DNA of 37,415 nucleotides, from positions 1 through 37,415 of IMG/VR virus record IMGVR_UViG_3300032560_000060. One strand, given 5' to 3'. Positions 1 to 37,415 of this stretch are shown here, in pieces. The translations under genes and the position numbers were made by a program. How positions within the stretch are numbered: the first letter of the stretch is position 1; each line of letters begins with the position of its first letter. Source of the DNA: a virus. Under the pieces are notes generated by a model. The model did not search any database and had not been told where the DNA came from. It saw only the letters and a list, made by a program, of their open reading frames with translations.

Positions 1-92
1 CTGCAGATGGCCAGAGGCCGCCCACCAGGGGGCGCGGCAGGGGAGGGGCGGCGGTGCCAGGTTGAGCATCCCTCCAGTTTGCCCGGGACGGG

Positions 93-127
93 TCAGTCGT
101 TCCGCTTGAAGACCAGCTTGTAGCTGA
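93..127 (-). other. Displaced 3' end of the host gene used as attB
   Basis: Read on the minus strand, 127 to 93 encodes SYKLVFKRND followed by TGA in GC-rich host codons. The same peptide and stop are encoded at the right junction in AT-rich codons (37264-37295). This fragment is therefore the original end of the host gene, cut off from its promoter and 5' part by the insertion. It has no start codon of its own and should not be expressed as a gene. Confidence 0.85.
118..127. repeat. attL: attL core (10-bp direct repeat)
   Basis: TTGTAGCTGA is identical to 37289-37298. It lies where GC-rich host sequence gives way to AT-rich phage sequence and 231 bp upstream of the integrase start. Identity beyond the 10 bp is broken, although the translated host frame stays identical through the repeat (see host gene entries). 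Confidence 0.8.
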
Positions 128-358
128 GCCTCTGGTTTTGTCTCTAAATACTTAAAACAAAAGACATACAGATTTAGAAAATCACCATAACCTACACCGG
201 AAGCTTCTTTGACAAACACCTAAATTAGTGTAATTTGAACTGATTAGGGCACAGTAATTTACAATGTAAATCTTTGACAAAATCATATCGAAAAAATACA
301 AGTTGGTTTTCCTTCTGAAGCCTTCCCAAAACTCGATATAATTATAGGAGAATGATTT
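128..358 (+). promoter_or_regulatory. Non-coding left attachment arm and probable integrase promoter
   Basis: No gene is visible here. CTTTGACAAA occurs twice (near 208-217 and 272-281), each containing a TTGACA box; the second, with TACAAG about 17 bp downstream, could be the integrase promoter. AACCTACACC at 189-198 matches the repeated ACCCTACACC motif on the other side of the att core (37138-37219), as expected of integrase arm-type sites. The integrase ribosome binding site AGGAG lies just before the start at 359. Confidence 0.45.
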
Positions 359-1468
359 ATGTCCAAAAAATCACAGAAATCCCCTAATACAAAGCTGGTC
401 TATCATGCTGGTCTATCTACCAAACCATACCAAAATGATAACTATTACTACTTGTTTCAGATGGATAAGAAGAGATATGAAGGTAGCACAGGCTGTAAGA
501 TAAAGAAAGAGGCTGAACAATGGTTAAGAAGCTACAAAACAAAGTTAGCCTTACAGAAAGTAGATATTAAGTGTGATATGGGTAATACATTCAATGAAGT
601 ATTTGAAGAATATATCAAAATAAATAGAAATCAATTTTCAGATAAGTATGTTAAGAACATCAGAGCAGCATTTAAGCTTAATGTGCTTCCTTATATTGGT
701 GAAGTTCCAGTAGCTACCATTACATCAGATTTGTTAAAAGAAACACTGAATAAGTATATTGATAAGGGAAACTCAAAATCAGGTTATAATGTAATAGCAT
801 CTTATGTTAGAACCATTATGAACTTTGCTAATAAACAAGATTATCTAATAAAGAAGGTTCCAGAGCTACCACCACTGAAGGTTCAGAAGAAGAAAAAGAA
901 TATTCTTAATGAAGATAATGTAATACCATTCTTACAGGCAATTGATAAACAGAATAGGCCAAAGATATCTGTAATGGTAAGAGGTATGCTTTATTTTGGT
1001 TTGAGAGAGAATGAAGCAAGATTAATGAAATGGTCTAACTTTGACTTTAAGCAGGGAATATATACACCAGACAAGACAAAAAATTATGACTGTCCAGACC
1101 TTCCCTTTCCTTCTGAAATGCTCTGGCATCTGAACAAGCTAAAGCAGGTTAATCCTGAAGGTAATGATTGGGTAATCCTTGGGTATGGTGGAAAGCCTGT
1201 ATATGAACAATATGCCAGAAATGCTATTGCCCTTGCCTGTGCTACCATTGGGGTAGAAGGCATTACAAACCATAGGTTAAGGGCATCCTTCATTACCTTG
1301 CTTGCCAGAAATGGGACAGACCCTTTTATGGTAAAGGATTTGGCAAGACATTCAGACTTCAAAACTACCTTAATTTATATCAAGGGAGAGTTTAAGCCTA
1401 TTAAGAAAGCATCTGATAACCTATGGGACAAGATGTTAGACCAAAATAAGAAAGAAAATATTAGCTAA
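359..1468 (+). CDS. int: Tyrosine recombinase (phage integrase)
   Basis: A 369-residue site-specific recombinase that would catalyse integration and excision at the flanking att repeats. The visible catalytic set is R216 (GLRENE), probable K239, H305-x-x-R308 (HRLR), H331 (ARHSD) and the nucleophile Y340 (TTLIYIK), the normal spacing for the family. Residues 1-60 are basic and probably form the arm-binding domain; about 75-170 look like the SAM-like core-binding domain. The start is supported by an AGGAG site about 8 bases upstream. The gene points away from attL and ends before a strong terminator. In the circular genome it lies downstream of attP and the right-arm operon. Confidence 0.96.
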   Translation: MSKKSQKSPNTKLVYHAGLSTKPYQNDNYYYLFQMDKKRYEGSTGCKIKKEAEQWLRSYKTKLALQKVDIKCDMGNTFNEVFEEYIKINRNQFSDKYVKNIRAAFKLNVLPYIGEVPVATITSDLLKETLNKYIDKGNSKSGYNVIASYVRTIMNFANKQDYLIKKVPELPPLKVQKKKKNILNEDNVIPFLQAIDKQNRPKISVMVRGMLYFGLRENEARLMKWSNFDFKQGIYTPDKTKNYDCPDLPFPSEMLWHLNKLKQVNPEGNDWVILGYGGKPVYEQYARNAIALACATIGVEGITNHRLRASFITLLARNGTDPFMVKDLARHSDFKTTLIYIKGEFKPIKKASDNLWDKMLDQNKKENIS

Positions 1469-1486
1469 TCTCTCTTGACACTCTTG

Positions 1487-1538
1487 GCAGTAGGAGTAAC
1501 CTTCAGTTAGTTAGAAGGTTTGCTTCTACTGCTTTTTT
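1487..1538 (+). terminator. Rho-independent terminator after int
   Basis: A long interrupted hairpin (GCAGTAG pairing with CTACTGC outside, CCTTC with GAAGG inside) is followed by TTTTTT. It closes the integrase transcript and separates it from the next gene. Confidence 0.85.
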
Positions 1539-1569
1539 ATTGAAAACTTAAGAAACTCAATCAAAACAT

Positions 1570-1590
1570 GAGCTACTTACAGGGTAGCTC
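1570..1590 (+). promoter_or_regulatory. Hairpin in the leader of the 1609 gene
   Basis: GAGCTAC pairs perfectly with GTAGCTC across a 7-base loop, and there is no following T run, so it is not a terminator. It ends about 10 bases before the AGGAG site of the next gene and could influence its translation or be an operator. Confidence 0.35.
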
Positions 1591-1608
1591 CTAACCAACA
1601 GGAGTAGT

Positions 1609-2319
1609 ATGGAAAGCATGACTGACATTCTCCTAAATGCTGGTGATAACCTCATCAGCAGAGTTACAGGCAGAAAGAAGAGAAGCAAGTTTTCAGTAGT
1701 CCCTTCAATTCCTGCTACCATCCTTCCATCCTTGGCTGTAGAAGCAGCCACTAACCAAGAGGTATCAAACATGGCAACAATCACCTTTCATCCTGGCTCT
1801 GGTAAGACTGAAAAAGCAGCCTACAGGCTTGGAAAGCAGTTTGTTCCTGCTGCTGTAATCACTCGCATCATCGCAGAGGCAGAGGGCAAATCGGAACAAA
1901 GGAAAGCTGCTCTGGTCTATAGCAAGCTGGCTAAGAATTACAGCAGCTTCATTGAAGAAATGGATAAGGCAGACCTTGACTATGTAGCTGCTCTGGAACA
2001 GATGAAGGCCCTGAAGCCTGTGAAGGCAACAGGTGGAACTGGAGAAAGGGCAGGGAAGGTAGAAAAAACTGCTGAAGCTCTGGTGAAGGGCATCTGTAAG
2101 AGGTTCAAGGGAACACCAGCAGAAATGATTGAAAGTTTCCTGAAGGTAGTAACTGGTGAAGAGTTCAAGAAAGAGGCTGAAGATATCATCAGGAGTTACC
2201 AGAAGCAGTTTGGAACAGGCAATACTGGTTTCACCAAGACTTCAGGAAGGAAGGGAAATCCAAAGGCTATCAAGGCTCTTGCAGCAGCCAGGGAAGCAAA
2301 AGGAAAGGCAAAGAAGTAG
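1609..2319 (+). CDS. Hypothetical basic protein with lysine-rich tail
   Basis: I do not recognise this 236-residue protein. It is mostly helical and rich in Lys, Ala and Glu, and ends in a strongly basic tail (residues about 205-236, with SGRKGNPKAIKAL), which would suit nucleic-acid binding. The first Met has an AGGAG site 5-6 bases upstream. An alternative start at 1771 (MATITFHPGSGK), preceded by AAGAGG, would give a more compact 182-residue protein and cannot be excluded. GC content and CG dinucleotides (for example 1862-1892) are higher than in the structural genes, suggesting a different origin. It stands alone between two terminators. Confidence 0.7.
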   Translation: MESMTDILLNAGDNLISRVTGRKKRSKFSVVPSIPATILPSLAVEAATNQEVSNMATITFHPGSGKTEKAAYRLGKQFVPAAVITRIIAEAEGKSEQRKAALVYSKLAKNYSSFIEEMDKADLDYVAALEQMKALKPVKATGGTGERAGKVEKTAEALVKGICKRFKGTPAEMIESFLKVVTGEEFKKEAEDIIRSYQKQFGTGNTGFTKTSGRKGNPKAIKALAAAREAKGKAKK

Positions 2320-2328
2320 AACCAGATT

Positions 2329-2354
2329 AGGCCCTATTCATTTAGGGCCTTTTC
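2329..2354 (+). terminator. Terminator after the 1609 gene
   Basis: AGGCCCT pairs with AGGGCCT over an 8-base loop, followed by TTT. It is the end of the 1609 transcript. Confidence 0.8.
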
Positions 2355-2411
2355 TATGCCTGTAATTATTCCTTAATGCCAATATAATTATGATTAACTC
2401 ATGGCTGTGCG

Positions 2412-2550
2412 GGTCGTGGCTGAAATTGAATGTAGAGGTATGGAAGGGTAGGGAGGATGCTACTGGATGATTATATAATCATCAATTGGTCATGCTGGGC
2501 CGGTCATTGGCTGGAATTGAATGTAGAGGTATAGCAGGGAAGGGATGGAA
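2412..2550 (+). repeat. Two direct repeats, 90 bp apart, in non-coding DNA
   Basis: Copy 1 begins at 2412 and copy 2 at 2502. Both contain GAATTGAATGTAGAGGTAT or a one-base variant, preceded by GGTC and a GGCTG block, with a one-base indel between copies; similarity fades about 45 bases in. A weaker third copy may start near 2660. The 2355-2693 interval has no convincing gene: short frames at 2401 and 2492 lack ribosome binding sites. It ends in a terminator at 2582, so it could produce a small RNA or hold protein-binding sites. Confidence 0.6.
2466..2483. promoter_or_regulatory. Perfect 18-bp palindrome
   Basis: GATGATTATATAATCATC is its own reverse complement. It sits between the two direct repeats, upstream of the 2582 terminator. 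Perfect even palindromes of this size typically bind dimeric regulators; the protein is unknown. Confidence 0.5.
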
Positions 2551-2581
2551 GCAGGATAGTCAGCAAGTGAACCAAGGTAGC

Positions 2582-2608
2582 AGCCCAGCCTAACCCGCTG
2601 GGCTTTTT
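2582..2608 (+). terminator. Terminator inside the left-arm non-coding region
   Basis: AGCCCAGC pairs with GCTGGGCT, then TTTTT. No gene ends just upstream, which suggests that a non-coding transcript from the 2355-2580 interval stops here. The terminator at 3691 has nearly the same stem and a CTAACC-type loop. Confidence 0.75.
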
Positions 2609-2759
2609 CATGCCTGTGTTGATATCTTTATGATTATTTAATTATCTATAGGTAATCCTGGTCGGTTCATGGGCTGGGGTTTGATTTATCAGTATGGTAG
2701 GTTCCTCAATTTCGAGAGAACCACCTATAACAGCCCTTTTGATAGGGCATGGAGGTTTT

Positions 2760-3119
2760 ATGTCTTTTCTCACCACTGTTACCCTGCCCAATGGCAATAC
2801 CTATGGTATCCAGTATGGATATCTTCGAGGTTTCTGTAAGGCTGCTGGTATCAATTATGCCAATCTTCAAGCCTTCAGGCACAAAAAGGAAAATCAGTAT
2901 TTCAGCATCTTGGCTGATACTGATGAAGGCACCTTTACCTTTTCTCCCAAGCTGGAAAAGCCTGTGGAAGAAATGAAGGTAATTGAGAAGGTGATTGAGA
3001 AGGTGATTGAGAAGGTCGAAGAAGTGAAGCAGGTAGGGTCTGTGGAAGATAGGATTAGGCCCTTTGTTGTTTTGGTTGATACTCCTACAAAGAGCCCAGC
3101 TATCAGAAAGGCTGTGTAA
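2760..3119 (+). CDS. Hypothetical protein with VIEK repeats
   Basis: Unrecognised 119-residue protein (MSFLTTVTLPNG start). A GGAGG site 4 bases before 2760 makes this start better than the upstream in-frame ATG at 2694. The N-terminal 60 residues look globular. Residues about 74-88 are a tandem VIEK repeat encoded by three 12-bp units (2979-3014), giving a short charged helix or coiled coil, followed by a C-terminal tail. A small hairpin (GCCCT pairing with AGGGC, about 2732-2747) lies just before the ribosome binding site. The stop is one base before the next ATG, so the two genes are probably co-translated. Confidence 0.65.
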   Translation: MSFLTTVTLPNGNTYGIQYGYLRGFCKAAGINYANLQAFRHKKENQYFSILADTDEGTFTFSPKLEKPVEEMKVIEKVIEKVIEKVEEVKQVGSVEDRIRPFVVLVDTPTKSPAIRKAV

Positions 3120-3120
3120 T

Positions 3121-3354
3121 ATGGTTACAAAGAAGAAAAGCCCAAAAGATAAAAAGCTGAATAAGTATATTGTTAGCACTTATAAATGTATTAATGCCAT
3201 TAAATACTTTGAGGTTATGGCTGAAGATGAAGAAGAGGCGGAAGAATTAGCATTAGATTTGTTATGGCACCTTGATTACAAGGTCGAAGGCTTCAATAAA
3301 TGGGATTTAGGTGATTTTGGGATATTAGAAATAGAAGAGAAAAAAGGAGAATAA
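3121..3354 (+). CDS. Hypothetical small acidic protein
   Basis: A 77-residue unrecognised protein with a lysine-rich N-terminus (MVTKKKSPKDKK) and a very acidic middle (AEDEEEAEELALD). It starts one base after the previous stop, with AAAGG about 10 bases upstream; an in-frame ATG at 3064 would overlap the previous gene heavily and is less likely. It is followed two bases later by the 3357 gene, so 2760-3677 reads as a three-gene operon. Confidence 0.6.
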   Translation: MVTKKKSPKDKKLNKYIVSTYKCINAIKYFEVMAEDEEEAEELALDLLWHLDYKVEGFNKWDLGDFGILEIEEKKGE

Positions 3355-3356
3355 TC

Positions 3357-3677
3357 ATGGCAATATATATTGGAATTACAGCACAAATAAATAATAGTGA
3401 TTATCCAGATTCTTTATACATCTATAAATCAGATGATTGGGATATCATAACCAATCAAGTGCTTATGGATGTTTATTATGGTTTCAATCTGTTTGTGGCT
3501 GGTATTGAAACAGACCAATGGGAACCAGCATTTAAGCAAGTAGAGAGTATGTTAGAAGAAACATTTGATATTAAAGAAGCTTATTCCATATTGTATCAAG
3601 GTGTTGATAATTGTCTTAAATCTGGTTTGATAGAGCAAGAATATCCAGGTGTTTATTGGGCATTTATCAAGAAATAA
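3357..3677 (+). CDS. Hypothetical protein, 106 residues
   Basis: Unrecognised protein with a good AAGGAG site 7 bases upstream. It is rich in aromatic and acidic residues (YIYKSDDWDI, EQEYPGVYWAF), with no membrane segment or obvious motif; it looks like a small soluble globular protein. It is the last gene of the 2760-3677 operon and is followed directly by a terminator. Confidence 0.65.
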   Translation: MAIYIGITAQINNSDYPDSLYIYKSDDWDIITNQVLMDVYYGFNLFVAGIETDQWEPAFKQVESMLEETFDIKEAYSILYQGVDNCLKSGLIEQEYPGVYWAFIKK

Positions 3678-3690
3678 TATCAAGAGAAAG

Positions 3691-3718
3691 GGCCAGCCTA
3701 ACCTGCTGGCCTTTTTTT
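3691..3718 (+). terminator. Terminator of the 2760-3677 operon
   Basis: GGCCAGC pairs with GCTGGCC around CTAACCT, followed by seven T. It nearly duplicates the 2582 hairpin. Confidence 0.85.
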
Positions 3719-3822
3719 ATGCCTTTTTTTGATTTTTCTGCTAAATGCTTGTCATGACAGTCTTATTTTTCCTTGAAACACAGGCAGATTAGTCGATATA
3801 CCATGTAGAGGGAGATAGACCA

Positions 3823-4137
3823 ATGGCAAACAAAGCAGTAAGAATTATGGATGATGGGACAGCAGAAGAAATGCTATTACCCTACCATCTTGGTAGAAAA
3901 TATGACTTTTCAAAGTTTGTAGATGATGATGGTTATATTATAATTTTTGAAATCTTGGAAGTAGATAAAAGTAAAGGTGGATTTCCAACCAAATTAAAAG
4001 AGGTAGCAAGATTACCTGAAGCTGTCTTTAAGAAGCTTTACAATTATCAGGAAATAACAGGTATTAGTAGAATTACAACAATAAAATTAGATAATCTTGA
4101 TATTACAAAATTACATCCAAGGTATAGAATACTTTAA
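3823..4137 (+). CDS. Hypothetical protein, 104 residues
   Basis: Unrecognised protein beginning MANKAVRIMDDGTAEEMLLPYHLGR, with GGGAG about 8 bases before the ATG. It alternates beta-like and charged stretches and ends at IRYRIL-like residues with no membrane segment or nuclease motif. It stands alone between terminators at 3691 and 4156 and is the last rightward gene before the convergent leftward block. Confidence 0.65.
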   Translation: MANKAVRIMDDGTAEEMLLPYHLGRKYDFSKFVDDDGYIIIFEILEVDKSKGGFPTKLKEVARLPEAVFKKLYNYQEITGISRITTIKLDNLDITKLHPRYRIL

Positions 4138-4155
4138 AACTAATTAACAACAATT

Positions 4156-4182
4156 AGAGCCTCTTAATTGAGGCTCTTTTTT
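4156..4182 (+). terminator. Terminator at the end of the left arm
   Basis: AGAGCCTC pairs perfectly with GAGGCTCT across TTAATT, followed by TTTTT. The 4183-4391 interval that follows is AT-rich; I see no gene in it. Confidence 0.85.
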
Positions 4183-4391
4183 ATGTCCTTGTGCTGGAAT
4201 GACTTTATTTCAGTTTTAAGCCCTTGTAATAATTTAAATGGGTAATGACCTACTTCAATTGATTTAAAGAGATATTTTTAAGCTTATTAAGTCCTTATTA
4301 TCTTATTATATCTTAATGATGCCTATTTTATACAAAAATAAGAGCCAATAAGCATAAAGTTTCCATTTTAAGTCTATTAAGTATTTCATAT

Positions 4392-4583
4392 CTAATGACC
4401 TTCATTATTTGAATAACCATTTCTGTAGCTATAGCCTGATAATTGAAAGTTAGCCATTGGTTGAAGTCTTGCTAATGTCTTTTTCTTGCAAATAGGACAT
4501 TCTTTAATATCTGGTGCTGAATGATGCTCTATTACATCTTCCTGAAAATATAGACAAATTGGGCAAGCATAATCTGAAAGCAT
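4392..4583 (-). CDS. Small zinc-ribbon protein, FmdB-like
   Basis: A 63-residue protein with two CPIC knuckles (C7-x2-C10 and C29-x2-C32) that should bind one zinc ion, as in the short FmdB-type ribbons often found in phages. The C-terminal part is Gly/Ser/Tyr-rich (LSGYSYRNGYS). An AGGTG site precedes the ATG. It is the last gene of the leftward block, 10 bases after the membrane protein gene at 4594. The role is unknown; the zinc ribbon is clear, the family name less so. Confidence 0.7.
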   Translation of the reverse strand: MLSDYACPICLYFQEDVIEHHSAPDIKECPICKKKTLARLQPMANFQLSGYSYRNGYSNNEGH

Positions 4584-4593
4584 CTAACACCTA

Positions 4594-4848
4594 TTATTTT
4601 TCTTTCTTTACAACATATTTAAATCTATCTTCTCTTTGGTGTTCATCAAAATCAGCCCTTAATTTATTTTGGTCCTCTCTTTGGTTCTTTAATTCTGTTG
4701 TAATAGAACCTATGCTAACCTTTAAATCAGTAACAGAATTAGATAGAGAATGAACCTCATTTGTAAACAAGGTTAATAGAATTGTAATTACAGCTAATAG
4801 AACAGGAACAATATAATCTATCATCTTTTTGGATACTTCATTACTCAT
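4594..4848 (-). CDS. Small membrane protein with coiled coil, possible holin or lysis accessory
   Basis: 84 residues: a short charged N-terminus, one strongly hydrophobic segment (about 11-28, IVPVLLAVITILLTLF), then a long heptad-like helix (30-80) with a charged tail. This layout occurs in phage single-span holins, spanin-like and other lysis accessory proteins, and its place after the tail fibres fits a lysis cassette, but no endolysin is next to it. AGGGA precedes the start. The function is inferred only from topology and position. Confidence 0.55.
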   Translation of the reverse strand: MSNEVSKKMIDYIVPVLLAVITILLTLFTNEVHSLSNSVTDLKVSIGSITTELKNQREDQNKLRADFDEHQREDRFKYVVKKEK

Positions 4849-4887
4849 TTTTAATTCCCTATTATTAATATCTTGTTCTATCTTATC

Positions 4888-5865
4888 TTACCAGCAAGTA
4901 ATTACACACAAGCCATTACCACCATTACCACCATTAGCAGGACCATAACCAGTATAGGAACCACCTCCACCACCTCCACCACAGCCAAAACCACCATTAC
5001 CACCATTACCACCAGCTAAACCAGCAGAGGCAGACATACCAGAGGAAGCACCACCTGTTCCACCATAGAAATAGAACAGCTTATTAATGAAGGACAGACC
5101 ATTAGAACCATTACCACCAGCAGTAGGAGTTGTAGAACCACCAATACCACCAGGATTAGGTGGATAGAACAAATTACCAGCAGGAACAGTGAAGGAACCA
5201 CCAGCAGAACCACCTGTAGAAACAGCAGGTAAACCACCACCACCAGTTCCACCAGTCACAATTAAGCCAGTAGTAGGTAAGGTTAAGTTTCCACCAGCTA
5301 CAGTAGTTCCACCAATAATTCCAGCTTGACCAACTAAGGAAACATTGGTTGCTGCTGTTCCCCAACCAAACATACCTAAACCAGCAAGACAGCAATTAGC
5401 AATAGTAGTTACAGCACCAGCAGAACCAGCAGAACCAGCAGTAGCACCAGCAGCTACACCACCTCCACCACCACCTGAAGCAGCCATTAATAGGTGATTG
5501 GTTGTAATAGCTGGGTCTGGATAGATAGCTACATAGCTTCCATTACCTGTAGAACCAGCACCACCTACACCACCCTTACCACCATATGAAACAGAAACAT
5601 AAAGAACATCAGGTAAGAAAGCAGCAGGGAAACAGGCTATAGATTGAGCAGCAGAACCACCTCCAGCACCTCCAGCAGCAGTAGAAGCAGCACCAGCGAC
5701 AGAACCACCACCACCACCTCCAGAGCCTAATAGAAGGATATGGACCATGCTAATACCTCTGGGCTTAATCCATTGTTGCCATTGAGAACCACCAGTAATA
5801 GAGGTAGCATTAAAGATTTGTAGGTTATTACTGTATTGTGGTGGAAGGTTTTGATAATCTAACAT
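4888..5865 (-). CDS. Glycine-rich tail fibre tip / receptor-binding protein
   Basis: 325 residues. The N-terminal 35 residues probably attach to another fibre part. The rest alternates hydrophobic strands with polyglycine runs (LLLGSGGGGGG, GGGGGG, FGCGGGGGGGSYTGYG) and ends CVITCW. Such Gly-rich domains are common at phage fibre ends; the gp38 adhesin of T-even-like phages packs glycine runs as polyglycine II helices with loops that bind receptor. The same style of Gly-rich ending closes the 1661-residue protein at 10237. Located with the fibre genes at the end of the late block, it probably contacts the host surface. Confidence 0.75.
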   Translation of the reverse strand: MLDYQNLPPQYSNNLQIFNATSITGGSQWQQWIKPRGISMVHILLLGSGGGGGGSVAGAASTAAGGAGGGSAAQSIACFPAAFLPDVLYVSVSYGGKGGVGGAGSTGNGSYVAIYPDPAITTNHLLMAASGGGGGGVAAGATAGSAGSAGAVTTIANCCLAGLGMFGWGTAATNVSLVGQAGIIGGTTVAGGNLTLPTTGLIVTGGTGGGGLPAVSTGGSAGGSFTVPAGNLFYPPNPGGIGGSTTPTAGGNGSNGLSFINKLFYFYGGTGGASSGMSASAGLAGGNGGNGGFGCGGGGGGGSYTGYGPANGGNGGNGLCVITCW

Positions 5866-5883
5866 TAAAATTATTACTTTCTA

Positions 5884-6072
5884 TTATGAAGGGTCTGGTA
5901 ATGCCCATGTTGGCTGTGTAGGATTAGCATTTAAAACATGAGAACCTACACCTAATGGAATATCTATTGTATTACCAGCTAAATCTGTTATTCTCTGTAA
6001 ATTATCATTATAGGTTTCTTGGTATGCTTGTGTATTATTACTATCTTCTATTTCAATTAAGATATAAAACAT
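5884..6072 (-). CDS. Small hypothetical fibre-region protein
   Basis: 62 residues beginning MFYILIEIEDSNN and ending NPTQPTWALPDPS. It reads as a small beta-rich domain followed by a Pro-rich tail, with no membrane segment. It lies between the two fibre-type genes with 4-18 base gaps, so it is co-expressed with them and may be a fibre assembly factor or a virion component. I do not recognise the family. Confidence 0.55.
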   Translation of the reverse strand: MFYILIEIEDSNNTQAYQETYNDNLQRITDLAGNTIDIPLGVGSHVLNANPTQPTWALPDPS

Positions 6073-6076
6073 AATA

Positions 6077-6823
6077 TTAATACTTTCCAGCTATAGCTGT
6101 TAATGCCCATCCAGCAGCTACAGTTGTGCCTAATCCAGCTAATACCTTAAATCCAGGAGGTAGGGCAAAGTTCATAGGATAATCTATATCTACTGTTGCT
6201 GCTGTAGCTGTAGCAGTAGTAACAGGTAATGAAACCTCACCAAATAACCAGTTATTACCAAGATAACCATTAATGGTATCTCTTGTTCCAATTGGTGATA
6301 TTTGAGTGTAGGAGTTTGTATTAGAGGTGAAGTATACACATTCACCACCAGTTACAGGACCAACAAAGATTATATAAGAAACAGCACCAGTTGAAGCTGT
6401 CCAGGCCCAGGCAATAGAACCAGTAGTGCCTGTTACAGTCACAACAGCAGTTTCAGTTGAGGCTGCTGTAGGTACTCCATATTGGTCTAATGCTACAATT
6501 TTAGCATAATAAGAGCCAGCTTGAAGTGTTCCACCTGTAGTAGAAGGTGTTCCAGTAGGAGTTCCTGAAACAGCAGAAATAGAAGAAGCTAATGTTCCTA
6601 AACCATTGTTAATATATATTCTTGCTACAGTTGCTATATTTGTTCCAAGAGCCTTAAATCTAATTCTCTGTATAAATCCACCATTAGTAGCATCTGCTGT
6701 ATATACAACAGCATTATTAATATTCTGTCCTGTATAATCATTAGCTGCTGTAAGAAGTGTTACAGCACCTTCAGCATCCCCTACCCTTGAAAATATTGGT
6801 GCTGTGTTTTGTGTGCCTGCCAT
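6077..6823 (-). CDS. Virion protein with an inserted fibronectin-like domain
   Basis: 248 residues. The first 75 (MAGTQNTAPIFSRVGD to ARIYINNG) and the last 65 or so (GNNWLFGEVSLP to AIAGKY) look like two halves of one beta-sandwich seen as an uninterrupted domain in other phage virion proteins. Between them, about 77-180, is a segment with fibronectin type III-like character (GTLQAGSYYAKIVALDQYG, TAASTET, SYIIFVG). The insert probably decorates the particle. An AAGGAA site precedes the start. It is placed between small fibre genes and the collagen-like fibre, so it is probably part of the tail tip or fibre complex. Confidence 0.6.
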   Translation of the reverse strand: MAGTQNTAPIFSRVGDAEGAVTLLTAANDYTGQNINNAVVYTADATNGGFIQRIRFKALGTNIATVARIYINNGLGTLASSISAVSGTPTGTPSTTGGTLQAGSYYAKIVALDQYGVPTAASTETAVVTVTGTTGSIAWAWTASTGAVSYIIFVGPVTGGECVYFTSNTNSYTQISPIGTRDTINGYLGNNWLFGEVSLPVTTATATAATVDIDYPMNFALPPGFKVLAGLGTTVAAGWALTAIAGKY

Positions 6824-6846
6824 ATTGTTATTTCCTTTTTAATAAA

Positions 6847-9138
6847 TTAAACTAAATATAATGTTTGCTTAATAAGTAAATCTAAACCAACAGTAGAAAC
6901 AGGAACCAAACCAGGGCCTATTAATGTCTGTTGAGCATTATTTATTGTTAATGCTAATGATGGAACAATAGAACCATTTGGAGTTGTATTAAACTTAATG
7001 GCTCCTGGTGTAGAGGTTCCTGATATTGTTCCTGTGCTATCAGAAGCAAAAGTAATAGAAGCAAATGGAGAATAAGTAGAAGCCTGACCACAGGCTACAC
7101 CTTGAATAGTAAAGATGGCTTGAGAATTGATTACAGCTACATGGCTACCAGAAGCAGCATTAGATAGAGAACCAGTTAATATAGCTGGTGATACTGTAGA
7201 ATGTTTATGTAGCCAAAGATTAGAATTATATGGGGCTGCTAATGAGCCAGTATCAATGATAGATGAAGATATGGTAGGGTTTTGATTTACACCATTTAAG
7301 GTAAAGGTATCTGCTGCTTCACCACCGCCAGCAGCACCAGCATAAAGCAAACCATTAGAATATAGGTTGGTTGCCCATAGAGTAGCAGTAGAGCCTACAT
7401 ACATTAAATCATTACTATCTGTTTGGAATGTAGAACCACCAGGAGTAGTAGCAAATAGGGGATAACCTGTAGCACCTGTGGTTCCTGTAAAGTCTGTTGA
7501 GCTACCACCTGTTCCAGTAGGTCCAGTTGGGCCTGTAGCACCTTGAATACCAGCACCAGTATTTCCTGTGTTTCCCTGTAATCCTGTTGAGCCTGTTAAA
7601 CCAGTATTACCCTGTGTTCCAGCACCAGTATTTCCTGTGTTTCCTTGTGAACCTGTAGCACCTGTGATAGATGAACCTGTAGCGCCAGTAGCACCTGTGA
7701 TAGATGAACCTGTAGCACCTGTGTTTCCTTGTAAACCAGTATTTCCTGTCTGTCCTGTATTGCCTGCACCAGTAGCGCCAGTGTTTCCAGTTAAGCCTGT
7801 GTTTCCTGTGTTACCTGGGGCTAAAACACCAGTTAAGCCAGTTGGACCTGTAGCACCTTGGTTTCCAGTTGTGCCAGTATTTCCAGCAGCACCACCAGAG
7901 CCAGTAGAACCAGAATTACCTGTAGCTCCAGAGTTTCCTACATTACCTGTAGCACCAGAGTTTCCTGTTAATCCATTTCCACCAGTTGAACCAGAATTAC
8001 CTTGATTTCCTGTTGCTCCAGAATTGCCAGTTAAGCCTGTGTTTCCTATGGCTCCAGTAGCTCCAGAATTGCCTGTAGCACCTGTGACTGTAGAAGCTGG
8101 ACCTGTAGCGCCAGAATTACCTGTAGCTCCTACACCACCTGTAGAACCTGAATTGCCTGTGCTTCCTGTGTTGCCAGTGTTTCCTGTTGGACCAGAAGCA
8201 CCAGTAGCACCTGTGACTGTAGAAGTAGGACCAGAAGCACCAGTAGCACCTGTGTTTCCTGTTTTGCCTATAATTCCAGTAGCTCCAGAATTGCCTGTTA
8301 ATCCAGTTAATCCTGTTCCACCACTATTTCCTGTTAGACCTACACCACCTGTAGAACCAGAGTTTCCTGTTAGTCCTACAGAACCAGTTGTGCCTGAATT
8401 ACCAGTAGCTCCAGAATTACCTTGGTTTCCAGTTGGACCTGTGTTTCCTGTTGGTCCAGTTGGGCCTGTAGCACCTGTGCCAGCAGTTCCATTAGCACCA
8501 GCATTACCTGTTGGTCCTGTGTTTCCCTGATTACCTACAATACCTGTAGAACCAGAATTACCCTGATTACCAGATAGGCCAGTTAATCCTGTCTGTCCTG
8601 TATTACCTTGGTTTCCTGTAGCTCCTGTGTTTCCCTGGCTACCTTGACTTCCTGTAGCTCCTGTTGAGCCTGAATTACCTGTGTTACCCAAAGAACCAGT
8701 AGCACCTGAATTTCCCTGATTACCAACAGAACCAGCATTACCTGTAGCTCCTGTTCCACCTGTGCCACCTGTGCCACCCTGATTACCTAAATTGCCTGTT
8801 GAACCTGAATTACCAGTGTTTCCTGTGGCACCTTGGCTACCTGTGTTTCCTGTCTGTCCATTAGCGCCAGTTAATCCATTGTTTCCAGTTAAACCATTGT
8901 TTCCTGCTAATCCATTAGCACCAGTGTTTCCAGTAGCTCCTATAGAGCCTGTAGCACCAGAATTACCTGTAGGTCCAGTTACACCTGTTATACCAACATT
9001 AATTCCAGATGCTCCAGTAGGACCAGGAATACCCTCTGGACCTTGAATAGCTACAGATAGAACTTTAGCAGGAACAATAGCTGGTGTTGTTACTGTCTGT
9101 ATAATTGGGGAAGGTGAAACAATAATTATATCTGACAT
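6847..9138 (-). CDS. Collagen-like tail fibre protein
   Basis: 763 residues. A short N-terminal domain (1-33) leads into an almost unbroken Gly-X-Y collagen-like region (about 34-555), which should form a trimeric triple-helical rod. The Y position is mostly Thr or Ser ([10 protein letters not shown]) rather than Pro, although a few GPTGPTG triplets occur. The last 200 residues are a globular head beginning with [17 protein letters not shown], which resembles a segment of the 1661-residue fibre (YYPVFATTAGGNTLET). Long proline-rich frames on the opposite strand are shadows of the repeat. It probably acts as a long side or tip fibre. Confidence 0.85.
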
Positions 9139-9140
9139 TG

Positions 9141-9551
9141 TTAATTTCTTGTTATTGTTTGGTTAAAGCATATTCTTCCAGAAATTAATGGAGTTGTTAT
9201 ATTAGATGGACTTGTTAATAAAAGGTCATAGTAAGCTATCTTGCCCTTACCTGTAATTCCAGATACATCAGTAAGTGTAGATATTGTTTTTATATTTTCT
9301 AAATCTAATGTTGGTTCTGTCAATTGGGCTGCTGTAATGGTGATGGTAATAACACCTGTAGCACCACCTAAAGTAATACCACCAGAAACAGAAGATAAAG
9401 ATAAGATGTTATAAGTATCTTCATCACAAAGACTACCCTTAACCTCCATCTTGGCTGTATAACCAGTAAGATTAATAGGAGTATTTGTATTATCCTGATA
9501 GGTAATGCTGCGCGAAAAATCACAATTTTTATTTACAACAAAGTCTGCCAT
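9141..9551 (-). CDS. Small virion-associated beta protein
   Basis: 136 residues starting [20 protein letters not shown] with [10 protein letters not shown] and [16 protein letters not shown]. This pattern is familiar from a family of uncharacterised phage proteins encoded next to fibre genes, with a beta-sandwich of the type seen in baseplate and fibre adaptors. The N-terminal part of the 27424 neck protein has a similar TGYTLSY layout. An AGAATTACTT motif lies 22 bases before the start. It may connect fibres to the tail; the exact role is unknown. Confidence 0.6.
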
Positions 9552-9572
9552 TTATTTACTTTCTGATATATT

Positions 9573-9582
9573 AAGTAATTCT
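9573..9582 (-). promoter_or_regulatory. AGAATTACTT motif upstream of the 9551 start
   Basis: One copy of the recurrent leftward motif, placed between the stop of the 9590 gene and the next start. Confidence 0.5.
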
Positions 9583-9589
9583 ATCTTGC

Positions 9590-9799
9590 CTATCCTTGCC
9601 TATCTTCTTTATCTTCTTTGTGGAATGTAACAATAGAAACAATACCAGCAATTGTAGCTGTAATAGCTGTATCATGGTCCTTCATAAAGCCTACACAAAA
9701 TAAAAATATAATAAGGCCAGATACAGCAATAAGAAGGCTACAATTTTTAGAACTGGCAGGGCTTTCCCTGTTGATTAAATCCCTAATATACTGAAACAT
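9590..9799 (-). CDS. Small two-span membrane protein, possible holin
   Basis: 69 residues with hydrophobic segments at about 22-38 (SLLIAVSGLIIFLFCVGF) and 44-60 (AITATIAGIVSIVTF) and a charged C-terminus (HKEDKEDRQG). Small size, two spans and a charged tail are typical of class II phage holins. It lies between virion genes without a neighbouring endolysin, so a structural membrane protein or immunity factor is also possible. Confidence 0.55.
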   Translation of the reverse strand: MFQYIRDLINRESPASSKNCSLLIAVSGLIIFLFCVGFMKDHDTAITATIAGIVSIVTFHKEDKEDRQG

Positions 9800-9800
9800 A

Positions 9801-10205
9801 TTAAGCAGATAATATGGTTCTTTTTACTAAATCAGCATGAATTAGGGTATCAGCCATTGAAGCAATAGCATCTAATAGGTCTGTGGTAGGAACAGTAGCA
9901 GCTAATGGAGCTAAATCAGCACCCTGTAAGCTAATAGAGCCTGTATAGGGGTCCTGTCCATTCATAGGGCCTGTAGGCAAAAAGTTGGTAGGCATAGTGG
10001 CAGCAGGAATATTTCTTTGAACCACATTTAGCTTATTACCAGAGGCATCAACAATATAATCTGTTCTTGAATACTGAATATTAGCAGAGAATGAAGCTAC
10101 TAAATGCCCATTAGCATCTGGTGACATTGTTCTGTTAAAGCTGATATTGTTAGCAGCATACTCTGAAGCAAGAGTAGCTGAGGTGTTAGGTAGGGTTACT
10201 GACAT
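9801..10205 (-). CDS. Hypothetical protein of the fibre cluster
   Basis: 134 residues starting MSVTLPNTSATLASEYAANN, with no membrane segment. The first half is beta-like with polar spacing; the end is helical (DLLDAIASMADTLIHADLVKR). GAGGA lies about 6 bases before the ATG, and an AGAATTACTT motif is 17 bases upstream. It follows the giant fibre gene closely and is probably a virion or fibre-assembly protein. Confidence 0.6.
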   Translation of the reverse strand: MSVTLPNTSATLASEYAANNISFNRTMSPDANGHLVASFSANIQYSRTDYIVDASGNKLNVVQRNIPAATMPTNFLPTGPMNGQDPYTGSISLQGADLAPLAATVPTTDLLDAIASMADTLIHADLVKRTILSA

Positions 10206-10222
10206 TTTATTTCCTCATATAA

Positions 10223-10232
10223 AAGTAATTCT
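10223..10232 (-). promoter_or_regulatory. AGAATTACTT motif upstream of the 10205 start
   Basis: Copy of the recurrent leftward motif just after the giant fibre gene and before a separate GAGGA ribosome binding site. Confidence 0.5.
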
Positions 10233-10236
10233 TGTA

Positions 10237-13200
10237 TTAATATTTGATTCTTGCAAAACCAGGTAATCCTGTTCCAGCAGAACCAGAGGTTCCACCACCT
10301 TTTAGAATGTTCTGACCCTTACCACCAGAACCATATACTTGTGAGCCCTGTCCTGCATCATAGGGAGACACTCCACCAAGACCACCGGGCTGAGTGGATC
10401 CACCACCAGAATTATAGGTAGCACCATCATTTCCACTATTACCTGTGCAATTCCAGCCCAATTCAGGAGTAGGATAGTAAACAGTTCCTACACCAGAGCC
10501 AACAGCACCAGTTTGACCTGTAGCAGTAGCACCTACAGAGGCAGAATATAGAATGGTTCCAGAGTAAGAGCCTGTTCTAAAGTTTACTGTTCCAGAATCA
10601 AAGCTAATGTAATAGGTAGTAGCTGGAGTTACAGATATTACCTTTTGAATATAATTACCAGCAGCACCACCACCACCCGCCCAAGCCAAAGATGTTCCAG
10701 GACCACCATCACCACCTTTACCTTGTAGAGTTAGGGTTACTGAAGTAATACCTTGAGGACAAACCCAAGTTCCATTAGAAGTCCAAGTAGGAGTATTACC
10801 CTTGACTCTATTTGCAATTACAGCAGCTTGTAAACCACCTACATTAACATCACCACCAATTTCCATATAGCAATTGGTATTATTTGTTCCATCCAAATAA
10901 TATGTAGTAAATGGATTACCAGCTAACTTAAATCCTACAGGTGCAGTTGAACCTGAACCAGCAGCATAGGCGGAAGAAGTAATTACTGAAGTTGTTACAA
11001 TGTTGGCTGCTAAAGCCTGGGCACCAATAGCACCAGCAGATATTAGACCAGCAGTAATTTTAGGCTGAACTGTATTTGCTACATTCTGCCAAATCCAATT
11101 GGAACCATTCCAAAGATACATTCCACCTTTATCACCATTAGAATCAGTTCCATCTGTAGCATACCAATAAGGGTAGAAATTGGTTGGAGGTGTCCAAGCA
11201 TACATTTGGCTTAATGTTCCTACCTTTGGGGCAGTAGCATTAGCAACAGCAGCCTGTAATGTAGCTGCATTAGTTCCAATGTTACCCATATGTAGAACAA
11301 GGTTATTATTATAGCCTAAATATAGGTCCATATTAGGATTAGAAGAATCCCAGGCACCTGTAGAATTACAATTAGCTATTTTTGCTTCATTACTTGTTAG
11401 ATTACCAAAACCAATATATTGACCTGGATTATTTAGAATCAAACTTGCAGAATTAGCATTATAACCCATTACTGTTAATTGAGTTCCGCCAAATGTTACA
11501 TTACCATTTGCTTGTGTTCTCATTGTCCAAATAGTTTGTGCTGAATTGAGAATACCAAACTCATAAGAAGAACTGGTAGGATTATTAGCCCAAATTGTAG
11601 TTCCAGTAGCACCAGACCAATAATTTGTAATTTGGGCACCATTAGAAACATTAAACCAGGAAGAATTAAAAGAACCATTTGCTGTTACATTTCCTGAAGT
11701 ATCACATTTCATCCAATAAGAATTATAATCTGTTCCAATAAATGTATAGCTACAAGTATCACCACCACCAAAGATACCAAAAGCACCAAGAAAGACACTA
11801 TTATCTGATTTTCTGGTTCCAAACATTTCAGACCATCCACCAGAGCCAGCCCTAATACCAACATATCCATAATTAGGATTAATAGTAATAGCTCTGTCAT
11901 TAGATGGACCAATGACAACAGTCATATCTGTATTTAATTGAAGGGTAAGATTTCCATTAGAGGCAGATTGACCATCTGCTGTATTATTTGTAAAGAATTG
12001 ACCATAACCACCAGTAGCAGTATTTCCAAACCTAATTTCATTTACACCATTATTACCAAGTTGTAAAACACCTGTTCCACCACCTCTTGAACAAAGTTGT
12101 GTAGTATAGGTGGTAGGATAAGAATAGTTAGCTATAGTTAATGAATTATAAGCATTAATAGTTCCATCAACCTGTAATAACAAGTCACCAGGAGGTGTAG
12201 ACCATACACCAGTTGATGTGACTTGACCTAATCTTAATTTATGGTTTGTATTATCATTACCAATACCAAAATAGTTAGAACCTAACCAATTTCCTACATA
12301 TCCTGCTGTTGTATAATTGATAGCAATGGTATATGGTGTCTGAGCCCAAGATGTAGCATTAATTCCAGAAGCTGATACTGTTCCAGGTGTAGTTATATTC
12401 TGATAGAAGTAATGTCCTGAAGAACCTGCTGTATCATAATGACAATATGAACTATTTAACATTCCAATCTTTGTTAAACCTGATGCTGTTTGAATACCTA
12501 AGTTATTTAAACCTACAGAACTCACCTGAACAGAATTAGGCATTAATAAAGCACCAGCAAAGTATGCTGAACCTGAACCTTGTAAACTTAGAACTTGAGT
12601 AGAACCAAGCATAAAGTTAATGGCGGTAGTGCTGGCAGTATAACTATTTCTAAAAGTAAGGGCAGTATTTCCTAAATCACTATAATCTATTGAACCTTGC
12701 CAGGAAGAGTTATTACCAAGTAAAATACACCCTCTTCCACCACCAGCACCGGAAAATTGACTCCAACCATAGAATAATGCTTGCTGATAACTTGCATTAT
12801 TAGCTGTCAATGAACCCATGCTAACAGGGCCACCAAATAAGCTTTGTGCTGCTCCTGGACTATAAATAGCATAGGTATTTGTTACTGTTATATTTGGAAT
12901 AGCTGTATTATCTTCAATCCACAAACCAGCAAGATTAGTTAATGTATTTCCAGTAATTGTTCCTGTTGTTGGTCTGGGAGCATAAAAAGTGGCAGAGTTT
13001 GTAAGTGTTGCAGCAGAATTAGCTCCTCCAGGATTATTACCTAATAGTAACTGACCACCAACAGCATATAAATTAGTATGTACACCACCTGCAACTGCAA
13101 CTCTACCCCAAACACCATAAGAGTTTGTTATTGTTCCAGAACCTCCTGAAAGTATTGCAAATCCATAAGCTCCTACTACATAGCCAGAAGTGCTACTACC

Positions 13201-15222
13201 AGCATGATTTGCAATAAATCCACCAGCTATCATTTGAGCAAATGGAGAATTACCTTGTTCATTTATTGTTGAATAAACACCAAGCAAGCTTGGAGTACCA
13301 GCAGTTTGTGTTATGTTTAATACTTGTCTAATTCCACCTTTATTATTAGCAGTTGTAGTGGTTATATTTTGTACTTGGTCTATTAACATGCCATCAAAAG
13401 TAGAGTTTTGATAAATATTGCCAGCAACACCAATAGATTGTGTCCTTAAAGAACCAGTATTGACTGAAGTTGATGCTGTAGTATCAGTAAAGATTCCATC
13501 AACACTTGTTATTGTTCCAAGATTATTAATGTAGGATGTAGTTAATGTAGCTGTAGCAGGATTAAACTTTAATCCTGTAGAAGATGTTTCAAGAGTATTA
13601 CCACCAGCAGTAGTAGCAAAGACAGGATAATATGTAGCATTTGTGCTATTATTATCTGTTAAGCTGATTGAACCACCACCAGTTCCAGCAGCCCAGGTTC
13701 CATCTGCCCTTAAAAAGTTTGTAGTGCCACCTGAAGAGGTAGGAACCAGACCAGCAGTAGAACCAGAGAAGGATGGAACAGATAAGGTTCCAGAGGTGGT
13801 ATCAACAGCTAAACCAGCACCAGCTATTACAGCACCAGGAACAGAGGTAGTAGCTAATTTAGGTGTTTTGGTAAATATTAAATTATCAAACCATAATTCA
13901 CCAGTATAACCATTTACATTAGCATAGACAATACAATATACACCTGTAGCAGTATAAAAGCCTATTCCAGATTGAGGTGTTCCATATGGAGCATTATAAG
14001 TAGTGCCAGCACCATAATAATTATAATAATTTGTTCCACCTGATAAGGTTCTCTGAACAGGTAGTAATTGTGTCCATGTTCCAGGTGTAGTATTTAAGCC
14101 AATTGGAACAGTTAGAAACATTCCAGTATGAGCATTAGTAATAGGATTATTTGAAGCATCATAGAATACAACACTTATAGTAGCATCATGTTGGCCTGGG
14201 AATGTTCCAGTATTATTAGGAACACAGACCATACCAGATAAGTCAAATACATCACCTATATTACATAAAATCTTATCAGTTAAAGCATAAGAAGCAGGAG
14301 TAATACCAGAATGGTTAATAGCTCTGACATATCTTGAACCTAAATAACCTTGATTAGTAGTATCATAAACAAGATTACCACCAGTTCCAGACATAGGGCC
14401 AAGTTCAGAGGTTCCATTAGGTATATAATTACCACCTGAACCTAAAGAACCATTGTTTATATTGTTAATAGCAGTTTGAATTGTATTGTTTAAATTGGTA
14501 ATATCAGTAAATACAGTTTGCCAAGTAGCAGACCATGTAGAAGGAACAATGTTGACAATGGTATTAGCTACCAGCCATCCAGACAGACCTGTAAGATAAG
14601 TATTTAAAGCAGCTAAATCAGTAGCAAGGGTAGCATAAGATGAAGCAGGTAAACCAACAGCTAAAGCCTCTGTCTGTAAGGCTGTTTGTTCTGCTACCAG
14701 GCTATTGTAATCAGCATTAGCTATTACCTGTTGTGCTGGCGAAAGCTGATTAAAAGCAGCAAAACCTAATACAGTAGTTTCTAATGTTGATAATGAAGCA
14801 TATGTGCTATCAGCAGAAGTAGCTATAGAGGCTTGAGCATAATTAAGGGTTTGTGTTCCTACTGTCTGTGATAGATAGGCTGTGAAGGTTCCAGATGGAA
14901 TTACATTAGGAATAAGGCTGTTTACAGTTAATCCAGGTATGGTTATGGTCTGCCATACAGGATTGACAGGCATTGAACCTTGATAAGAAATATAATTTAA
15001 TGTCCAAGAGCCAGCAGGACCAGGAAGGGTAAGGGCTGAATTGACCTGGACAGATGGCAAGCCTGTAGAAGAAATGGTAGGTAGAGAAAGGGTTAGATAG
15101 CTATTAGATAATTGATTGAAGGCAGGTAATGGGTATTCAGCCTGCACAGTAGGTCTGGGTAATACTGTTGAATCACAGCTAATTGTTGTGCCAGATTTAA
15201 CATATTGAATCTTGGTAGACAT
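10237..15222 (-). CDS. Giant tail fibre / central tip protein (1661 residues)
   Basis: The largest protein in the window. The N-terminal 120 residues are beta-rich; about 130-260 is a helical segment (LETTVLGFAAFNQLSP); about 265-455 resembles a carbohydrate-binding jelly roll ending in WFDNLIFTK; then comes a long repetitive beta stalk with many Asn, Thr, Gly and Ser. Near residue 530 a segment YYPVFATTAGG is shared with the collagen-like fibre. The last 120 residues are a Gly-rich domain (GGGGAAGNYIQKVISVTPATTYYI to GFARIKY). It occupies the place of a lambda J-type tip fibre after the hub gene, and its start overlaps the upstream stop as TAATG. Confidence 0.8.
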   Translation of the reverse strand: MSTKIQYVKSGTTISCDSTVLPRPTVQAEYPLPAFNQLSNSYLTLSLPTISSTGLPSVQVNSALTLPGPAGSWTLNYISYQGSMPVNPVWQTITIPGLTVNSLIPNVIPSGTFTAYLSQTVGTQTLNYAQASIATSADSTYASLSTLETTVLGFAAFNQLSPAQQVIANADYNSLVAEQTALQTEALAVGLPASSYATLATDLAALNTYLTGLSGWLVANTIVNIVPSTWSATWQTVFTDITNLNNTIQTAINNINNGSLGSGGNYIPNGTSELGPMSGTGGNLVYDTTNQGYLGSRYVRAINHSGITPASYALTDKILCNIGDVFDLSGMVCVPNNTGTFPGQHDATISVVFYDASNNPITNAHTGMFLTVPIGLNTTPGTWTQLLPVQRTLSGGTNYYNYYGAGTTYNAPYGTPQSGIGFYTATGVYCIVYANVNGYTGELWFDNLIFTKTPKLATTSVPGAVIAGAGLAVDTTSGTLSVPSFSGSTAGLVPTSSGGTTNFLRADGTWAAGTGGGSISLTDNNSTNATYYPVFATTAGGNTLETSSTGLKFNPATATLTTSYINNLGTITSVDGIFTDTTASTSVNTGSLRTQSIGVAGNIYQNSTFDGMLIDQVQNITTTTANNKGGIRQVLNITQTAGTPSLLGVYSTINEQGNSPFAQMIAGGFIANHAGSSTSGYVVGAYGFAILSGGSGTITNSYGVWGRVAVAGGVHTNLYAVGGQLLLGNNPGGANSAATLTNSATFYAPRPTTGTITGNTLTNLAGLWIEDNTAIPNITVTNTYAIYSPGAAQSLFGGPVSMGSLTANNASYQQALFYGWSQFSGAGGGRGCILLGNNSSWQGSIDYSDLGNTALTFRNSYTASTTAINFMLGSTQVLSLQGSGSAYFAGALLMPNSVQVSSVGLNNLGIQTASGLTKIGMLNSSYCHYDTAGSSGHYFYQNITTPGTVSASGINATSWAQTPYTIAINYTTAGYVGNWLGSNYFGIGNDNTNHKLRLGQVTSTGVWSTPPGDLLLQVDGTINAYNSLTIANYSYPTTYTTQLCSRGGGTGVLQLGNNGVNEIRFGNTATGGYGQFFTNNTADGQSASNGNLTLQLNTDMTVVIGPSNDRAITINPNYGYVGIRAGSGGWSEMFGTRKSDNSVFLGAFGIFGGGDTCSYTFIGTDYNSYWMKCDTSGNVTANGSFNSSWFNVSNGAQITNYWSGATGTTIWANNPTSSSYEFGILNSAQTIWTMRTQANGNVTFGGTQLTVMGYNANSASLILNNPGQYIGFGNLTSNEAKIANCNSTGAWDSSNPNMDLYLGYNNNLVLHMGNIGTNAATLQAAVANATAPKVGTLSQMYAWTPPTNFYPYWYATDGTDSNGDKGGMYLWNGSNWIWQNVANTVQPKITAGLISAGAIGAQALAANIVTTSVITSSAYAAGSGSTAPVGFKLAGNPFTTYYLDGTNNTNCYMEIGGDVNVGGLQAAVIANRVKGNTPTWTSNGTWVCPQGITSVTLTLQGKGGDGGPGTSLAWAGGGGAAGNYIQKVISVTPATTYYISFDSGTVNFRTGSYSGTILYSASVGATATGQTGAVGSGVGTVYYPTPELGWNCTGNSGNDGATYNSGGGSTQPGGLGGVSPYDAGQGSQVYGSGGKGQNILKGGGTSGSAGTGLPGFARIKY

Positions 15223-15692
15223 TAGAAAGCTCCTAATGTCTTGGTAGATACAATATTACCACCTCTTAAAGTAATAGATAATCCAGTAACAAAGTTTCCA
15301 ATCATTACACCAAAGGAATTAACCTTTACCTGATTAATAACAAAACCACCTGTTGTTAATCCAGGACTAAAAGATAAAAATCCTGGTGCTGTATCTAAAA
15401 CAGACATTAAACCATCAAAGGTTAATTGATTACCATTAGATGTTCCAATGGTATAACCATATCTGTTATTAACATCATCATAAATAGACCATGTTAATTC
15501 AATTTGTGGTATGAAACCTAATCTTCTATTACTTTCAGCACCATTATACAATACAGAATTAATACCTTTTTCTTCCCAAGATAATTTAATATCAGAAGGT
15601 GCTGGGAGATAAAAAGTAGCTGTTTTACTTCCACTTCCACCAGGGTCTAATGTTGCTATTCTTAATGGTCCAATATTTAATTGTGTAGTCAT
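15222..15692 (-). CDS. Tail tip or baseplate accessory protein
   Basis: 156 residues, beta-rich, starting MTTQLNIGPLRIATLDPGG; ends at VSTKTLGAF. It contains WSIYDDVNNRYGYTIG and LSITLRGGNIVS. Position between the tail hub and the giant fibre suggests a tail-tip component. The stop overlaps the ATG of the 10237 gene by one base (TAATG). An AGAATTACTT motif lies 19 bases upstream of the start, and no strong Shine-Dalgarno sequence is visible. I cannot name a family. Confidence 0.55.
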   Translation of the reverse strand: MTTQLNIGPLRIATLDPGGSGSKTATFYLPAPSDIKLSWEEKGINSVLYNGAESNRRLGFIPQIELTWSIYDDVNNRYGYTIGTSNGNQLTFDGLMSVLDTAPGFLSFSPGLTTGGFVINQVKVNSFGVMIGNFVTGLSITLRGGNIVSTKTLGAF

Positions 15693-15710
15693 TATTGATT
15701 AATCTCTAAT

Positions 15711-15720
15711 AAGTAATTCT
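15711..15720 (-). promoter_or_regulatory. AGAATTACTT motif upstream of the 15692 start
   Basis: Copy of the recurrent leftward motif in the 37-base gap after the tail hub gene. Confidence 0.5.
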
Positions 15721-15729
15721 CTTGCTTTA

Positions 15730-18570
15730 TCAGTTCTGTATTAAAGTAACATCAGCAGTTCCATTTATATAATCATTCTCAAGGCTCATTAATCTATATT
15801 GAATAGAGCCATTAATGGTTAGAAGTTGGAAGGGCTGTAAAGAATCCCAAGGTGTAGCTGTTGTGCTGTCTGGATAGGTCCAGCTTTGATTAGACAGGCT
15901 CCTGGGCTTGCCAAACCACATAGAAAGGGCATCAGACATAGCCTGGGCTTGTGATACATGCCAGACCATAGGATGTCCAGAGATAGTTAATAGCTTTCCA
16001 CCATCTTGATTAGTTCCACCTTGGCTAATAGGTAATGTATCAGCATAATAAGTTCCATCTTGTGTTTCTACCAATGTAATAGAATAAAAATCAGGCCAAC
16101 ATAAGGTATTGTCTATTTTTGTTTGTAAGATATTGGTTATATTGGTAGCAGTTTCAGAATTGTTTCTGCTAATAATCTTCATTGTTCCATTAGGTAATGG
16201 ATAGGCCATACAGTTTTGAAGCTGGGAAGCATGTTCTATTACTGATAAGGCTGTCTGTCCAGATGGATTAAATCTCTCTACACAGTAAGGAACCACAGTA
16301 TCAACCTGGAATACAGAGCCTCCAAGATGCCCTATAATTCTTCCTGTCTTGCTTGGGTCCCTCATAGCCTGGGCAAAGATTGGGAAGCCTTCTCTAATAG
16401 GTTCTGATAAGGCAATTGATTTATTAGCAGAAGCAGCAGGAGTAGAAGATAATAGGTATGACCATGTTTGAGATATGGTAGAGCCTGAATTATCTTGAGT
16501 TGTTAAACCACCTAAAATAAAACATTGAGTAGAATTAATAGCTACAAATGTATTAGGATAGAAATTAGATACAGTTCCAACATCAAATACAGCAGGAGTA
16601 ATAGATAATGTGGTTCCAGAATAATTTATCTTTGCATAAGCAGAAGAAGATATTAAATAGGCTCCATAAGGTGTAACAGCTAATTCTGGATTTACTATAT
16701 TAGATGGTATATTACATTGATACATAGCAGAGCCAGTATCTATTTCTAATTTTCCATCTATGGTTACACCAAGAATAGAACCAGCAGGACCAGTAGGGAA
16801 GTTTGAAATGCTACTTAACTTGTTTGTAAATCTCCATGTTAGATTTGTGCCTGTATTCCATCCTGTTCCATTCCAGGTAGAAGAAACCACCTGTGCTGTA
16901 TTAGAGGCTACTGTAAGCCTTCTCATAGAAAGGTAATCATAGAAAACAAGAGCAGGAAGAGTTATCAAATTAGATGTGGTGGTGCTATCTATCCATCCTG
17001 AAGGCATTTTGGTATAAGGTGCTGTAAATCCACTTATCAGAGCTACAGAGCCAGTATTAGGTGTTGGTCCATTGTCTTGTCCTGTTCCAGAGAAATTGTT
17101 ATAGGCTATATTTCTCCATCTGGCATTAGCTGATAAGGTTTTAGTTTCATAGAACATTAAGCTTGAAGGTGCTGATAATAATTGGTTTGTCCAGTCAGCA
17201 TGTAGGGTAGCTGGATAGCTGGAGTTTCTGTTACTTGTCCATCCAGAATCTATATTTCCTGTAAAGTTTGTAGTTATGCCAGAAATTAAATTACAGCCTG
17301 TTAATGTAGGCTCCATATCAGAAATAGAAGATAAAGAACATGAATTAGAATTATAAGGCTGTGAAGAGACAAAACCAAATATAGGTTCAATGGTTTGAGC
17401 CTGGGTAAATCTTGATAGGTCTAAATTGAAGGGTAGAGTAGCCTTTGTTAAGATGGTTCTAACATCAGTCATTACTACATCATTAGCTGTATCAGTGTCA
17501 AAATATATTCTGATATTAGCAGAAGGGTCCAAGTTTGTAATATCTTCTTTGACATAAATATAACAAGCTTCAGGATTTACAGCTAATACTGTATAAGTAG
17601 CAGAGTATGTTCCATTGACACAACAAAGAATATCACCAGGAATAATACCATTTACAGAATCTAAATAGATATAGCTATGGGCATTATCTTTAGCTAATAC
17701 AGTGAAATAAGAATTGGCAGTTGTATTAGCAGCTTGAACAGTAAATGATTTTTGATAGAAGGAAGAGTAGACATTTCCACCACCTCCAACAATAGTTGAA
17801 TTAGAATCTAAAGATGAACCACCAGAGCCAGCAGCAGTAGGCCAAGGTGTGTTAGATAAAACAATGGCAGATAAAACAGAACCATTAGCTACCCAATTAG
17901 GTAGACTTGCATAAGATAAATAGCCTATACCTGCTAAAGCCTGCCAACCATAAGAAGGTGATAAAATAACATCAATTACATTATAGGTATTTGCTACACC
18001 ATTGGTTTGAAAGCTGATTTGGTCGCCAGGAGAAACAGCCTGTGTAGCATCCCCTACAAAGAAGATATAATTGTTATATTGATTGATACCATGATAATTA
18101 ATTATCTCACCATAAGCAGAATAGCCTGTAAATGGGTATGAAGATTTAGCATTATTAGATGTAGGATTGGGCCTTTGCCATCCTGCTAAATATTGATTAG
18201 CTAATTCAATAGACCAATCTTGAGCAGATAATTCTATTGAATAACCACTTGCTGAATTATGCTGAACAATATTTGTAGGGTCAATGATACCAGTAAAAAC
18301 AATATTGCTATCAACAGTTAAGGTAATGTATGGAGGATATAAGGCATTTGTAGAAGCTAATTGTGTCTGTATAAAGGTCCAGGCAGAGCCAGTAGGGTCT
18401 GTAAACTCTACTGTTAAATCACTTGGTTTAATCTTGGTTAGCTGGTCGCCACTATCTAAACTCCATGATTGTTTACCTATCTTTGTTACAGGATAACCAG
18501 TAACCAATAGGTTATTGCCTATCATAGCTGTGCCAAGGTTCTGATATAGATTTACCACCAATGACCGCAT
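15730..18570 (-). CDS. Tail hub / baseplate protein with large central insertion
   Basis: 946 residues. The start (WSLDSGDQLTKIKPSDLTVEFTDPTGSAW, then ITLTVDSNIVFTGIIDP and YSIELSAQDWSIELANQYLAG) looks like the first domains of siphophage tail hub proteins. Hub-like sequence resumes near residue 780 (SGQTALSVIEHASQLQNCMAYPLPNG then KIISRN). Between them are several hundred beta-rich, Ser/Thr/Asn-rich residues, including kelch-like patches (CFILGGLTTQDN), which suggest an inserted propeller or carbohydrate-binding module. It would sit at the distal end of the tail tube. The gene follows tape measure plus GIY-YIG, and its ATG overlaps the GIY-YIG stop (TAATG). Confidence 0.65.
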   Translation of the reverse strand: MRSLVVNLYQNLGTAMIGNNLLVTGYPVTKIGKQSWSLDSGDQLTKIKPSDLTVEFTDPTGSAWTFIQTQLASTNALYPPYITLTVDSNIVFTGIIDPTNIVQHNSASGYSIELSAQDWSIELANQYLAGWQRPNPTSNNAKSSYPFTGYSAYGEIINYHGINQYNNYIFFVGDATQAVSPGDQISFQTNGVANTYNVIDVILSPSYGWQALAGIGYLSYASLPNWVANGSVLSAIVLSNTPWPTAAGSGGSSLDSNSTIVGGGGNVYSSFYQKSFTVQAANTTANSYFTVLAKDNAHSYIYLDSVNGIIPGDILCCVNGTYSATYTVLAVNPEACYIYVKEDITNLDPSANIRIYFDTDTANDVVMTDVRTILTKATLPFNLDLSRFTQAQTIEPIFGFVSSQPYNSNSCSLSSISDMEPTLTGCNLISGITTNFTGNIDSGWTSNRNSSYPATLHADWTNQLLSAPSSLMFYETKTLSANARWRNIAYNNFSGTGQDNGPTPNTGSVALISGFTAPYTKMPSGWIDSTTTSNLITLPALVFYDYLSMRRLTVASNTAQVVSSTWNGTGWNTGTNLTWRFTNKLSSISNFPTGPAGSILGVTIDGKLEIDTGSAMYQCNIPSNIVNPELAVTPYGAYLISSSAYAKINYSGTTLSITPAVFDVGTVSNFYPNTFVAINSTQCFILGGLTTQDNSGSTISQTWSYLLSSTPAASANKSIALSEPIREGFPIFAQAMRDPSKTGRIIGHLGGSVFQVDTVVPYCVERFNPSGQTALSVIEHASQLQNCMAYPLPNGTMKIISRNNSETATNITNILQTKIDNTLCWPDFYSITLVETQDGTYYADTLPISQGGTNQDGGKLLTISGHPMVWHVSQAQAMSDALSMWFGKPRSLSNQSWTYPDSTTATPWDSLQPFQLLTINGSIQYRLMSLENDYINGTADVTLIQN

Positions 18571-19046
18571 TATACTACCTTATTCCATCTTTTATAAACT
18601 GCTTCAGATATTTTAGCTTTATGTTCCTGTGTTTTTGGTTTAGACATTTTAGCTATTGTTTCTTTAGATTTTAATTTTCCTGTGTGGGATATAGACATTT
18701 TATTTTTTGTTTTTATAGACATTTGTTGCTTAGCAATAGACATTTTTTCTTTTGTTTCTTGTGATAAATTCCACTTACATCCTAAATTTGAACCAGCTAT
18801 TTTACATATGTTGTATTCTGGTTTAAATATGTTTATACATTTCTGTTCAAAGTATAGTAAATCAACCTTTATAGGATTACAATTAGCAAGTATTTCAAAT
18901 ATAAAATTTTCTTTGCCATATTTATTAAATGCTGCTGTTAGATGTTTGTTGTATTTACCTGACCATCTTTTTTCAATGTTAACAGATGAACCAATATAAC
19001 ATTTATTGTTAATTGTATTAGTAATAATATATATTCCAGATGACAT
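18570..19046 (-). CDS. GIY-YIG homing endonuclease (free-standing, first copy)
   Basis: 158 residues. GIY at 4-6, YIG at 17-19, catalytic R27 and E67 (LLYFEQK) are all present. The C-terminal half has NUMOD3-like DNA-binding units (LSQETKEKMSIAKQ, then SKETIAKMSKPK and TQEHKAKISEAV). Such enzymes cut an allele lacking the gene and spread by repair. It is inserted between the tape measure and hub genes, with no intron features. Its stop overlaps the hub start as TAATG, so it has been fitted into the operon without breaking it. AAGG lies about 10 bases before the start. Confidence 0.88.
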   Translation of the reverse strand: MSSGIYIITNTINNKCYIGSSVNIEKRWSGKYNKHLTAAFNKYGKENFIFEILANCNPIKVDLLYFEQKCINIFKPEYNICKIAGSNLGCKWNLSQETKEKMSIAKQQMSIKTKNKMSISHTGKLKSKETIAKMSKPKTQEHKAKISEAVYKRWNKVV

Positions 19047-19061
19047 TATTAAACCTTATTT

Positions 19062-21452
19062 CTAATTGTTGCGGCGACCATAACTATTCAAATGCTTCTG
19101 TATCATGTTTCCAATTAATCTACTGGATTCTACAGACTCACCAGCTATTACAGCACCAGATAGATTTACATGAACAGCTTGACCACCAGGAGTAGCACCA
19201 GAGGCAGGAGAATAAGAATTAGAGCTACCCTGATAAGCTTGACTCTGGACTATTGCCCTATACATGGAAGCACCAGAGGCTACTAACTGCCTTGTGACTT
19301 CCATAAAATCATGCTTTGGCGCTATCAATTCAGGCCCAGCTTCACCCATCAGAGACAGGGTAGGGGAAGTGACCAAACCTCCTGTAGCATGGGCTGTAAT
19401 GGCTTGATTGGCTGCTGAAGAGGCTGTGAAGCCAGATGTGATAGCTGCTATCTGGGCTTCAGCCAGGGCCATACCAGCAAAGGGAATGTAGGCATATGCT
19501 GAATAAGATTCGGCTGTAGCTGTGTCAAGAGCAGAAGCAGCTTTGGTAGCTGCTGCTGCTTTATATCCTACTGCTTCCTGGATAGAGGAAATAATTGATT
19601 TAGCAGCCATATCAGCAAATACATTAACAACAGATGATAAAATAGATTGAAATATAGACTTTATAGCCTGTCCTAATTTCTGGTGTTCCAATATCATAGA
19701 AGATATAGCTTTACTTGCTGCTGATTCAGCACTATTCCACATTGTTGTATAATATTTATTTTGTTCTTTTGCTAATTCTAAAGTTAGCTTATTCTGCTCT
19801 TGATTATGTTTCAGGGTAAGCTTTTGAATGTCATTCTTTAGCTTTTGCTCTTCTGCTATATCTATATTTCCAGCAGCTTTTCTTAATGTAATGCTATCAT
19901 TAATAGCTTTGACTTCTTCATTATATTTTAATGTATCTAAAGCCTTTAATTGTGTTAATTCTTGAGTAGCTGATATAATACCTAATTTAGCTCTGTTTGA
20001 TATATCTTGTTCTAATAATGTATATCTTGCTGCTGCTATTTCTTTCTCACCAGCTAATTTTTCTTGATCATATCTTTTATTTATTTCTTTCCATTTATTG
20101 TTTCTTTCTTCCTGCTCTTTAGCCATATCAATATCATTTTTATTCTGTTCTTTGATGGCATCATTAGCTGCTTTTTGAGCTACTATTTTATCTTGTTCTG
20201 TTCCTATAATACCTTTTAAAGCTAAATCATATCTGAAGGCTGCTAATTCACCTTCTTTAAGCAGGATATTTTCTCTTGTTTGTGCTTCTGTAGCACTCTT
20301 AACAGCTTCTCTATGTGCTTCTGCTGCTTTCTGCCTTTCTTCTGCTGCTTTCTTATCTTTTTCTGCTTTTTGTGGGTCATATGATAAACCACTACTATGA
20401 ACCAAGCCAGCTCTAACAAGTTCAATTTGAAGCATTTTTTCATTTTCTATTCTTGCTTTTTCCATTGAAGATAAATAAGACTCTAATGCTTTTTTTTCTT
20501 CTTCTCTATTTTCAACAGTTGTTTTAGTTAGCTGTCTATCATTACCTATAACCTCTATTGTTGTTTCTGACCTTTTTATTAACCCTTTATTAATTGCATC
20601 ATTAATAATAATTGTTTCATTTGCATATTTTAATGTATCTGTTTTAATTTTTTCTAAAGCAATAGAGTGTTGAATTGAACCATCAGAAATTAATTTCTGT
20701 GATAGTTTTTCTTGTATGTCTGTTTCACCTTTTGCTTTTGTTAGTTCCTTTTGTAGTTTTATACTTTCATTTGTAATAATATTTGTTTCATTACCAAGGT
20801 TTTTGCCTTCTTCTCTTCTTTCATCAATTTCTTTTAGAATAGCAGCAAAGGCTAAACCAGATTTACCAAAAGCATCTAATAATAGCTGGTCCCTGCTGGT
20901 AGCATCACCATATGATTCCATTTTGGATACTACAGCATGAATATATTCACCTAATGTAGCATGTTTAAGAGCATTTTCATCAGTAAAAACACTATTAGCT
21001 ACTAAGGCTTCTGAATGTTGTTTAATGCCTCTTTCCATTCCTTTAACAATATCATTCAAATCTTCAGTTTTACCACCAGCTAAGGCTATAGTTGCTACCC
21101 ATTCATTAAACTCCCGAGTAGACATACCAGCAGTAATAGAAAGCTGTTTATAATTTTCTACCAACTTACCAGTATTTTCAATAGACTTTGGTATTATTTC
21201 TATGATAGACTTAATGCCTTCTATAATTAAGCCTAAAGTCTTTTCAGCAGCACCAGCCAAGGTTCCAAAACCTATAGCAGCTTGAGCTATAGATTTAATG
21301 CTCAAATGTTCAAAGGCTTCAGACAGAGCATCTACATCTTGTTTCTTTGCTGTAAACTTGGCTATTCTTGCTTCAGCTTCTACCAGGGCTGCTACCAATG
21401 AAGCATTATCACCTTCAATTGTAACCTTCAAATTATTGTTATTGTCTGCCAT
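19062..21452 (-). CDS. Tail tape measure protein
   Basis: 796 residues that set tail length and line the tail lumen. Long helical stretches rich in Ala, Lys and Glu (about 330-590), hydrophobic segments (about 58-90 and 640-690) and the characteristic C-terminal ATGGLVTSPTLSLMGEAGPELIAP are visible. At roughly 1.5 angstrom per residue, the family rule of thumb, it predicts a tail of about 120 nm. AAGGA lies 7 bases upstream, and the start is 9 bases after the end of the frameshifted chaperone frame, the classical arrangement. Confidence 0.93.
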   Translation of the reverse strand: MADNNNNLKVTIEGDNASLVAALVEAEARIAKFTAKKQDVDALSEAFEHLSIKSIAQAAIGFGTLAGAAEKTLGLIIEGIKSIIEIIPKSIENTGKLVENYKQLSITAGMSTREFNEWVATIALAGGKTEDLNDIVKGMERGIKQHSEALVANSVFTDENALKHATLGEYIHAVVSKMESYGDATSRDQLLLDAFGKSGLAFAAILKEIDERREEGKNLGNETNIITNESIKLQKELTKAKGETDIQEKLSQKLISDGSIQHSIALEKIKTDTLKYANETIIINDAINKGLIKRSETTIEVIGNDRQLTKTTVENREEEKKALESYLSSMEKARIENEKMLQIELVRAGLVHSSGLSYDPQKAEKDKKAAEERQKAAEAHREAVKSATEAQTRENILLKEGELAAFRYDLALKGIIGTEQDKIVAQKAANDAIKEQNKNDIDMAKEQEERNNKWKEINKRYDQEKLAGEKEIAAARYTLLEQDISNRAKLGIISATQELTQLKALDTLKYNEEVKAINDSITLRKAAGNIDIAEEQKLKNDIQKLTLKHNQEQNKLTLELAKEQNKYYTTMWNSAESAASKAISSMILEHQKLGQAIKSIFQSILSSVVNVFADMAAKSIISSIQEAVGYKAAAATKAASALDTATAESYSAYAYIPFAGMALAEAQIAAITSGFTASSAANQAITAHATGGLVTSPTLSLMGEAGPELIAPKHDFMEVTRQLVASGASMYRAIVQSQAYQGSSNSYSPASGATPGGQAVHVNLSGAVIAGESVESSRLIGNMIQKHLNSYGRRNN

Positions 21453-21461
21453 CTATTATCC

Positions 21462-21797
21462 TTAATCTTCTAAATCTTCTAACCATTCTGGAGGCTGTGG
21501 AGGCTCTGGTAATTCCTTACTATTCTGAAATAAGGGCAGAGAAGAGTAATATAAAAGCTGTTGATGCCTATATATTTCTAAATCTTCCTTCTGTAATAAA
21601 TCATCTAACATAATTAAAGCAATATCTGCTGGTAGGTCTAAAGCTGCTTCTAATCCACCAGCAATAGGGCTTAACTTTCTTGCAACTCCAAACCTAAAGA
21701 CTGTTTCAGTGTCTTGGTTTTCATAGCTTGAATCTGATTTACTTCCTCTGCTGATAATCCTGAAACTATAAGAGAAAATCTTTTTGACCCTTGAATA
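21462..21797 (-). other. Frameshift extension of the tail assembly chaperone (GT-type product)
   Basis: A -1 frame relative to the 21671 gene is open from about 21840 to a stop at 21462-21464 and has no usable start codon with a ribosome binding site. It encodes RKLSPIAGGLEAALDLPADI, then helices and a PEPPQPPEWLEDLED end, right before the tape measure. This is the place and frame of lambda T. The best heptamer is T_TTT_TTT at 21803-21797, read in frame over F75-F76; slipping there would give a product of about 187 residues. A later slip nearer the end of the first frame would be more usual, but I see no clear heptamer there. Confidence 0.65.
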
Positions 21798-22024
21798 AAA
21801 AAACCAAGCAGTTTTGCTACCTCTTCAGGGTCCATATCATAAGCTTGGTCTATAAAAGGCTGTAAGATATCCTTATTACCAGCTATAAATAATTTAAGAC
21901 TGTTTTCATCTGCTAAAGAGATAGCAGCCATTTGAACAAAGGCTTTATTATCATTCTTCATAGCAGCTTCTAACCAGGGCTGTGCCAACTCTAACTTCCT
22001 CAAACTAAATCCTGTATTACTCAT
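21671..22024 (-). CDS. Tail assembly chaperone (lambda G-like)
   Basis: 117 residues, mostly helical, encoded between the major tail protein and the tape measure, the invariant place of the G-type chaperone that coats the tape measure during tail assembly. It ends GLELQES and is overlapped by a -1 frame that continues to the tape measure. GAGGAATT precedes the ATG, and an AGAATTACTT motif lies 22 bases upstream. Sequence alone is not diagnostic; position and frameshift layout carry the call. Confidence 0.75.
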   Translation of the reverse strand: MSNTGFSLRKLELAQPWLEAAMKNDNKAFVQMAAISLADENSLKLFIAGNKDILQPFIDQAYDMDPEEVAKLLGFFIQGSKRFSLIVSGLSAEEVNQIQAMKTKTLKQSLGLELQES

Positions 22025-22045
22025 AATTCCTCTATATATTCTATT

Positions 22046-22055
22046 AAGTAATTCT
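22046..22055 (-). promoter_or_regulatory. AGAATTACTT motif upstream of the chaperone gene
   Basis: Copy of the recurrent motif between the terminator that follows the major tail gene and the chaperone ribosome binding site. After a terminator, a new promoter would be expected about here. Confidence 0.55.
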
Positions 22056-22068
22056 TGCTTATTTAGAC

Positions 22069-22098
22069 AAAAAAGAAGGGTCCATTTCTGAACCCTTC
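22069..22098 (-). terminator. Leftward terminator after the major tail protein gene
   Basis: On the minus strand, GAAGGGTTC pairs with GGACCCTTC (one mismatch) followed by TTTTTT. It would limit transcription of downstream tail genes relative to the abundant tail tube protein. Confidence 0.8.
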
Positions 22099-22123
22099 AA
22101 AGTATTAATTATTATGTTATTAA

Positions 22124-22804
22124 TTATAGTCCAGCAGCAGTTACATCATCTGTTAGAGCCACTGGAGGCATCGGTCCTGAACCAATTAAGGTCATATCAC
22201 AAATAGCTTCTGCTGTCATTTTGACTGTAGCAGCACTCTTTTTATCAATCTTTAAGGTCCAATCTGGAGTAATGGTAGCATATGGAATATAGATATTTCT
22301 GTATTCCTGAACAGCACCAGCAGAAACAATTTCTGAAGGGTATCTTATTAACATGGCTACATAAAGAGGCACAGACTGGCGACCAAGCATAACAGTCTTT
22401 CTCCCAGCAACTCCTGTAGCTGCTGTGGTGGTGAAGGTATCACCAGTGAGGGCAGAGAAGGCATCAATTATCTTGTTAGCATCCAAATCTTTATAGGCCC
22501 AGGTGACAGAAACTTCAGATACACTGTTAGCTACTTTATATTTTCCACCCATGTTAGGGTCATATTCTACTTTATCTTGTTTTACCTTAACTTCAATACC
22601 AGCAGCATCAATATCAGAGTAGATAGAAGGTATTAAAACCCTATCTGCATCTGTAGCTGCATCAGAATAAAAGAGACTCTTTACATTGGTTACTCTTACA
22701 GCATCAGAGGCACCTGTATAACCACCAGTAGGATAAGCTACAAGATAAACCTGTGCTGGTCCTACAATTTTCTTACTTTGATTTAATGTTCCTACAACTG
22801 CCAT
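22124..22804 (-). CDS. Major tail (tube) protein
   Basis: 226 residues, beta-rich, between the tail terminator gene and the G-type chaperone, the lambda V position. It starts MAVVGTLNQSKKIVGPAQVY and has VTWAYKDLDANKIIDAFSAL plus a Thr-rich loop (TGDTFTTTAATGVAG), consistent with a siphophage tube subunit that polymerises around the tape measure. AAAGGA lies 9 bases upstream. A strong terminator follows directly, as expected for a very abundant product. The function rests mostly on order. Confidence 0.8.
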   Translation of the reverse strand: MAVVGTLNQSKKIVGPAQVYLVAYPTGGYTGASDAVRVTNVKSLFYSDAATDADRVLIPSIYSDIDAAGIEVKVKQDKVEYDPNMGGKYKVANSVSEVSVTWAYKDLDANKIIDAFSALTGDTFTTTAATGVAGRKTVMLGRQSVPLYVAMLIRYPSEIVSAGAVQEYRNIYIPYATITPDWTLKIDKKSAATVKMTAEAICDMTLIGSGPMPPVALTDDVTAAGL

Positions 22805-22815
22805 TTATATATCCT

Positions 22816-23028
22816 TTATAAAATGTTTTCTTCTATAGGTAATTCTATTTCTACCTTATTTTCTACTACTGTTTCTACTTGTTTAATTTCTTCTACTGCT
22901 TCTACTACCTTAACACCTGGAAGGGCAAGATATTTATCTACATCTGATTCTATTACTTCTATTTCTTCCATAAGAGGAAGCCATAAACCTTCAATAAGAT
23001 AATTTTCTATTGTTGATATCAATTTCAT
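22816..23028 (-). CDS. Small acidic tail-region protein
   Basis: 70 residues, strongly acidic, with alternating Val/Glu repeats in the second half (VVEAVEEIKQVETVVENKVEIELP). It lies between the tail terminator and major tail genes with short gaps, so it belongs to the same transcript. It reads as an amphipathic helix and might be a small assembly factor. The repeat style resembles the VIEK stretch of the 2760 gene product. I do not recognise it. Confidence 0.5.
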   Translation of the reverse strand: MKLISTIENYLIEGLWLPLMEEIEVIESDVDKYLALPGVKVVEAVEEIKQVETVVENKVEIELPIEENIL

Positions 23029-23040
23029 TCTATTACTCTC

Positions 23041-23457
23041 TTATGTAAAATATTCTATTTCTAAATCTAATGAAGCACCACAGATTTGACCTTGGCTTAT
23101 TTGTTCATTAGCCCATTGGATAGACTGTCTTTCAACATATACAGCTAAACCATTTAATGTTCTATCAGCTTTAATAGCATCAGATATAGAATTAATAACA
23201 GGAGAACAGACAATAGAAGCAGGACCACCTAACATTCTTAATTCAATTCTTAATGCTAATTTCTTCTTCTCACTATTACTTGAGCTATCATCATAAATAA
23301 ACTCTTCTCTAACTGGATACACAGCTATAGCAGGTAGGTCTGAATATATAAGGTTTAGAGGCTCATCATTATTTATATTTGTTATAGAATAGGTAGATAC
23401 AGCAGATGTTATATCTGATATTACCTGTGCTATAATTGCTACATTGTTTGTAAACAT
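23041..23457 (-). CDS. Tail terminator protein (lambda U-like)
   Basis: 138 residues with LRIELRMLGG, DAIKADRTLNGLAVYVERQSIQW and a C-terminal GASLDLEIEYFT, the pattern of siphophage tail terminator proteins, which cap the finished tail tube and join it to the head. It is followed by the small acidic gene and the major tail gene, and its ATG overlaps the preceding stop (TAATG). Length and position agree with the family. Confidence 0.8.
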   Translation of the reverse strand: MFTNNVAIIAQVISDITSAVSTYSITNINNDEPLNLIYSDLPAIAVYPVREEFIYDDSSSNSEKKKLALRIELRMLGGPASIVCSPVINSISDAIKADRTLNGLAVYVERQSIQWANEQISQGQICGASLDLEIEYFT

Positions 23458-23765
23458 TAATTAGCCTTACTTATATACATTTTTAATTCTAAACCATTAT
23501 TTAATGTGATATACTTGTTAATTTTATAATTAATATCATCAATCAATATATTATCATTATTCTTTATTGTGCCTAATGAGCCTGTAGCTATTGTAAATGT
23601 TAGAGAAGTATCATTTACAGCATATTGCTTATTATTCATCTGTAAGGCTTCTGTAGGTTCATTAAATAGAATACCATAGGTGGTATAACCATTATATTCA
23701 GCCTTGATACCAGCCTTTTTCATTACATATGTTAAATGTTTGCTAAATAAGTCATTCATATTCAT
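23457..23765 (-). CDS. Head-tail joining protein (lambda FII-like)
   Basis: 102 residues with an N-terminal helix (MNDLFSKHLTYVMKKAG) and then a beta domain (GYTTYGILFNEPTE to LELKMYISKAN) typical of small head-tail connector subunits of the FII group. It lies between the capsid and tail terminator genes, as in lambda. The stop overlaps the next ATG as TAATG. A terminator-like hairpin lies upstream, between it and the capsid gene. Confidence 0.75.
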   Translation of the reverse strand: MNMNDLFSKHLTYVMKKAGIKAEYNGYTTYGILFNEPTEALQMNNKQYAVNDTSLTFTIATGSLGTIKNNDNILIDDINYKINKYITLNNGLELKMYISKAN

Positions 23766-23781
23766 AGATAACCTCTAAAGA

Positions 23782-23820
23782 TAAAAGCCAGCACCAGTTT
23801 TCAGGTGATACTGGCTTTTA
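23782..23820 (-). terminator. Terminator-like hairpin after the capsid gene
   Basis: TAAAAGCCAG pairs perfectly with CTGGCTTTTA, with a second inner CACC/GGTG pairing. The stem is flanked by A and T runs on both sides, so it could act in either direction. It separates the very abundant capsid message from the connector genes. Confidence 0.75.
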
Positions 23821-23836
23821 TTTAATCAATTAGCTA

Positions 23837-25792
23837 TTAAGATAACTTGAAGTTACCACATTTAGCAAAAGCATTAGGCTGTAATACACCAATGTCTACA
23901 TACTGGCGAGCAGTAAGAATAGTGATACCTTCAGAGAAGCGAGTTTGAATGTCAACCATAAACTCTGTTGGACCCATTAAGGCAATTTCAAGATTAGAGA
24001 AATCACCAAAAATTAATGTGTGGTAAAGACTTGAAGCTATTGGAACATTGGTAGAGGTGAAGGCTTTGTAACCATTAATCTTGCCAGCATCAGCAATTGG
24101 GAAACCAGCACCACCAGAGAACTTGGCAGTAGTTTCAAGAACACCCATTAAACCAGGGGTAGTAATGAAAGCAGACTTATCTAAATCTACTGCATACTGG
24201 TCAACAAGAGCCTTTAGGTTATTAACAGAGGTAAAGGTAGGAACAGCAGAGGCACCAAGATTACCATTCTGGATGCTGGAAGCAGCAGATAGTAAACCAT
24301 TGACAGTATAGGCACCAGTTACACCATTGATAGCCATGTTATCAATAGCTAAGGCAAACTGTTTAACCATGTCGCCTCGGAGAACTTCCTGGAGGTCAAC
24401 AATAGATTCTTTCTGGAGTTCATCAGTTAGATAAACAGTAGAAACTAAAGCATGGGGTGTATAGGGAACCTTTACAAAGTCAACATAGCTATTAGTTGGA
24501 ACACCAGAATCTTCAGCCTTGTTTACAACAGTAGTAGCTACTGACTGGCGAAGATAGCTTAAGCTACCAGAGCCAGAGCGAGTTTTAGCACCAGCAGAGA
24601 GACAGACAGCGCGGGCGCGAAGTAGGTCAAGGAAGCCAATATTCTGTTGATAGACAGCATTAGCCCCATATTGACCAGTAGTCATGTTGGAAGCAACAGT
24701 ATCACCAGACCAGTTATCGGCGCGAGTGAAGAGGTCAGCAGTAAAGGCTCTTTCACCCTTTTGATTAATAACACCAGCTAAACTCTCATCAAGATTCTTA
24801 AAATCTCCCTTAATGGCATTAGCTAATCCTCGGTATAACATTTCATTAGTTAGCATGTTTCTATTTTCCTTTATAAGTATTATGCTTTGTTCTTTTGTAT
24901 TAAGAAGCTCTTTCCTGGCTTCTGTAATATCAGTTGTTCTTGATAGAATTAAATCTATCTCTACTTCAGTTTTTAATTTTTGTGCTACAGCAATATTTCT
25001 TAAAGCAAGTAATTCAGTATTAAGTAATTCTGTTTTATCATTAATTTCTAATGACCTTTTATTATCTTCTTCATCTAATTCTTCATTAACTTCTAATGGA
25101 GTAGCTTCTACTGGTGTTTCACCAGCAGGTATTTCATCCTCTGAAGTCTCTGCTACAGGCTGTTCAGCCTCTTCTGTGGCTTCTTCAGTAGCCTGGACTT
25201 GCTCTAATGCCTCTACAGCAGCTACACCTTCTGTTAGCTCTGTCTCTATGGCTTCTTCAAGCTGGGCTTCATTAACTTCAGCTTCTTCATCTTCTGTATC
25301 TGCTCTGCCAACTCCTACAGAGTTATCAGCAGGTAAACCTACCAAGCTTCCTTCATATGGTTGCCATTTGGTTACAAGGAAATCATTAGGTGTATCTTCT
25401 AATTCAGCTTTTCTAACCTTATAATCAAGGATTCTATAACCTATAGAAACATCAGAAATAATACCATCTAAAATATCTTGTCTTACAGATTGGGCATCTG
25501 CTCTACCAGAGAAATAAGCATCACCTCTTAATTTCTTTGTATCAGAATCTAATCTGATATTCTTTAATCTTCCAACAGGTAATGTAGTATCATCATGATT
25601 AATTAATAGAGGTAAACCATTAGGCATTGTCCTGGACATATCAATATTGTCTACATTGTGTAGTAGTATTTCATTTCCAAAACTTCTTAAAACAGGTGTT
25701 TCAGAAGATAAAGACATTGAGATAAAGGTATTATCTTCTTTAGCATTATCTATAGCAAAGCTTCTTACTTGCCTTAATTTATATTTCATCAT
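23837..25792 (-). CDS. Prohead protease - scaffold - major capsid fusion
   Basis: 651 residues in three parts. Residues 1-165 are an HK97-type prohead protease with H66 (LLINHD) and S116 (SDVSIGY) as likely catalytic residues and YEGSLVGLPAD after them. Residues 165-312 are acidic and coiled-coil-like (EEATEEAEQPVAETSEDE) and should act as a scaffold or delta domain removed on maturation. Residues 313-651 are an HK97-fold capsid protein (NIGFLDLLRARAV, GDMVKQFALAIDNMAING, FGDFSNLEIALMGP). An AAAGGA site precedes M313, so capsid protein may also be made alone. Arginine codons differ sharply between the halves. AAAGG precedes the first start; M1 or M2 may be used. Confidence 0.92.
   Translation of the reverse strand: MMKYKLRQVRSFAIDNAKEDNTFISMSLSSETPVLRSFGNEILLHNVDNIDMSRTMPNGLPLLINHDDTTLPVGRLKNIRLDSDTKKLRGDAYFSGRADAQSVRQDILDGIISDVSIGYRILDYKVRKAELEDTPNDFLVTKWQPYEGSLVGLPADNSVGVGRADTEDEEAEVNEAQLEEAIETELTEGVAAVEALEQVQATEEATEEAEQPVAETSEDEIPAGETPVEATPLEVNEELDEEDNKRSLEINDKTELLNTELLALRNIAVAQKLKTEVEIDLILSRTTDITEARKELLNTKEQSIILIKENRNMLTNEMLYRGLANAIKGDFKNLDESLAGVINQKGERAFTADLFTRADNWSGDTVASNMTTGQYGANAVYQQNIGFLDLLRARAVCLSAGAKTRSGSGSLSYLRQSVATTVVNKAEDSGVPTNSYVDFVKVPYTPHALVSTVYLTDELQKESIVDLQEVLRGDMVKQFALAIDNMAINGVTGAYTVNGLLSAASSIQNGNLGASAVPTFTSVNNLKALVDQYAVDLDKSAFITTPGLMGVLETTAKFSGGAGFPIADAGKINGYKAFTSTNVPIASSLYHTLIFGDFSNLEIALMGPTEFMVDIQTRFSEGITILTARQYVDIGVLQPNAFAKCGNFKLS
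24854..24872 (-). promoter_or_regulatory. Internal ribosome binding site and start for the capsid domain
   Basis: AAAGGA at 24872-24867 is followed after 10 bases by ATG (24856-24854), in frame as M313 (MLTNEMLYRGLAN). Internal starts that make a second product from a head gene are known in lambda (Nu3 inside C). Here it would yield a 339-residue capsid protein without the protease. Confidence 0.6.
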
Positions 25793-25808
25793 TTGACCTT
25801 TATATATG

Positions 25809-25818
25809 AAGTAATTCT
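25809..25818 (-). promoter_or_regulatory. AGAATTACTT motif upstream of the protease-capsid gene
   Basis: Copy of the recurrent motif, 16 bases before the first ATG and separate from the AAAGG ribosome binding site. Confidence 0.5.
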
Positions 25819-25834
25819 ATTTATCTTGTTTAAA

Positions 25835-27415
25835 TTATTCTTTTATACTGTCTGGAGAGACATTAGCAGGGGCAGGAGAAGTTAAAGCTTCTCCTACTAC
25901 ATCCTTTGGTGCTGGTGTTAGCTGTGTATTCTTTGGTAGAACAGCTAATGTAATACCCTTTTCATTCTCTAATTCTTGTTCATGCTTGATATCATCTAAA
26001 ATATCTGAATAGGTATAACCATTATCAGCACAAATCTTTGTTCTACTCATTGTTCTATTGTTAATAAGGGTTTCTTGTGCTAAAGCTTCTTTAACAGGGT
26101 CAGCAAAGGCAAATGGAACACCTGTAAATTGATATTGTTTATAGAAGTCATAACTTTCCATGACTGGAGGAAGGTCTAATGCTCCACTCGCACAGGCACA
26201 ATCTAACCAAGATTCAAAAATTGGGCCTAATACCTGCTCAATGAATAGCTGTTGCTTCTCAAGGTAAAAAGCCCTTTCAATAATGAAAGCTGCTCTCATG
26301 CTGCTAAAGCTGGTGTGTTCAAAATCCAGAAATAAGCTATTGCTGGAAATGCCAATACCTGTAGCTATTTCCATATTCATAGCTCTTAAGAAGCTGGCAA
26401 AGGCTGTTGAGGGATGTTCTGCCTTGATATAATCAGCATCAACACCAGGAGGCAGAACCATACCCATTCCTGGCTCTATGGTGGTTTTCTTTGGTCCAGA
26501 TGGAATGATGGTCTGTAATGCCTGCTCTTGTGATAGTTCTAAATCATCAGGTTGGGTTTGCTTATATTTAATAAAGGCAGAAGCTTCAATTCTTGCTGAT
26601 ATTAATTCAGCCTTCTGATATTCTTCCATCATTCTAACCTTATTCATTACAGAAGCTATCATAGGAACACCTCTTGGCGCTCCAATCATGTAAGGTTTAA
26701 AGGAATGAATTATATGCTCTGCTGGTTCATAGATATATTTAATAAATCCATCTCTGGGGTCATGTTGGGTAATACAGTAAGATAAGGGTTTACCATCTTC
26801 ATTCTTCAAGATGCCCATATTATAATTTTCATGTTGGGTTACAATAAGCTGTTCAGCATGTAATAATTGACATTGAAAATTATATTTACCCTGATATCTC
26901 TTTCTTAATAATATTTCTCCATCAATACAAAGAGATTGAACCATTAAATCTAAAGCATCATTAAGGCTATATTGTCCTGTAACCTCAAAGTTCTTTCTAT
27001 TACAGAAGTCAGACCATGCTTCTTCTATTTGCTTTGATACCTTTGTATTAATGCTACCTTTTGAATTAGGAACAGTAGATTTAAAGCTAAATCCTTTAGA
27101 ACCTACAATATTATCCTGACATAAAGATACAAAGTGTGATATAACAGGACTATTTCTATATAAGTCTCTGCTTCTGACTCTTAATAGCTCTAATTGGGTA
27201 AATAATTCCTGTGCTGGAGAAAAATCTACTGTAGTCCATTGGCTATTCTGTCTGTTAAACATTCCAGACTCAAAACTTCTCTTACCATTAAACAGATAAT
27301 CATTGAAAGCTAAATTAACAATATCAGTATTACTAATAGGCTCTGATTTATTTTCTAATGTTGCTTCAATGATTTTCTTATTTCTATTAAATATTGTTGG
27401 AAACTTCATTATCAA
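25835..27415 (-). CDS. Portal protein (lambda B family)
   Basis: 526 residues. LRVRSRDLYRNSPVISHF and SLCQDNIVGSKGF are characteristic of lambda-type portals, as are PAEHIIHSFKPYMIGAPRGVPMI and the C-terminal wing and tail sections. Twelve copies form the ring at the packaging vertex and the platform for the neck proteins. It follows the gpW-like gene and precedes the protease-capsid gene, exactly as in lambda. Its start is 8 bases after the previous stop. Confidence 0.93.
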   Translation of the reverse strand: MIMKFPTIFNRNKKIIEATLENKSEPISNTDIVNLAFNDYLFNGKRSFESGMFNRQNSQWTTVDFSPAQELFTQLELLRVRSRDLYRNSPVISHFVSLCQDNIVGSKGFSFKSTVPNSKGSINTKVSKQIEEAWSDFCNRKNFEVTGQYSLNDALDLMVQSLCIDGEILLRKRYQGKYNFQCQLLHAEQLIVTQHENYNMGILKNEDGKPLSYCITQHDPRDGFIKYIYEPAEHIIHSFKPYMIGAPRGVPMIASVMNKVRMMEEYQKAELISARIEASAFIKYKQTQPDDLELSQEQALQTIIPSGPKKTTIEPGMGMVLPPGVDADYIKAEHPSTAFASFLRAMNMEIATGIGISSNSLFLDFEHTSFSSMRAAFIIERAFYLEKQQLFIEQVLGPIFESWLDCACASGALDLPPVMESYDFYKQYQFTGVPFAFADPVKEALAQETLINNRTMSRTKICADNGYTYSDILDDIKHEQELENEKGITLAVLPKNTQLTPAPKDVVGEALTSPAPANVSPDSIKE

Positions 27416-27423
27416 TCTTTCTA

Positions 27424-27966
27424 TTATAAATTAAAATAAACAGAACCAATGGAAGGCTTACCATCTTCCATTCTTACTCTTTGCATATAAAAGGCTCTTA
27501 AATCTAATAGACCTTTTCTATCTAATCTCATGGTGGTGCTACCTATGGTGTATTCCTGAACATCAGAACCAGCACCATCAGCAAGACATTTTTCTATATC
27601 ATGTAGAGCCTTCTTATTAGGGCTTCTTGGGTCATTAACACCTTCTGCCGTTAAATCAGCCTTAATTAAAGCTTCTGAATAACCTAATGTTGTTTTAATA
27701 CCTAATGGAGAAGTTAAGAAGGCAGATATTGTATATAAACCAGCTTTGTAGGCTGTGGTAGTAGCTGCTGGAATAGAAAATGTAAATATATTGCCAGCTA
27801 CAGAAGAAGATGTAATTATTATTGGTGCTAATCCTTGCTTTTTAAATACATAAGATAATGTATAGCCAGTTGTATCTAAACTAAAGCTATCTACATTAAT
27901 ATAGAAAAGCCAATCATCACCAGCTTGATATACATTATTTTTAAATACTGATACTGACTCAATCAT
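27424..27966 (-). CDS. Neck protein: Ig-like domain plus gpW-like domain
   Basis: 180 residues. The N-terminal 110 form a beta-sandwich type domain (AGDDWLFYINVDSF, TTGYTLSYVF, AYKAGLYTISAFLTSP). The C-terminal 65 (KKALHDIEKCLADGAG, DVQEYTIGSTTMRLDRKGLL) resemble lambda gpW, the head-tail joining protein between terminase and portal genes. The combination is familiar in phages of this type. AAAGG precedes the start, and an AGAATTACCT motif lies about 28 bases upstream. Confidence 0.75.
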   Translation of the reverse strand: MIESVSVFKNNVYQAGDDWLFYINVDSFSLDTTGYTLSYVFKKQGLAPIIITSSSVAGNIFTFSIPAATTTAYKAGLYTISAFLTSPLGIKTTLGYSEALIKADLTAEGVNDPRSPNKKALHDIEKCLADGAGSDVQEYTIGSTTMRLDRKGLLDLRAFYMQRVRMEDGKPSIGSVYFNL

Positions 27967-27994
27967 TAATTATACCTTTTCATATCTTTACTAT

Positions 27995-28004
27995 AGGTAA
28001 TTCT
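27995..28004 (-). promoter_or_regulatory. AGAATTACCT motif upstream of the neck gene
   Basis: Copy of the recurrent motif in the short gap after the large terminase stop. Confidence 0.5.
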
Positions 28005-28006
28005 GT

Positions 28007-29974
28007 TTACCAACTATTAAAGGTTCTAAACTTGTTAATATATTCTTCTTTTAGGTTCTTATTTGCTGCTGAAACTGGCTCTGAACCTGCTGGAACCTGC
28101 TCTACACCTGCATAAACCAGCACAGGCTGTATCTCCTGTGGTTCTGTTGGCTTCTCTGCCTCTGTATCAATCTCTTCCAGGCTGTCTAATTCTGGTTCTG
28201 TATCCTCCGGAGTATTCATATCTACAGAAGCCTGTTTAATCATTTCTGCTCTTTGTTCCATTGTGTAATTCTTAAGGCAGATATAATAAGCAGCAAGGTT
28301 ATAAGCTAATTCATCCAGCTTTTCATTTCTTCTACTACCAATCTTCTTAAATTGTCCATTAACCTTTCTTTCTGAATACAATTCCTTAAAGTATTCTTCA
28401 TTACATTCAAAAGGAAAGTGTATGTATAAAGGTCCAGGCTTTTCTGTGGTTAACATCTGGAAGATATCAGTCTTAGCATTTTCAGTTCCAATTTCCCATT
28501 TTCTTAACCCTGTCTGACTGTCTCTCTTGGCCTTTGTTATGATTGGTTTCCCTTGCTGTCTTGCTCCATAGATACCCTGAACCACAGGCCCTTTACCCTT
28601 TAGGAACCTATTTACATGCTGGGTTTGGTGTCCCTGGGTATCAATCAATGTCTTTTCTATGCCTATCTCTGTTCCATTCTCATGCTTATACTTTGCATAG
28701 ATAACTTTAGACAGGGCTTCCCAAGGTCCAGGTGTTGATGGGTCACCTTCTATTCTGCCTGATAGATAAACCCATGCTTCTCTATCTAATCCCCAAGCTA
28801 TTACTGAATAACTTAACCAGCTATCCTGTGTATCTACAGCACAGGTTAAGAGGCTGGCAGACATAGGAACAAGAGGATATCTTTCTCTTCTATTATAAAG
28901 AATATCAGAGCTATCCCTATATAATCCTAAATCCTCTTCGAAGGGAAGGCCCAAAACTTCATTCTTAAATCTCATAATAGAGAAAATGTCTCTACTCTTA
29001 TCTACCAAGAGCCATTCTTCTACAATCTTTTCCAAGGTGGTAAATGGAGAATATAACTGTGAAATATGAAAACCTTTTGTCTTTATTTCAGGATATGTTT
29101 CTACCCATTTACCAGATGAAATAGCTACCTTCTTCTGTGCTTCTGTTATTTTCTTATTACAGCTATTACACTGATAATAAACATCATCCAACTTTACCCT
29201 ACAGTGTCCAAACCTGACATTCTCCCATTCAAGAGCCTGGAAGGTTCCACAGTGAGGACAGGGAATATGGAAATATGCCTGGGAACTGTTCAGGAACTCT
29301 GAATGTATGGTTTTCCTCTTGCTCTCTGCTGTATGAGCCAGGGTAGGGGAAGATAGAATTATGATTTTCTTGTTATGTGGAAAGGTGGAAGTTCTACCTA
29401 TAGCCAGATCAATTGGATTCCCGAATCCTACAATTGGTTCATATTTATCTATTTCATCACAGATAACAATTCTGGAACTGAAGCCAGCAAGGGCAGCAGG
29501 ACTATTAGAGCCAGCAAGCCTGATAGAACCACCTGTGGTTAGCTGTTTGAAATGTAAGGTATTGGTGCTTACCTTGCCTTCATTAGCTGCTAACTTGTTC
29601 TGTAAGACTGGTGTATTAATGAATAACCATTGTAATTCTTGTTTACTGAATGAATTACAATCCTCACCTCTTGGTTTAACAACTAATACTGGTGCTGGGT
29701 CAAGGTCTGAATAATAGCCAATGGCACAGGTAGCTATGAATGTTTTACCAACTCTGGTAGAACACAGCATTACTACTCTTTCTACCTCTGGATTGGTAAT
29801 AGCATCCATAATTCCAGACTGAAAGGGTATAAAATCTGGATTCCATTTACCAGGAATAGAAGATTCTTCAGAAGATAAGATTCTATTTTCAGCAGACCAT
29901 TCTGATAAGGATAAATTAGGAGGTCTTTTAAGGTTCTGAATGACCTTCTTAATTAATGTTTTAGCTGATAGCAT
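28007..29974 (-). CDS. terL: Terminase large subunit (lambda GpA family)
   Basis: 655 residues. The ATPase domain has a Walker A-like CSTRVGKT (71-78) and Walker B IVICDEID with D173-E174. A zinc-binding insert (C239-x2-C242, C269-x2-C272) follows. The nuclease domain shows D381 (CAVDTQD), D445 (LIDTQG) and D554 (EKLDELAY). It cuts concatemers at cos and drives DNA into the prohead. The last 70 residues are an acidic, Pro/Glu-rich extension (DTEPELDSLEEIDTEAE), longer than usual. The gene overlaps terS by 14 bases. Confidence 0.96.
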   Translation of the reverse strand: MLSAKTLIKKVIQNLKRPPNLSLSEWSAENRILSSEESSIPGKWNPDFIPFQSGIMDAITNPEVERVVMLCSTRVGKTFIATCAIGYYSDLDPAPVLVVKPRGEDCNSFSKQELQWLFINTPVLQNKLAANEGKVSTNTLHFKQLTTGGSIRLAGSNSPAALAGFSSRIVICDEIDKYEPIVGFGNPIDLAIGRTSTFPHNKKIIILSSPTLAHTAESKRKTIHSEFLNSSQAYFHIPCPHCGTFQALEWENVRFGHCRVKLDDVYYQCNSCNKKITEAQKKVAISSGKWVETYPEIKTKGFHISQLYSPFTTLEKIVEEWLLVDKSRDIFSIMRFKNEVLGLPFEEDLGLYRDSSDILYNRRERYPLVPMSASLLTCAVDTQDSWLSYSVIAWGLDREAWVYLSGRIEGDPSTPGPWEALSKVIYAKYKHENGTEIGIEKTLIDTQGHQTQHVNRFLKGKGPVVQGIYGARQQGKPIITKAKRDSQTGLRKWEIGTENAKTDIFQMLTTEKPGPLYIHFPFECNEEYFKELYSERKVNGQFKKIGSRRNEKLDELAYNLAAYYICLKNYTMEQRAEMIKQASVDMNTPEDTEPELDSLEEIDTEAEKPTEPQEIQPVLVYAGVEQVPAGSEPVSAANKNLKEEYINKFRTFNSW

Positions 29975-30482
29975 TATCTATTATTTCTACTTCTTCTGCT
30001 TCTACCTTATTTATTACATTGTCTAAAGCATCAAAGATTAAATTATCTATTAGTGTTTTCTTCTTATTATAATCCATAGTGCCATTAATGCTACCAGAAG
30101 CCATATGGCCGACATTAAGCAGACTGTTCCTAATATCCAATAGAATATTACTCCATACAGTTTCAATCTCTGAAACCTCCATAAGCCTACCTTCTTTTTC
30201 ATCTATCTCTAATTGTAGCTTTTGATTAGACAGGTTTTGGCCTTCTATCTTTGCTGCTGTTAAATCATCAACTTTCTTATACTTCTCTGGTTTGATAACC
30301 TTATTATTGATATACCATTCAAGACATTCAGCCCAAACATAATATTTCATTGACCCTTCAAAATGATAAGGGAATGTATTAGTTTCTTGTTTAGTCCAGA
30401 CCTCTATACTCTTTGTTGATACCTGTAGGAGAGTAGCTATCTCTTCTCTTCCAAGGTGTTCCAGGTCATATTCTTTTTTCAT
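29961..30482 (-). CDS. terS: Terminase small subunit (Nu1-like)
   Basis: 173 residues. The N-terminal helix-turn-helix (about 10-45, REEIATLLQVSTKSIEVWTKQ then FPYH) is the excisionase-like fold of lambda Nu1 that binds cosB. A central charged helix (KIEGQNLSNQKLQLEIDEKEG) is the oligomerisation region, and the C-terminus would contact terL. It overlaps terL by 14 bases, and the intergenic region just upstream holds the cos candidate. Confidence 0.88.
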   Translation of the reverse strand: MKKEYDLEHLGREEIATLLQVSTKSIEVWTKQETNTFPYHFEGSMKYYVWAECLEWYINNKVIKPEKYKKVDDLTAAKIEGQNLSNQKLQLEIDEKEGRLMEVSEIETVWSNILLDIRNSLLNVGHMASGSINGTMDYNKKKTLIDNLIFDALDNVINKVEAEEVEIIDNAIS

Positions 30483-30541
30483 GTAAGCCTATTAAAGACA
30501 AGATTAATGATTTGTATCAAGTTTTGTGTAGAAAAAGCAAA

Positions 30542-30560
30542 GCGTCTGCGCGGCACCCGC
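30542..30560. other. cos: Candidate cos site
   Basis: A GC-rich 19-base island in AT-rich DNA, directly upstream of terS, with interrupted dyad symmetry of the form GCG-N2-TGC-N3-GCA-N2-CGC centred on 30551. cosN sites of lambda-type phages are GC-rich, imperfectly symmetric and next to the small terminase gene. Overhang position and length cannot be told from sequence alone. The 30483-30677 interval otherwise holds only one small doubtful frame. Confidence 0.6.
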
Positions 30561-30575
30561 TAAAACAGAACCTTT

Positions 30576-30662
30576 TTAGAGGACCCGGCAGAAATAGCAG
30601 GTGGACATACCTTTAAGTAATGCCTTTGTATATCCTATTGTGCTGGCTTGTTTAGTTGTCAT
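30576..30662 (-). CDS. Doubtful 28-residue reading frame near cos
   Basis: MTTKQASTIGYTKALLKGMS then TCYFCRVL, starting 15 bases after the preceding gene, with AAGAG about 9 bases upstream. It ends shortly before the cos island. It is short and unrecognised; it may be coding or just a spacer. Confidence 0.25.
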   Translation of the reverse strand: MTTKQASTIGYTKALLKGMSTCYFCRVL

Positions 30663-30677
30663 GTTGATTACTCTTGC

Positions 30678-31364
30678 TTACTTCTTTGCAGATGCTAATG
30701 CTTCAGACAATACTTGTGATGCTATGATGTTGTATCTATATTGAATAACATTGGTAGCTGTCTGATACCAAGCTATCTTCTTTGGTCTGTTAGAATGTTT
30801 GATTAAGGTATACAGAAGCCTTACACCAGTCTTTCTATTGGTGCCTCTTTTCCTCTTCCTATTATCATCTGGTGATGTTCTTTGTAGAATTAAAGGTGTT
30901 CCAGTTTCTTTGCTGTGAATTAAAAAGGTTCTTTCTAATCCCTGTATACCAAACTTGGTTTTATTAAGCTGTAGATTCTTAACCTTTAAGGGATTATCTG
31001 GACCAATGATAGAATTACCAAATACCTTTGGGTTAGGCATTGTTAGCCATGTATGCCCTTGATATGGTATGTGTTCAGCACCAGTTTCAAAGTCTGATAA
31101 GTAAGCTAAAGTAATAGGCATTTCAATAGTTACTGACATTCTTGTCTTGGTTGCCCATTGACCCTTATTAATCTTTACCTGTGATATAACCCAGGGCCTT
31201 CTGATATGAAGATTTTGTGAAAGCATTATCTTTTCATCAGTTTGAATCTCTTTAGCAACTGTATTTAAAACCTTACTGAGAATGAAACCAGATTGATTAT
31301 CTTGCCCTAATTCTCGCAACTGATTAAGTATAGACTCTGAATTAATGGTAAGTTTTACTTGCAT
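30678..31364 (-). CDS. Putative virion protein, gpZ-like
   Basis: 228 residues. FILSKVLNTVAKEIQTDEK, the RRPWVISQVKINKG stretch, GLERTFLIH and a C-terminal RYNIIASQVLSEALA resemble the layout of lambda gpZ-type minor tail/neck proteins (N-terminal helix pair, beta core, C-terminal helix). In lambda Z lies after the capsid; here the gene is upstream of terS and cos, which would be unusual. It starts at the TAATG overlap with the second GIY-YIG gene. The family assignment is tentative. Confidence 0.45.
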   Translation of the reverse strand: MQVKLTINSESILNQLRELGQDNQSGFILSKVLNTVAKEIQTDEKIMLSQNLHIRRPWVISQVKINKGQWATKTRMSVTIEMPITLAYLSDFETGAEHIPYQGHTWLTMPNPKVFGNSIIGPDNPLKVKNLQLNKTKFGIQGLERTFLIHSKETGTPLILQRTSPDDNRKRKRGTNRKTGVRLLYTLIKHSNRPKKIAWYQTATNVIQYRYNIIASQVLSEALASAKK

Positions 31365-31906
31365 TATGAAGCCTTTATATATCTATTCTTAGCAGCAATA
31401 GACATTTTTAATCTTGTTTCATCTGATACTGGTTTTCTAATTCTGTTACTTGCAGCAATAGACATTTTTAATCTTGTTTCATCTGATATTATATCCCGCT
31501 GTTTAGCTATTTCTGACATTAATAATTTTGTTTTTTCTGAAAATGGATTTCTAAACTGTTTACTTGCAGCAATAGATATTTTTAATCTTGTTTCTTCATT
31601 AGGTTTTCCACCCTCACCACCTAATGTCTTGTTATATCCAACAGCGGGATTAGAAGCATCCGATAAATAAATTAAATCTGTTTCATATTCATTTAATAGT
31701 GAACCATCACAATATATAATAGGTTCAAAGGTAAAAGCGGTAGGACCATACTTATTATAAGAAGCCTGTAAATGTTTATTTTTGTGTTTATTATTTTTTA
31801 GCTGATAATTATGATTATACAGTCTATTGGTTAAATCCGTAGATTGACCAATATAAATCTTACCATTGATTGTATTAGTAATTTTATAGATGCCTGAGTT
31901 GTTCAT
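31364..31906 (-). CDS. GIY-YIG homing endonuclease (second copy)
   Basis: 180 residues. GIY 5-7, YIG 18-20, R28 and E75 (LNEYETDLI) form the nuclease site. The C-terminal half has four NUMOD3-like units, three nearly identical (DETRLKMSIAAS). It is clearly related to the 18570 protein but distinct in sequence. Its stop overlaps the next ATG as TAATG, the same junction type as the first copy. It is placed between the sigma-like gene and the gpZ-like gene. Start context is poor in Shine-Dalgarno character and contains an AGAATTACTT motif. Confidence 0.88.
   Translation of the reverse strand: MNNSGIYKITNTINGKIYIGQSTDLTNRLYNHNYQLKNNKHKNKHLQASYNKYGPTAFTFEPIIYCDGSLLNEYETDLIYLSDASNPAVGYNKTLGGEGGKPNEETRLKISIAASKQFRNPFSEKTKLLMSEIAKQRDIISDETRLKMSIAASNRIRKPVSDETRLKMSIAAKNRYIKAS
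31391..31599 (-). repeat. Three direct DNA repeats inside the GIY-YIG gene
   Basis: Near-identical copies of about 35 bp at 31391-31428, 31452-31489 and 31566-31599 encode the ETRLKMSIAAS units of the DNA-binding tail. Their high nucleotide identity implies recent duplication or gene conversion. Confidence 0.75.
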
Positions 31907-31910
31907 ATAT

Positions 31911-31920
31911 AAGTAATTCT
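31911..31920 (-). promoter_or_regulatory. AGAATTACTT motif at the second GIY-YIG start
   Basis: Copy of the recurrent motif only 4-5 bases before the ATG, so here it may double as the ribosome binding region. Confidence 0.4.
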
Positions 31921-31927
31921 GTTTCTG

Positions 31928-32602
31928 TTAATCTAATATGCTGTGATTATATTTCTCTGTCAGTAATGTTAGTGAGGTTTCAATGATGATTTCTGGTAAT
32001 TTTGTTATTTTTACCATATGCTGTATGAGCATTTTTCTATCAGAACAGTTATACATGCTTTCATCATTTATTACCAAAAGTAAGGCATCAATGATTGTAG
32101 AGAGTGTTTTACCTGCTGATTCTTTCTTTAATTCTGTTAAAAAGATTGTGAAGTCTAATAGGTTGATAAATGGTGAAATACTTGTTTCTGTATCCCATTC
32201 TTCATCTAATGAATAATGCTTATTTATATATTTAGTGCTTGCTGTTAATTGGTCCTTTAATTTAAAATTACAGATAAGAGTTAGATAGGTATATAGGCGA
32301 CCATTTCCAGGTTTATATTTAGGTAAATGTTGTAAGACAATGAGACACAGATTATTAAAGACTTCAGTTTTCTCTAAACCATTAGCATCATTCATAAATC
32401 TAACATATCTGACAATGATAGACTGAAGCAAGGGGAAGCAGTAAACAAGTATTCTGGTATCTTCATTGTTAATTACCCATGCTTGATAAAGAAATTGTGC
32501 TACATCCTCTTTAAAATAATGAGTAGATAAAACAGTATCATCTAATTCATTTAATACATCTTGTTCTATCTTAAATACATCTTCTAAATTAAATAAATCC
32601 AT
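31928..32602 (-). CDS. Sigma-factor-like protein (possible late-gene sigma)
   Basis: 224 residues. Residues about 48-130 (ILVYCFPLLQSIIVRYVRFM, then VFNNLCLIVLQHLPKYKPGN, GRLYTYLTLICNFKLKDQL) follow the plan of sigma-70 region 2: a helix pair, an L-x3-LPKYKP-type turn, then the YTYLT...NF...DQL helix. T4 gp55, a small late sigma, has a comparable layout. The C-terminus (DRKMLIQHMVKITKLPEIIIE) could be a helix-turn-helix. It is in the leftward block just upstream of the structural genes, where a late regulator would be expected. Similarity is judged by eye and is weak; a helical protein of other function is possible. Confidence 0.4.
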   Translation of the reverse strand: MDLFNLEDVFKIEQDVLNELDDTVLSTHYFKEDVAQFLYQAWVINNEDTRILVYCFPLLQSIIVRYVRFMNDANGLEKTEVFNNLCLIVLQHLPKYKPGNGRLYTYLTLICNFKLKDQLTASTKYINKHYSLDEEWDTETSISPFINLLDFTIFLTELKKESAGKTLSTIIDALLLVINDESMYNCSDRKMLIQHMVKITKLPEIIIETSLTLLTEKYNHSILD

Positions 32603-32607
32603 TATAG

Positions 32608-32979
32608 CTACTTTCTGTTATTCTTCTTATTCTTATTTTTCTTCTTATATTTTATTATAGGTGCTGGCTTATTATCTTTATTGCTTGTCTTGTTATCTGG
32701 CTTAACCTTCTTCTCTTTCTTCTCTTCAAGCATCTTATTAAAATCATCAAAGATAGCTGCTATTACCTGTCTCATTTCAGAATAATATGGAGAGAAATAA
32801 TAAGTAATTAAACCATCAATAATACAAGCTGCTATTTCAAAACCAAATGGAGTTGTATATTTACATACCTCACCAGGATAATTAATTAATCTGTCTATTA
32901 TGTATATACAGATATTCTGACAATGTTTAATTTGTATTGGACTTGGTTGAAAGGTTGGATTGATAGGTAAATTATTCAT
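32608..32979 (-). CDS. Hypothetical protein with lysine/asparagine-rich tail
   Basis: 123 residues. The first 85 look globular, with hydrophobic helices (IYIIDRLINYPGEVC, FEIAACIIDGLITYYF). The last 35 are almost only Lys, Asn and Asp and would be disordered and strongly basic. The start has AGGA about 9 bases upstream within AGGATAACTTAATATG, a variant of the recurrent motif. It lies between RusA and the sigma-like gene with very short gaps. I do not recognise it. Confidence 0.6.
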   Translation of the reverse strand: MNNLPINPTFQPSPIQIKHCQNICIYIIDRLINYPGEVCKYTTPFGFEIAACIIDGLITYYFSPYYSEMRQVIAAIFDDFNKMLEEKKEKKVKPDNKTSNKDNKPAPIIKYKKKNKNKKNNRK

Positions 32980-32980
32980 A

Positions 32981-33421
32981 TTAAGTTATCCTGAAATTAA
33001 CCAATTTGTTTATTTGTATTGATGTTTTTTCATTATCACCAGCTTTTAATTCATTCTTTGTTATTATTATTAGATACAATTGGCTGTCATCCAGGGTATA
33101 ACCTAATGATTTATAAGCAGAGAAAAGGCTATCACATAATAGTTTCTCTCTGTTAGCTGCATCAGTCTTTCTTATTGTTGCCTTCTGTGTCATCCAATCA
33201 GAATGTAGCATGATATGAATAGCCAGAGGTTCATTAGACCAAGATTTCAATTCAGTTTGGAGCATAGGATTTATTCTAATGTTCTGCTCTATCTGGTTCT
33301 TAAAGGCCAATTCAGATGTTTTTCTAAAATCTCTTGCCTGTTGGCTATGAATTAGCCTACCATTAGCTATGGTAAGGCTCTGATTGGTAGAAGGTGGTAT
33401 CTGGTCCAGAGAAAAGAACAT
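32981..33421 (-). CDS. rusA: RusA-type Holliday junction resolvase
   Basis: 146 residues. The N-terminal QIPPSTNQ and the core KTDAANREKLLCDSLF (D87, N90, D97) plus LDDSQL (D111-D112) match the RusA family, where three Asp residues bind the metal that cuts four-way junctions. In phages it resolves recombination or replication intermediates before packaging. Its ATG overlaps the stop of the 33421 gene (TAATG). It is the only recognisable DNA-metabolism enzyme apart from int and the nucleases. Confidence 0.82.
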   Translation of the reverse strand: MFFSLDQIPPSTNQSLTIANGRLIHSQQARDFRKTSELAFKNQIEQNIRINPMLQTELKSWSNEPLAIHIMLHSDWMTQKATIRKTDAANREKLLCDSLFSAYKSLGYTLDDSQLYLIIITKNELKAGDNEKTSIQINKLVNFRIT

Positions 33422-33648
33422 TAATTAGCTGTTCCTGGTGCTGTCTGTGCCTGGGCCTTTAATTCATTTACCCTTGCTTCTAATAGCTGGGAAACCTTTA
33501 CTGTTAGCTCTAATACAGGATGTTTCTGCTTACCCATAGCTACAAGTAAGGTTTGTTCAGAGGTCAAATCTAATTTGTAATTTCTTAATATATTAGATAA
33601 TACATCTAATTCTTGGTCTGTTAATTGTAAATTATTTATTGGTTCCAT
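33421..33648 (-). CDS. Small helical hypothetical protein
   Basis: 75 residues, all-helical in appearance (LTDQELDVLSNILRNYKLD, LLEARVNELKAQAQT), without a known motif. AAAGGA lies about 10 bases upstream in an AATAAATAATATGG leader that is repeated before the 33650 frame. Its stop overlaps the RusA start. It may be a RusA partner or unrelated. Confidence 0.6.
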   Translation of the reverse strand: MEPINNLQLTDQELDVLSNILRNYKLDLTSEQTLLVAMGKQKHPVLELTVKVSQLLEARVNELKAQAQTAPGTAN

Positions 33649-33649
33649 A

Positions 33650-33745
33650 TTATTTATTCCTTTTTATATTTTGTTTAATTTTAATAATTTTCAACTTGAT
33701 TAATCTCTTAATATCTTCTAAAAATCTTTGTTTATCTTTATCCAT
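33650..33745 (-). CDS. Very small basic protein (31 residues)
   Basis: MDKDKQRFLEDIKRLIKLKI then IKIKQNIKRNK, a strongly basic amphipathic helix. GGAG precedes the ATG in the leader GGAGAATAAATAATATGG, matching the leader of the next gene. It starts one base after the previous stop and ends one base before the next ATG, so it fills the gap exactly, which supports a real gene. Confidence 0.5.
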   Translation of the reverse strand: MDKDKQRFLEDIKRLIKLKIIKIKQNIKRNK

Positions 33746-33746
33746 A

Positions 33747-33965
33747 TTATTTATTCTCCATTGATTGATTTAAGATATTAATTACTTCCATTTCATGTTC
33801 TTTCATGATACCTAATAAGCTATAATTTATACCAGATAGGGTTTTACCTGCTTCTAATAAATCAGTCTTATTCTTTGCCTGTTTAAGAATAGCTATAAGG
33901 TCTAATGCCTTATGTGATATTTCCTTTATATCTGATAATTCTTGTTCTGATAATGTATTAATCAT
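33747..33965 (-). CDS. Small helical hypothetical protein
   Basis: 72 residues forming a helical hairpin (LSEQELSDIKEISHKALDLI, then LLGIMKEHEMEVINILNQ). The ATG has AGAGG about 6 bases upstream. It is the second gene of the leftward block and is tightly linked to the following frame. No known motif is visible. Confidence 0.55.
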   Translation of the reverse strand: MINTLSEQELSDIKEISHKALDLIAILKQAKNKTDLLEAGKTLSGINYSLLGIMKEHEMEVINILNQSMENK

Positions 33966-34009
33966 ATTAACCTCTATATATTTAATTGTGTTATTTTTTT
34001 CAGGAATAT

Positions 34010-34453
34010 TTATAAAAGCAGATAAATAATGTAAATAATTCCTGTAGCTAATAAAATCTTATATATCCATATTTTGATACCATCTTGTGTTATTAGGGCC
34101 TGCTGGGGCTTAATTACAGCATCAGAAGCAGAGATAACAGCTTGAAGGGCTTGAATAGCAGCTAAATCCTCTGTTTCTCTTTTCTGTAATTCACTCATTT
34201 CATCAGAGGTTAAAACAGTCCCAACAGAAACCACCTCTGTTAGAGGTCTGGTCTGTTGTCTTTTTTGAACTACCTGGACAGATACAGAAGCCCTATCCTT
34301 AGCCTCTGATAGCTTTTTCTTGACCTCTGAAATGACTTGGGGTAGGGTAGGGTGCTTTTCAGTCCTATTTAAGCTGTGGAGGTGATAATAAGCAATTGAT
34401 GATACCAATAGGATAGGTATTAATAGATAGGATGTTAATTTTAGATTAATCAT
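34010..34453 (-). CDS. Membrane protein with N- and C-terminal spans
   Basis: 147 residues with hydrophobic segments at about 7-23 (SYLLIPILLVSSIAYY) and 127-147 (IWIYKILLATGIIYIIYLLL) and a helical, charged middle (VISEVKKKLSEAKDRASVSV). The topology is like an inner-membrane protein with a periplasmic coiled coil, compatible with a lysis, exclusion or spanin-like role, but no family is recognised. It is the first gene of the leftward block. AGGA lies 10 bases before the start within AGGAATTACCTATTATG, a motif variant, and a terminator lies directly upstream. Confidence 0.55.
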   Translation of the reverse strand: MINLKLTSYLLIPILLVSSIAYYHLHSLNRTEKHPTLPQVISEVKKKLSEAKDRASVSVQVVQKRQQTRPLTEVVSVGTVLTSDEMSELQKRETEDLAAIQALQAVISASDAVIKPQQALITQDGIKIWIYKILLATGIIYIIYLLL

Positions 34454-34456
34454 AAT

Positions 34457-34466
34457 AGGTAATTCC
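34457..34466 (-). promoter_or_regulatory. GGAATTACCT motif at the first leftward gene
   Basis: Variant of the recurrent motif that includes the AGGA ribosome binding site of the 34453 gene. Confidence 0.4.
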
Positions 34467-34470
34467 TGAC

Positions 34471-34497
34471 AAAAGAAAAGCCTTCACAGAGGAAGGC
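34471..34497 (-). terminator. Leftward terminator just before the first late gene
   Basis: On the minus strand, GCCTTC pairs with GAAGGC over a 6-base loop, followed by TTTTCTTTTG. It lies between the divergent control region and the 34453 start, so transcripts from upstream would stop here unless antiterminated. Confidence 0.65.
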
Positions 34498-34514
34498 AGA
34501 TAGAAAACTGAAGC

Positions 34515-34552
34515 TAATATATCTATATAATATATATATCTATAATATATAC
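34515..34552. repeat. AT-only low-complexity tract
   Basis: About 38 bases of nearly pure TA/TAT repeats. Such tracts melt easily and occur at origins and strong promoters; here it lies in the control region between two terminators. Confidence 0.4.
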
Positions 34553-34685
34553 CTGTTACCCTTTGGCGCATATACATATGTCGGATGAAATGACCTGAAA
34601 CAGAAGGGTTAATTTTCAAGAGGCAAAAATATTTTAATAAGAGGATAAAGAATAGGTAGTAAGAAGGGTAATAGAGTAGAAATAA

Positions 34686-34707
34686 TAAAAGCCCTTGATT
34701 GGGCTTT
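34686..34707 (-). terminator. Second leftward terminator-like hairpin
   Basis: AAAGCCC pairs perfectly with GGGCTTT over a 6-base loop. On the minus strand it is followed by TTATTATTT. It is a weaker terminator than the one at 34471 and is placed close to the AGAATTACAT copy. Confidence 0.5.
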
Positions 34708-34743
34708 ACAAAAAATATTCTATATGTTCGCTCGCGCTCCATA

Positions 34744-34753
34744 ATGTAATTCT
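34744..34753 (-). promoter_or_regulatory. AGAATTACAT motif in the divergent control region
   Basis: Most upstream copy of the recurrent leftward motif, about 290 bases ahead of the first gene and ahead of both leftward terminators. The 98-residue leftward frame starting at 34742 looks spurious (AT-driven hydrophobic codons), so this is non-coding DNA. Confidence 0.4.
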
Positions 34754-34899
34754 GATTTTCTATTTTTTTCCTAAAAATCTACATTTCTATGTAATTCAGT
34801 CAGATACAATTTTTTAGGGTCTGTGTCCATTGAAAATAATTTAATTTTTTTTCTTCTACTCCTGCTTCAAGTTCCGATAAATAGGGTATGGACACAAAA

Positions 34900-34978
34900 T
34901 GTCCGATGCTATGGACACAGCAAAAAAGTGTGTCCGATGAATGGACATAAAATTAAAAATATGTCCGATGAATGGACA
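34900..34978. promoter_or_regulatory. Operator or iteron array: three TGTCC-N7/8-GGACA sites, 31 bp apart
   Basis: Inverted repeats at 34900-34917, 34931-34947 and 34962-34978 share TGTCCGATG and GGACA arms and begin exactly 31 bp apart, about three helical turns, so dimers would bind on one face. A degenerate copy (GTTCCGAT to GGACA) spans 34871-34894, and a diverged one may lie at 34579. The array ends 48 bases before the DNA-binding protein gene at 35027. Three operators suggest a lambda-like switch; iterons of a replication origin are the alternative. Confidence 0.7.
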
Positions 34979-35026
34979 CAAACCTAAAAAATTAACACAA
35001 TTAAATAATAGAAAAGGAAACAGACA

Positions 35027-35590
35027 ATGGACCTAAATAAAATATCAACAGCAGCAACAGCAATAGACAAGCCAGAAGGTATCAAGGTAGCAGATATTGT
35101 TATAAAATTAGGTTTGACTCCAGACCAATACCTTAATAGAGAAGTTAGTAAAGCATTAAGTATATTAGGATGGAAAAAAGGTGACAAGAAATTGAAGGAT
35201 ATTAGTGGTAGATACTACCTCTGGTTTTCACCTGAAATTAAAACAATTAATGTAAATCATTCTGATTATCTAATAATGAAGGAAGAAAGGTCACAGTTCC
35301 TAAAAGAGAAGAGGGAATTACAAGCCAAGTTGGATAAGGCTACAATAGAATTAAGTCAGATGAAGGCCAGAATGTATGAAGATATGGAAAAGATTAGAGA
35401 AAGGGCTTCAATTGAGCAGGAAGGCACCTTAAAGCCACAGAAGGAAGAAATGAAGGAAGAAGTAAGGCTTGCTGAATATGATAAAATAGATGCCTTCTTT
35501 AAAGAATACAAAGATACAGAAGATACCAAGGAAGATTGGGAATCAGATTTTGAAAGAAGAATTAAGAATAGATTCATAATGGCAGAATAG
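35027..35590 (+). CDS. Predicted DNA-binding protein (winged helix plus coiled coil)
   Basis: 187 residues. Residues about 15-68 (KVADIVIKLGLTPDQYLNRE, LSILGWKKGDKKLKDISGRYYLW) look like the winged-helix unit found at the end of phage primase/helicase and VapE-type proteins. Residues 80-135 are a long charged coiled coil (EERSQFLKEKRELQAKLDKA). It should form a dimer that binds DNA. As first rightward gene beside the operator array it is the best candidate for the switch regulator or origin-binding protein. AAAGGA lies about 8 bases before the ATG. Confidence 0.6.
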   Translation: MDLNKISTAATAIDKPEGIKVADIVIKLGLTPDQYLNREVSKALSILGWKKGDKKLKDISGRYYLWFSPEIKTINVNHSDYLIMKEERSQFLKEKRELQAKLDKATIELSQMKARMYEDMEKIRERASIEQEGTLKPQKEEMKEEVRLAEYDKIDAFFKEYKDTEDTKEDWESDFERRIKNRFIMAE

Positions 35591-35649
35591 AAATAATGTG
35601 TCTACCATCACAGCCAAATACCTTATACTACACCACAGGAGAAAACCAT

Positions 35650-36198
35650 ATGAAAACCTTGCTAAAATCAATAATCCTATCTACCAGCCTTATTATCACA
35701 GGCTGTTCTGGTGGTGGTAGCAATTCACCATCATCTTCAATACCAGTAGTAACACCACCAGTTCCTAATGTAGCACCTTCTGTTTCTATTCCCGGTGCTT
35801 ACAGTGTTTCTGTTAATGAAGCATCTGGAGCTAATCATACACCTTATTATACTTCAATGCCAAATACAAATAATACAATTACTATTTCTATACCAAAACC
35901 TTCAACCCAATTTTTAAATTATTATTGCTTTTATATACATTTTGATACAGGGAGTGGAACATTAAAGTCTAATGATAATCCATATCCATTATTTAGCATA
36001 GAAAATATGGATGCTGATATAACAGGTTCACCTAAATATGATATTATTTCACCTTATCCTGGAAATGATACAGAGGTAGATTTAACTCCTACTACTGCTG
36101 GAATATGGAGATTTAAAATTACAGCTTGTGAACAAATAACAATGGTTCCATATAATGATACAGCACCAATTATATTAACAGTAGTGGTTACAAATTAA
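35650..36198 (+). CDS. Secreted lipoprotein, probable lysogenic-conversion gene
   Basis: 182 residues. A short signal peptide with a lipobox ITGC (MKTLLKSIILSTSLIITGCS) ends at C19, followed by a Ser/Pro-rich linker and a beta-rich Ig-like domain (GIWRFKITACEQ, PIILTVVVTN). The start is fixed by AGGAG 8 bases upstream; a frame extending 18 codons further up lacks a good site. Being lipid-anchored, probably on the outer membrane, it could block superinfection or alter the lysogen surface. It has its own terminator, as expected for a gene expressed from the prophage. No precise family is recognised. Confidence 0.75.
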   Translation: MKTLLKSIILSTSLIITGCSGGGSNSPSSSIPVVTPPVPNVAPSVSIPGAYSVSVNEASGANHTPYYTSMPNTNNTITISIPKPSTQFLNYYCFYIHFDTGSGTLKSNDNPYPLFSIENMDADITGSPKYDIISPYPGNDTEVDLTPTTAGIWRFKITACEQITMVPYNDTAPIILTVVVTN

Positions 36199-36250
36199 GT
36201 TTCGATATATTAAATAGGTTTACTCCCTTAAACCCTATTAATAATAAGTA

Positions 36251-36290
36251 AAATAAATTAGCCTCATTAATTTGAGGCTATTTATTTTTA
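36251..36290 (+). terminator. Terminator after the lipoprotein gene
   Basis: TAGCCTCA pairs perfectly with TGAGGCTA over a 6-base loop, flanked by complementary A and T runs (followed by TTTATTTTT). It is strong and probably bidirectional. Confidence 0.8.
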
Positions 36291-36340
36291 TATTCCTGTT
36301 TTTCTACAAGAATTAATTAGTAGATTAACAGGAATTATAT

Positions 36341-36823
36341 ATGTCATGTAAACAATACTTCAAGGTTCAGACAATAATGAAACAGGAAAGCCTATTTAAT
36401 AGCAATACAATACCATCTGTAGAGAATATGGAAGCCATTTTAAGGTATGAGTTTAGGGATAATACCTTAACAATTGATATATTCTTTGAAAATTATGCCA
36501 ATGGCAAATACACCAAATATTTATCAGGTAGACAAGAAAGAATTAGGTTCTATTCTTCGCCAGAATGGAAAGCCTTAAAGAAGGAAGCCTTATCTATCTA
36601 TGGTTCTAAATGTATGGTTTGTGGCTCTACAAAGGATATTAGGGCAGACCATATTATTTCAAGACAATTAGACCCTTCAAGGTCATTAGATATTACAAAC
36701 ATTGGTATATTATGTAATGATTGTAATTTAGATTATAGCTATTATAACAAGAAAGATTATAGAACAGATGAAGAATTGTTAAAGCTATACAATTACTTAA
36801 AAGAGCAAGGGAAGGTAAGCTAA
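36341..36823 (+). CDS. HNH endonuclease
   Basis: 160 residues. The C-terminal half holds the HNH fold: C91-x2-C94 (CMVCGS), D103-H104 (RADHIIS), N120 (DITNIG) and C125-x2-C128-N129 (CNDCN), the four Cys probably binding structural zinc. The N-terminal 65 residues have no known motif. AGGA lies 8 bases before 36341; an internal Met at 36377 is possible. HNH proteins in cos phages often assist packaging, but those genes lie near terminase, whereas this one is in the right arm, so a host-DNA or homing role is equally possible. The stop overlaps the next ATG (TAATG). Confidence 0.8.
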   Translation: MSCKQYFKVQTIMKQESLFNSNTIPSVENMEAILRYEFRDNTLTIDIFFENYANGKYTKYLSGRQERIRFYSSPEWKALKKEALSIYGSKCMVCGSTKDIRADHIISRQLDPSRSLDITNIGILCNDCNLDYSYYNKKDYRTDEELLKLYNYLKEQGKVS

Positions 36824-37005
36824 TGAATTACAAATTAATATTTCTACCTGAAGCCTACATAATCTTTCAATGTCAGACCCTAATGGAAATGAGAGAGTTT
36901 ATCCAACATCATCAGAACCTTGGAGCCTCTTTTAGCTCTGGGAAGTTTTGTATCCTGGATGTAATGGTAGACAAGGAAGTCTTGCTTTCTGACCTGGGTC
37001 TGTAA
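36823..37005 (+). CDS. Small hypothetical protein
   Basis: 60 residues (MNYKLIFLPEAYIIFQCQTL, ending LLSDLGL) translated from a TAATG overlap with the HNH gene, so translationally coupled to it. No motif is recognised. It is the last gene of the right arm. Confidence 0.5.
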   Translation: MNYKLIFLPEAYIIFQCQTLMEMREFIQHHQNLGASFSSGKFCILDVMVDKEVLLSDLGL

Positions 37006-37048
37006 GCAGGGTAGGGTAGGCAGGAATTACAGCAAAAAATACTTGAAG

Positions 37049-37074
37049 AAGAGGCTTGACACAGCCTCTTTTTT
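37049..37074 (+). terminator. Terminator at the end of the right-arm operon
   Basis: AAGAGGCT pairs perfectly with AGCCTCTT over a 6-base loop, followed by TTTT. It would shield attP and int from right-arm transcription. Confidence 0.85.
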
Positions 37075-37106
37075 GTGGTTCTGACCCTGAATACCAGATT
37101 GTAAAA

Positions 37107-37229
37107 TGTGTAGGGTAAAGGCATTTCAGGATTTTCTACCCTACACCACCCTACATTTGCCTATTGGTGGTGGAACTCTCTCTTGGACATAAAGTATTGA
37201 TTTAAAAGCACCCTACACCATCCTACAGA
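37107..37229. repeat. Arm-type integrase site candidates (ACCCTACACC repeats)
   Basis: Two tandem pairs of 10-mers lie at 37138-37157 (ACCCTACACC plus ACCCTACATT) and 37210-37229 (ACCCTACACC plus ATCCTACAGA), with an inverted single copy at 37107-37116. One related copy is at 189-198 in the left arm. Tandem 10-bp-phased direct repeats 60-190 bp from the core fit the arm-type sites bound by the N-terminal domain of tyrosine integrases. The 37006-37263 interval contains no gene. Confidence 0.6.
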
Positions 37230-37263
37230 AAATATTCTAAAATACTTTGTAAGTCTAATGTTA

Positions 37264-37415
37264 TCAATCATTTCTCTTAAAAACTAATTTGTAGCTGAAG
37301 GGGTTGTCCAGCTTCGGATGGGTACAGGTCACCTGGAGGGCCAGGGAATCCCCGTCCTTCCGCATGGAATAGACGTACTTCAGGGTGTAGTCATCTCCCC
37401 TGAGGGTCTGGATCA
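37264..37415 (-). CDS. Host protein gene, 3' part, with phage-supplied C-terminus
   Basis: Open minus-strand frame entering from the right edge (IQTLRGDDYTLKYVYSMRKD, then GDSLALQVTCTHPKLDNPFS) and finishing YKLVFKRND plus TGA. Codons up to the att core are GC-rich host codons. From there the last eight codons are AT-rich and come from the phage, yet give exactly the residues of the displaced host end at 93-127. The insertion therefore leaves the protein unchanged. I do not recognise the family; only 49 codons are visible. Confidence 0.8.
   Translation of the reverse strand, partial: IQTLRGDDYTLKYVYSMRKDGDSLALQVTCTHPKLDNPFSYKLVFKRND
37289..37298. repeat. attR: attR core (10-bp direct repeat)
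   Basis: TTGTAGCTGA is identical to 118-127. It is embedded in codons of the host gene that continues into the right flank. Confidence 0.8.

Follow-up and report, generated by a model that had tools for sequence, protein, structure and literature searches.

Lambda Q, ArpU, and Xpf control the late genes of their phages and are each encoded just ahead of terminase, and late regulators of temperate phages are usually encoded between RusA and terminase. Lambda Q is an antiterminator that works at a single late promoter rather than at a large number of dispersed boxes. The late box of phage T4 is TATAAATA. Each T4 late promoter consists of one short box near -10, with the -35 region not conserved, and about 50 copies are dispersed in T4; this box is read by gp55, a small phage sigma factor of which region 2 is the part that was modelled (PMC2988020). 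Sigma factors are encoded by about 13% of the phage genomes in one database, some temperate Bacillus phages included (PMC9429907).

The window analysed here is an IMG/VR virus record of 37,415 bases. It belongs to a small, temperate phage of an uncultured freshwater lineage, and its gene content has the layout of a temperate, lambda-like siphovirus. Besides the integrase gene, it carries on the minus strand genes for RusA, the small and large terminase, head-tail joining, portal, a protease/capsid fusion, the tape measure, and tail proteins, including a collagen-like tail gene. The order is RusA, a 123-amino-acid ORF, ORF 31928-32602, an endonuclease, a minor tail gene, and then the small and large terminase. 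A DNA search of the phage collection with bases 1 to 25,000 of the window gave no near match. The same phage was present in three other IMG/VR contigs, with 100% DNA identity over 7.7 to 11 kb.

The window resembles T4 in having dispersed single boxes without a -35 element together with a phage protein, the product of ORF 31928-32602, whose similarity to sigma region 2 is remote and below the Pfam cut-off. It differs in its consensus, which is AGAATTACYT and not TATAAATA or a near variant, and in being a 37-kb temperate phage. The 28 proteins scanned gave no clamp-like PHROG match. A profile (HMM) of 11 gp55 proteins scored ORF 31928-32602 at about 0 bits; the system may work like that of T4 gp55, but membership in the gp55 family fails by sequence. 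With SPO1 gp28 and gp34 and the sigma factors of temperate Bacillus phages, the window would share a phage sigma factor that redirects the host polymerase. For ORF 31928-32602, by contrast, tblastn of its protein against 50,697 phage records returned no close relative, even at E = 10. Its position just ahead of terminase is the slot of Q, ArpU, and Xpf, and searches of Pfam, PHROGs, and NCBIfam with E values up to 10 matched none of these families. We found no temperate siphovirus with this arrangement of sigma factor and dispersed boxes in the open-licence literature. Phage sigma factors are already known; what is unusual is that one should be paired with a regulon of dispersed boxes, as proposed here for a small temperate phage without close relatives.

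The original prediction listed nine sites of AGAATTACYT, and all nine are present: those at 9573, 10223, 15711, 22046, 25809, 27995, and 31911 are exact, and those at 34457 and 34744 have one mismatch (Table 1). The list was incomplete, as the exact copy at 22837-22846 was overlooked.

Table 1. Box copies and associated features of the window (gaps are from box to ATG; PHROGs marks gene assignments that rest on it).
Feature	Sequence	Position	Strand	Remarks
Box	AGAATTACTT	9573..9582	-	Exact; 21 nt before 9141-9551
Box	AGAATTACTT	10223..10232	-	Exact; 17 nt before 9801-10205
Box	AGAATTACTT	15711..15720	-	Exact; 18 nt before 15222-15692
Box	AGAATTACTT	22046..22055	-	Exact; 21 nt before 21671-22024; about 20 nt behind terminator
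Box	AGAATTACCT	22837..22846	-	Exact; inside end of 22816-23028; 32 nt before 22124-22804
Box	AGAATTACTT	25809..25818	-	Exact; 16 nt before protease/capsid gene 23837-25792 (capsid: PHROGs)
Box	AGAATTACCT	27995..28004	-	Exact; 28 nt before head-tail joining gene 27424-27966 (PHROGs)
Box	AGAATTACTT	31911..31920	-	Exact; 4 nt before GIY-YIG endonuclease gene 31364-31906 (PHROGs)
Box	GGAATTACCT	34457..34466	-	One mismatch; 3 nt before 34010-34453; about 14 nt behind terminator
Weaker copy	AGAATTACAT	34744..34753	-	One mismatch; control region; matrix score 9.5 (low); function doubtful
Weak copy (possible)	AAAGGCATTACTTAAA	30612..30627	-	Matrix score 13.1; gap ahead of small terminase gene
Intrinsic terminator		22075..22098	-	Stem of 10 bp plus T run; immediately before 22046 box; scan and fold
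Terminator-like hairpin		34480..34497	-	GCCTTC, T-rich tail; ahead of 34457 box; scan and fold
Putative sigma-70 region 2-like protein, 224 aa		31928..32602	-	Proposed box reader; Pfam, NCBIfam, 30-sigma profile
Integrase		359-1468

The minus strand holds nine exact copies, eight of which lie no more than 45 nt upstream of a leftward start. These 45-nt upstream zones make up 3.7% of the window (binomial p = 3.2e-11) and contain no plus-strand copy. A search of both strands against a Markov background, proposed with the original prediction, supported the motif: about 2,070 intergenic bases contained seven exact copies on the gene strand and none on the other, compared with a mean of 0.05 and a largest count of 2 in 1,000 order-2 simulations. 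A one-mismatch scan of the window gave 34 copies versus 11.8 expected, and AGAATTACT and GAATTACTT were the most enriched upstream 9-mers. Among the leftward genes, 8 of the 15 preceded by a gap of at least 20 nt had the box, versus 1 of the 16 preceded by a smaller gap (p = 0.006). It was absent from several genes behind large gaps, with starts at 30482, 23765, and 33648.

Six exact copies occur on the plus strand. The claim that all copies share the orientation of the genes thus stands for the upstream copies and not for the window as a whole, and the raw plus-strand count comes close to the equal frequency that had been named as a refutation. This raw count is misleading because five of the six copies, all inside 6847-9138, are antisense to the GGT AAT TCT codons of a Gly-Asn-Ser repeat in the collagen-like tail gene. 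A codon repeat in one gene can mask the strand bias of a signal in a raw count. The motif is a well-supported regulatory element.

The element forms one block of approximately AACAGAATTACYTATA. Nine sites aligned on the box share (A/G)GAATTAC(C/T)T; the position two bases before the box is A or C, and the bases that follow it are mostly A/T. Conservation in these nine sites ends at the box edges, with no conserved column further upstream; a search upstream of the boxes revealed no -35-like element and no hexamer above shuffles. The box-to-ATG gaps of seven structural genes are 16, 17, 18, 21, 21, 28, and 32 nt, with the ribosome site between, and those of the copies at 34744, 34457, and 31911 are 1, 3, and 4 nt. 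For six structural genes, the earlier description of a motif 15 to 30 bases before the ATG was accurate (21, 17, 18, 21, 16, and 28 nt), as was that of a separate, purine-rich ribosome site. The gap is bimodal, either 1 to 4 or 16 to 32 nt with nothing between, which fits the expectation for leaderless messages or for leaders that barely accommodate a ribosome site.

ORF 31928-32602 matched Sigma70_r2 in Pfam with E = 7e-4 (19.7 bits, below the cut-off of 24), and its unrelated neighbours also draw Pfam matches near 1e-3. NCBIfam gave two matches only, both to sigma factors. Because weak Pfam matches occur for the neighbours too, an independent profile was built from 30 sigma region 2 sequences of five bacterial genomes. 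With this profile, ORF 31928-32602 ranked first among 26,530 ORFs of the window and related loci, scoring 18.0 bits with the next at 10.2, and the best of 2,000 shuffles reached only 9.8 bits. The alignment covers 75 of the 89 profile positions and takes in LPKYKPGNGRLYTYLTLICNFKLKDQL, which resembles regions 2.2 to 2.4. These scores point to a remote similarity to sigma region 2 that is above chance, and the ORF appears to encode a very divergent phage sigma factor. It is situated between RusA and terminase. The protein matched no PHROG in the PHROGs search, and a degenerate-peptide scan for the sigma signature gave the same phage and chance matches only. A profile search with PF04542 missed even the window's own ORF 31928-32602, so its blanks on relatives are uninformative. 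The single-sequence AlphaFold model had a pLDDT of 45, too poor to use.

Our preferred explanation, which we consider likely, is that AGAATTACYT is a late promoter box read by the sigma factor putatively encoded by ORF 31928-32602; that the box is a promoter of some kind is highly probable. We infer both that transcription starts at the box and that the ORF 31928-32602 protein recognizes it. AGAATTACYT would be the central part of a late promoter specific to the phage, a lone -10-like box without a -35 element, recognized by host core RNA polymerase carrying the sigma-like protein, with transcription beginning a few bases downstream. The sigma-like protein would be made in the early-to-late transition, as the position of its gene shortly before the terminase genes suggests. 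It would then turn on the structural and tail transcription units and the GIY-YIG endonuclease gene, and possibly drive its own cluster via the 34457 box. Short leaders would begin just ahead of the ribosome site, and messages would be leaderless or nearly so where the box abuts the ATG. The three copies that abut an ATG require leaderless messages or a wrongly assigned start, which counts against this explanation, as does the lack of a box at several genes behind large gaps. We lean slightly toward the further idea that this siphovirus-like phage has given up the customary late control, by antitermination or through an activator at a single promoter, in favour of a T4-style regulon of an orphan, highly divergent sigma factor and about ten dispersed single-box promoters, in which the 34457 box heads the sigma factor's own cluster and would provide positive feedback. 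If the preferred explanation is right, the window holds a compact pair of sigma factor and promoter, about 220 residues and a 10-base box. It would also extend a T4-like late strategy to small temperate phages from an uncultured lineage of fresh water, and a late-gene switch would prove recognizable from sequence alone in an orphan phage.

A promoter element could also be read by a host sigma factor or by an unrecognized phage activator while the sigma-like ORF does other work. Every line of evidence for a promoter serves this alternative equally, and the pairing of box and ORF is our own deduction. However, the box is unlike TTGACA/TATAAT, and the scanned half of the window shows no excess of sigma-70-like sites. 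If the box were an activator site lying before a promoter, transcription would start inside genes at box-to-ATG gaps of 1 to 21 nt. The sigma-like ORF also occupies the slot of a late regulator, and we regard this alternative as unlikely. Besides a promoter, the original prediction had offered an RNA processing site and a translation enhancer as candidates, and of the three the promoter is favoured: two copies lie directly behind intrinsic terminators, the element is a single block without a -35 element, and it is enriched at genes with upstream gaps. The sigma-like gene in the late-regulator slot, which did not figure in that prediction, lends the promoter further support, and the reading offered in that prediction is partly borne out.

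The other two candidates are disfavoured because the spacing is variable and bimodal, no RNA structure is shared, and little RNA is left behind a terminator. A processing or stability site at which a phage or host nuclease cuts polycistronic late messages would fit boxes that lie between genes and are oriented as the messages, and mapped ends would be indistinguishable from initiation without primary-end data. However, two copies lie only 14 to 20 nt behind terminators, where little RNA remains for cutting, and neither single-sequence folds around the box copies nor an Rfam search revealed a common structure or a family; we consider such a site improbable. The closeness of the box to start codons would suit a translation enhancer or the site of a translational regulator, but gaps that range from 1 to 32 nt beside a separate ribosome site do not describe a fixed-distance translation signal. 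Most short-gap genes, which need translation too, lack the box, and this explanation is very improbable. That the box is a chance or dispersed repeat of an AT-rich genome is scarcely credible: many one-mismatch copies occur elsewhere and six exact copies lie on the opposite strand, but the codon repeat accounts for the latter, conservation stops at the box edges, and the idea is already contradicted by the upstream position bias and the intergenic counts.

Relatives were collected as about 180 loci from TerL, capsid, tail, and sigma searches of IMG/VR and GTDB contigs. The search in related phages that the original prediction had called for did not find the motif in any of these loci that was tested for it or for upstream k-mers, the tail-module relatives L130, L242, and L243 included; the exception was further samples of this same phage, which at 100% identity are uninformative. 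With the same exception, the relatives tested had no detectable copy of the sigma-like gene, and among the loci searched no relative with both box and sigma-like gene was found, which counts against the pairing of the two. As no related contig tested carries the motif, the box element looks lineage specific. An upstream GAATATTAC in L107, an Opitutae-binned contig, was rejected as the same element, as it is a repeat inside small early ORFs; it occurs there in tandem pairs 15 nt apart (7284-7292, 10951-10974, and 11702-11725).

In the divergent control region, inverted repeats that resemble operators (TGTCCGATGAATGGACA and its variants) recur at 34822-34985, some of them 31 nt apart; they are probably repressor sites. 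Between this region and the leftward genes, a pair of consecutive terminator-like hairpins (34707-34688 and 34497-34480) may block early leftward transcription. The ORF at 34446-34742, which follows the 34744 copy with a 1-nt gap to its ATG, carries terminator-like hairpins inside, and it is doubtful that it is genuine. Two GIY-YIG homing endonuclease-like genes lie between late genes; that at 31364-31906 begins right behind a box and contains internal repeats of about 60 nt, and that at 18570-19046 is without a box. The 195-nt gap at 30483-30677 ahead of the small terminase gene holds a GC-rich structured stretch with no Rfam match, as well as the weak copy at 30612.

Inside the capsid gene, an exact minus-strand copy at 25022-25031 reads GAA TTA CTT in frame (Glu-Leu-Leu). 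It belongs to two box copies 15 nt apart at 25007-25031 (AGAATTACTT and TGAATTACTT), in frame as Glu-Leu-Leu within the protease/capsid fusion gene, a pair that is probably a coding coincidence or possibly serves the capsid part as an internal promoter. Directly after the capsid gene, a long and stable hairpin that ends in a T-rich tail (23776-23815) is likely a terminator; no box lies between it and the next gene, 23457-23765. The tail module at 15222-22804, comprising a 226-amino-acid gene, the tape measure, a 946-amino-acid gene, and a 156-amino-acid gene, is common, in whole or in part, to the high-GC contigs L242 and L243 (63 to 66% GC) and to L130.

What the first reader, a model, noticed from the sequence alone, without database searches (positions are those of the whole stretch)
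23837..25792. Arginine codons switch from AGA/AGG to CGC at the protease-capsid boundary
Counting by eye in the 651-codon gene, all 17 Arg codons before M313 are AGA or AGG. After M313, seven of ten are CGC, two CGA and one AGA. The phage otherwise strongly avoids CG, so the capsid half stands out. Either the capsid domain was joined from another source, or selection for fast translation in a GC-rich host acts on the most abundant virion protein only. The switch falls at an internal AAAGGA-ATG.
Basis: seen in the sequence. Interest (0 to 1): 0.8.

Follow-up and report, generated by a model that had tools for sequence, protein, structure and literature searches.

The report
Capsid gene with hidden second start
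In this virus of bacteria, one gene encodes both a cutting enzyme and the shell protein, and it changes its spelling of arginine where the shell part begins; related genes suggest the shell part also has its own start signal, so that more shell than enzyme is made.

Summary
The recount is exact. On the minus strand, 17/17 Arg codons before M313 are AGA/AGG; after it 7 are CGC, 2 CGA, 1 AGA (about 2e-6 by chance). Other genes use CGN 11/267 times, so the switch is real and confined to the capsid gene. All synonymous choice shifts, most sharply at codons 339-351, the predicted delta/mature-capsid junction, 26-38 codons after M313. Recent foreign origin is unlikely: CpG avoidance is otherwise intact in the capsid part (NCG 0/89; C before G 2/81), and the protease-capsid fusion is an old family (phrog_617). 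The host is GC-rich (62%), with CGC its main and AGA a rare Arg codon. Across 79 non-redundant fused relatives the capsid part uses fewer rare Arg codons than the protease part. In 57/79, and 31/42 in a second set, an in-frame ATG with a strong Shine-Dalgarno sequence lies in the protease-delta linker, and the Arg step falls there; synonymous shuffling says this site is selected (z -5 in both sets). Best reading: a nested gene, with a long protease-delta-capsid product plus a more abundant capsid product, and codon selection downstream of the inner start. This gene is the most extreme codon case, but its own candidate start (M313) is displaced and less certain.

The parts
23837..25792 (-). Fused prohead protease - delta - HK97 major capsid protein gene, 651 codons
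   Evidence: Pfam Peptidase_S78 36-158 and Phage_capsid 387-644; phrog_617 over residues 7-645; AlphaFold2 model
25298..25735 (-). Protease domain, codons 20-165; Arg all AGA/AGG
   Evidence: AF2 pLDDT mostly above 90 in this stretch; codons
25079..25297 (-). Acidic linker, codons 166-238; where 57/79 relatives have the internal SD-ATG; this gene has no ATG between codons 57 and 312
24776..25078 (-). Helical delta (scaffold-like) domain, codons 239-339
   Evidence: AF2 secondary structure
24867..24872 (-). AAAGGA, Shine-Dalgarno-like sequence upstream of M313
   Evidence: read; duplex energy -4.9 vs -2.1 for the gene's own start and a median of -4.0 for gene starts of this phage
24854..24856 (-). 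ATG of M313, candidate internal start of a 339-aa capsid product
   Evidence: same alignment column as SD-ATGs in the L011/L012 group and L015/L018
24740..24778 (-). Best-supported codon-usage change point, codons 339-351, at the end of delta and start of the disordered N-arm
   Evidence: likelihood scan and permutations; model
23840..24742 (-). Mature-capsid part, codons 351-651: 7 CGC and 1 CGA, no AGR; pyrimidine-ending bias; CpG avoidance otherwise intact
   Evidence: HK97 fold
1..127 (.). GC-rich host flank and left attachment core TTGTAGCTGA (118-127)
37289..37415 (.). Right attachment core (37289-37298) and GC-rich host flank

Best explanation
The Arg switch is codon selection on the capsid-coding part of a protease-delta-capsid gene. 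In this family the gene is nested: the long product is translated from the first start, and a protease-free capsid product from an in-frame internal start. The short product is made in excess, so codons downstream of the inner start are under stronger selection for efficient or accurate translation. In the AT-rich, CpG-avoiding phage of this window the default Arg codon is AGA, which is rare in its GC-rich host. Only the capsid part is selected strongly enough to use the host's main Arg codon CGC despite the CpG cost (CGT is ruled out by a near-absolute avoidance of ACG/CGT). Here the inner start is most likely M313. SHOWN by computation: the switch, the intact CpG avoidance, the host's Arg usage in a 3 kb flank, the family-wide codon step, and the selected internal SD-ATG in most relatives. 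INFERRED: that the short product exists, that it is more abundant, and that M313 is the start in this phage.
For: Switch and permutations. Host flank Arg usage CGC 27, AGA 1 of 51. Capsid part: NCG 0/89 and C before G 2/81, as elsewhere (14/2816; 22/1600), but C before other bases 43% vs 28%. Family, 79 genes: non-CGY Arg .333 to .227 (p 6e-7), GC3 .644 to .707 (p 8e-11); this gene ranks first in Arg and pyrimidine-end contrast. 174 control ORFs, first vs second half.452 to .418.647 to .657. The delta domain is capsid-like in Arg usage (.207) and not protease-like (.359). Internal SD-ATG in the linker in 57/79; 62% of linker ATGs vs 11-14% elsewhere; null given the protein 34%, z -5.0. Residue after that Met is small or N-terminus-like in 86% vs 47%. 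Arg step at the ATG.35-.53 before.23-.28 after. Replicated in 42 further genes: 31/42, z -5.0.34-.64 before.16-.26 after. M313 has a better SD than the gene's own start.
Against: In this gene the sharpest change is 26-38 codons after M313, later than in the family. 12 of 164 internal ATGs of this phage have an SD at least as good. AAGGAA could follow from a conserved Lys-Glu pair. Relatives without a strong linker SD-ATG show the codon contrast too (.209 vs .135, MWU p 0.08), so the inner start is not shown to cause it. No expression data.
Confidence: 0.6

Rival explanations
1. No internal start in this phage. One polypeptide is made and cut, and codon selection acts on the mature capsid only, for accuracy: errors in 415 co-assembled subunits harm the virion, while the protease and delta parts are discarded.
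For: The change point (339-351) falls at the delta/mature junction rather than at M313. M313 is not exceptional among internal ATGs. Relatives lacking a strong linker SD-ATG show the contrast too.
Against: In the family the delta part, thought to be removed on maturation, already has capsid-like Arg usage, and the step falls at the internal ATG, which is itself selected.
Confidence: 0.27
2. Domain join: the capsid-coding DNA was recently acquired from a phage with other codon habits.
For: Sharp change in overall synonymous usage. This protein is a long, lone branch in both domain trees, so a donor cannot be excluded by phylogeny.
Against: CpG avoidance outside Arg is identical on both sides, so a donor would need the same rare CpG habit (next lowest relative 0.35 vs 0.08). 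The fusion is family-wide, and the same-direction contrast recurs across the family.
Confidence: 0.08
3. The shift follows local composition or mutation bias rather than translation.
For: GC rises from .34 to .42 and GC3 from .16 to .30 in the capsid part.
Against: The change is codon-specific: NCG codons stay absent and C before G stays at 2.5% while CGC rises. Other phage genes with similar or higher GC keep AGA/AGG.
Confidence: 0.03

Closest known systems
Fused prohead protease - major capsid genes (phrog_617; VP882, phiHAP-1, ep3, RcCronus, R4C)
   Same: Same S78 protease plus HK97 capsid in one ORF; R4C capsid 8gta matches residues 386-637
   Different: This gene has the strongest Arg switch of 79 relatives, lacks the linker ATG that most have, and lies in an extremely CpG-poor phage
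Lambda C/Nu3 and Mu I/Z nested protease/scaffold genes (from memory)
   Same: Would work the same way: an in-frame internal start within a protease gene gives a more abundant protease-free product
   Different: There the short product is the scaffold; here it would be the delta-capsid protein itself
Herpesvirus UL26/UL26.5 (from memory)
   Same: Protease fused to an assembly protein, with a more abundant protease-free form
   Different: Made from a separate transcript; the short product is a scaffold
Codon adaptation of phage structural genes (PMC2266997)
   Same: Structural genes carry host-preferred codons in many phages
   Different: Described between genes; here the step is inside one ORF

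Membership tests
Fused protease-major capsid family (phrog_617) | N-terminal S78 prohead protease domain | tested here: met
   PF04586 E 3e-7; H66 and S116 invariant in 68 relatives; catalytic role recalled, not tested
Fused protease-major capsid family (phrog_617) | C-terminal HK97-fold capsid in the same ORF | tested here: met
   PF05065 E 4.5e-24; Foldseek to 8gta and HK97
Fused protease-major capsid family (phrog_617) | Full-length profile match | tested here: met
   phrog_617 residues 7-645, E 8e-64
Nested in-frame start gene (C/Nu3 type) | In-frame internal ATG with SD, selected at nucleotide level, in the family | tested here: met
   57/79 and 31/42 genes; synonymous-shuffle z -5.0 in both sets
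Nested in-frame start gene (C/Nu3 type) | The same feature in this gene | tested here: inconclusive
   M313 has an SD of -4.9, but 12/164 internal ATGs do as well; position displaced from the family site
Nested in-frame start gene (C/Nu3 type) | Short product made and more abundant | not testable with these tools
   Needs proteomics or ribosome profiling
Lambda Nu3-type scaffold | Short product is a scaffold that is not part of the shell | tested here: not met
   The short product would include the whole HK97 domain

The most novel reading that the evidence does not exclude
Fused protease-capsid genes of tailed phages are dual-start genes: a minor long product carries the protease into the procapsid as part of a capsid subunit, and a major short product, started in the linker, supplies most of the shell; codon usage steps at the inner start. 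In the window's phage the inner start has moved to M313.
Probability: 0.5. Interest if true: 0.65.

Novelty: new variant of a known kind. Interest (0 to 1): 0.55.

Why it matters
Fused protease-capsid genes pose a stoichiometry puzzle: one protease per shell subunit if only one product is made. A selected internal start in most relatives would resolve it and would mean that these genes are annotated incompletely. The codon step inside one reading frame gives a sequence-only readout of where translation increases. The window's phage adds a natural contest between CpG avoidance and translation, won by translation only in the capsid.

Tried and rejected
Average host codon adaptation as the explanation: the capsid part does not rank first. 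Internal starts near the M313 column as a family feature: not enriched (5/79); the enriched site is upstream in the linker, a region I chose after reading the sequences, hence the second set. Recombination by domain trees: uninformative, lone long branch. A phage methyltransferase behind the CpG loss: none among the proteins scanned. tRNA genes and Rfam families in the window: none. Within-phage variation: records L002, L003 and L026 are 100% identical to the window over their overlaps, so no polymorphism test. Literature on an internal start in such fusions: no hit in the open library, which is not proof of absence.

Full report
Observation. The gene runs on the minus strand from 25792 to 23837. 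Elsewhere in the phage 256 of 267 Arg codons are AGR and CGT never occurs. The window's CpG observed/expected ratio is 0.08. The shift covers most amino acids: A-ending codons of four-fold boxes and ATA nearly vanish from the capsid part, and C-ending two-fold codons rise from .19 to .36. A likelihood scan places the change at codon 351, or 339 without Arg, above every synonymous permutation; M313 fits 4.6 log units worse. So the switch is sharp, but it lies somewhat downstream of the internal ATG.

What the gene is. Pfam finds a Peptidase_S78 domain and a Phage_capsid domain, and phrog_617 covers nearly the whole protein. The AlphaFold2 model shows a protease at residues 20-165, an acidic linker to 238, helices to 339 (a delta or scaffold-like domain), a disordered arm at 340-379, and an HK97 fold from 378, with R4C and HK97 capsids as best structural matches. 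The codon change therefore sits at the predicted junction of delta and mature capsid. Fused genes are common: one scan matched at least 582 relatives.

Not a foreign capsid. If the capsid DNA came from a CpG-tolerant source, CpG should be raised at all codon classes. It is not: NCG codons 0/89 (elsewhere 14/2816) and C before G across codon boundaries 2/81 (elsewhere 22/1600), although C before other bases rises from 28% to 43%. CGC is a codon-specific exception. CGT is excluded because ACG/CGT is almost absent from the phage (0 and 4 occurrences in the core).

Host. The window ends lie in GC-rich DNA with a shared core TTGTAGCTGA, and record L033 extends the right flank by about 3 kb. The host flank is 62% GC with CpG 0.88; Arg is CGC 27, CGG 15, AGG 5, CGT 3, AGA 1. 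So AGA, the phage default, is rare in the host, and CGC is its main codon. The capsid part is, however, not the gene most like the average host gene, so the selection is for particular codons and not for host composition.

Family test. In 79 fused genes under 80% identity, the capsid part has fewer non-CGY Arg codons (.333 to .227, p 6e-7), higher GC3 and more C-ending two-fold codons than the protease part; the window's gene ranks first in Arg and pyrimidine-end contrast. First-versus-second-half controls in 174 other long ORFs show much smaller changes. By domain, delta is like capsid in Arg usage, and the step lies in the linker.

Internal start. That led to the linker. There, in-frame ATGs carry strong Shine-Dalgarno sequences far more often than other ATGs (34% vs about 5% at -6 kcal/mol). 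57 of 79 genes have one at -4.5 or better (28 of 37 at under 50% identity). Given the amino acids, synonymous shuffling expects 34% of linker ATGs at that strength against 62% seen (z -5.0), while other regions show no excess or avoidance. The next residue is S, T, D, N, P or A in 86%, against 47% (including G) for other Met. The Arg step coincides with this ATG and GC3 dips just before it, as at a translation start. Because region and threshold were chosen after looking at this set, I repeated the tests on 42 further genes under 80% identity to it: 31/42, z -5.0, same Arg step. R4C, whose mature capsid structure is known, has M189 with an SD of -9.5; the capsid paper's text does not mention a protease.

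This phage. It has no ATG between codons 57 and 312. M313 has an SD of -4.9, better than the gene's own start (-2.1) and than the median start (-4.0), but 12 of 164 internal ATGs do as well. The same alignment column holds an SD-ATG in the L011/L012 group, where nine members keep it without synonymous change (2.5th percentile), and in L015/L018. A conserved Lys-Glu pair could account for part of this. An ATA at codon 221 with a good SD is a weaker alternative.

Judgement. Shown: the switch, its codon specificity, the host's Arg preference in a small sample, the family-wide step, and the selected linker start. Inferred: that the short product exists and dominates, and that M313 serves here. Accuracy selection on the mature capsid without an internal start remains the main rival for this phage. 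Limits: codon and SD statistics treat related genes as partly independent, the SD energy uses a generic anti-SD, and the host sample is 809 codons.

Noticed in passing
37240-37300 and 85-127; L033:2960-3020: The phage carries the displaced 3' end of the host gene it enters, with identical amino acids (SYKLVFKRND, stop) but recoded: host AGC TAC AAG CTG GTC TTC AAG CGG AAC GAC TGA, phage AGC TAC AAA TTA GTT TTT AAG AGA AAT GAT TGA. This suggests long association with this host while the phage stayed AT-rich and CpG-free.
   Followed up: partly
whole window, 141-37290: CpG is at 0.07-0.08 of expectation in a phage of a host with normal CpG (0.88), far below all relatives seen (next 0.35). ACG/CGT is nearly absent (0 and 4). 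No methyltransferase was found among the proteins scanned; cause unknown.
   Followed up: partly
34870-34980: Three spaced copies of TGTCCGAT(GA)ATGGACA-like palindromes before the rightward gene at 35027, probable repressor operators; several of the phage's few CpGs lie in them.
   Followed up: no
30540-30590: A cluster of five CpGs in a non-coding gap (AGCGTCTGCGCGGCACCCGCT), no Rfam match; possibly a structured or protein-bound element.
   Followed up: no
18570-19046 and 31364-31906: Two GIY-YIG/NUMOD3 homing-type endonucleases; the second is much less CpG-depleted (0.45) than the rest, suggesting recent arrival.
   Followed up: no
6847-9138 and 4888-5865: Collagen-like (Gly-X-X) and glycine-rich tail-fibre-like proteins with almost no Arg.
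   Followed up: no

Follow-up and report, generated by a model that had tools for sequence, protein, structure and literature searches.

Synonymous recoding of a host protein's C-terminus at a prophage attachment site in Holophagaceae

The window analysed here is the whole of IMG/VR record IMGVR_UViG_3300032560_000060 (positions 1-37415; 37,415 nucleotides), and it is a siphovirus-like prophage inside a Holophagaceae (Acidobacteriota) chromosome. The prophage interrupts the 3' end of a host protein gene, and the end displaced by integration and the end supplied by the phage encode the same peptide in different codons. Direct observation covers the two junctions, the empty site, the gene itself, the shared peptide and the termination of similarity at the stop codon. 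We read the site as the place where a temperate siphovirus-like phage attaches, its attP carrying an old, host-derived gene tail, with the peptide selected in lysogens and the synonymous sites drifted (probability roughly 0.85). The features of the window are as follows.

1-92, minus strand: host DNA 3' of the gene, with the beginning of an alpha/beta-hydrolase gene
93-127, minus strand: displaced host tail plus core, the tail reading AAG CTG GTC TTC AAG CGG AAC GAC TGA; host side matching the empty-site genome L002 at 126/127 bases
118-127, minus strand: 10-bp core, left junction
128-37288, no strand: prophage body, with gpA-type terminase, lambda-family portal, protease-capsid fusion, tape measure and collagen-like tail fibre
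359-1468, plus strand: tyrosine integrase, 369 aa (Pfam PF00589, E=1.3e-16; PF22022; PF14659)
37108-37227, no strand: cluster of CCCTACAC-type repeats (37108 minus, 37139 plus, 37211 plus), candidate integrase arm-type sites
37264-37288, minus strand: phage-supplied tail past the core, (AA)A TTA GTT TTT AAG AGA AAT GAT TGA, encoding K L V F K R N D stop
37267-37415, minus strand: C-terminal 49 codons of the host gene plus phage-supplied end; its host sequence matches L002 at all of 118 bp
37289-37298, minus strand: 10-bp core, right junction, TCAGCTACAA read on the minus strand; the crossover presumably lies within it

The phage part of the window (~37.16 kb) has a GC content of 36% and a GC3 of 0.22, compared to ~68% GC in the host chromosome. 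Host DNA accounts for the left 127 bp, core counted, and for 117 bp past the core on the right, and these flanks were assigned to Holophagaceae. The integrase gene adjoins the attachment site, starting ~230 bp from the core and directed into the prophage. Within the repeat cluster, ACCCTACACCAyCCTACA is found at 37138 and 37210, and MCCTACAC occurs seven times in the window against 1.5 expected, four of them near the attachment site. The other side of the attachment site has a single weak site, ACCTACAC, at 190-197. A search of positions 1-37415 for the phage's own tRNA genes returned none. Of three genes dispersed in the phage (18570-19046, 31364-31906 and 36341-36823), two are GIY-YIG homing-endonuclease-like and one is an HNH gene. 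An ORF at 31928-32602 matches sigma-70 region 2 weakly, below the cut-off, and might encode a sigma factor of the phage. Two further metagenome records contain this phage, L107 and L035 (3300020719_000077 and 3300000439_003246), and the stretches compared were identical.

Read on the minus strand, the displaced host end on the left (93-127) is TCAGCTACAAGCTGGTCTTCAAGCGGAACGACTGA and the phage-supplied end on the right (37264-37298) is TCAGCTACAAATTAGTTTTTAAGAGAAATGATTGA. Both translate as S-Y-K-L-V-F-K-R-N-D-stop. The core, TCAGCTACAA in gene sense, is identical at both junctions over 10 bp and covers codons S-Y-K. From K to the stop codon, 9 of 27 bases differ between host and phage tails and all nine differences are synonymous, falling at codon positions 3, 1, 3, 3, 3, 1, 3, 3 and 3. 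The initial annotation had reported exactly this from the two ends encoding KLVFKRND and TGA, together with the 10-bp core, and we confirmed the observation as real. Identity by codon position was 7/9 at first, 9/9 at second and 2/9 at third positions; both first-position changes lie at synonymous Leu and Arg first positions. Beyond the tail, attP and attB agreed at background level, with 16/60 bases upstream (two of these being core bases) and 11/60 downstream, and their similarity terminates exactly at the stop codon.

To either side of the prophage lies what was a single locus. In the close relative L002 both flanks are contiguous (118/118 and 126/127 bp matching), and one uninterrupted gene crosses the junction position with host codons all through, as the initial annotation had expected of an empty site. 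Junctions and empty site together uphold its proposal that the phage integrates into the 3' end of a protein-coding gene and restores the peptide. The upstream part of the host gene extends beyond the window; a full-length copy lies at ~2468-3016 in L035, a second assembly, in which the recoded tail is also present and the host flank matches L002 at 99.3% identity over 3 kb. Occupied and empty sites are therefore present in one species-level group. The right junction thus recurs in L035, and the left junction is known from this assembly alone.

Of the 32 genome loci that could be judged, 28 had the same downstream region directly after the gene. Four genomes carry insertions after the gene, and these were rejected as other phages at the site. 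They are a short hairpin straight behind the gene (L021, past 10150), an IS transposase insertion in the same place (L024, ~10180-12085), a small 0.3-kb inverted-repeat element with ends GAGCGTGTCCAAGTAATCGATAGGGGCTGCG, also straight behind it (L027, ~1305-1632), and a Rhs-like rearrangement that places a Rhs-like repeat gene immediately 3' of the host gene (L029, 10145-11657), where the tail reads KLVFKRDG. In L002 the ATG of an alpha/beta-hydrolase gene lies ~24 bp 3' of the host gene's stop codon, so integration may also separate two co-transcribed genes, the host gene and the hydrolase.

A matching tail is not expected by chance. The probability that a random 27-mer of phage composition encodes KLVFKRND plus a stop codon is ~5e-12, and the chance of such a tail anywhere on both strands of the window is 4e-7. 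When neutral change was simulated to nine differences, the peptide was retained in 0 of 300,000 runs; under the most favourable model, with transitions only, the retained fraction was 7.5e-6. On that ~5e-12 probability and these simulations a chance origin was rejected.

The codons of the phage tail are those of the phage: six of the eight are the codon it uses most and two the codon it uses second most. The product of phage codon frequencies was 0.017 for the phage tail and 1.7e-7 for the host tail, in agreement with the earlier suggestion that the tail had drifted to phage composition. The same codons could result from recent capture, in which the phage took the tail from another, AT-rich host whose copy of the gene was already written in them, with no long drift in the phage. 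The gap between 36% GC in the phage and ~68% in the host leaves room for this, as the phage's usual host might be another organism. However, the phage tail has at least 7 differences from each of the 32 natural Holophagaceae host tails, which differ among themselves by a mean of 3.1 and at most 8, and the lowest GC among host tails is 0.38 compared to 0.17 in the phage tail. Searches for the gene in Holophagaceae and, elsewhere, with short exact patterns turned up no AT-rich organism that has it. We consider recent capture unlikely.

Retention of the similarity for DNA recognition by the integrase, with the coding match as a by-product, fares worse. Tyrosine integrases bind inverted sites beside the overlap, and attB and attP do share 18 of 27 bases there. 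The similarity, however, runs for 25 bases on one side and is absent past the core on the other, the mismatches occupy synonymous positions only, and the match stops exactly at the stop codon; we regard this explanation as very improbable. A derivation of the two ends from two paralogous host genes, or from a chimeric assembly, can be set aside almost completely: the host does carry a distant paralogue (32% identity), but this ends in ...YALSFGR and was rejected as the origin of the tail, which excludes the source of one end that the initial annotation had itself raised against its reading; moreover both flanks are contiguous at one locus in L002, the right junction was found again in a second assembly, and the AT-rich tail runs on into phage DNA without a break.

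Selection on the peptide, as the old host-derived tail would require, is consistent with what could be predicted of the host protein. It has 183 residues, looks secreted and had no family match in a Pfam search. A fold from 4 sequences was poor, and we therefore used an AlphaFold2 fold from 27 sequences (pLDDT 85), which gave a barrel of beta strands in which two helices follow the first strand. This predicted topology would fit the helix-turn-helix that follows strand 1 in the fatty-acid-binding-protein (FABP) fold. Among the 50 Foldseek matches to solved structures listed, nearly all were fatty-acid or retinoid binding proteins (E ~1e-6 to 1e-5), though with TM scores of only ~0.6, a moderate level, and rmsd ~5. 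The protein is predicted to be a secreted, FABP-like barrel, with the KLVFKRND tail as its last strand. The tail is also the most conserved stretch of the protein, with a mean identity of 0.94 compared to 0.47-0.92 elsewhere, and on this model the barrel would be expected to open if that strand were lost. Host tails do tolerate some substitutions (KRSD, KRKE, KRID, FMRND), and the last residues are therefore not under absolute constraint. The gene was found in 47 of 77 Holophagaceae genomes (E below 1e-40). That spread shows use rather than essentiality, and of the earlier claim that the gene is important the conservation stands, the importance itself being an interpretation.

Back-translated YKLVFKRND and left-junction patterns were searched in IMG/VR and revealed no other phage with the tail and no contig with a free attP joint. 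Scans with the integrase, the host tail and the terminase for other phages at the site returned only fragments of the same phage. Because no second phage was found, selection is inferred from one attP lineage. Holophagaceae integrases elsewhere are ~25-39% identical and many adjoin tRNA genes. A scan for peptide-tail matching recovered ten consecutive residues at the present site (score 20). Applied to six other Holophagaceae integrase regions without a nearby tRNA, the same scan gave as its best result a short weak match (score 10) and no peptide-restoring tail.

Under the preferred reading of an old tail kept by selection, the tyrosine integrase would recombine within the 10-bp core in the last codons of the Holophagaceae gene. 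Recombination would remove the host's last eight codons and join on the attP segment with the same KLVFKRND-stop, so that the host protein would stay intact after integration. An ancestor of the phage probably acquired the tail from a host of the Holophagaceae group, most likely via imprecise excision. Lysogens with an intact last strand would have fared best, which would have kept the amino acids in place while codon choice at synonymous sites drifted towards that of the phage. For the integrase to recognise its DNA the core region would be enough, leaving the tail bases free to change. We also lean, with less assurance, towards a broader view. In it the attP tail is a gene fragment carried by the phage, on which purifying selection acts at the protein level and in lysogeny only, and its synonymous sites are in equilibrium with the phage genome; recognition of DNA and restoration of the protein would then be fully uncoupled, and attachment-site finders that need nucleotide identity would miss such sites.

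As a compact case, the site allows coding and DNA-recognition constraint on an attachment site to be separated directly. Protein-restoring attachment sites may be under-counted, since a 10-bp core is too short to be picked up by searches for long direct repeats; matching of C-terminal peptides, which recovers the present case, could find them.

The closest known systems are the prophages e14 and phage 21 in icd, the isocitrate dehydrogenase gene of E. coli, which likewise occupy the 3' part of a protein gene, use a short core (11 bp) and supply a replacement C-terminus with mostly synonymous changes. The initial annotation had held that icd sites keep identity at the nucleotide level, and this was not borne out. 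When recomputed for E. coli K-12, the e14-supplied tail differed from the host tail at 12 of 165 bases; ten of these changes were synonymous and the other two conservative. Published figures agree with the 12 differences and 10 synonymous changes, and place the e14 crossover within 11 bp (PMC4759930, PMC11148124). Five icd phage tails other than that of e14 had 6-15 base differences, 2-6 of them in non-synonymous codons; for phage 21, 11 of 14 differences were synonymous. The icd tails span 54 codons with 91-96% DNA identity and a few amino-acid changes, whereas the present tail has 8 codons, 67% DNA identity and no amino-acid change.

The shortness of the core, to which the initial annotation had drawn attention, is real at 10 bp and yet not unusual for a tyrosine integrase. 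Fionnbharth, with an attachment site in a tRNA gene and tRNA-dependent lysogeny, also has a 10-bp core and compensates for the broken host gene (PMC10865867). At that and other tRNA sites the phage either rebuilds the RNA gene or provides a separate tRNA in its place, whereas here a protein end is rebuilt at the codon level. In the available part of its description, PAISt likewise has a very short core, an 8-bp palindrome, at the 3' end of the protein gene bacA, and unlike the present prophage it is a genomic island (PMC4057263). The principle of a phage-restored C-terminus is already known from the icd prophages, and the present case differs in degree, its tail being much shorter and more diverged. 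It is an unusually clean, fully recoded form, in a host group new for such sites.
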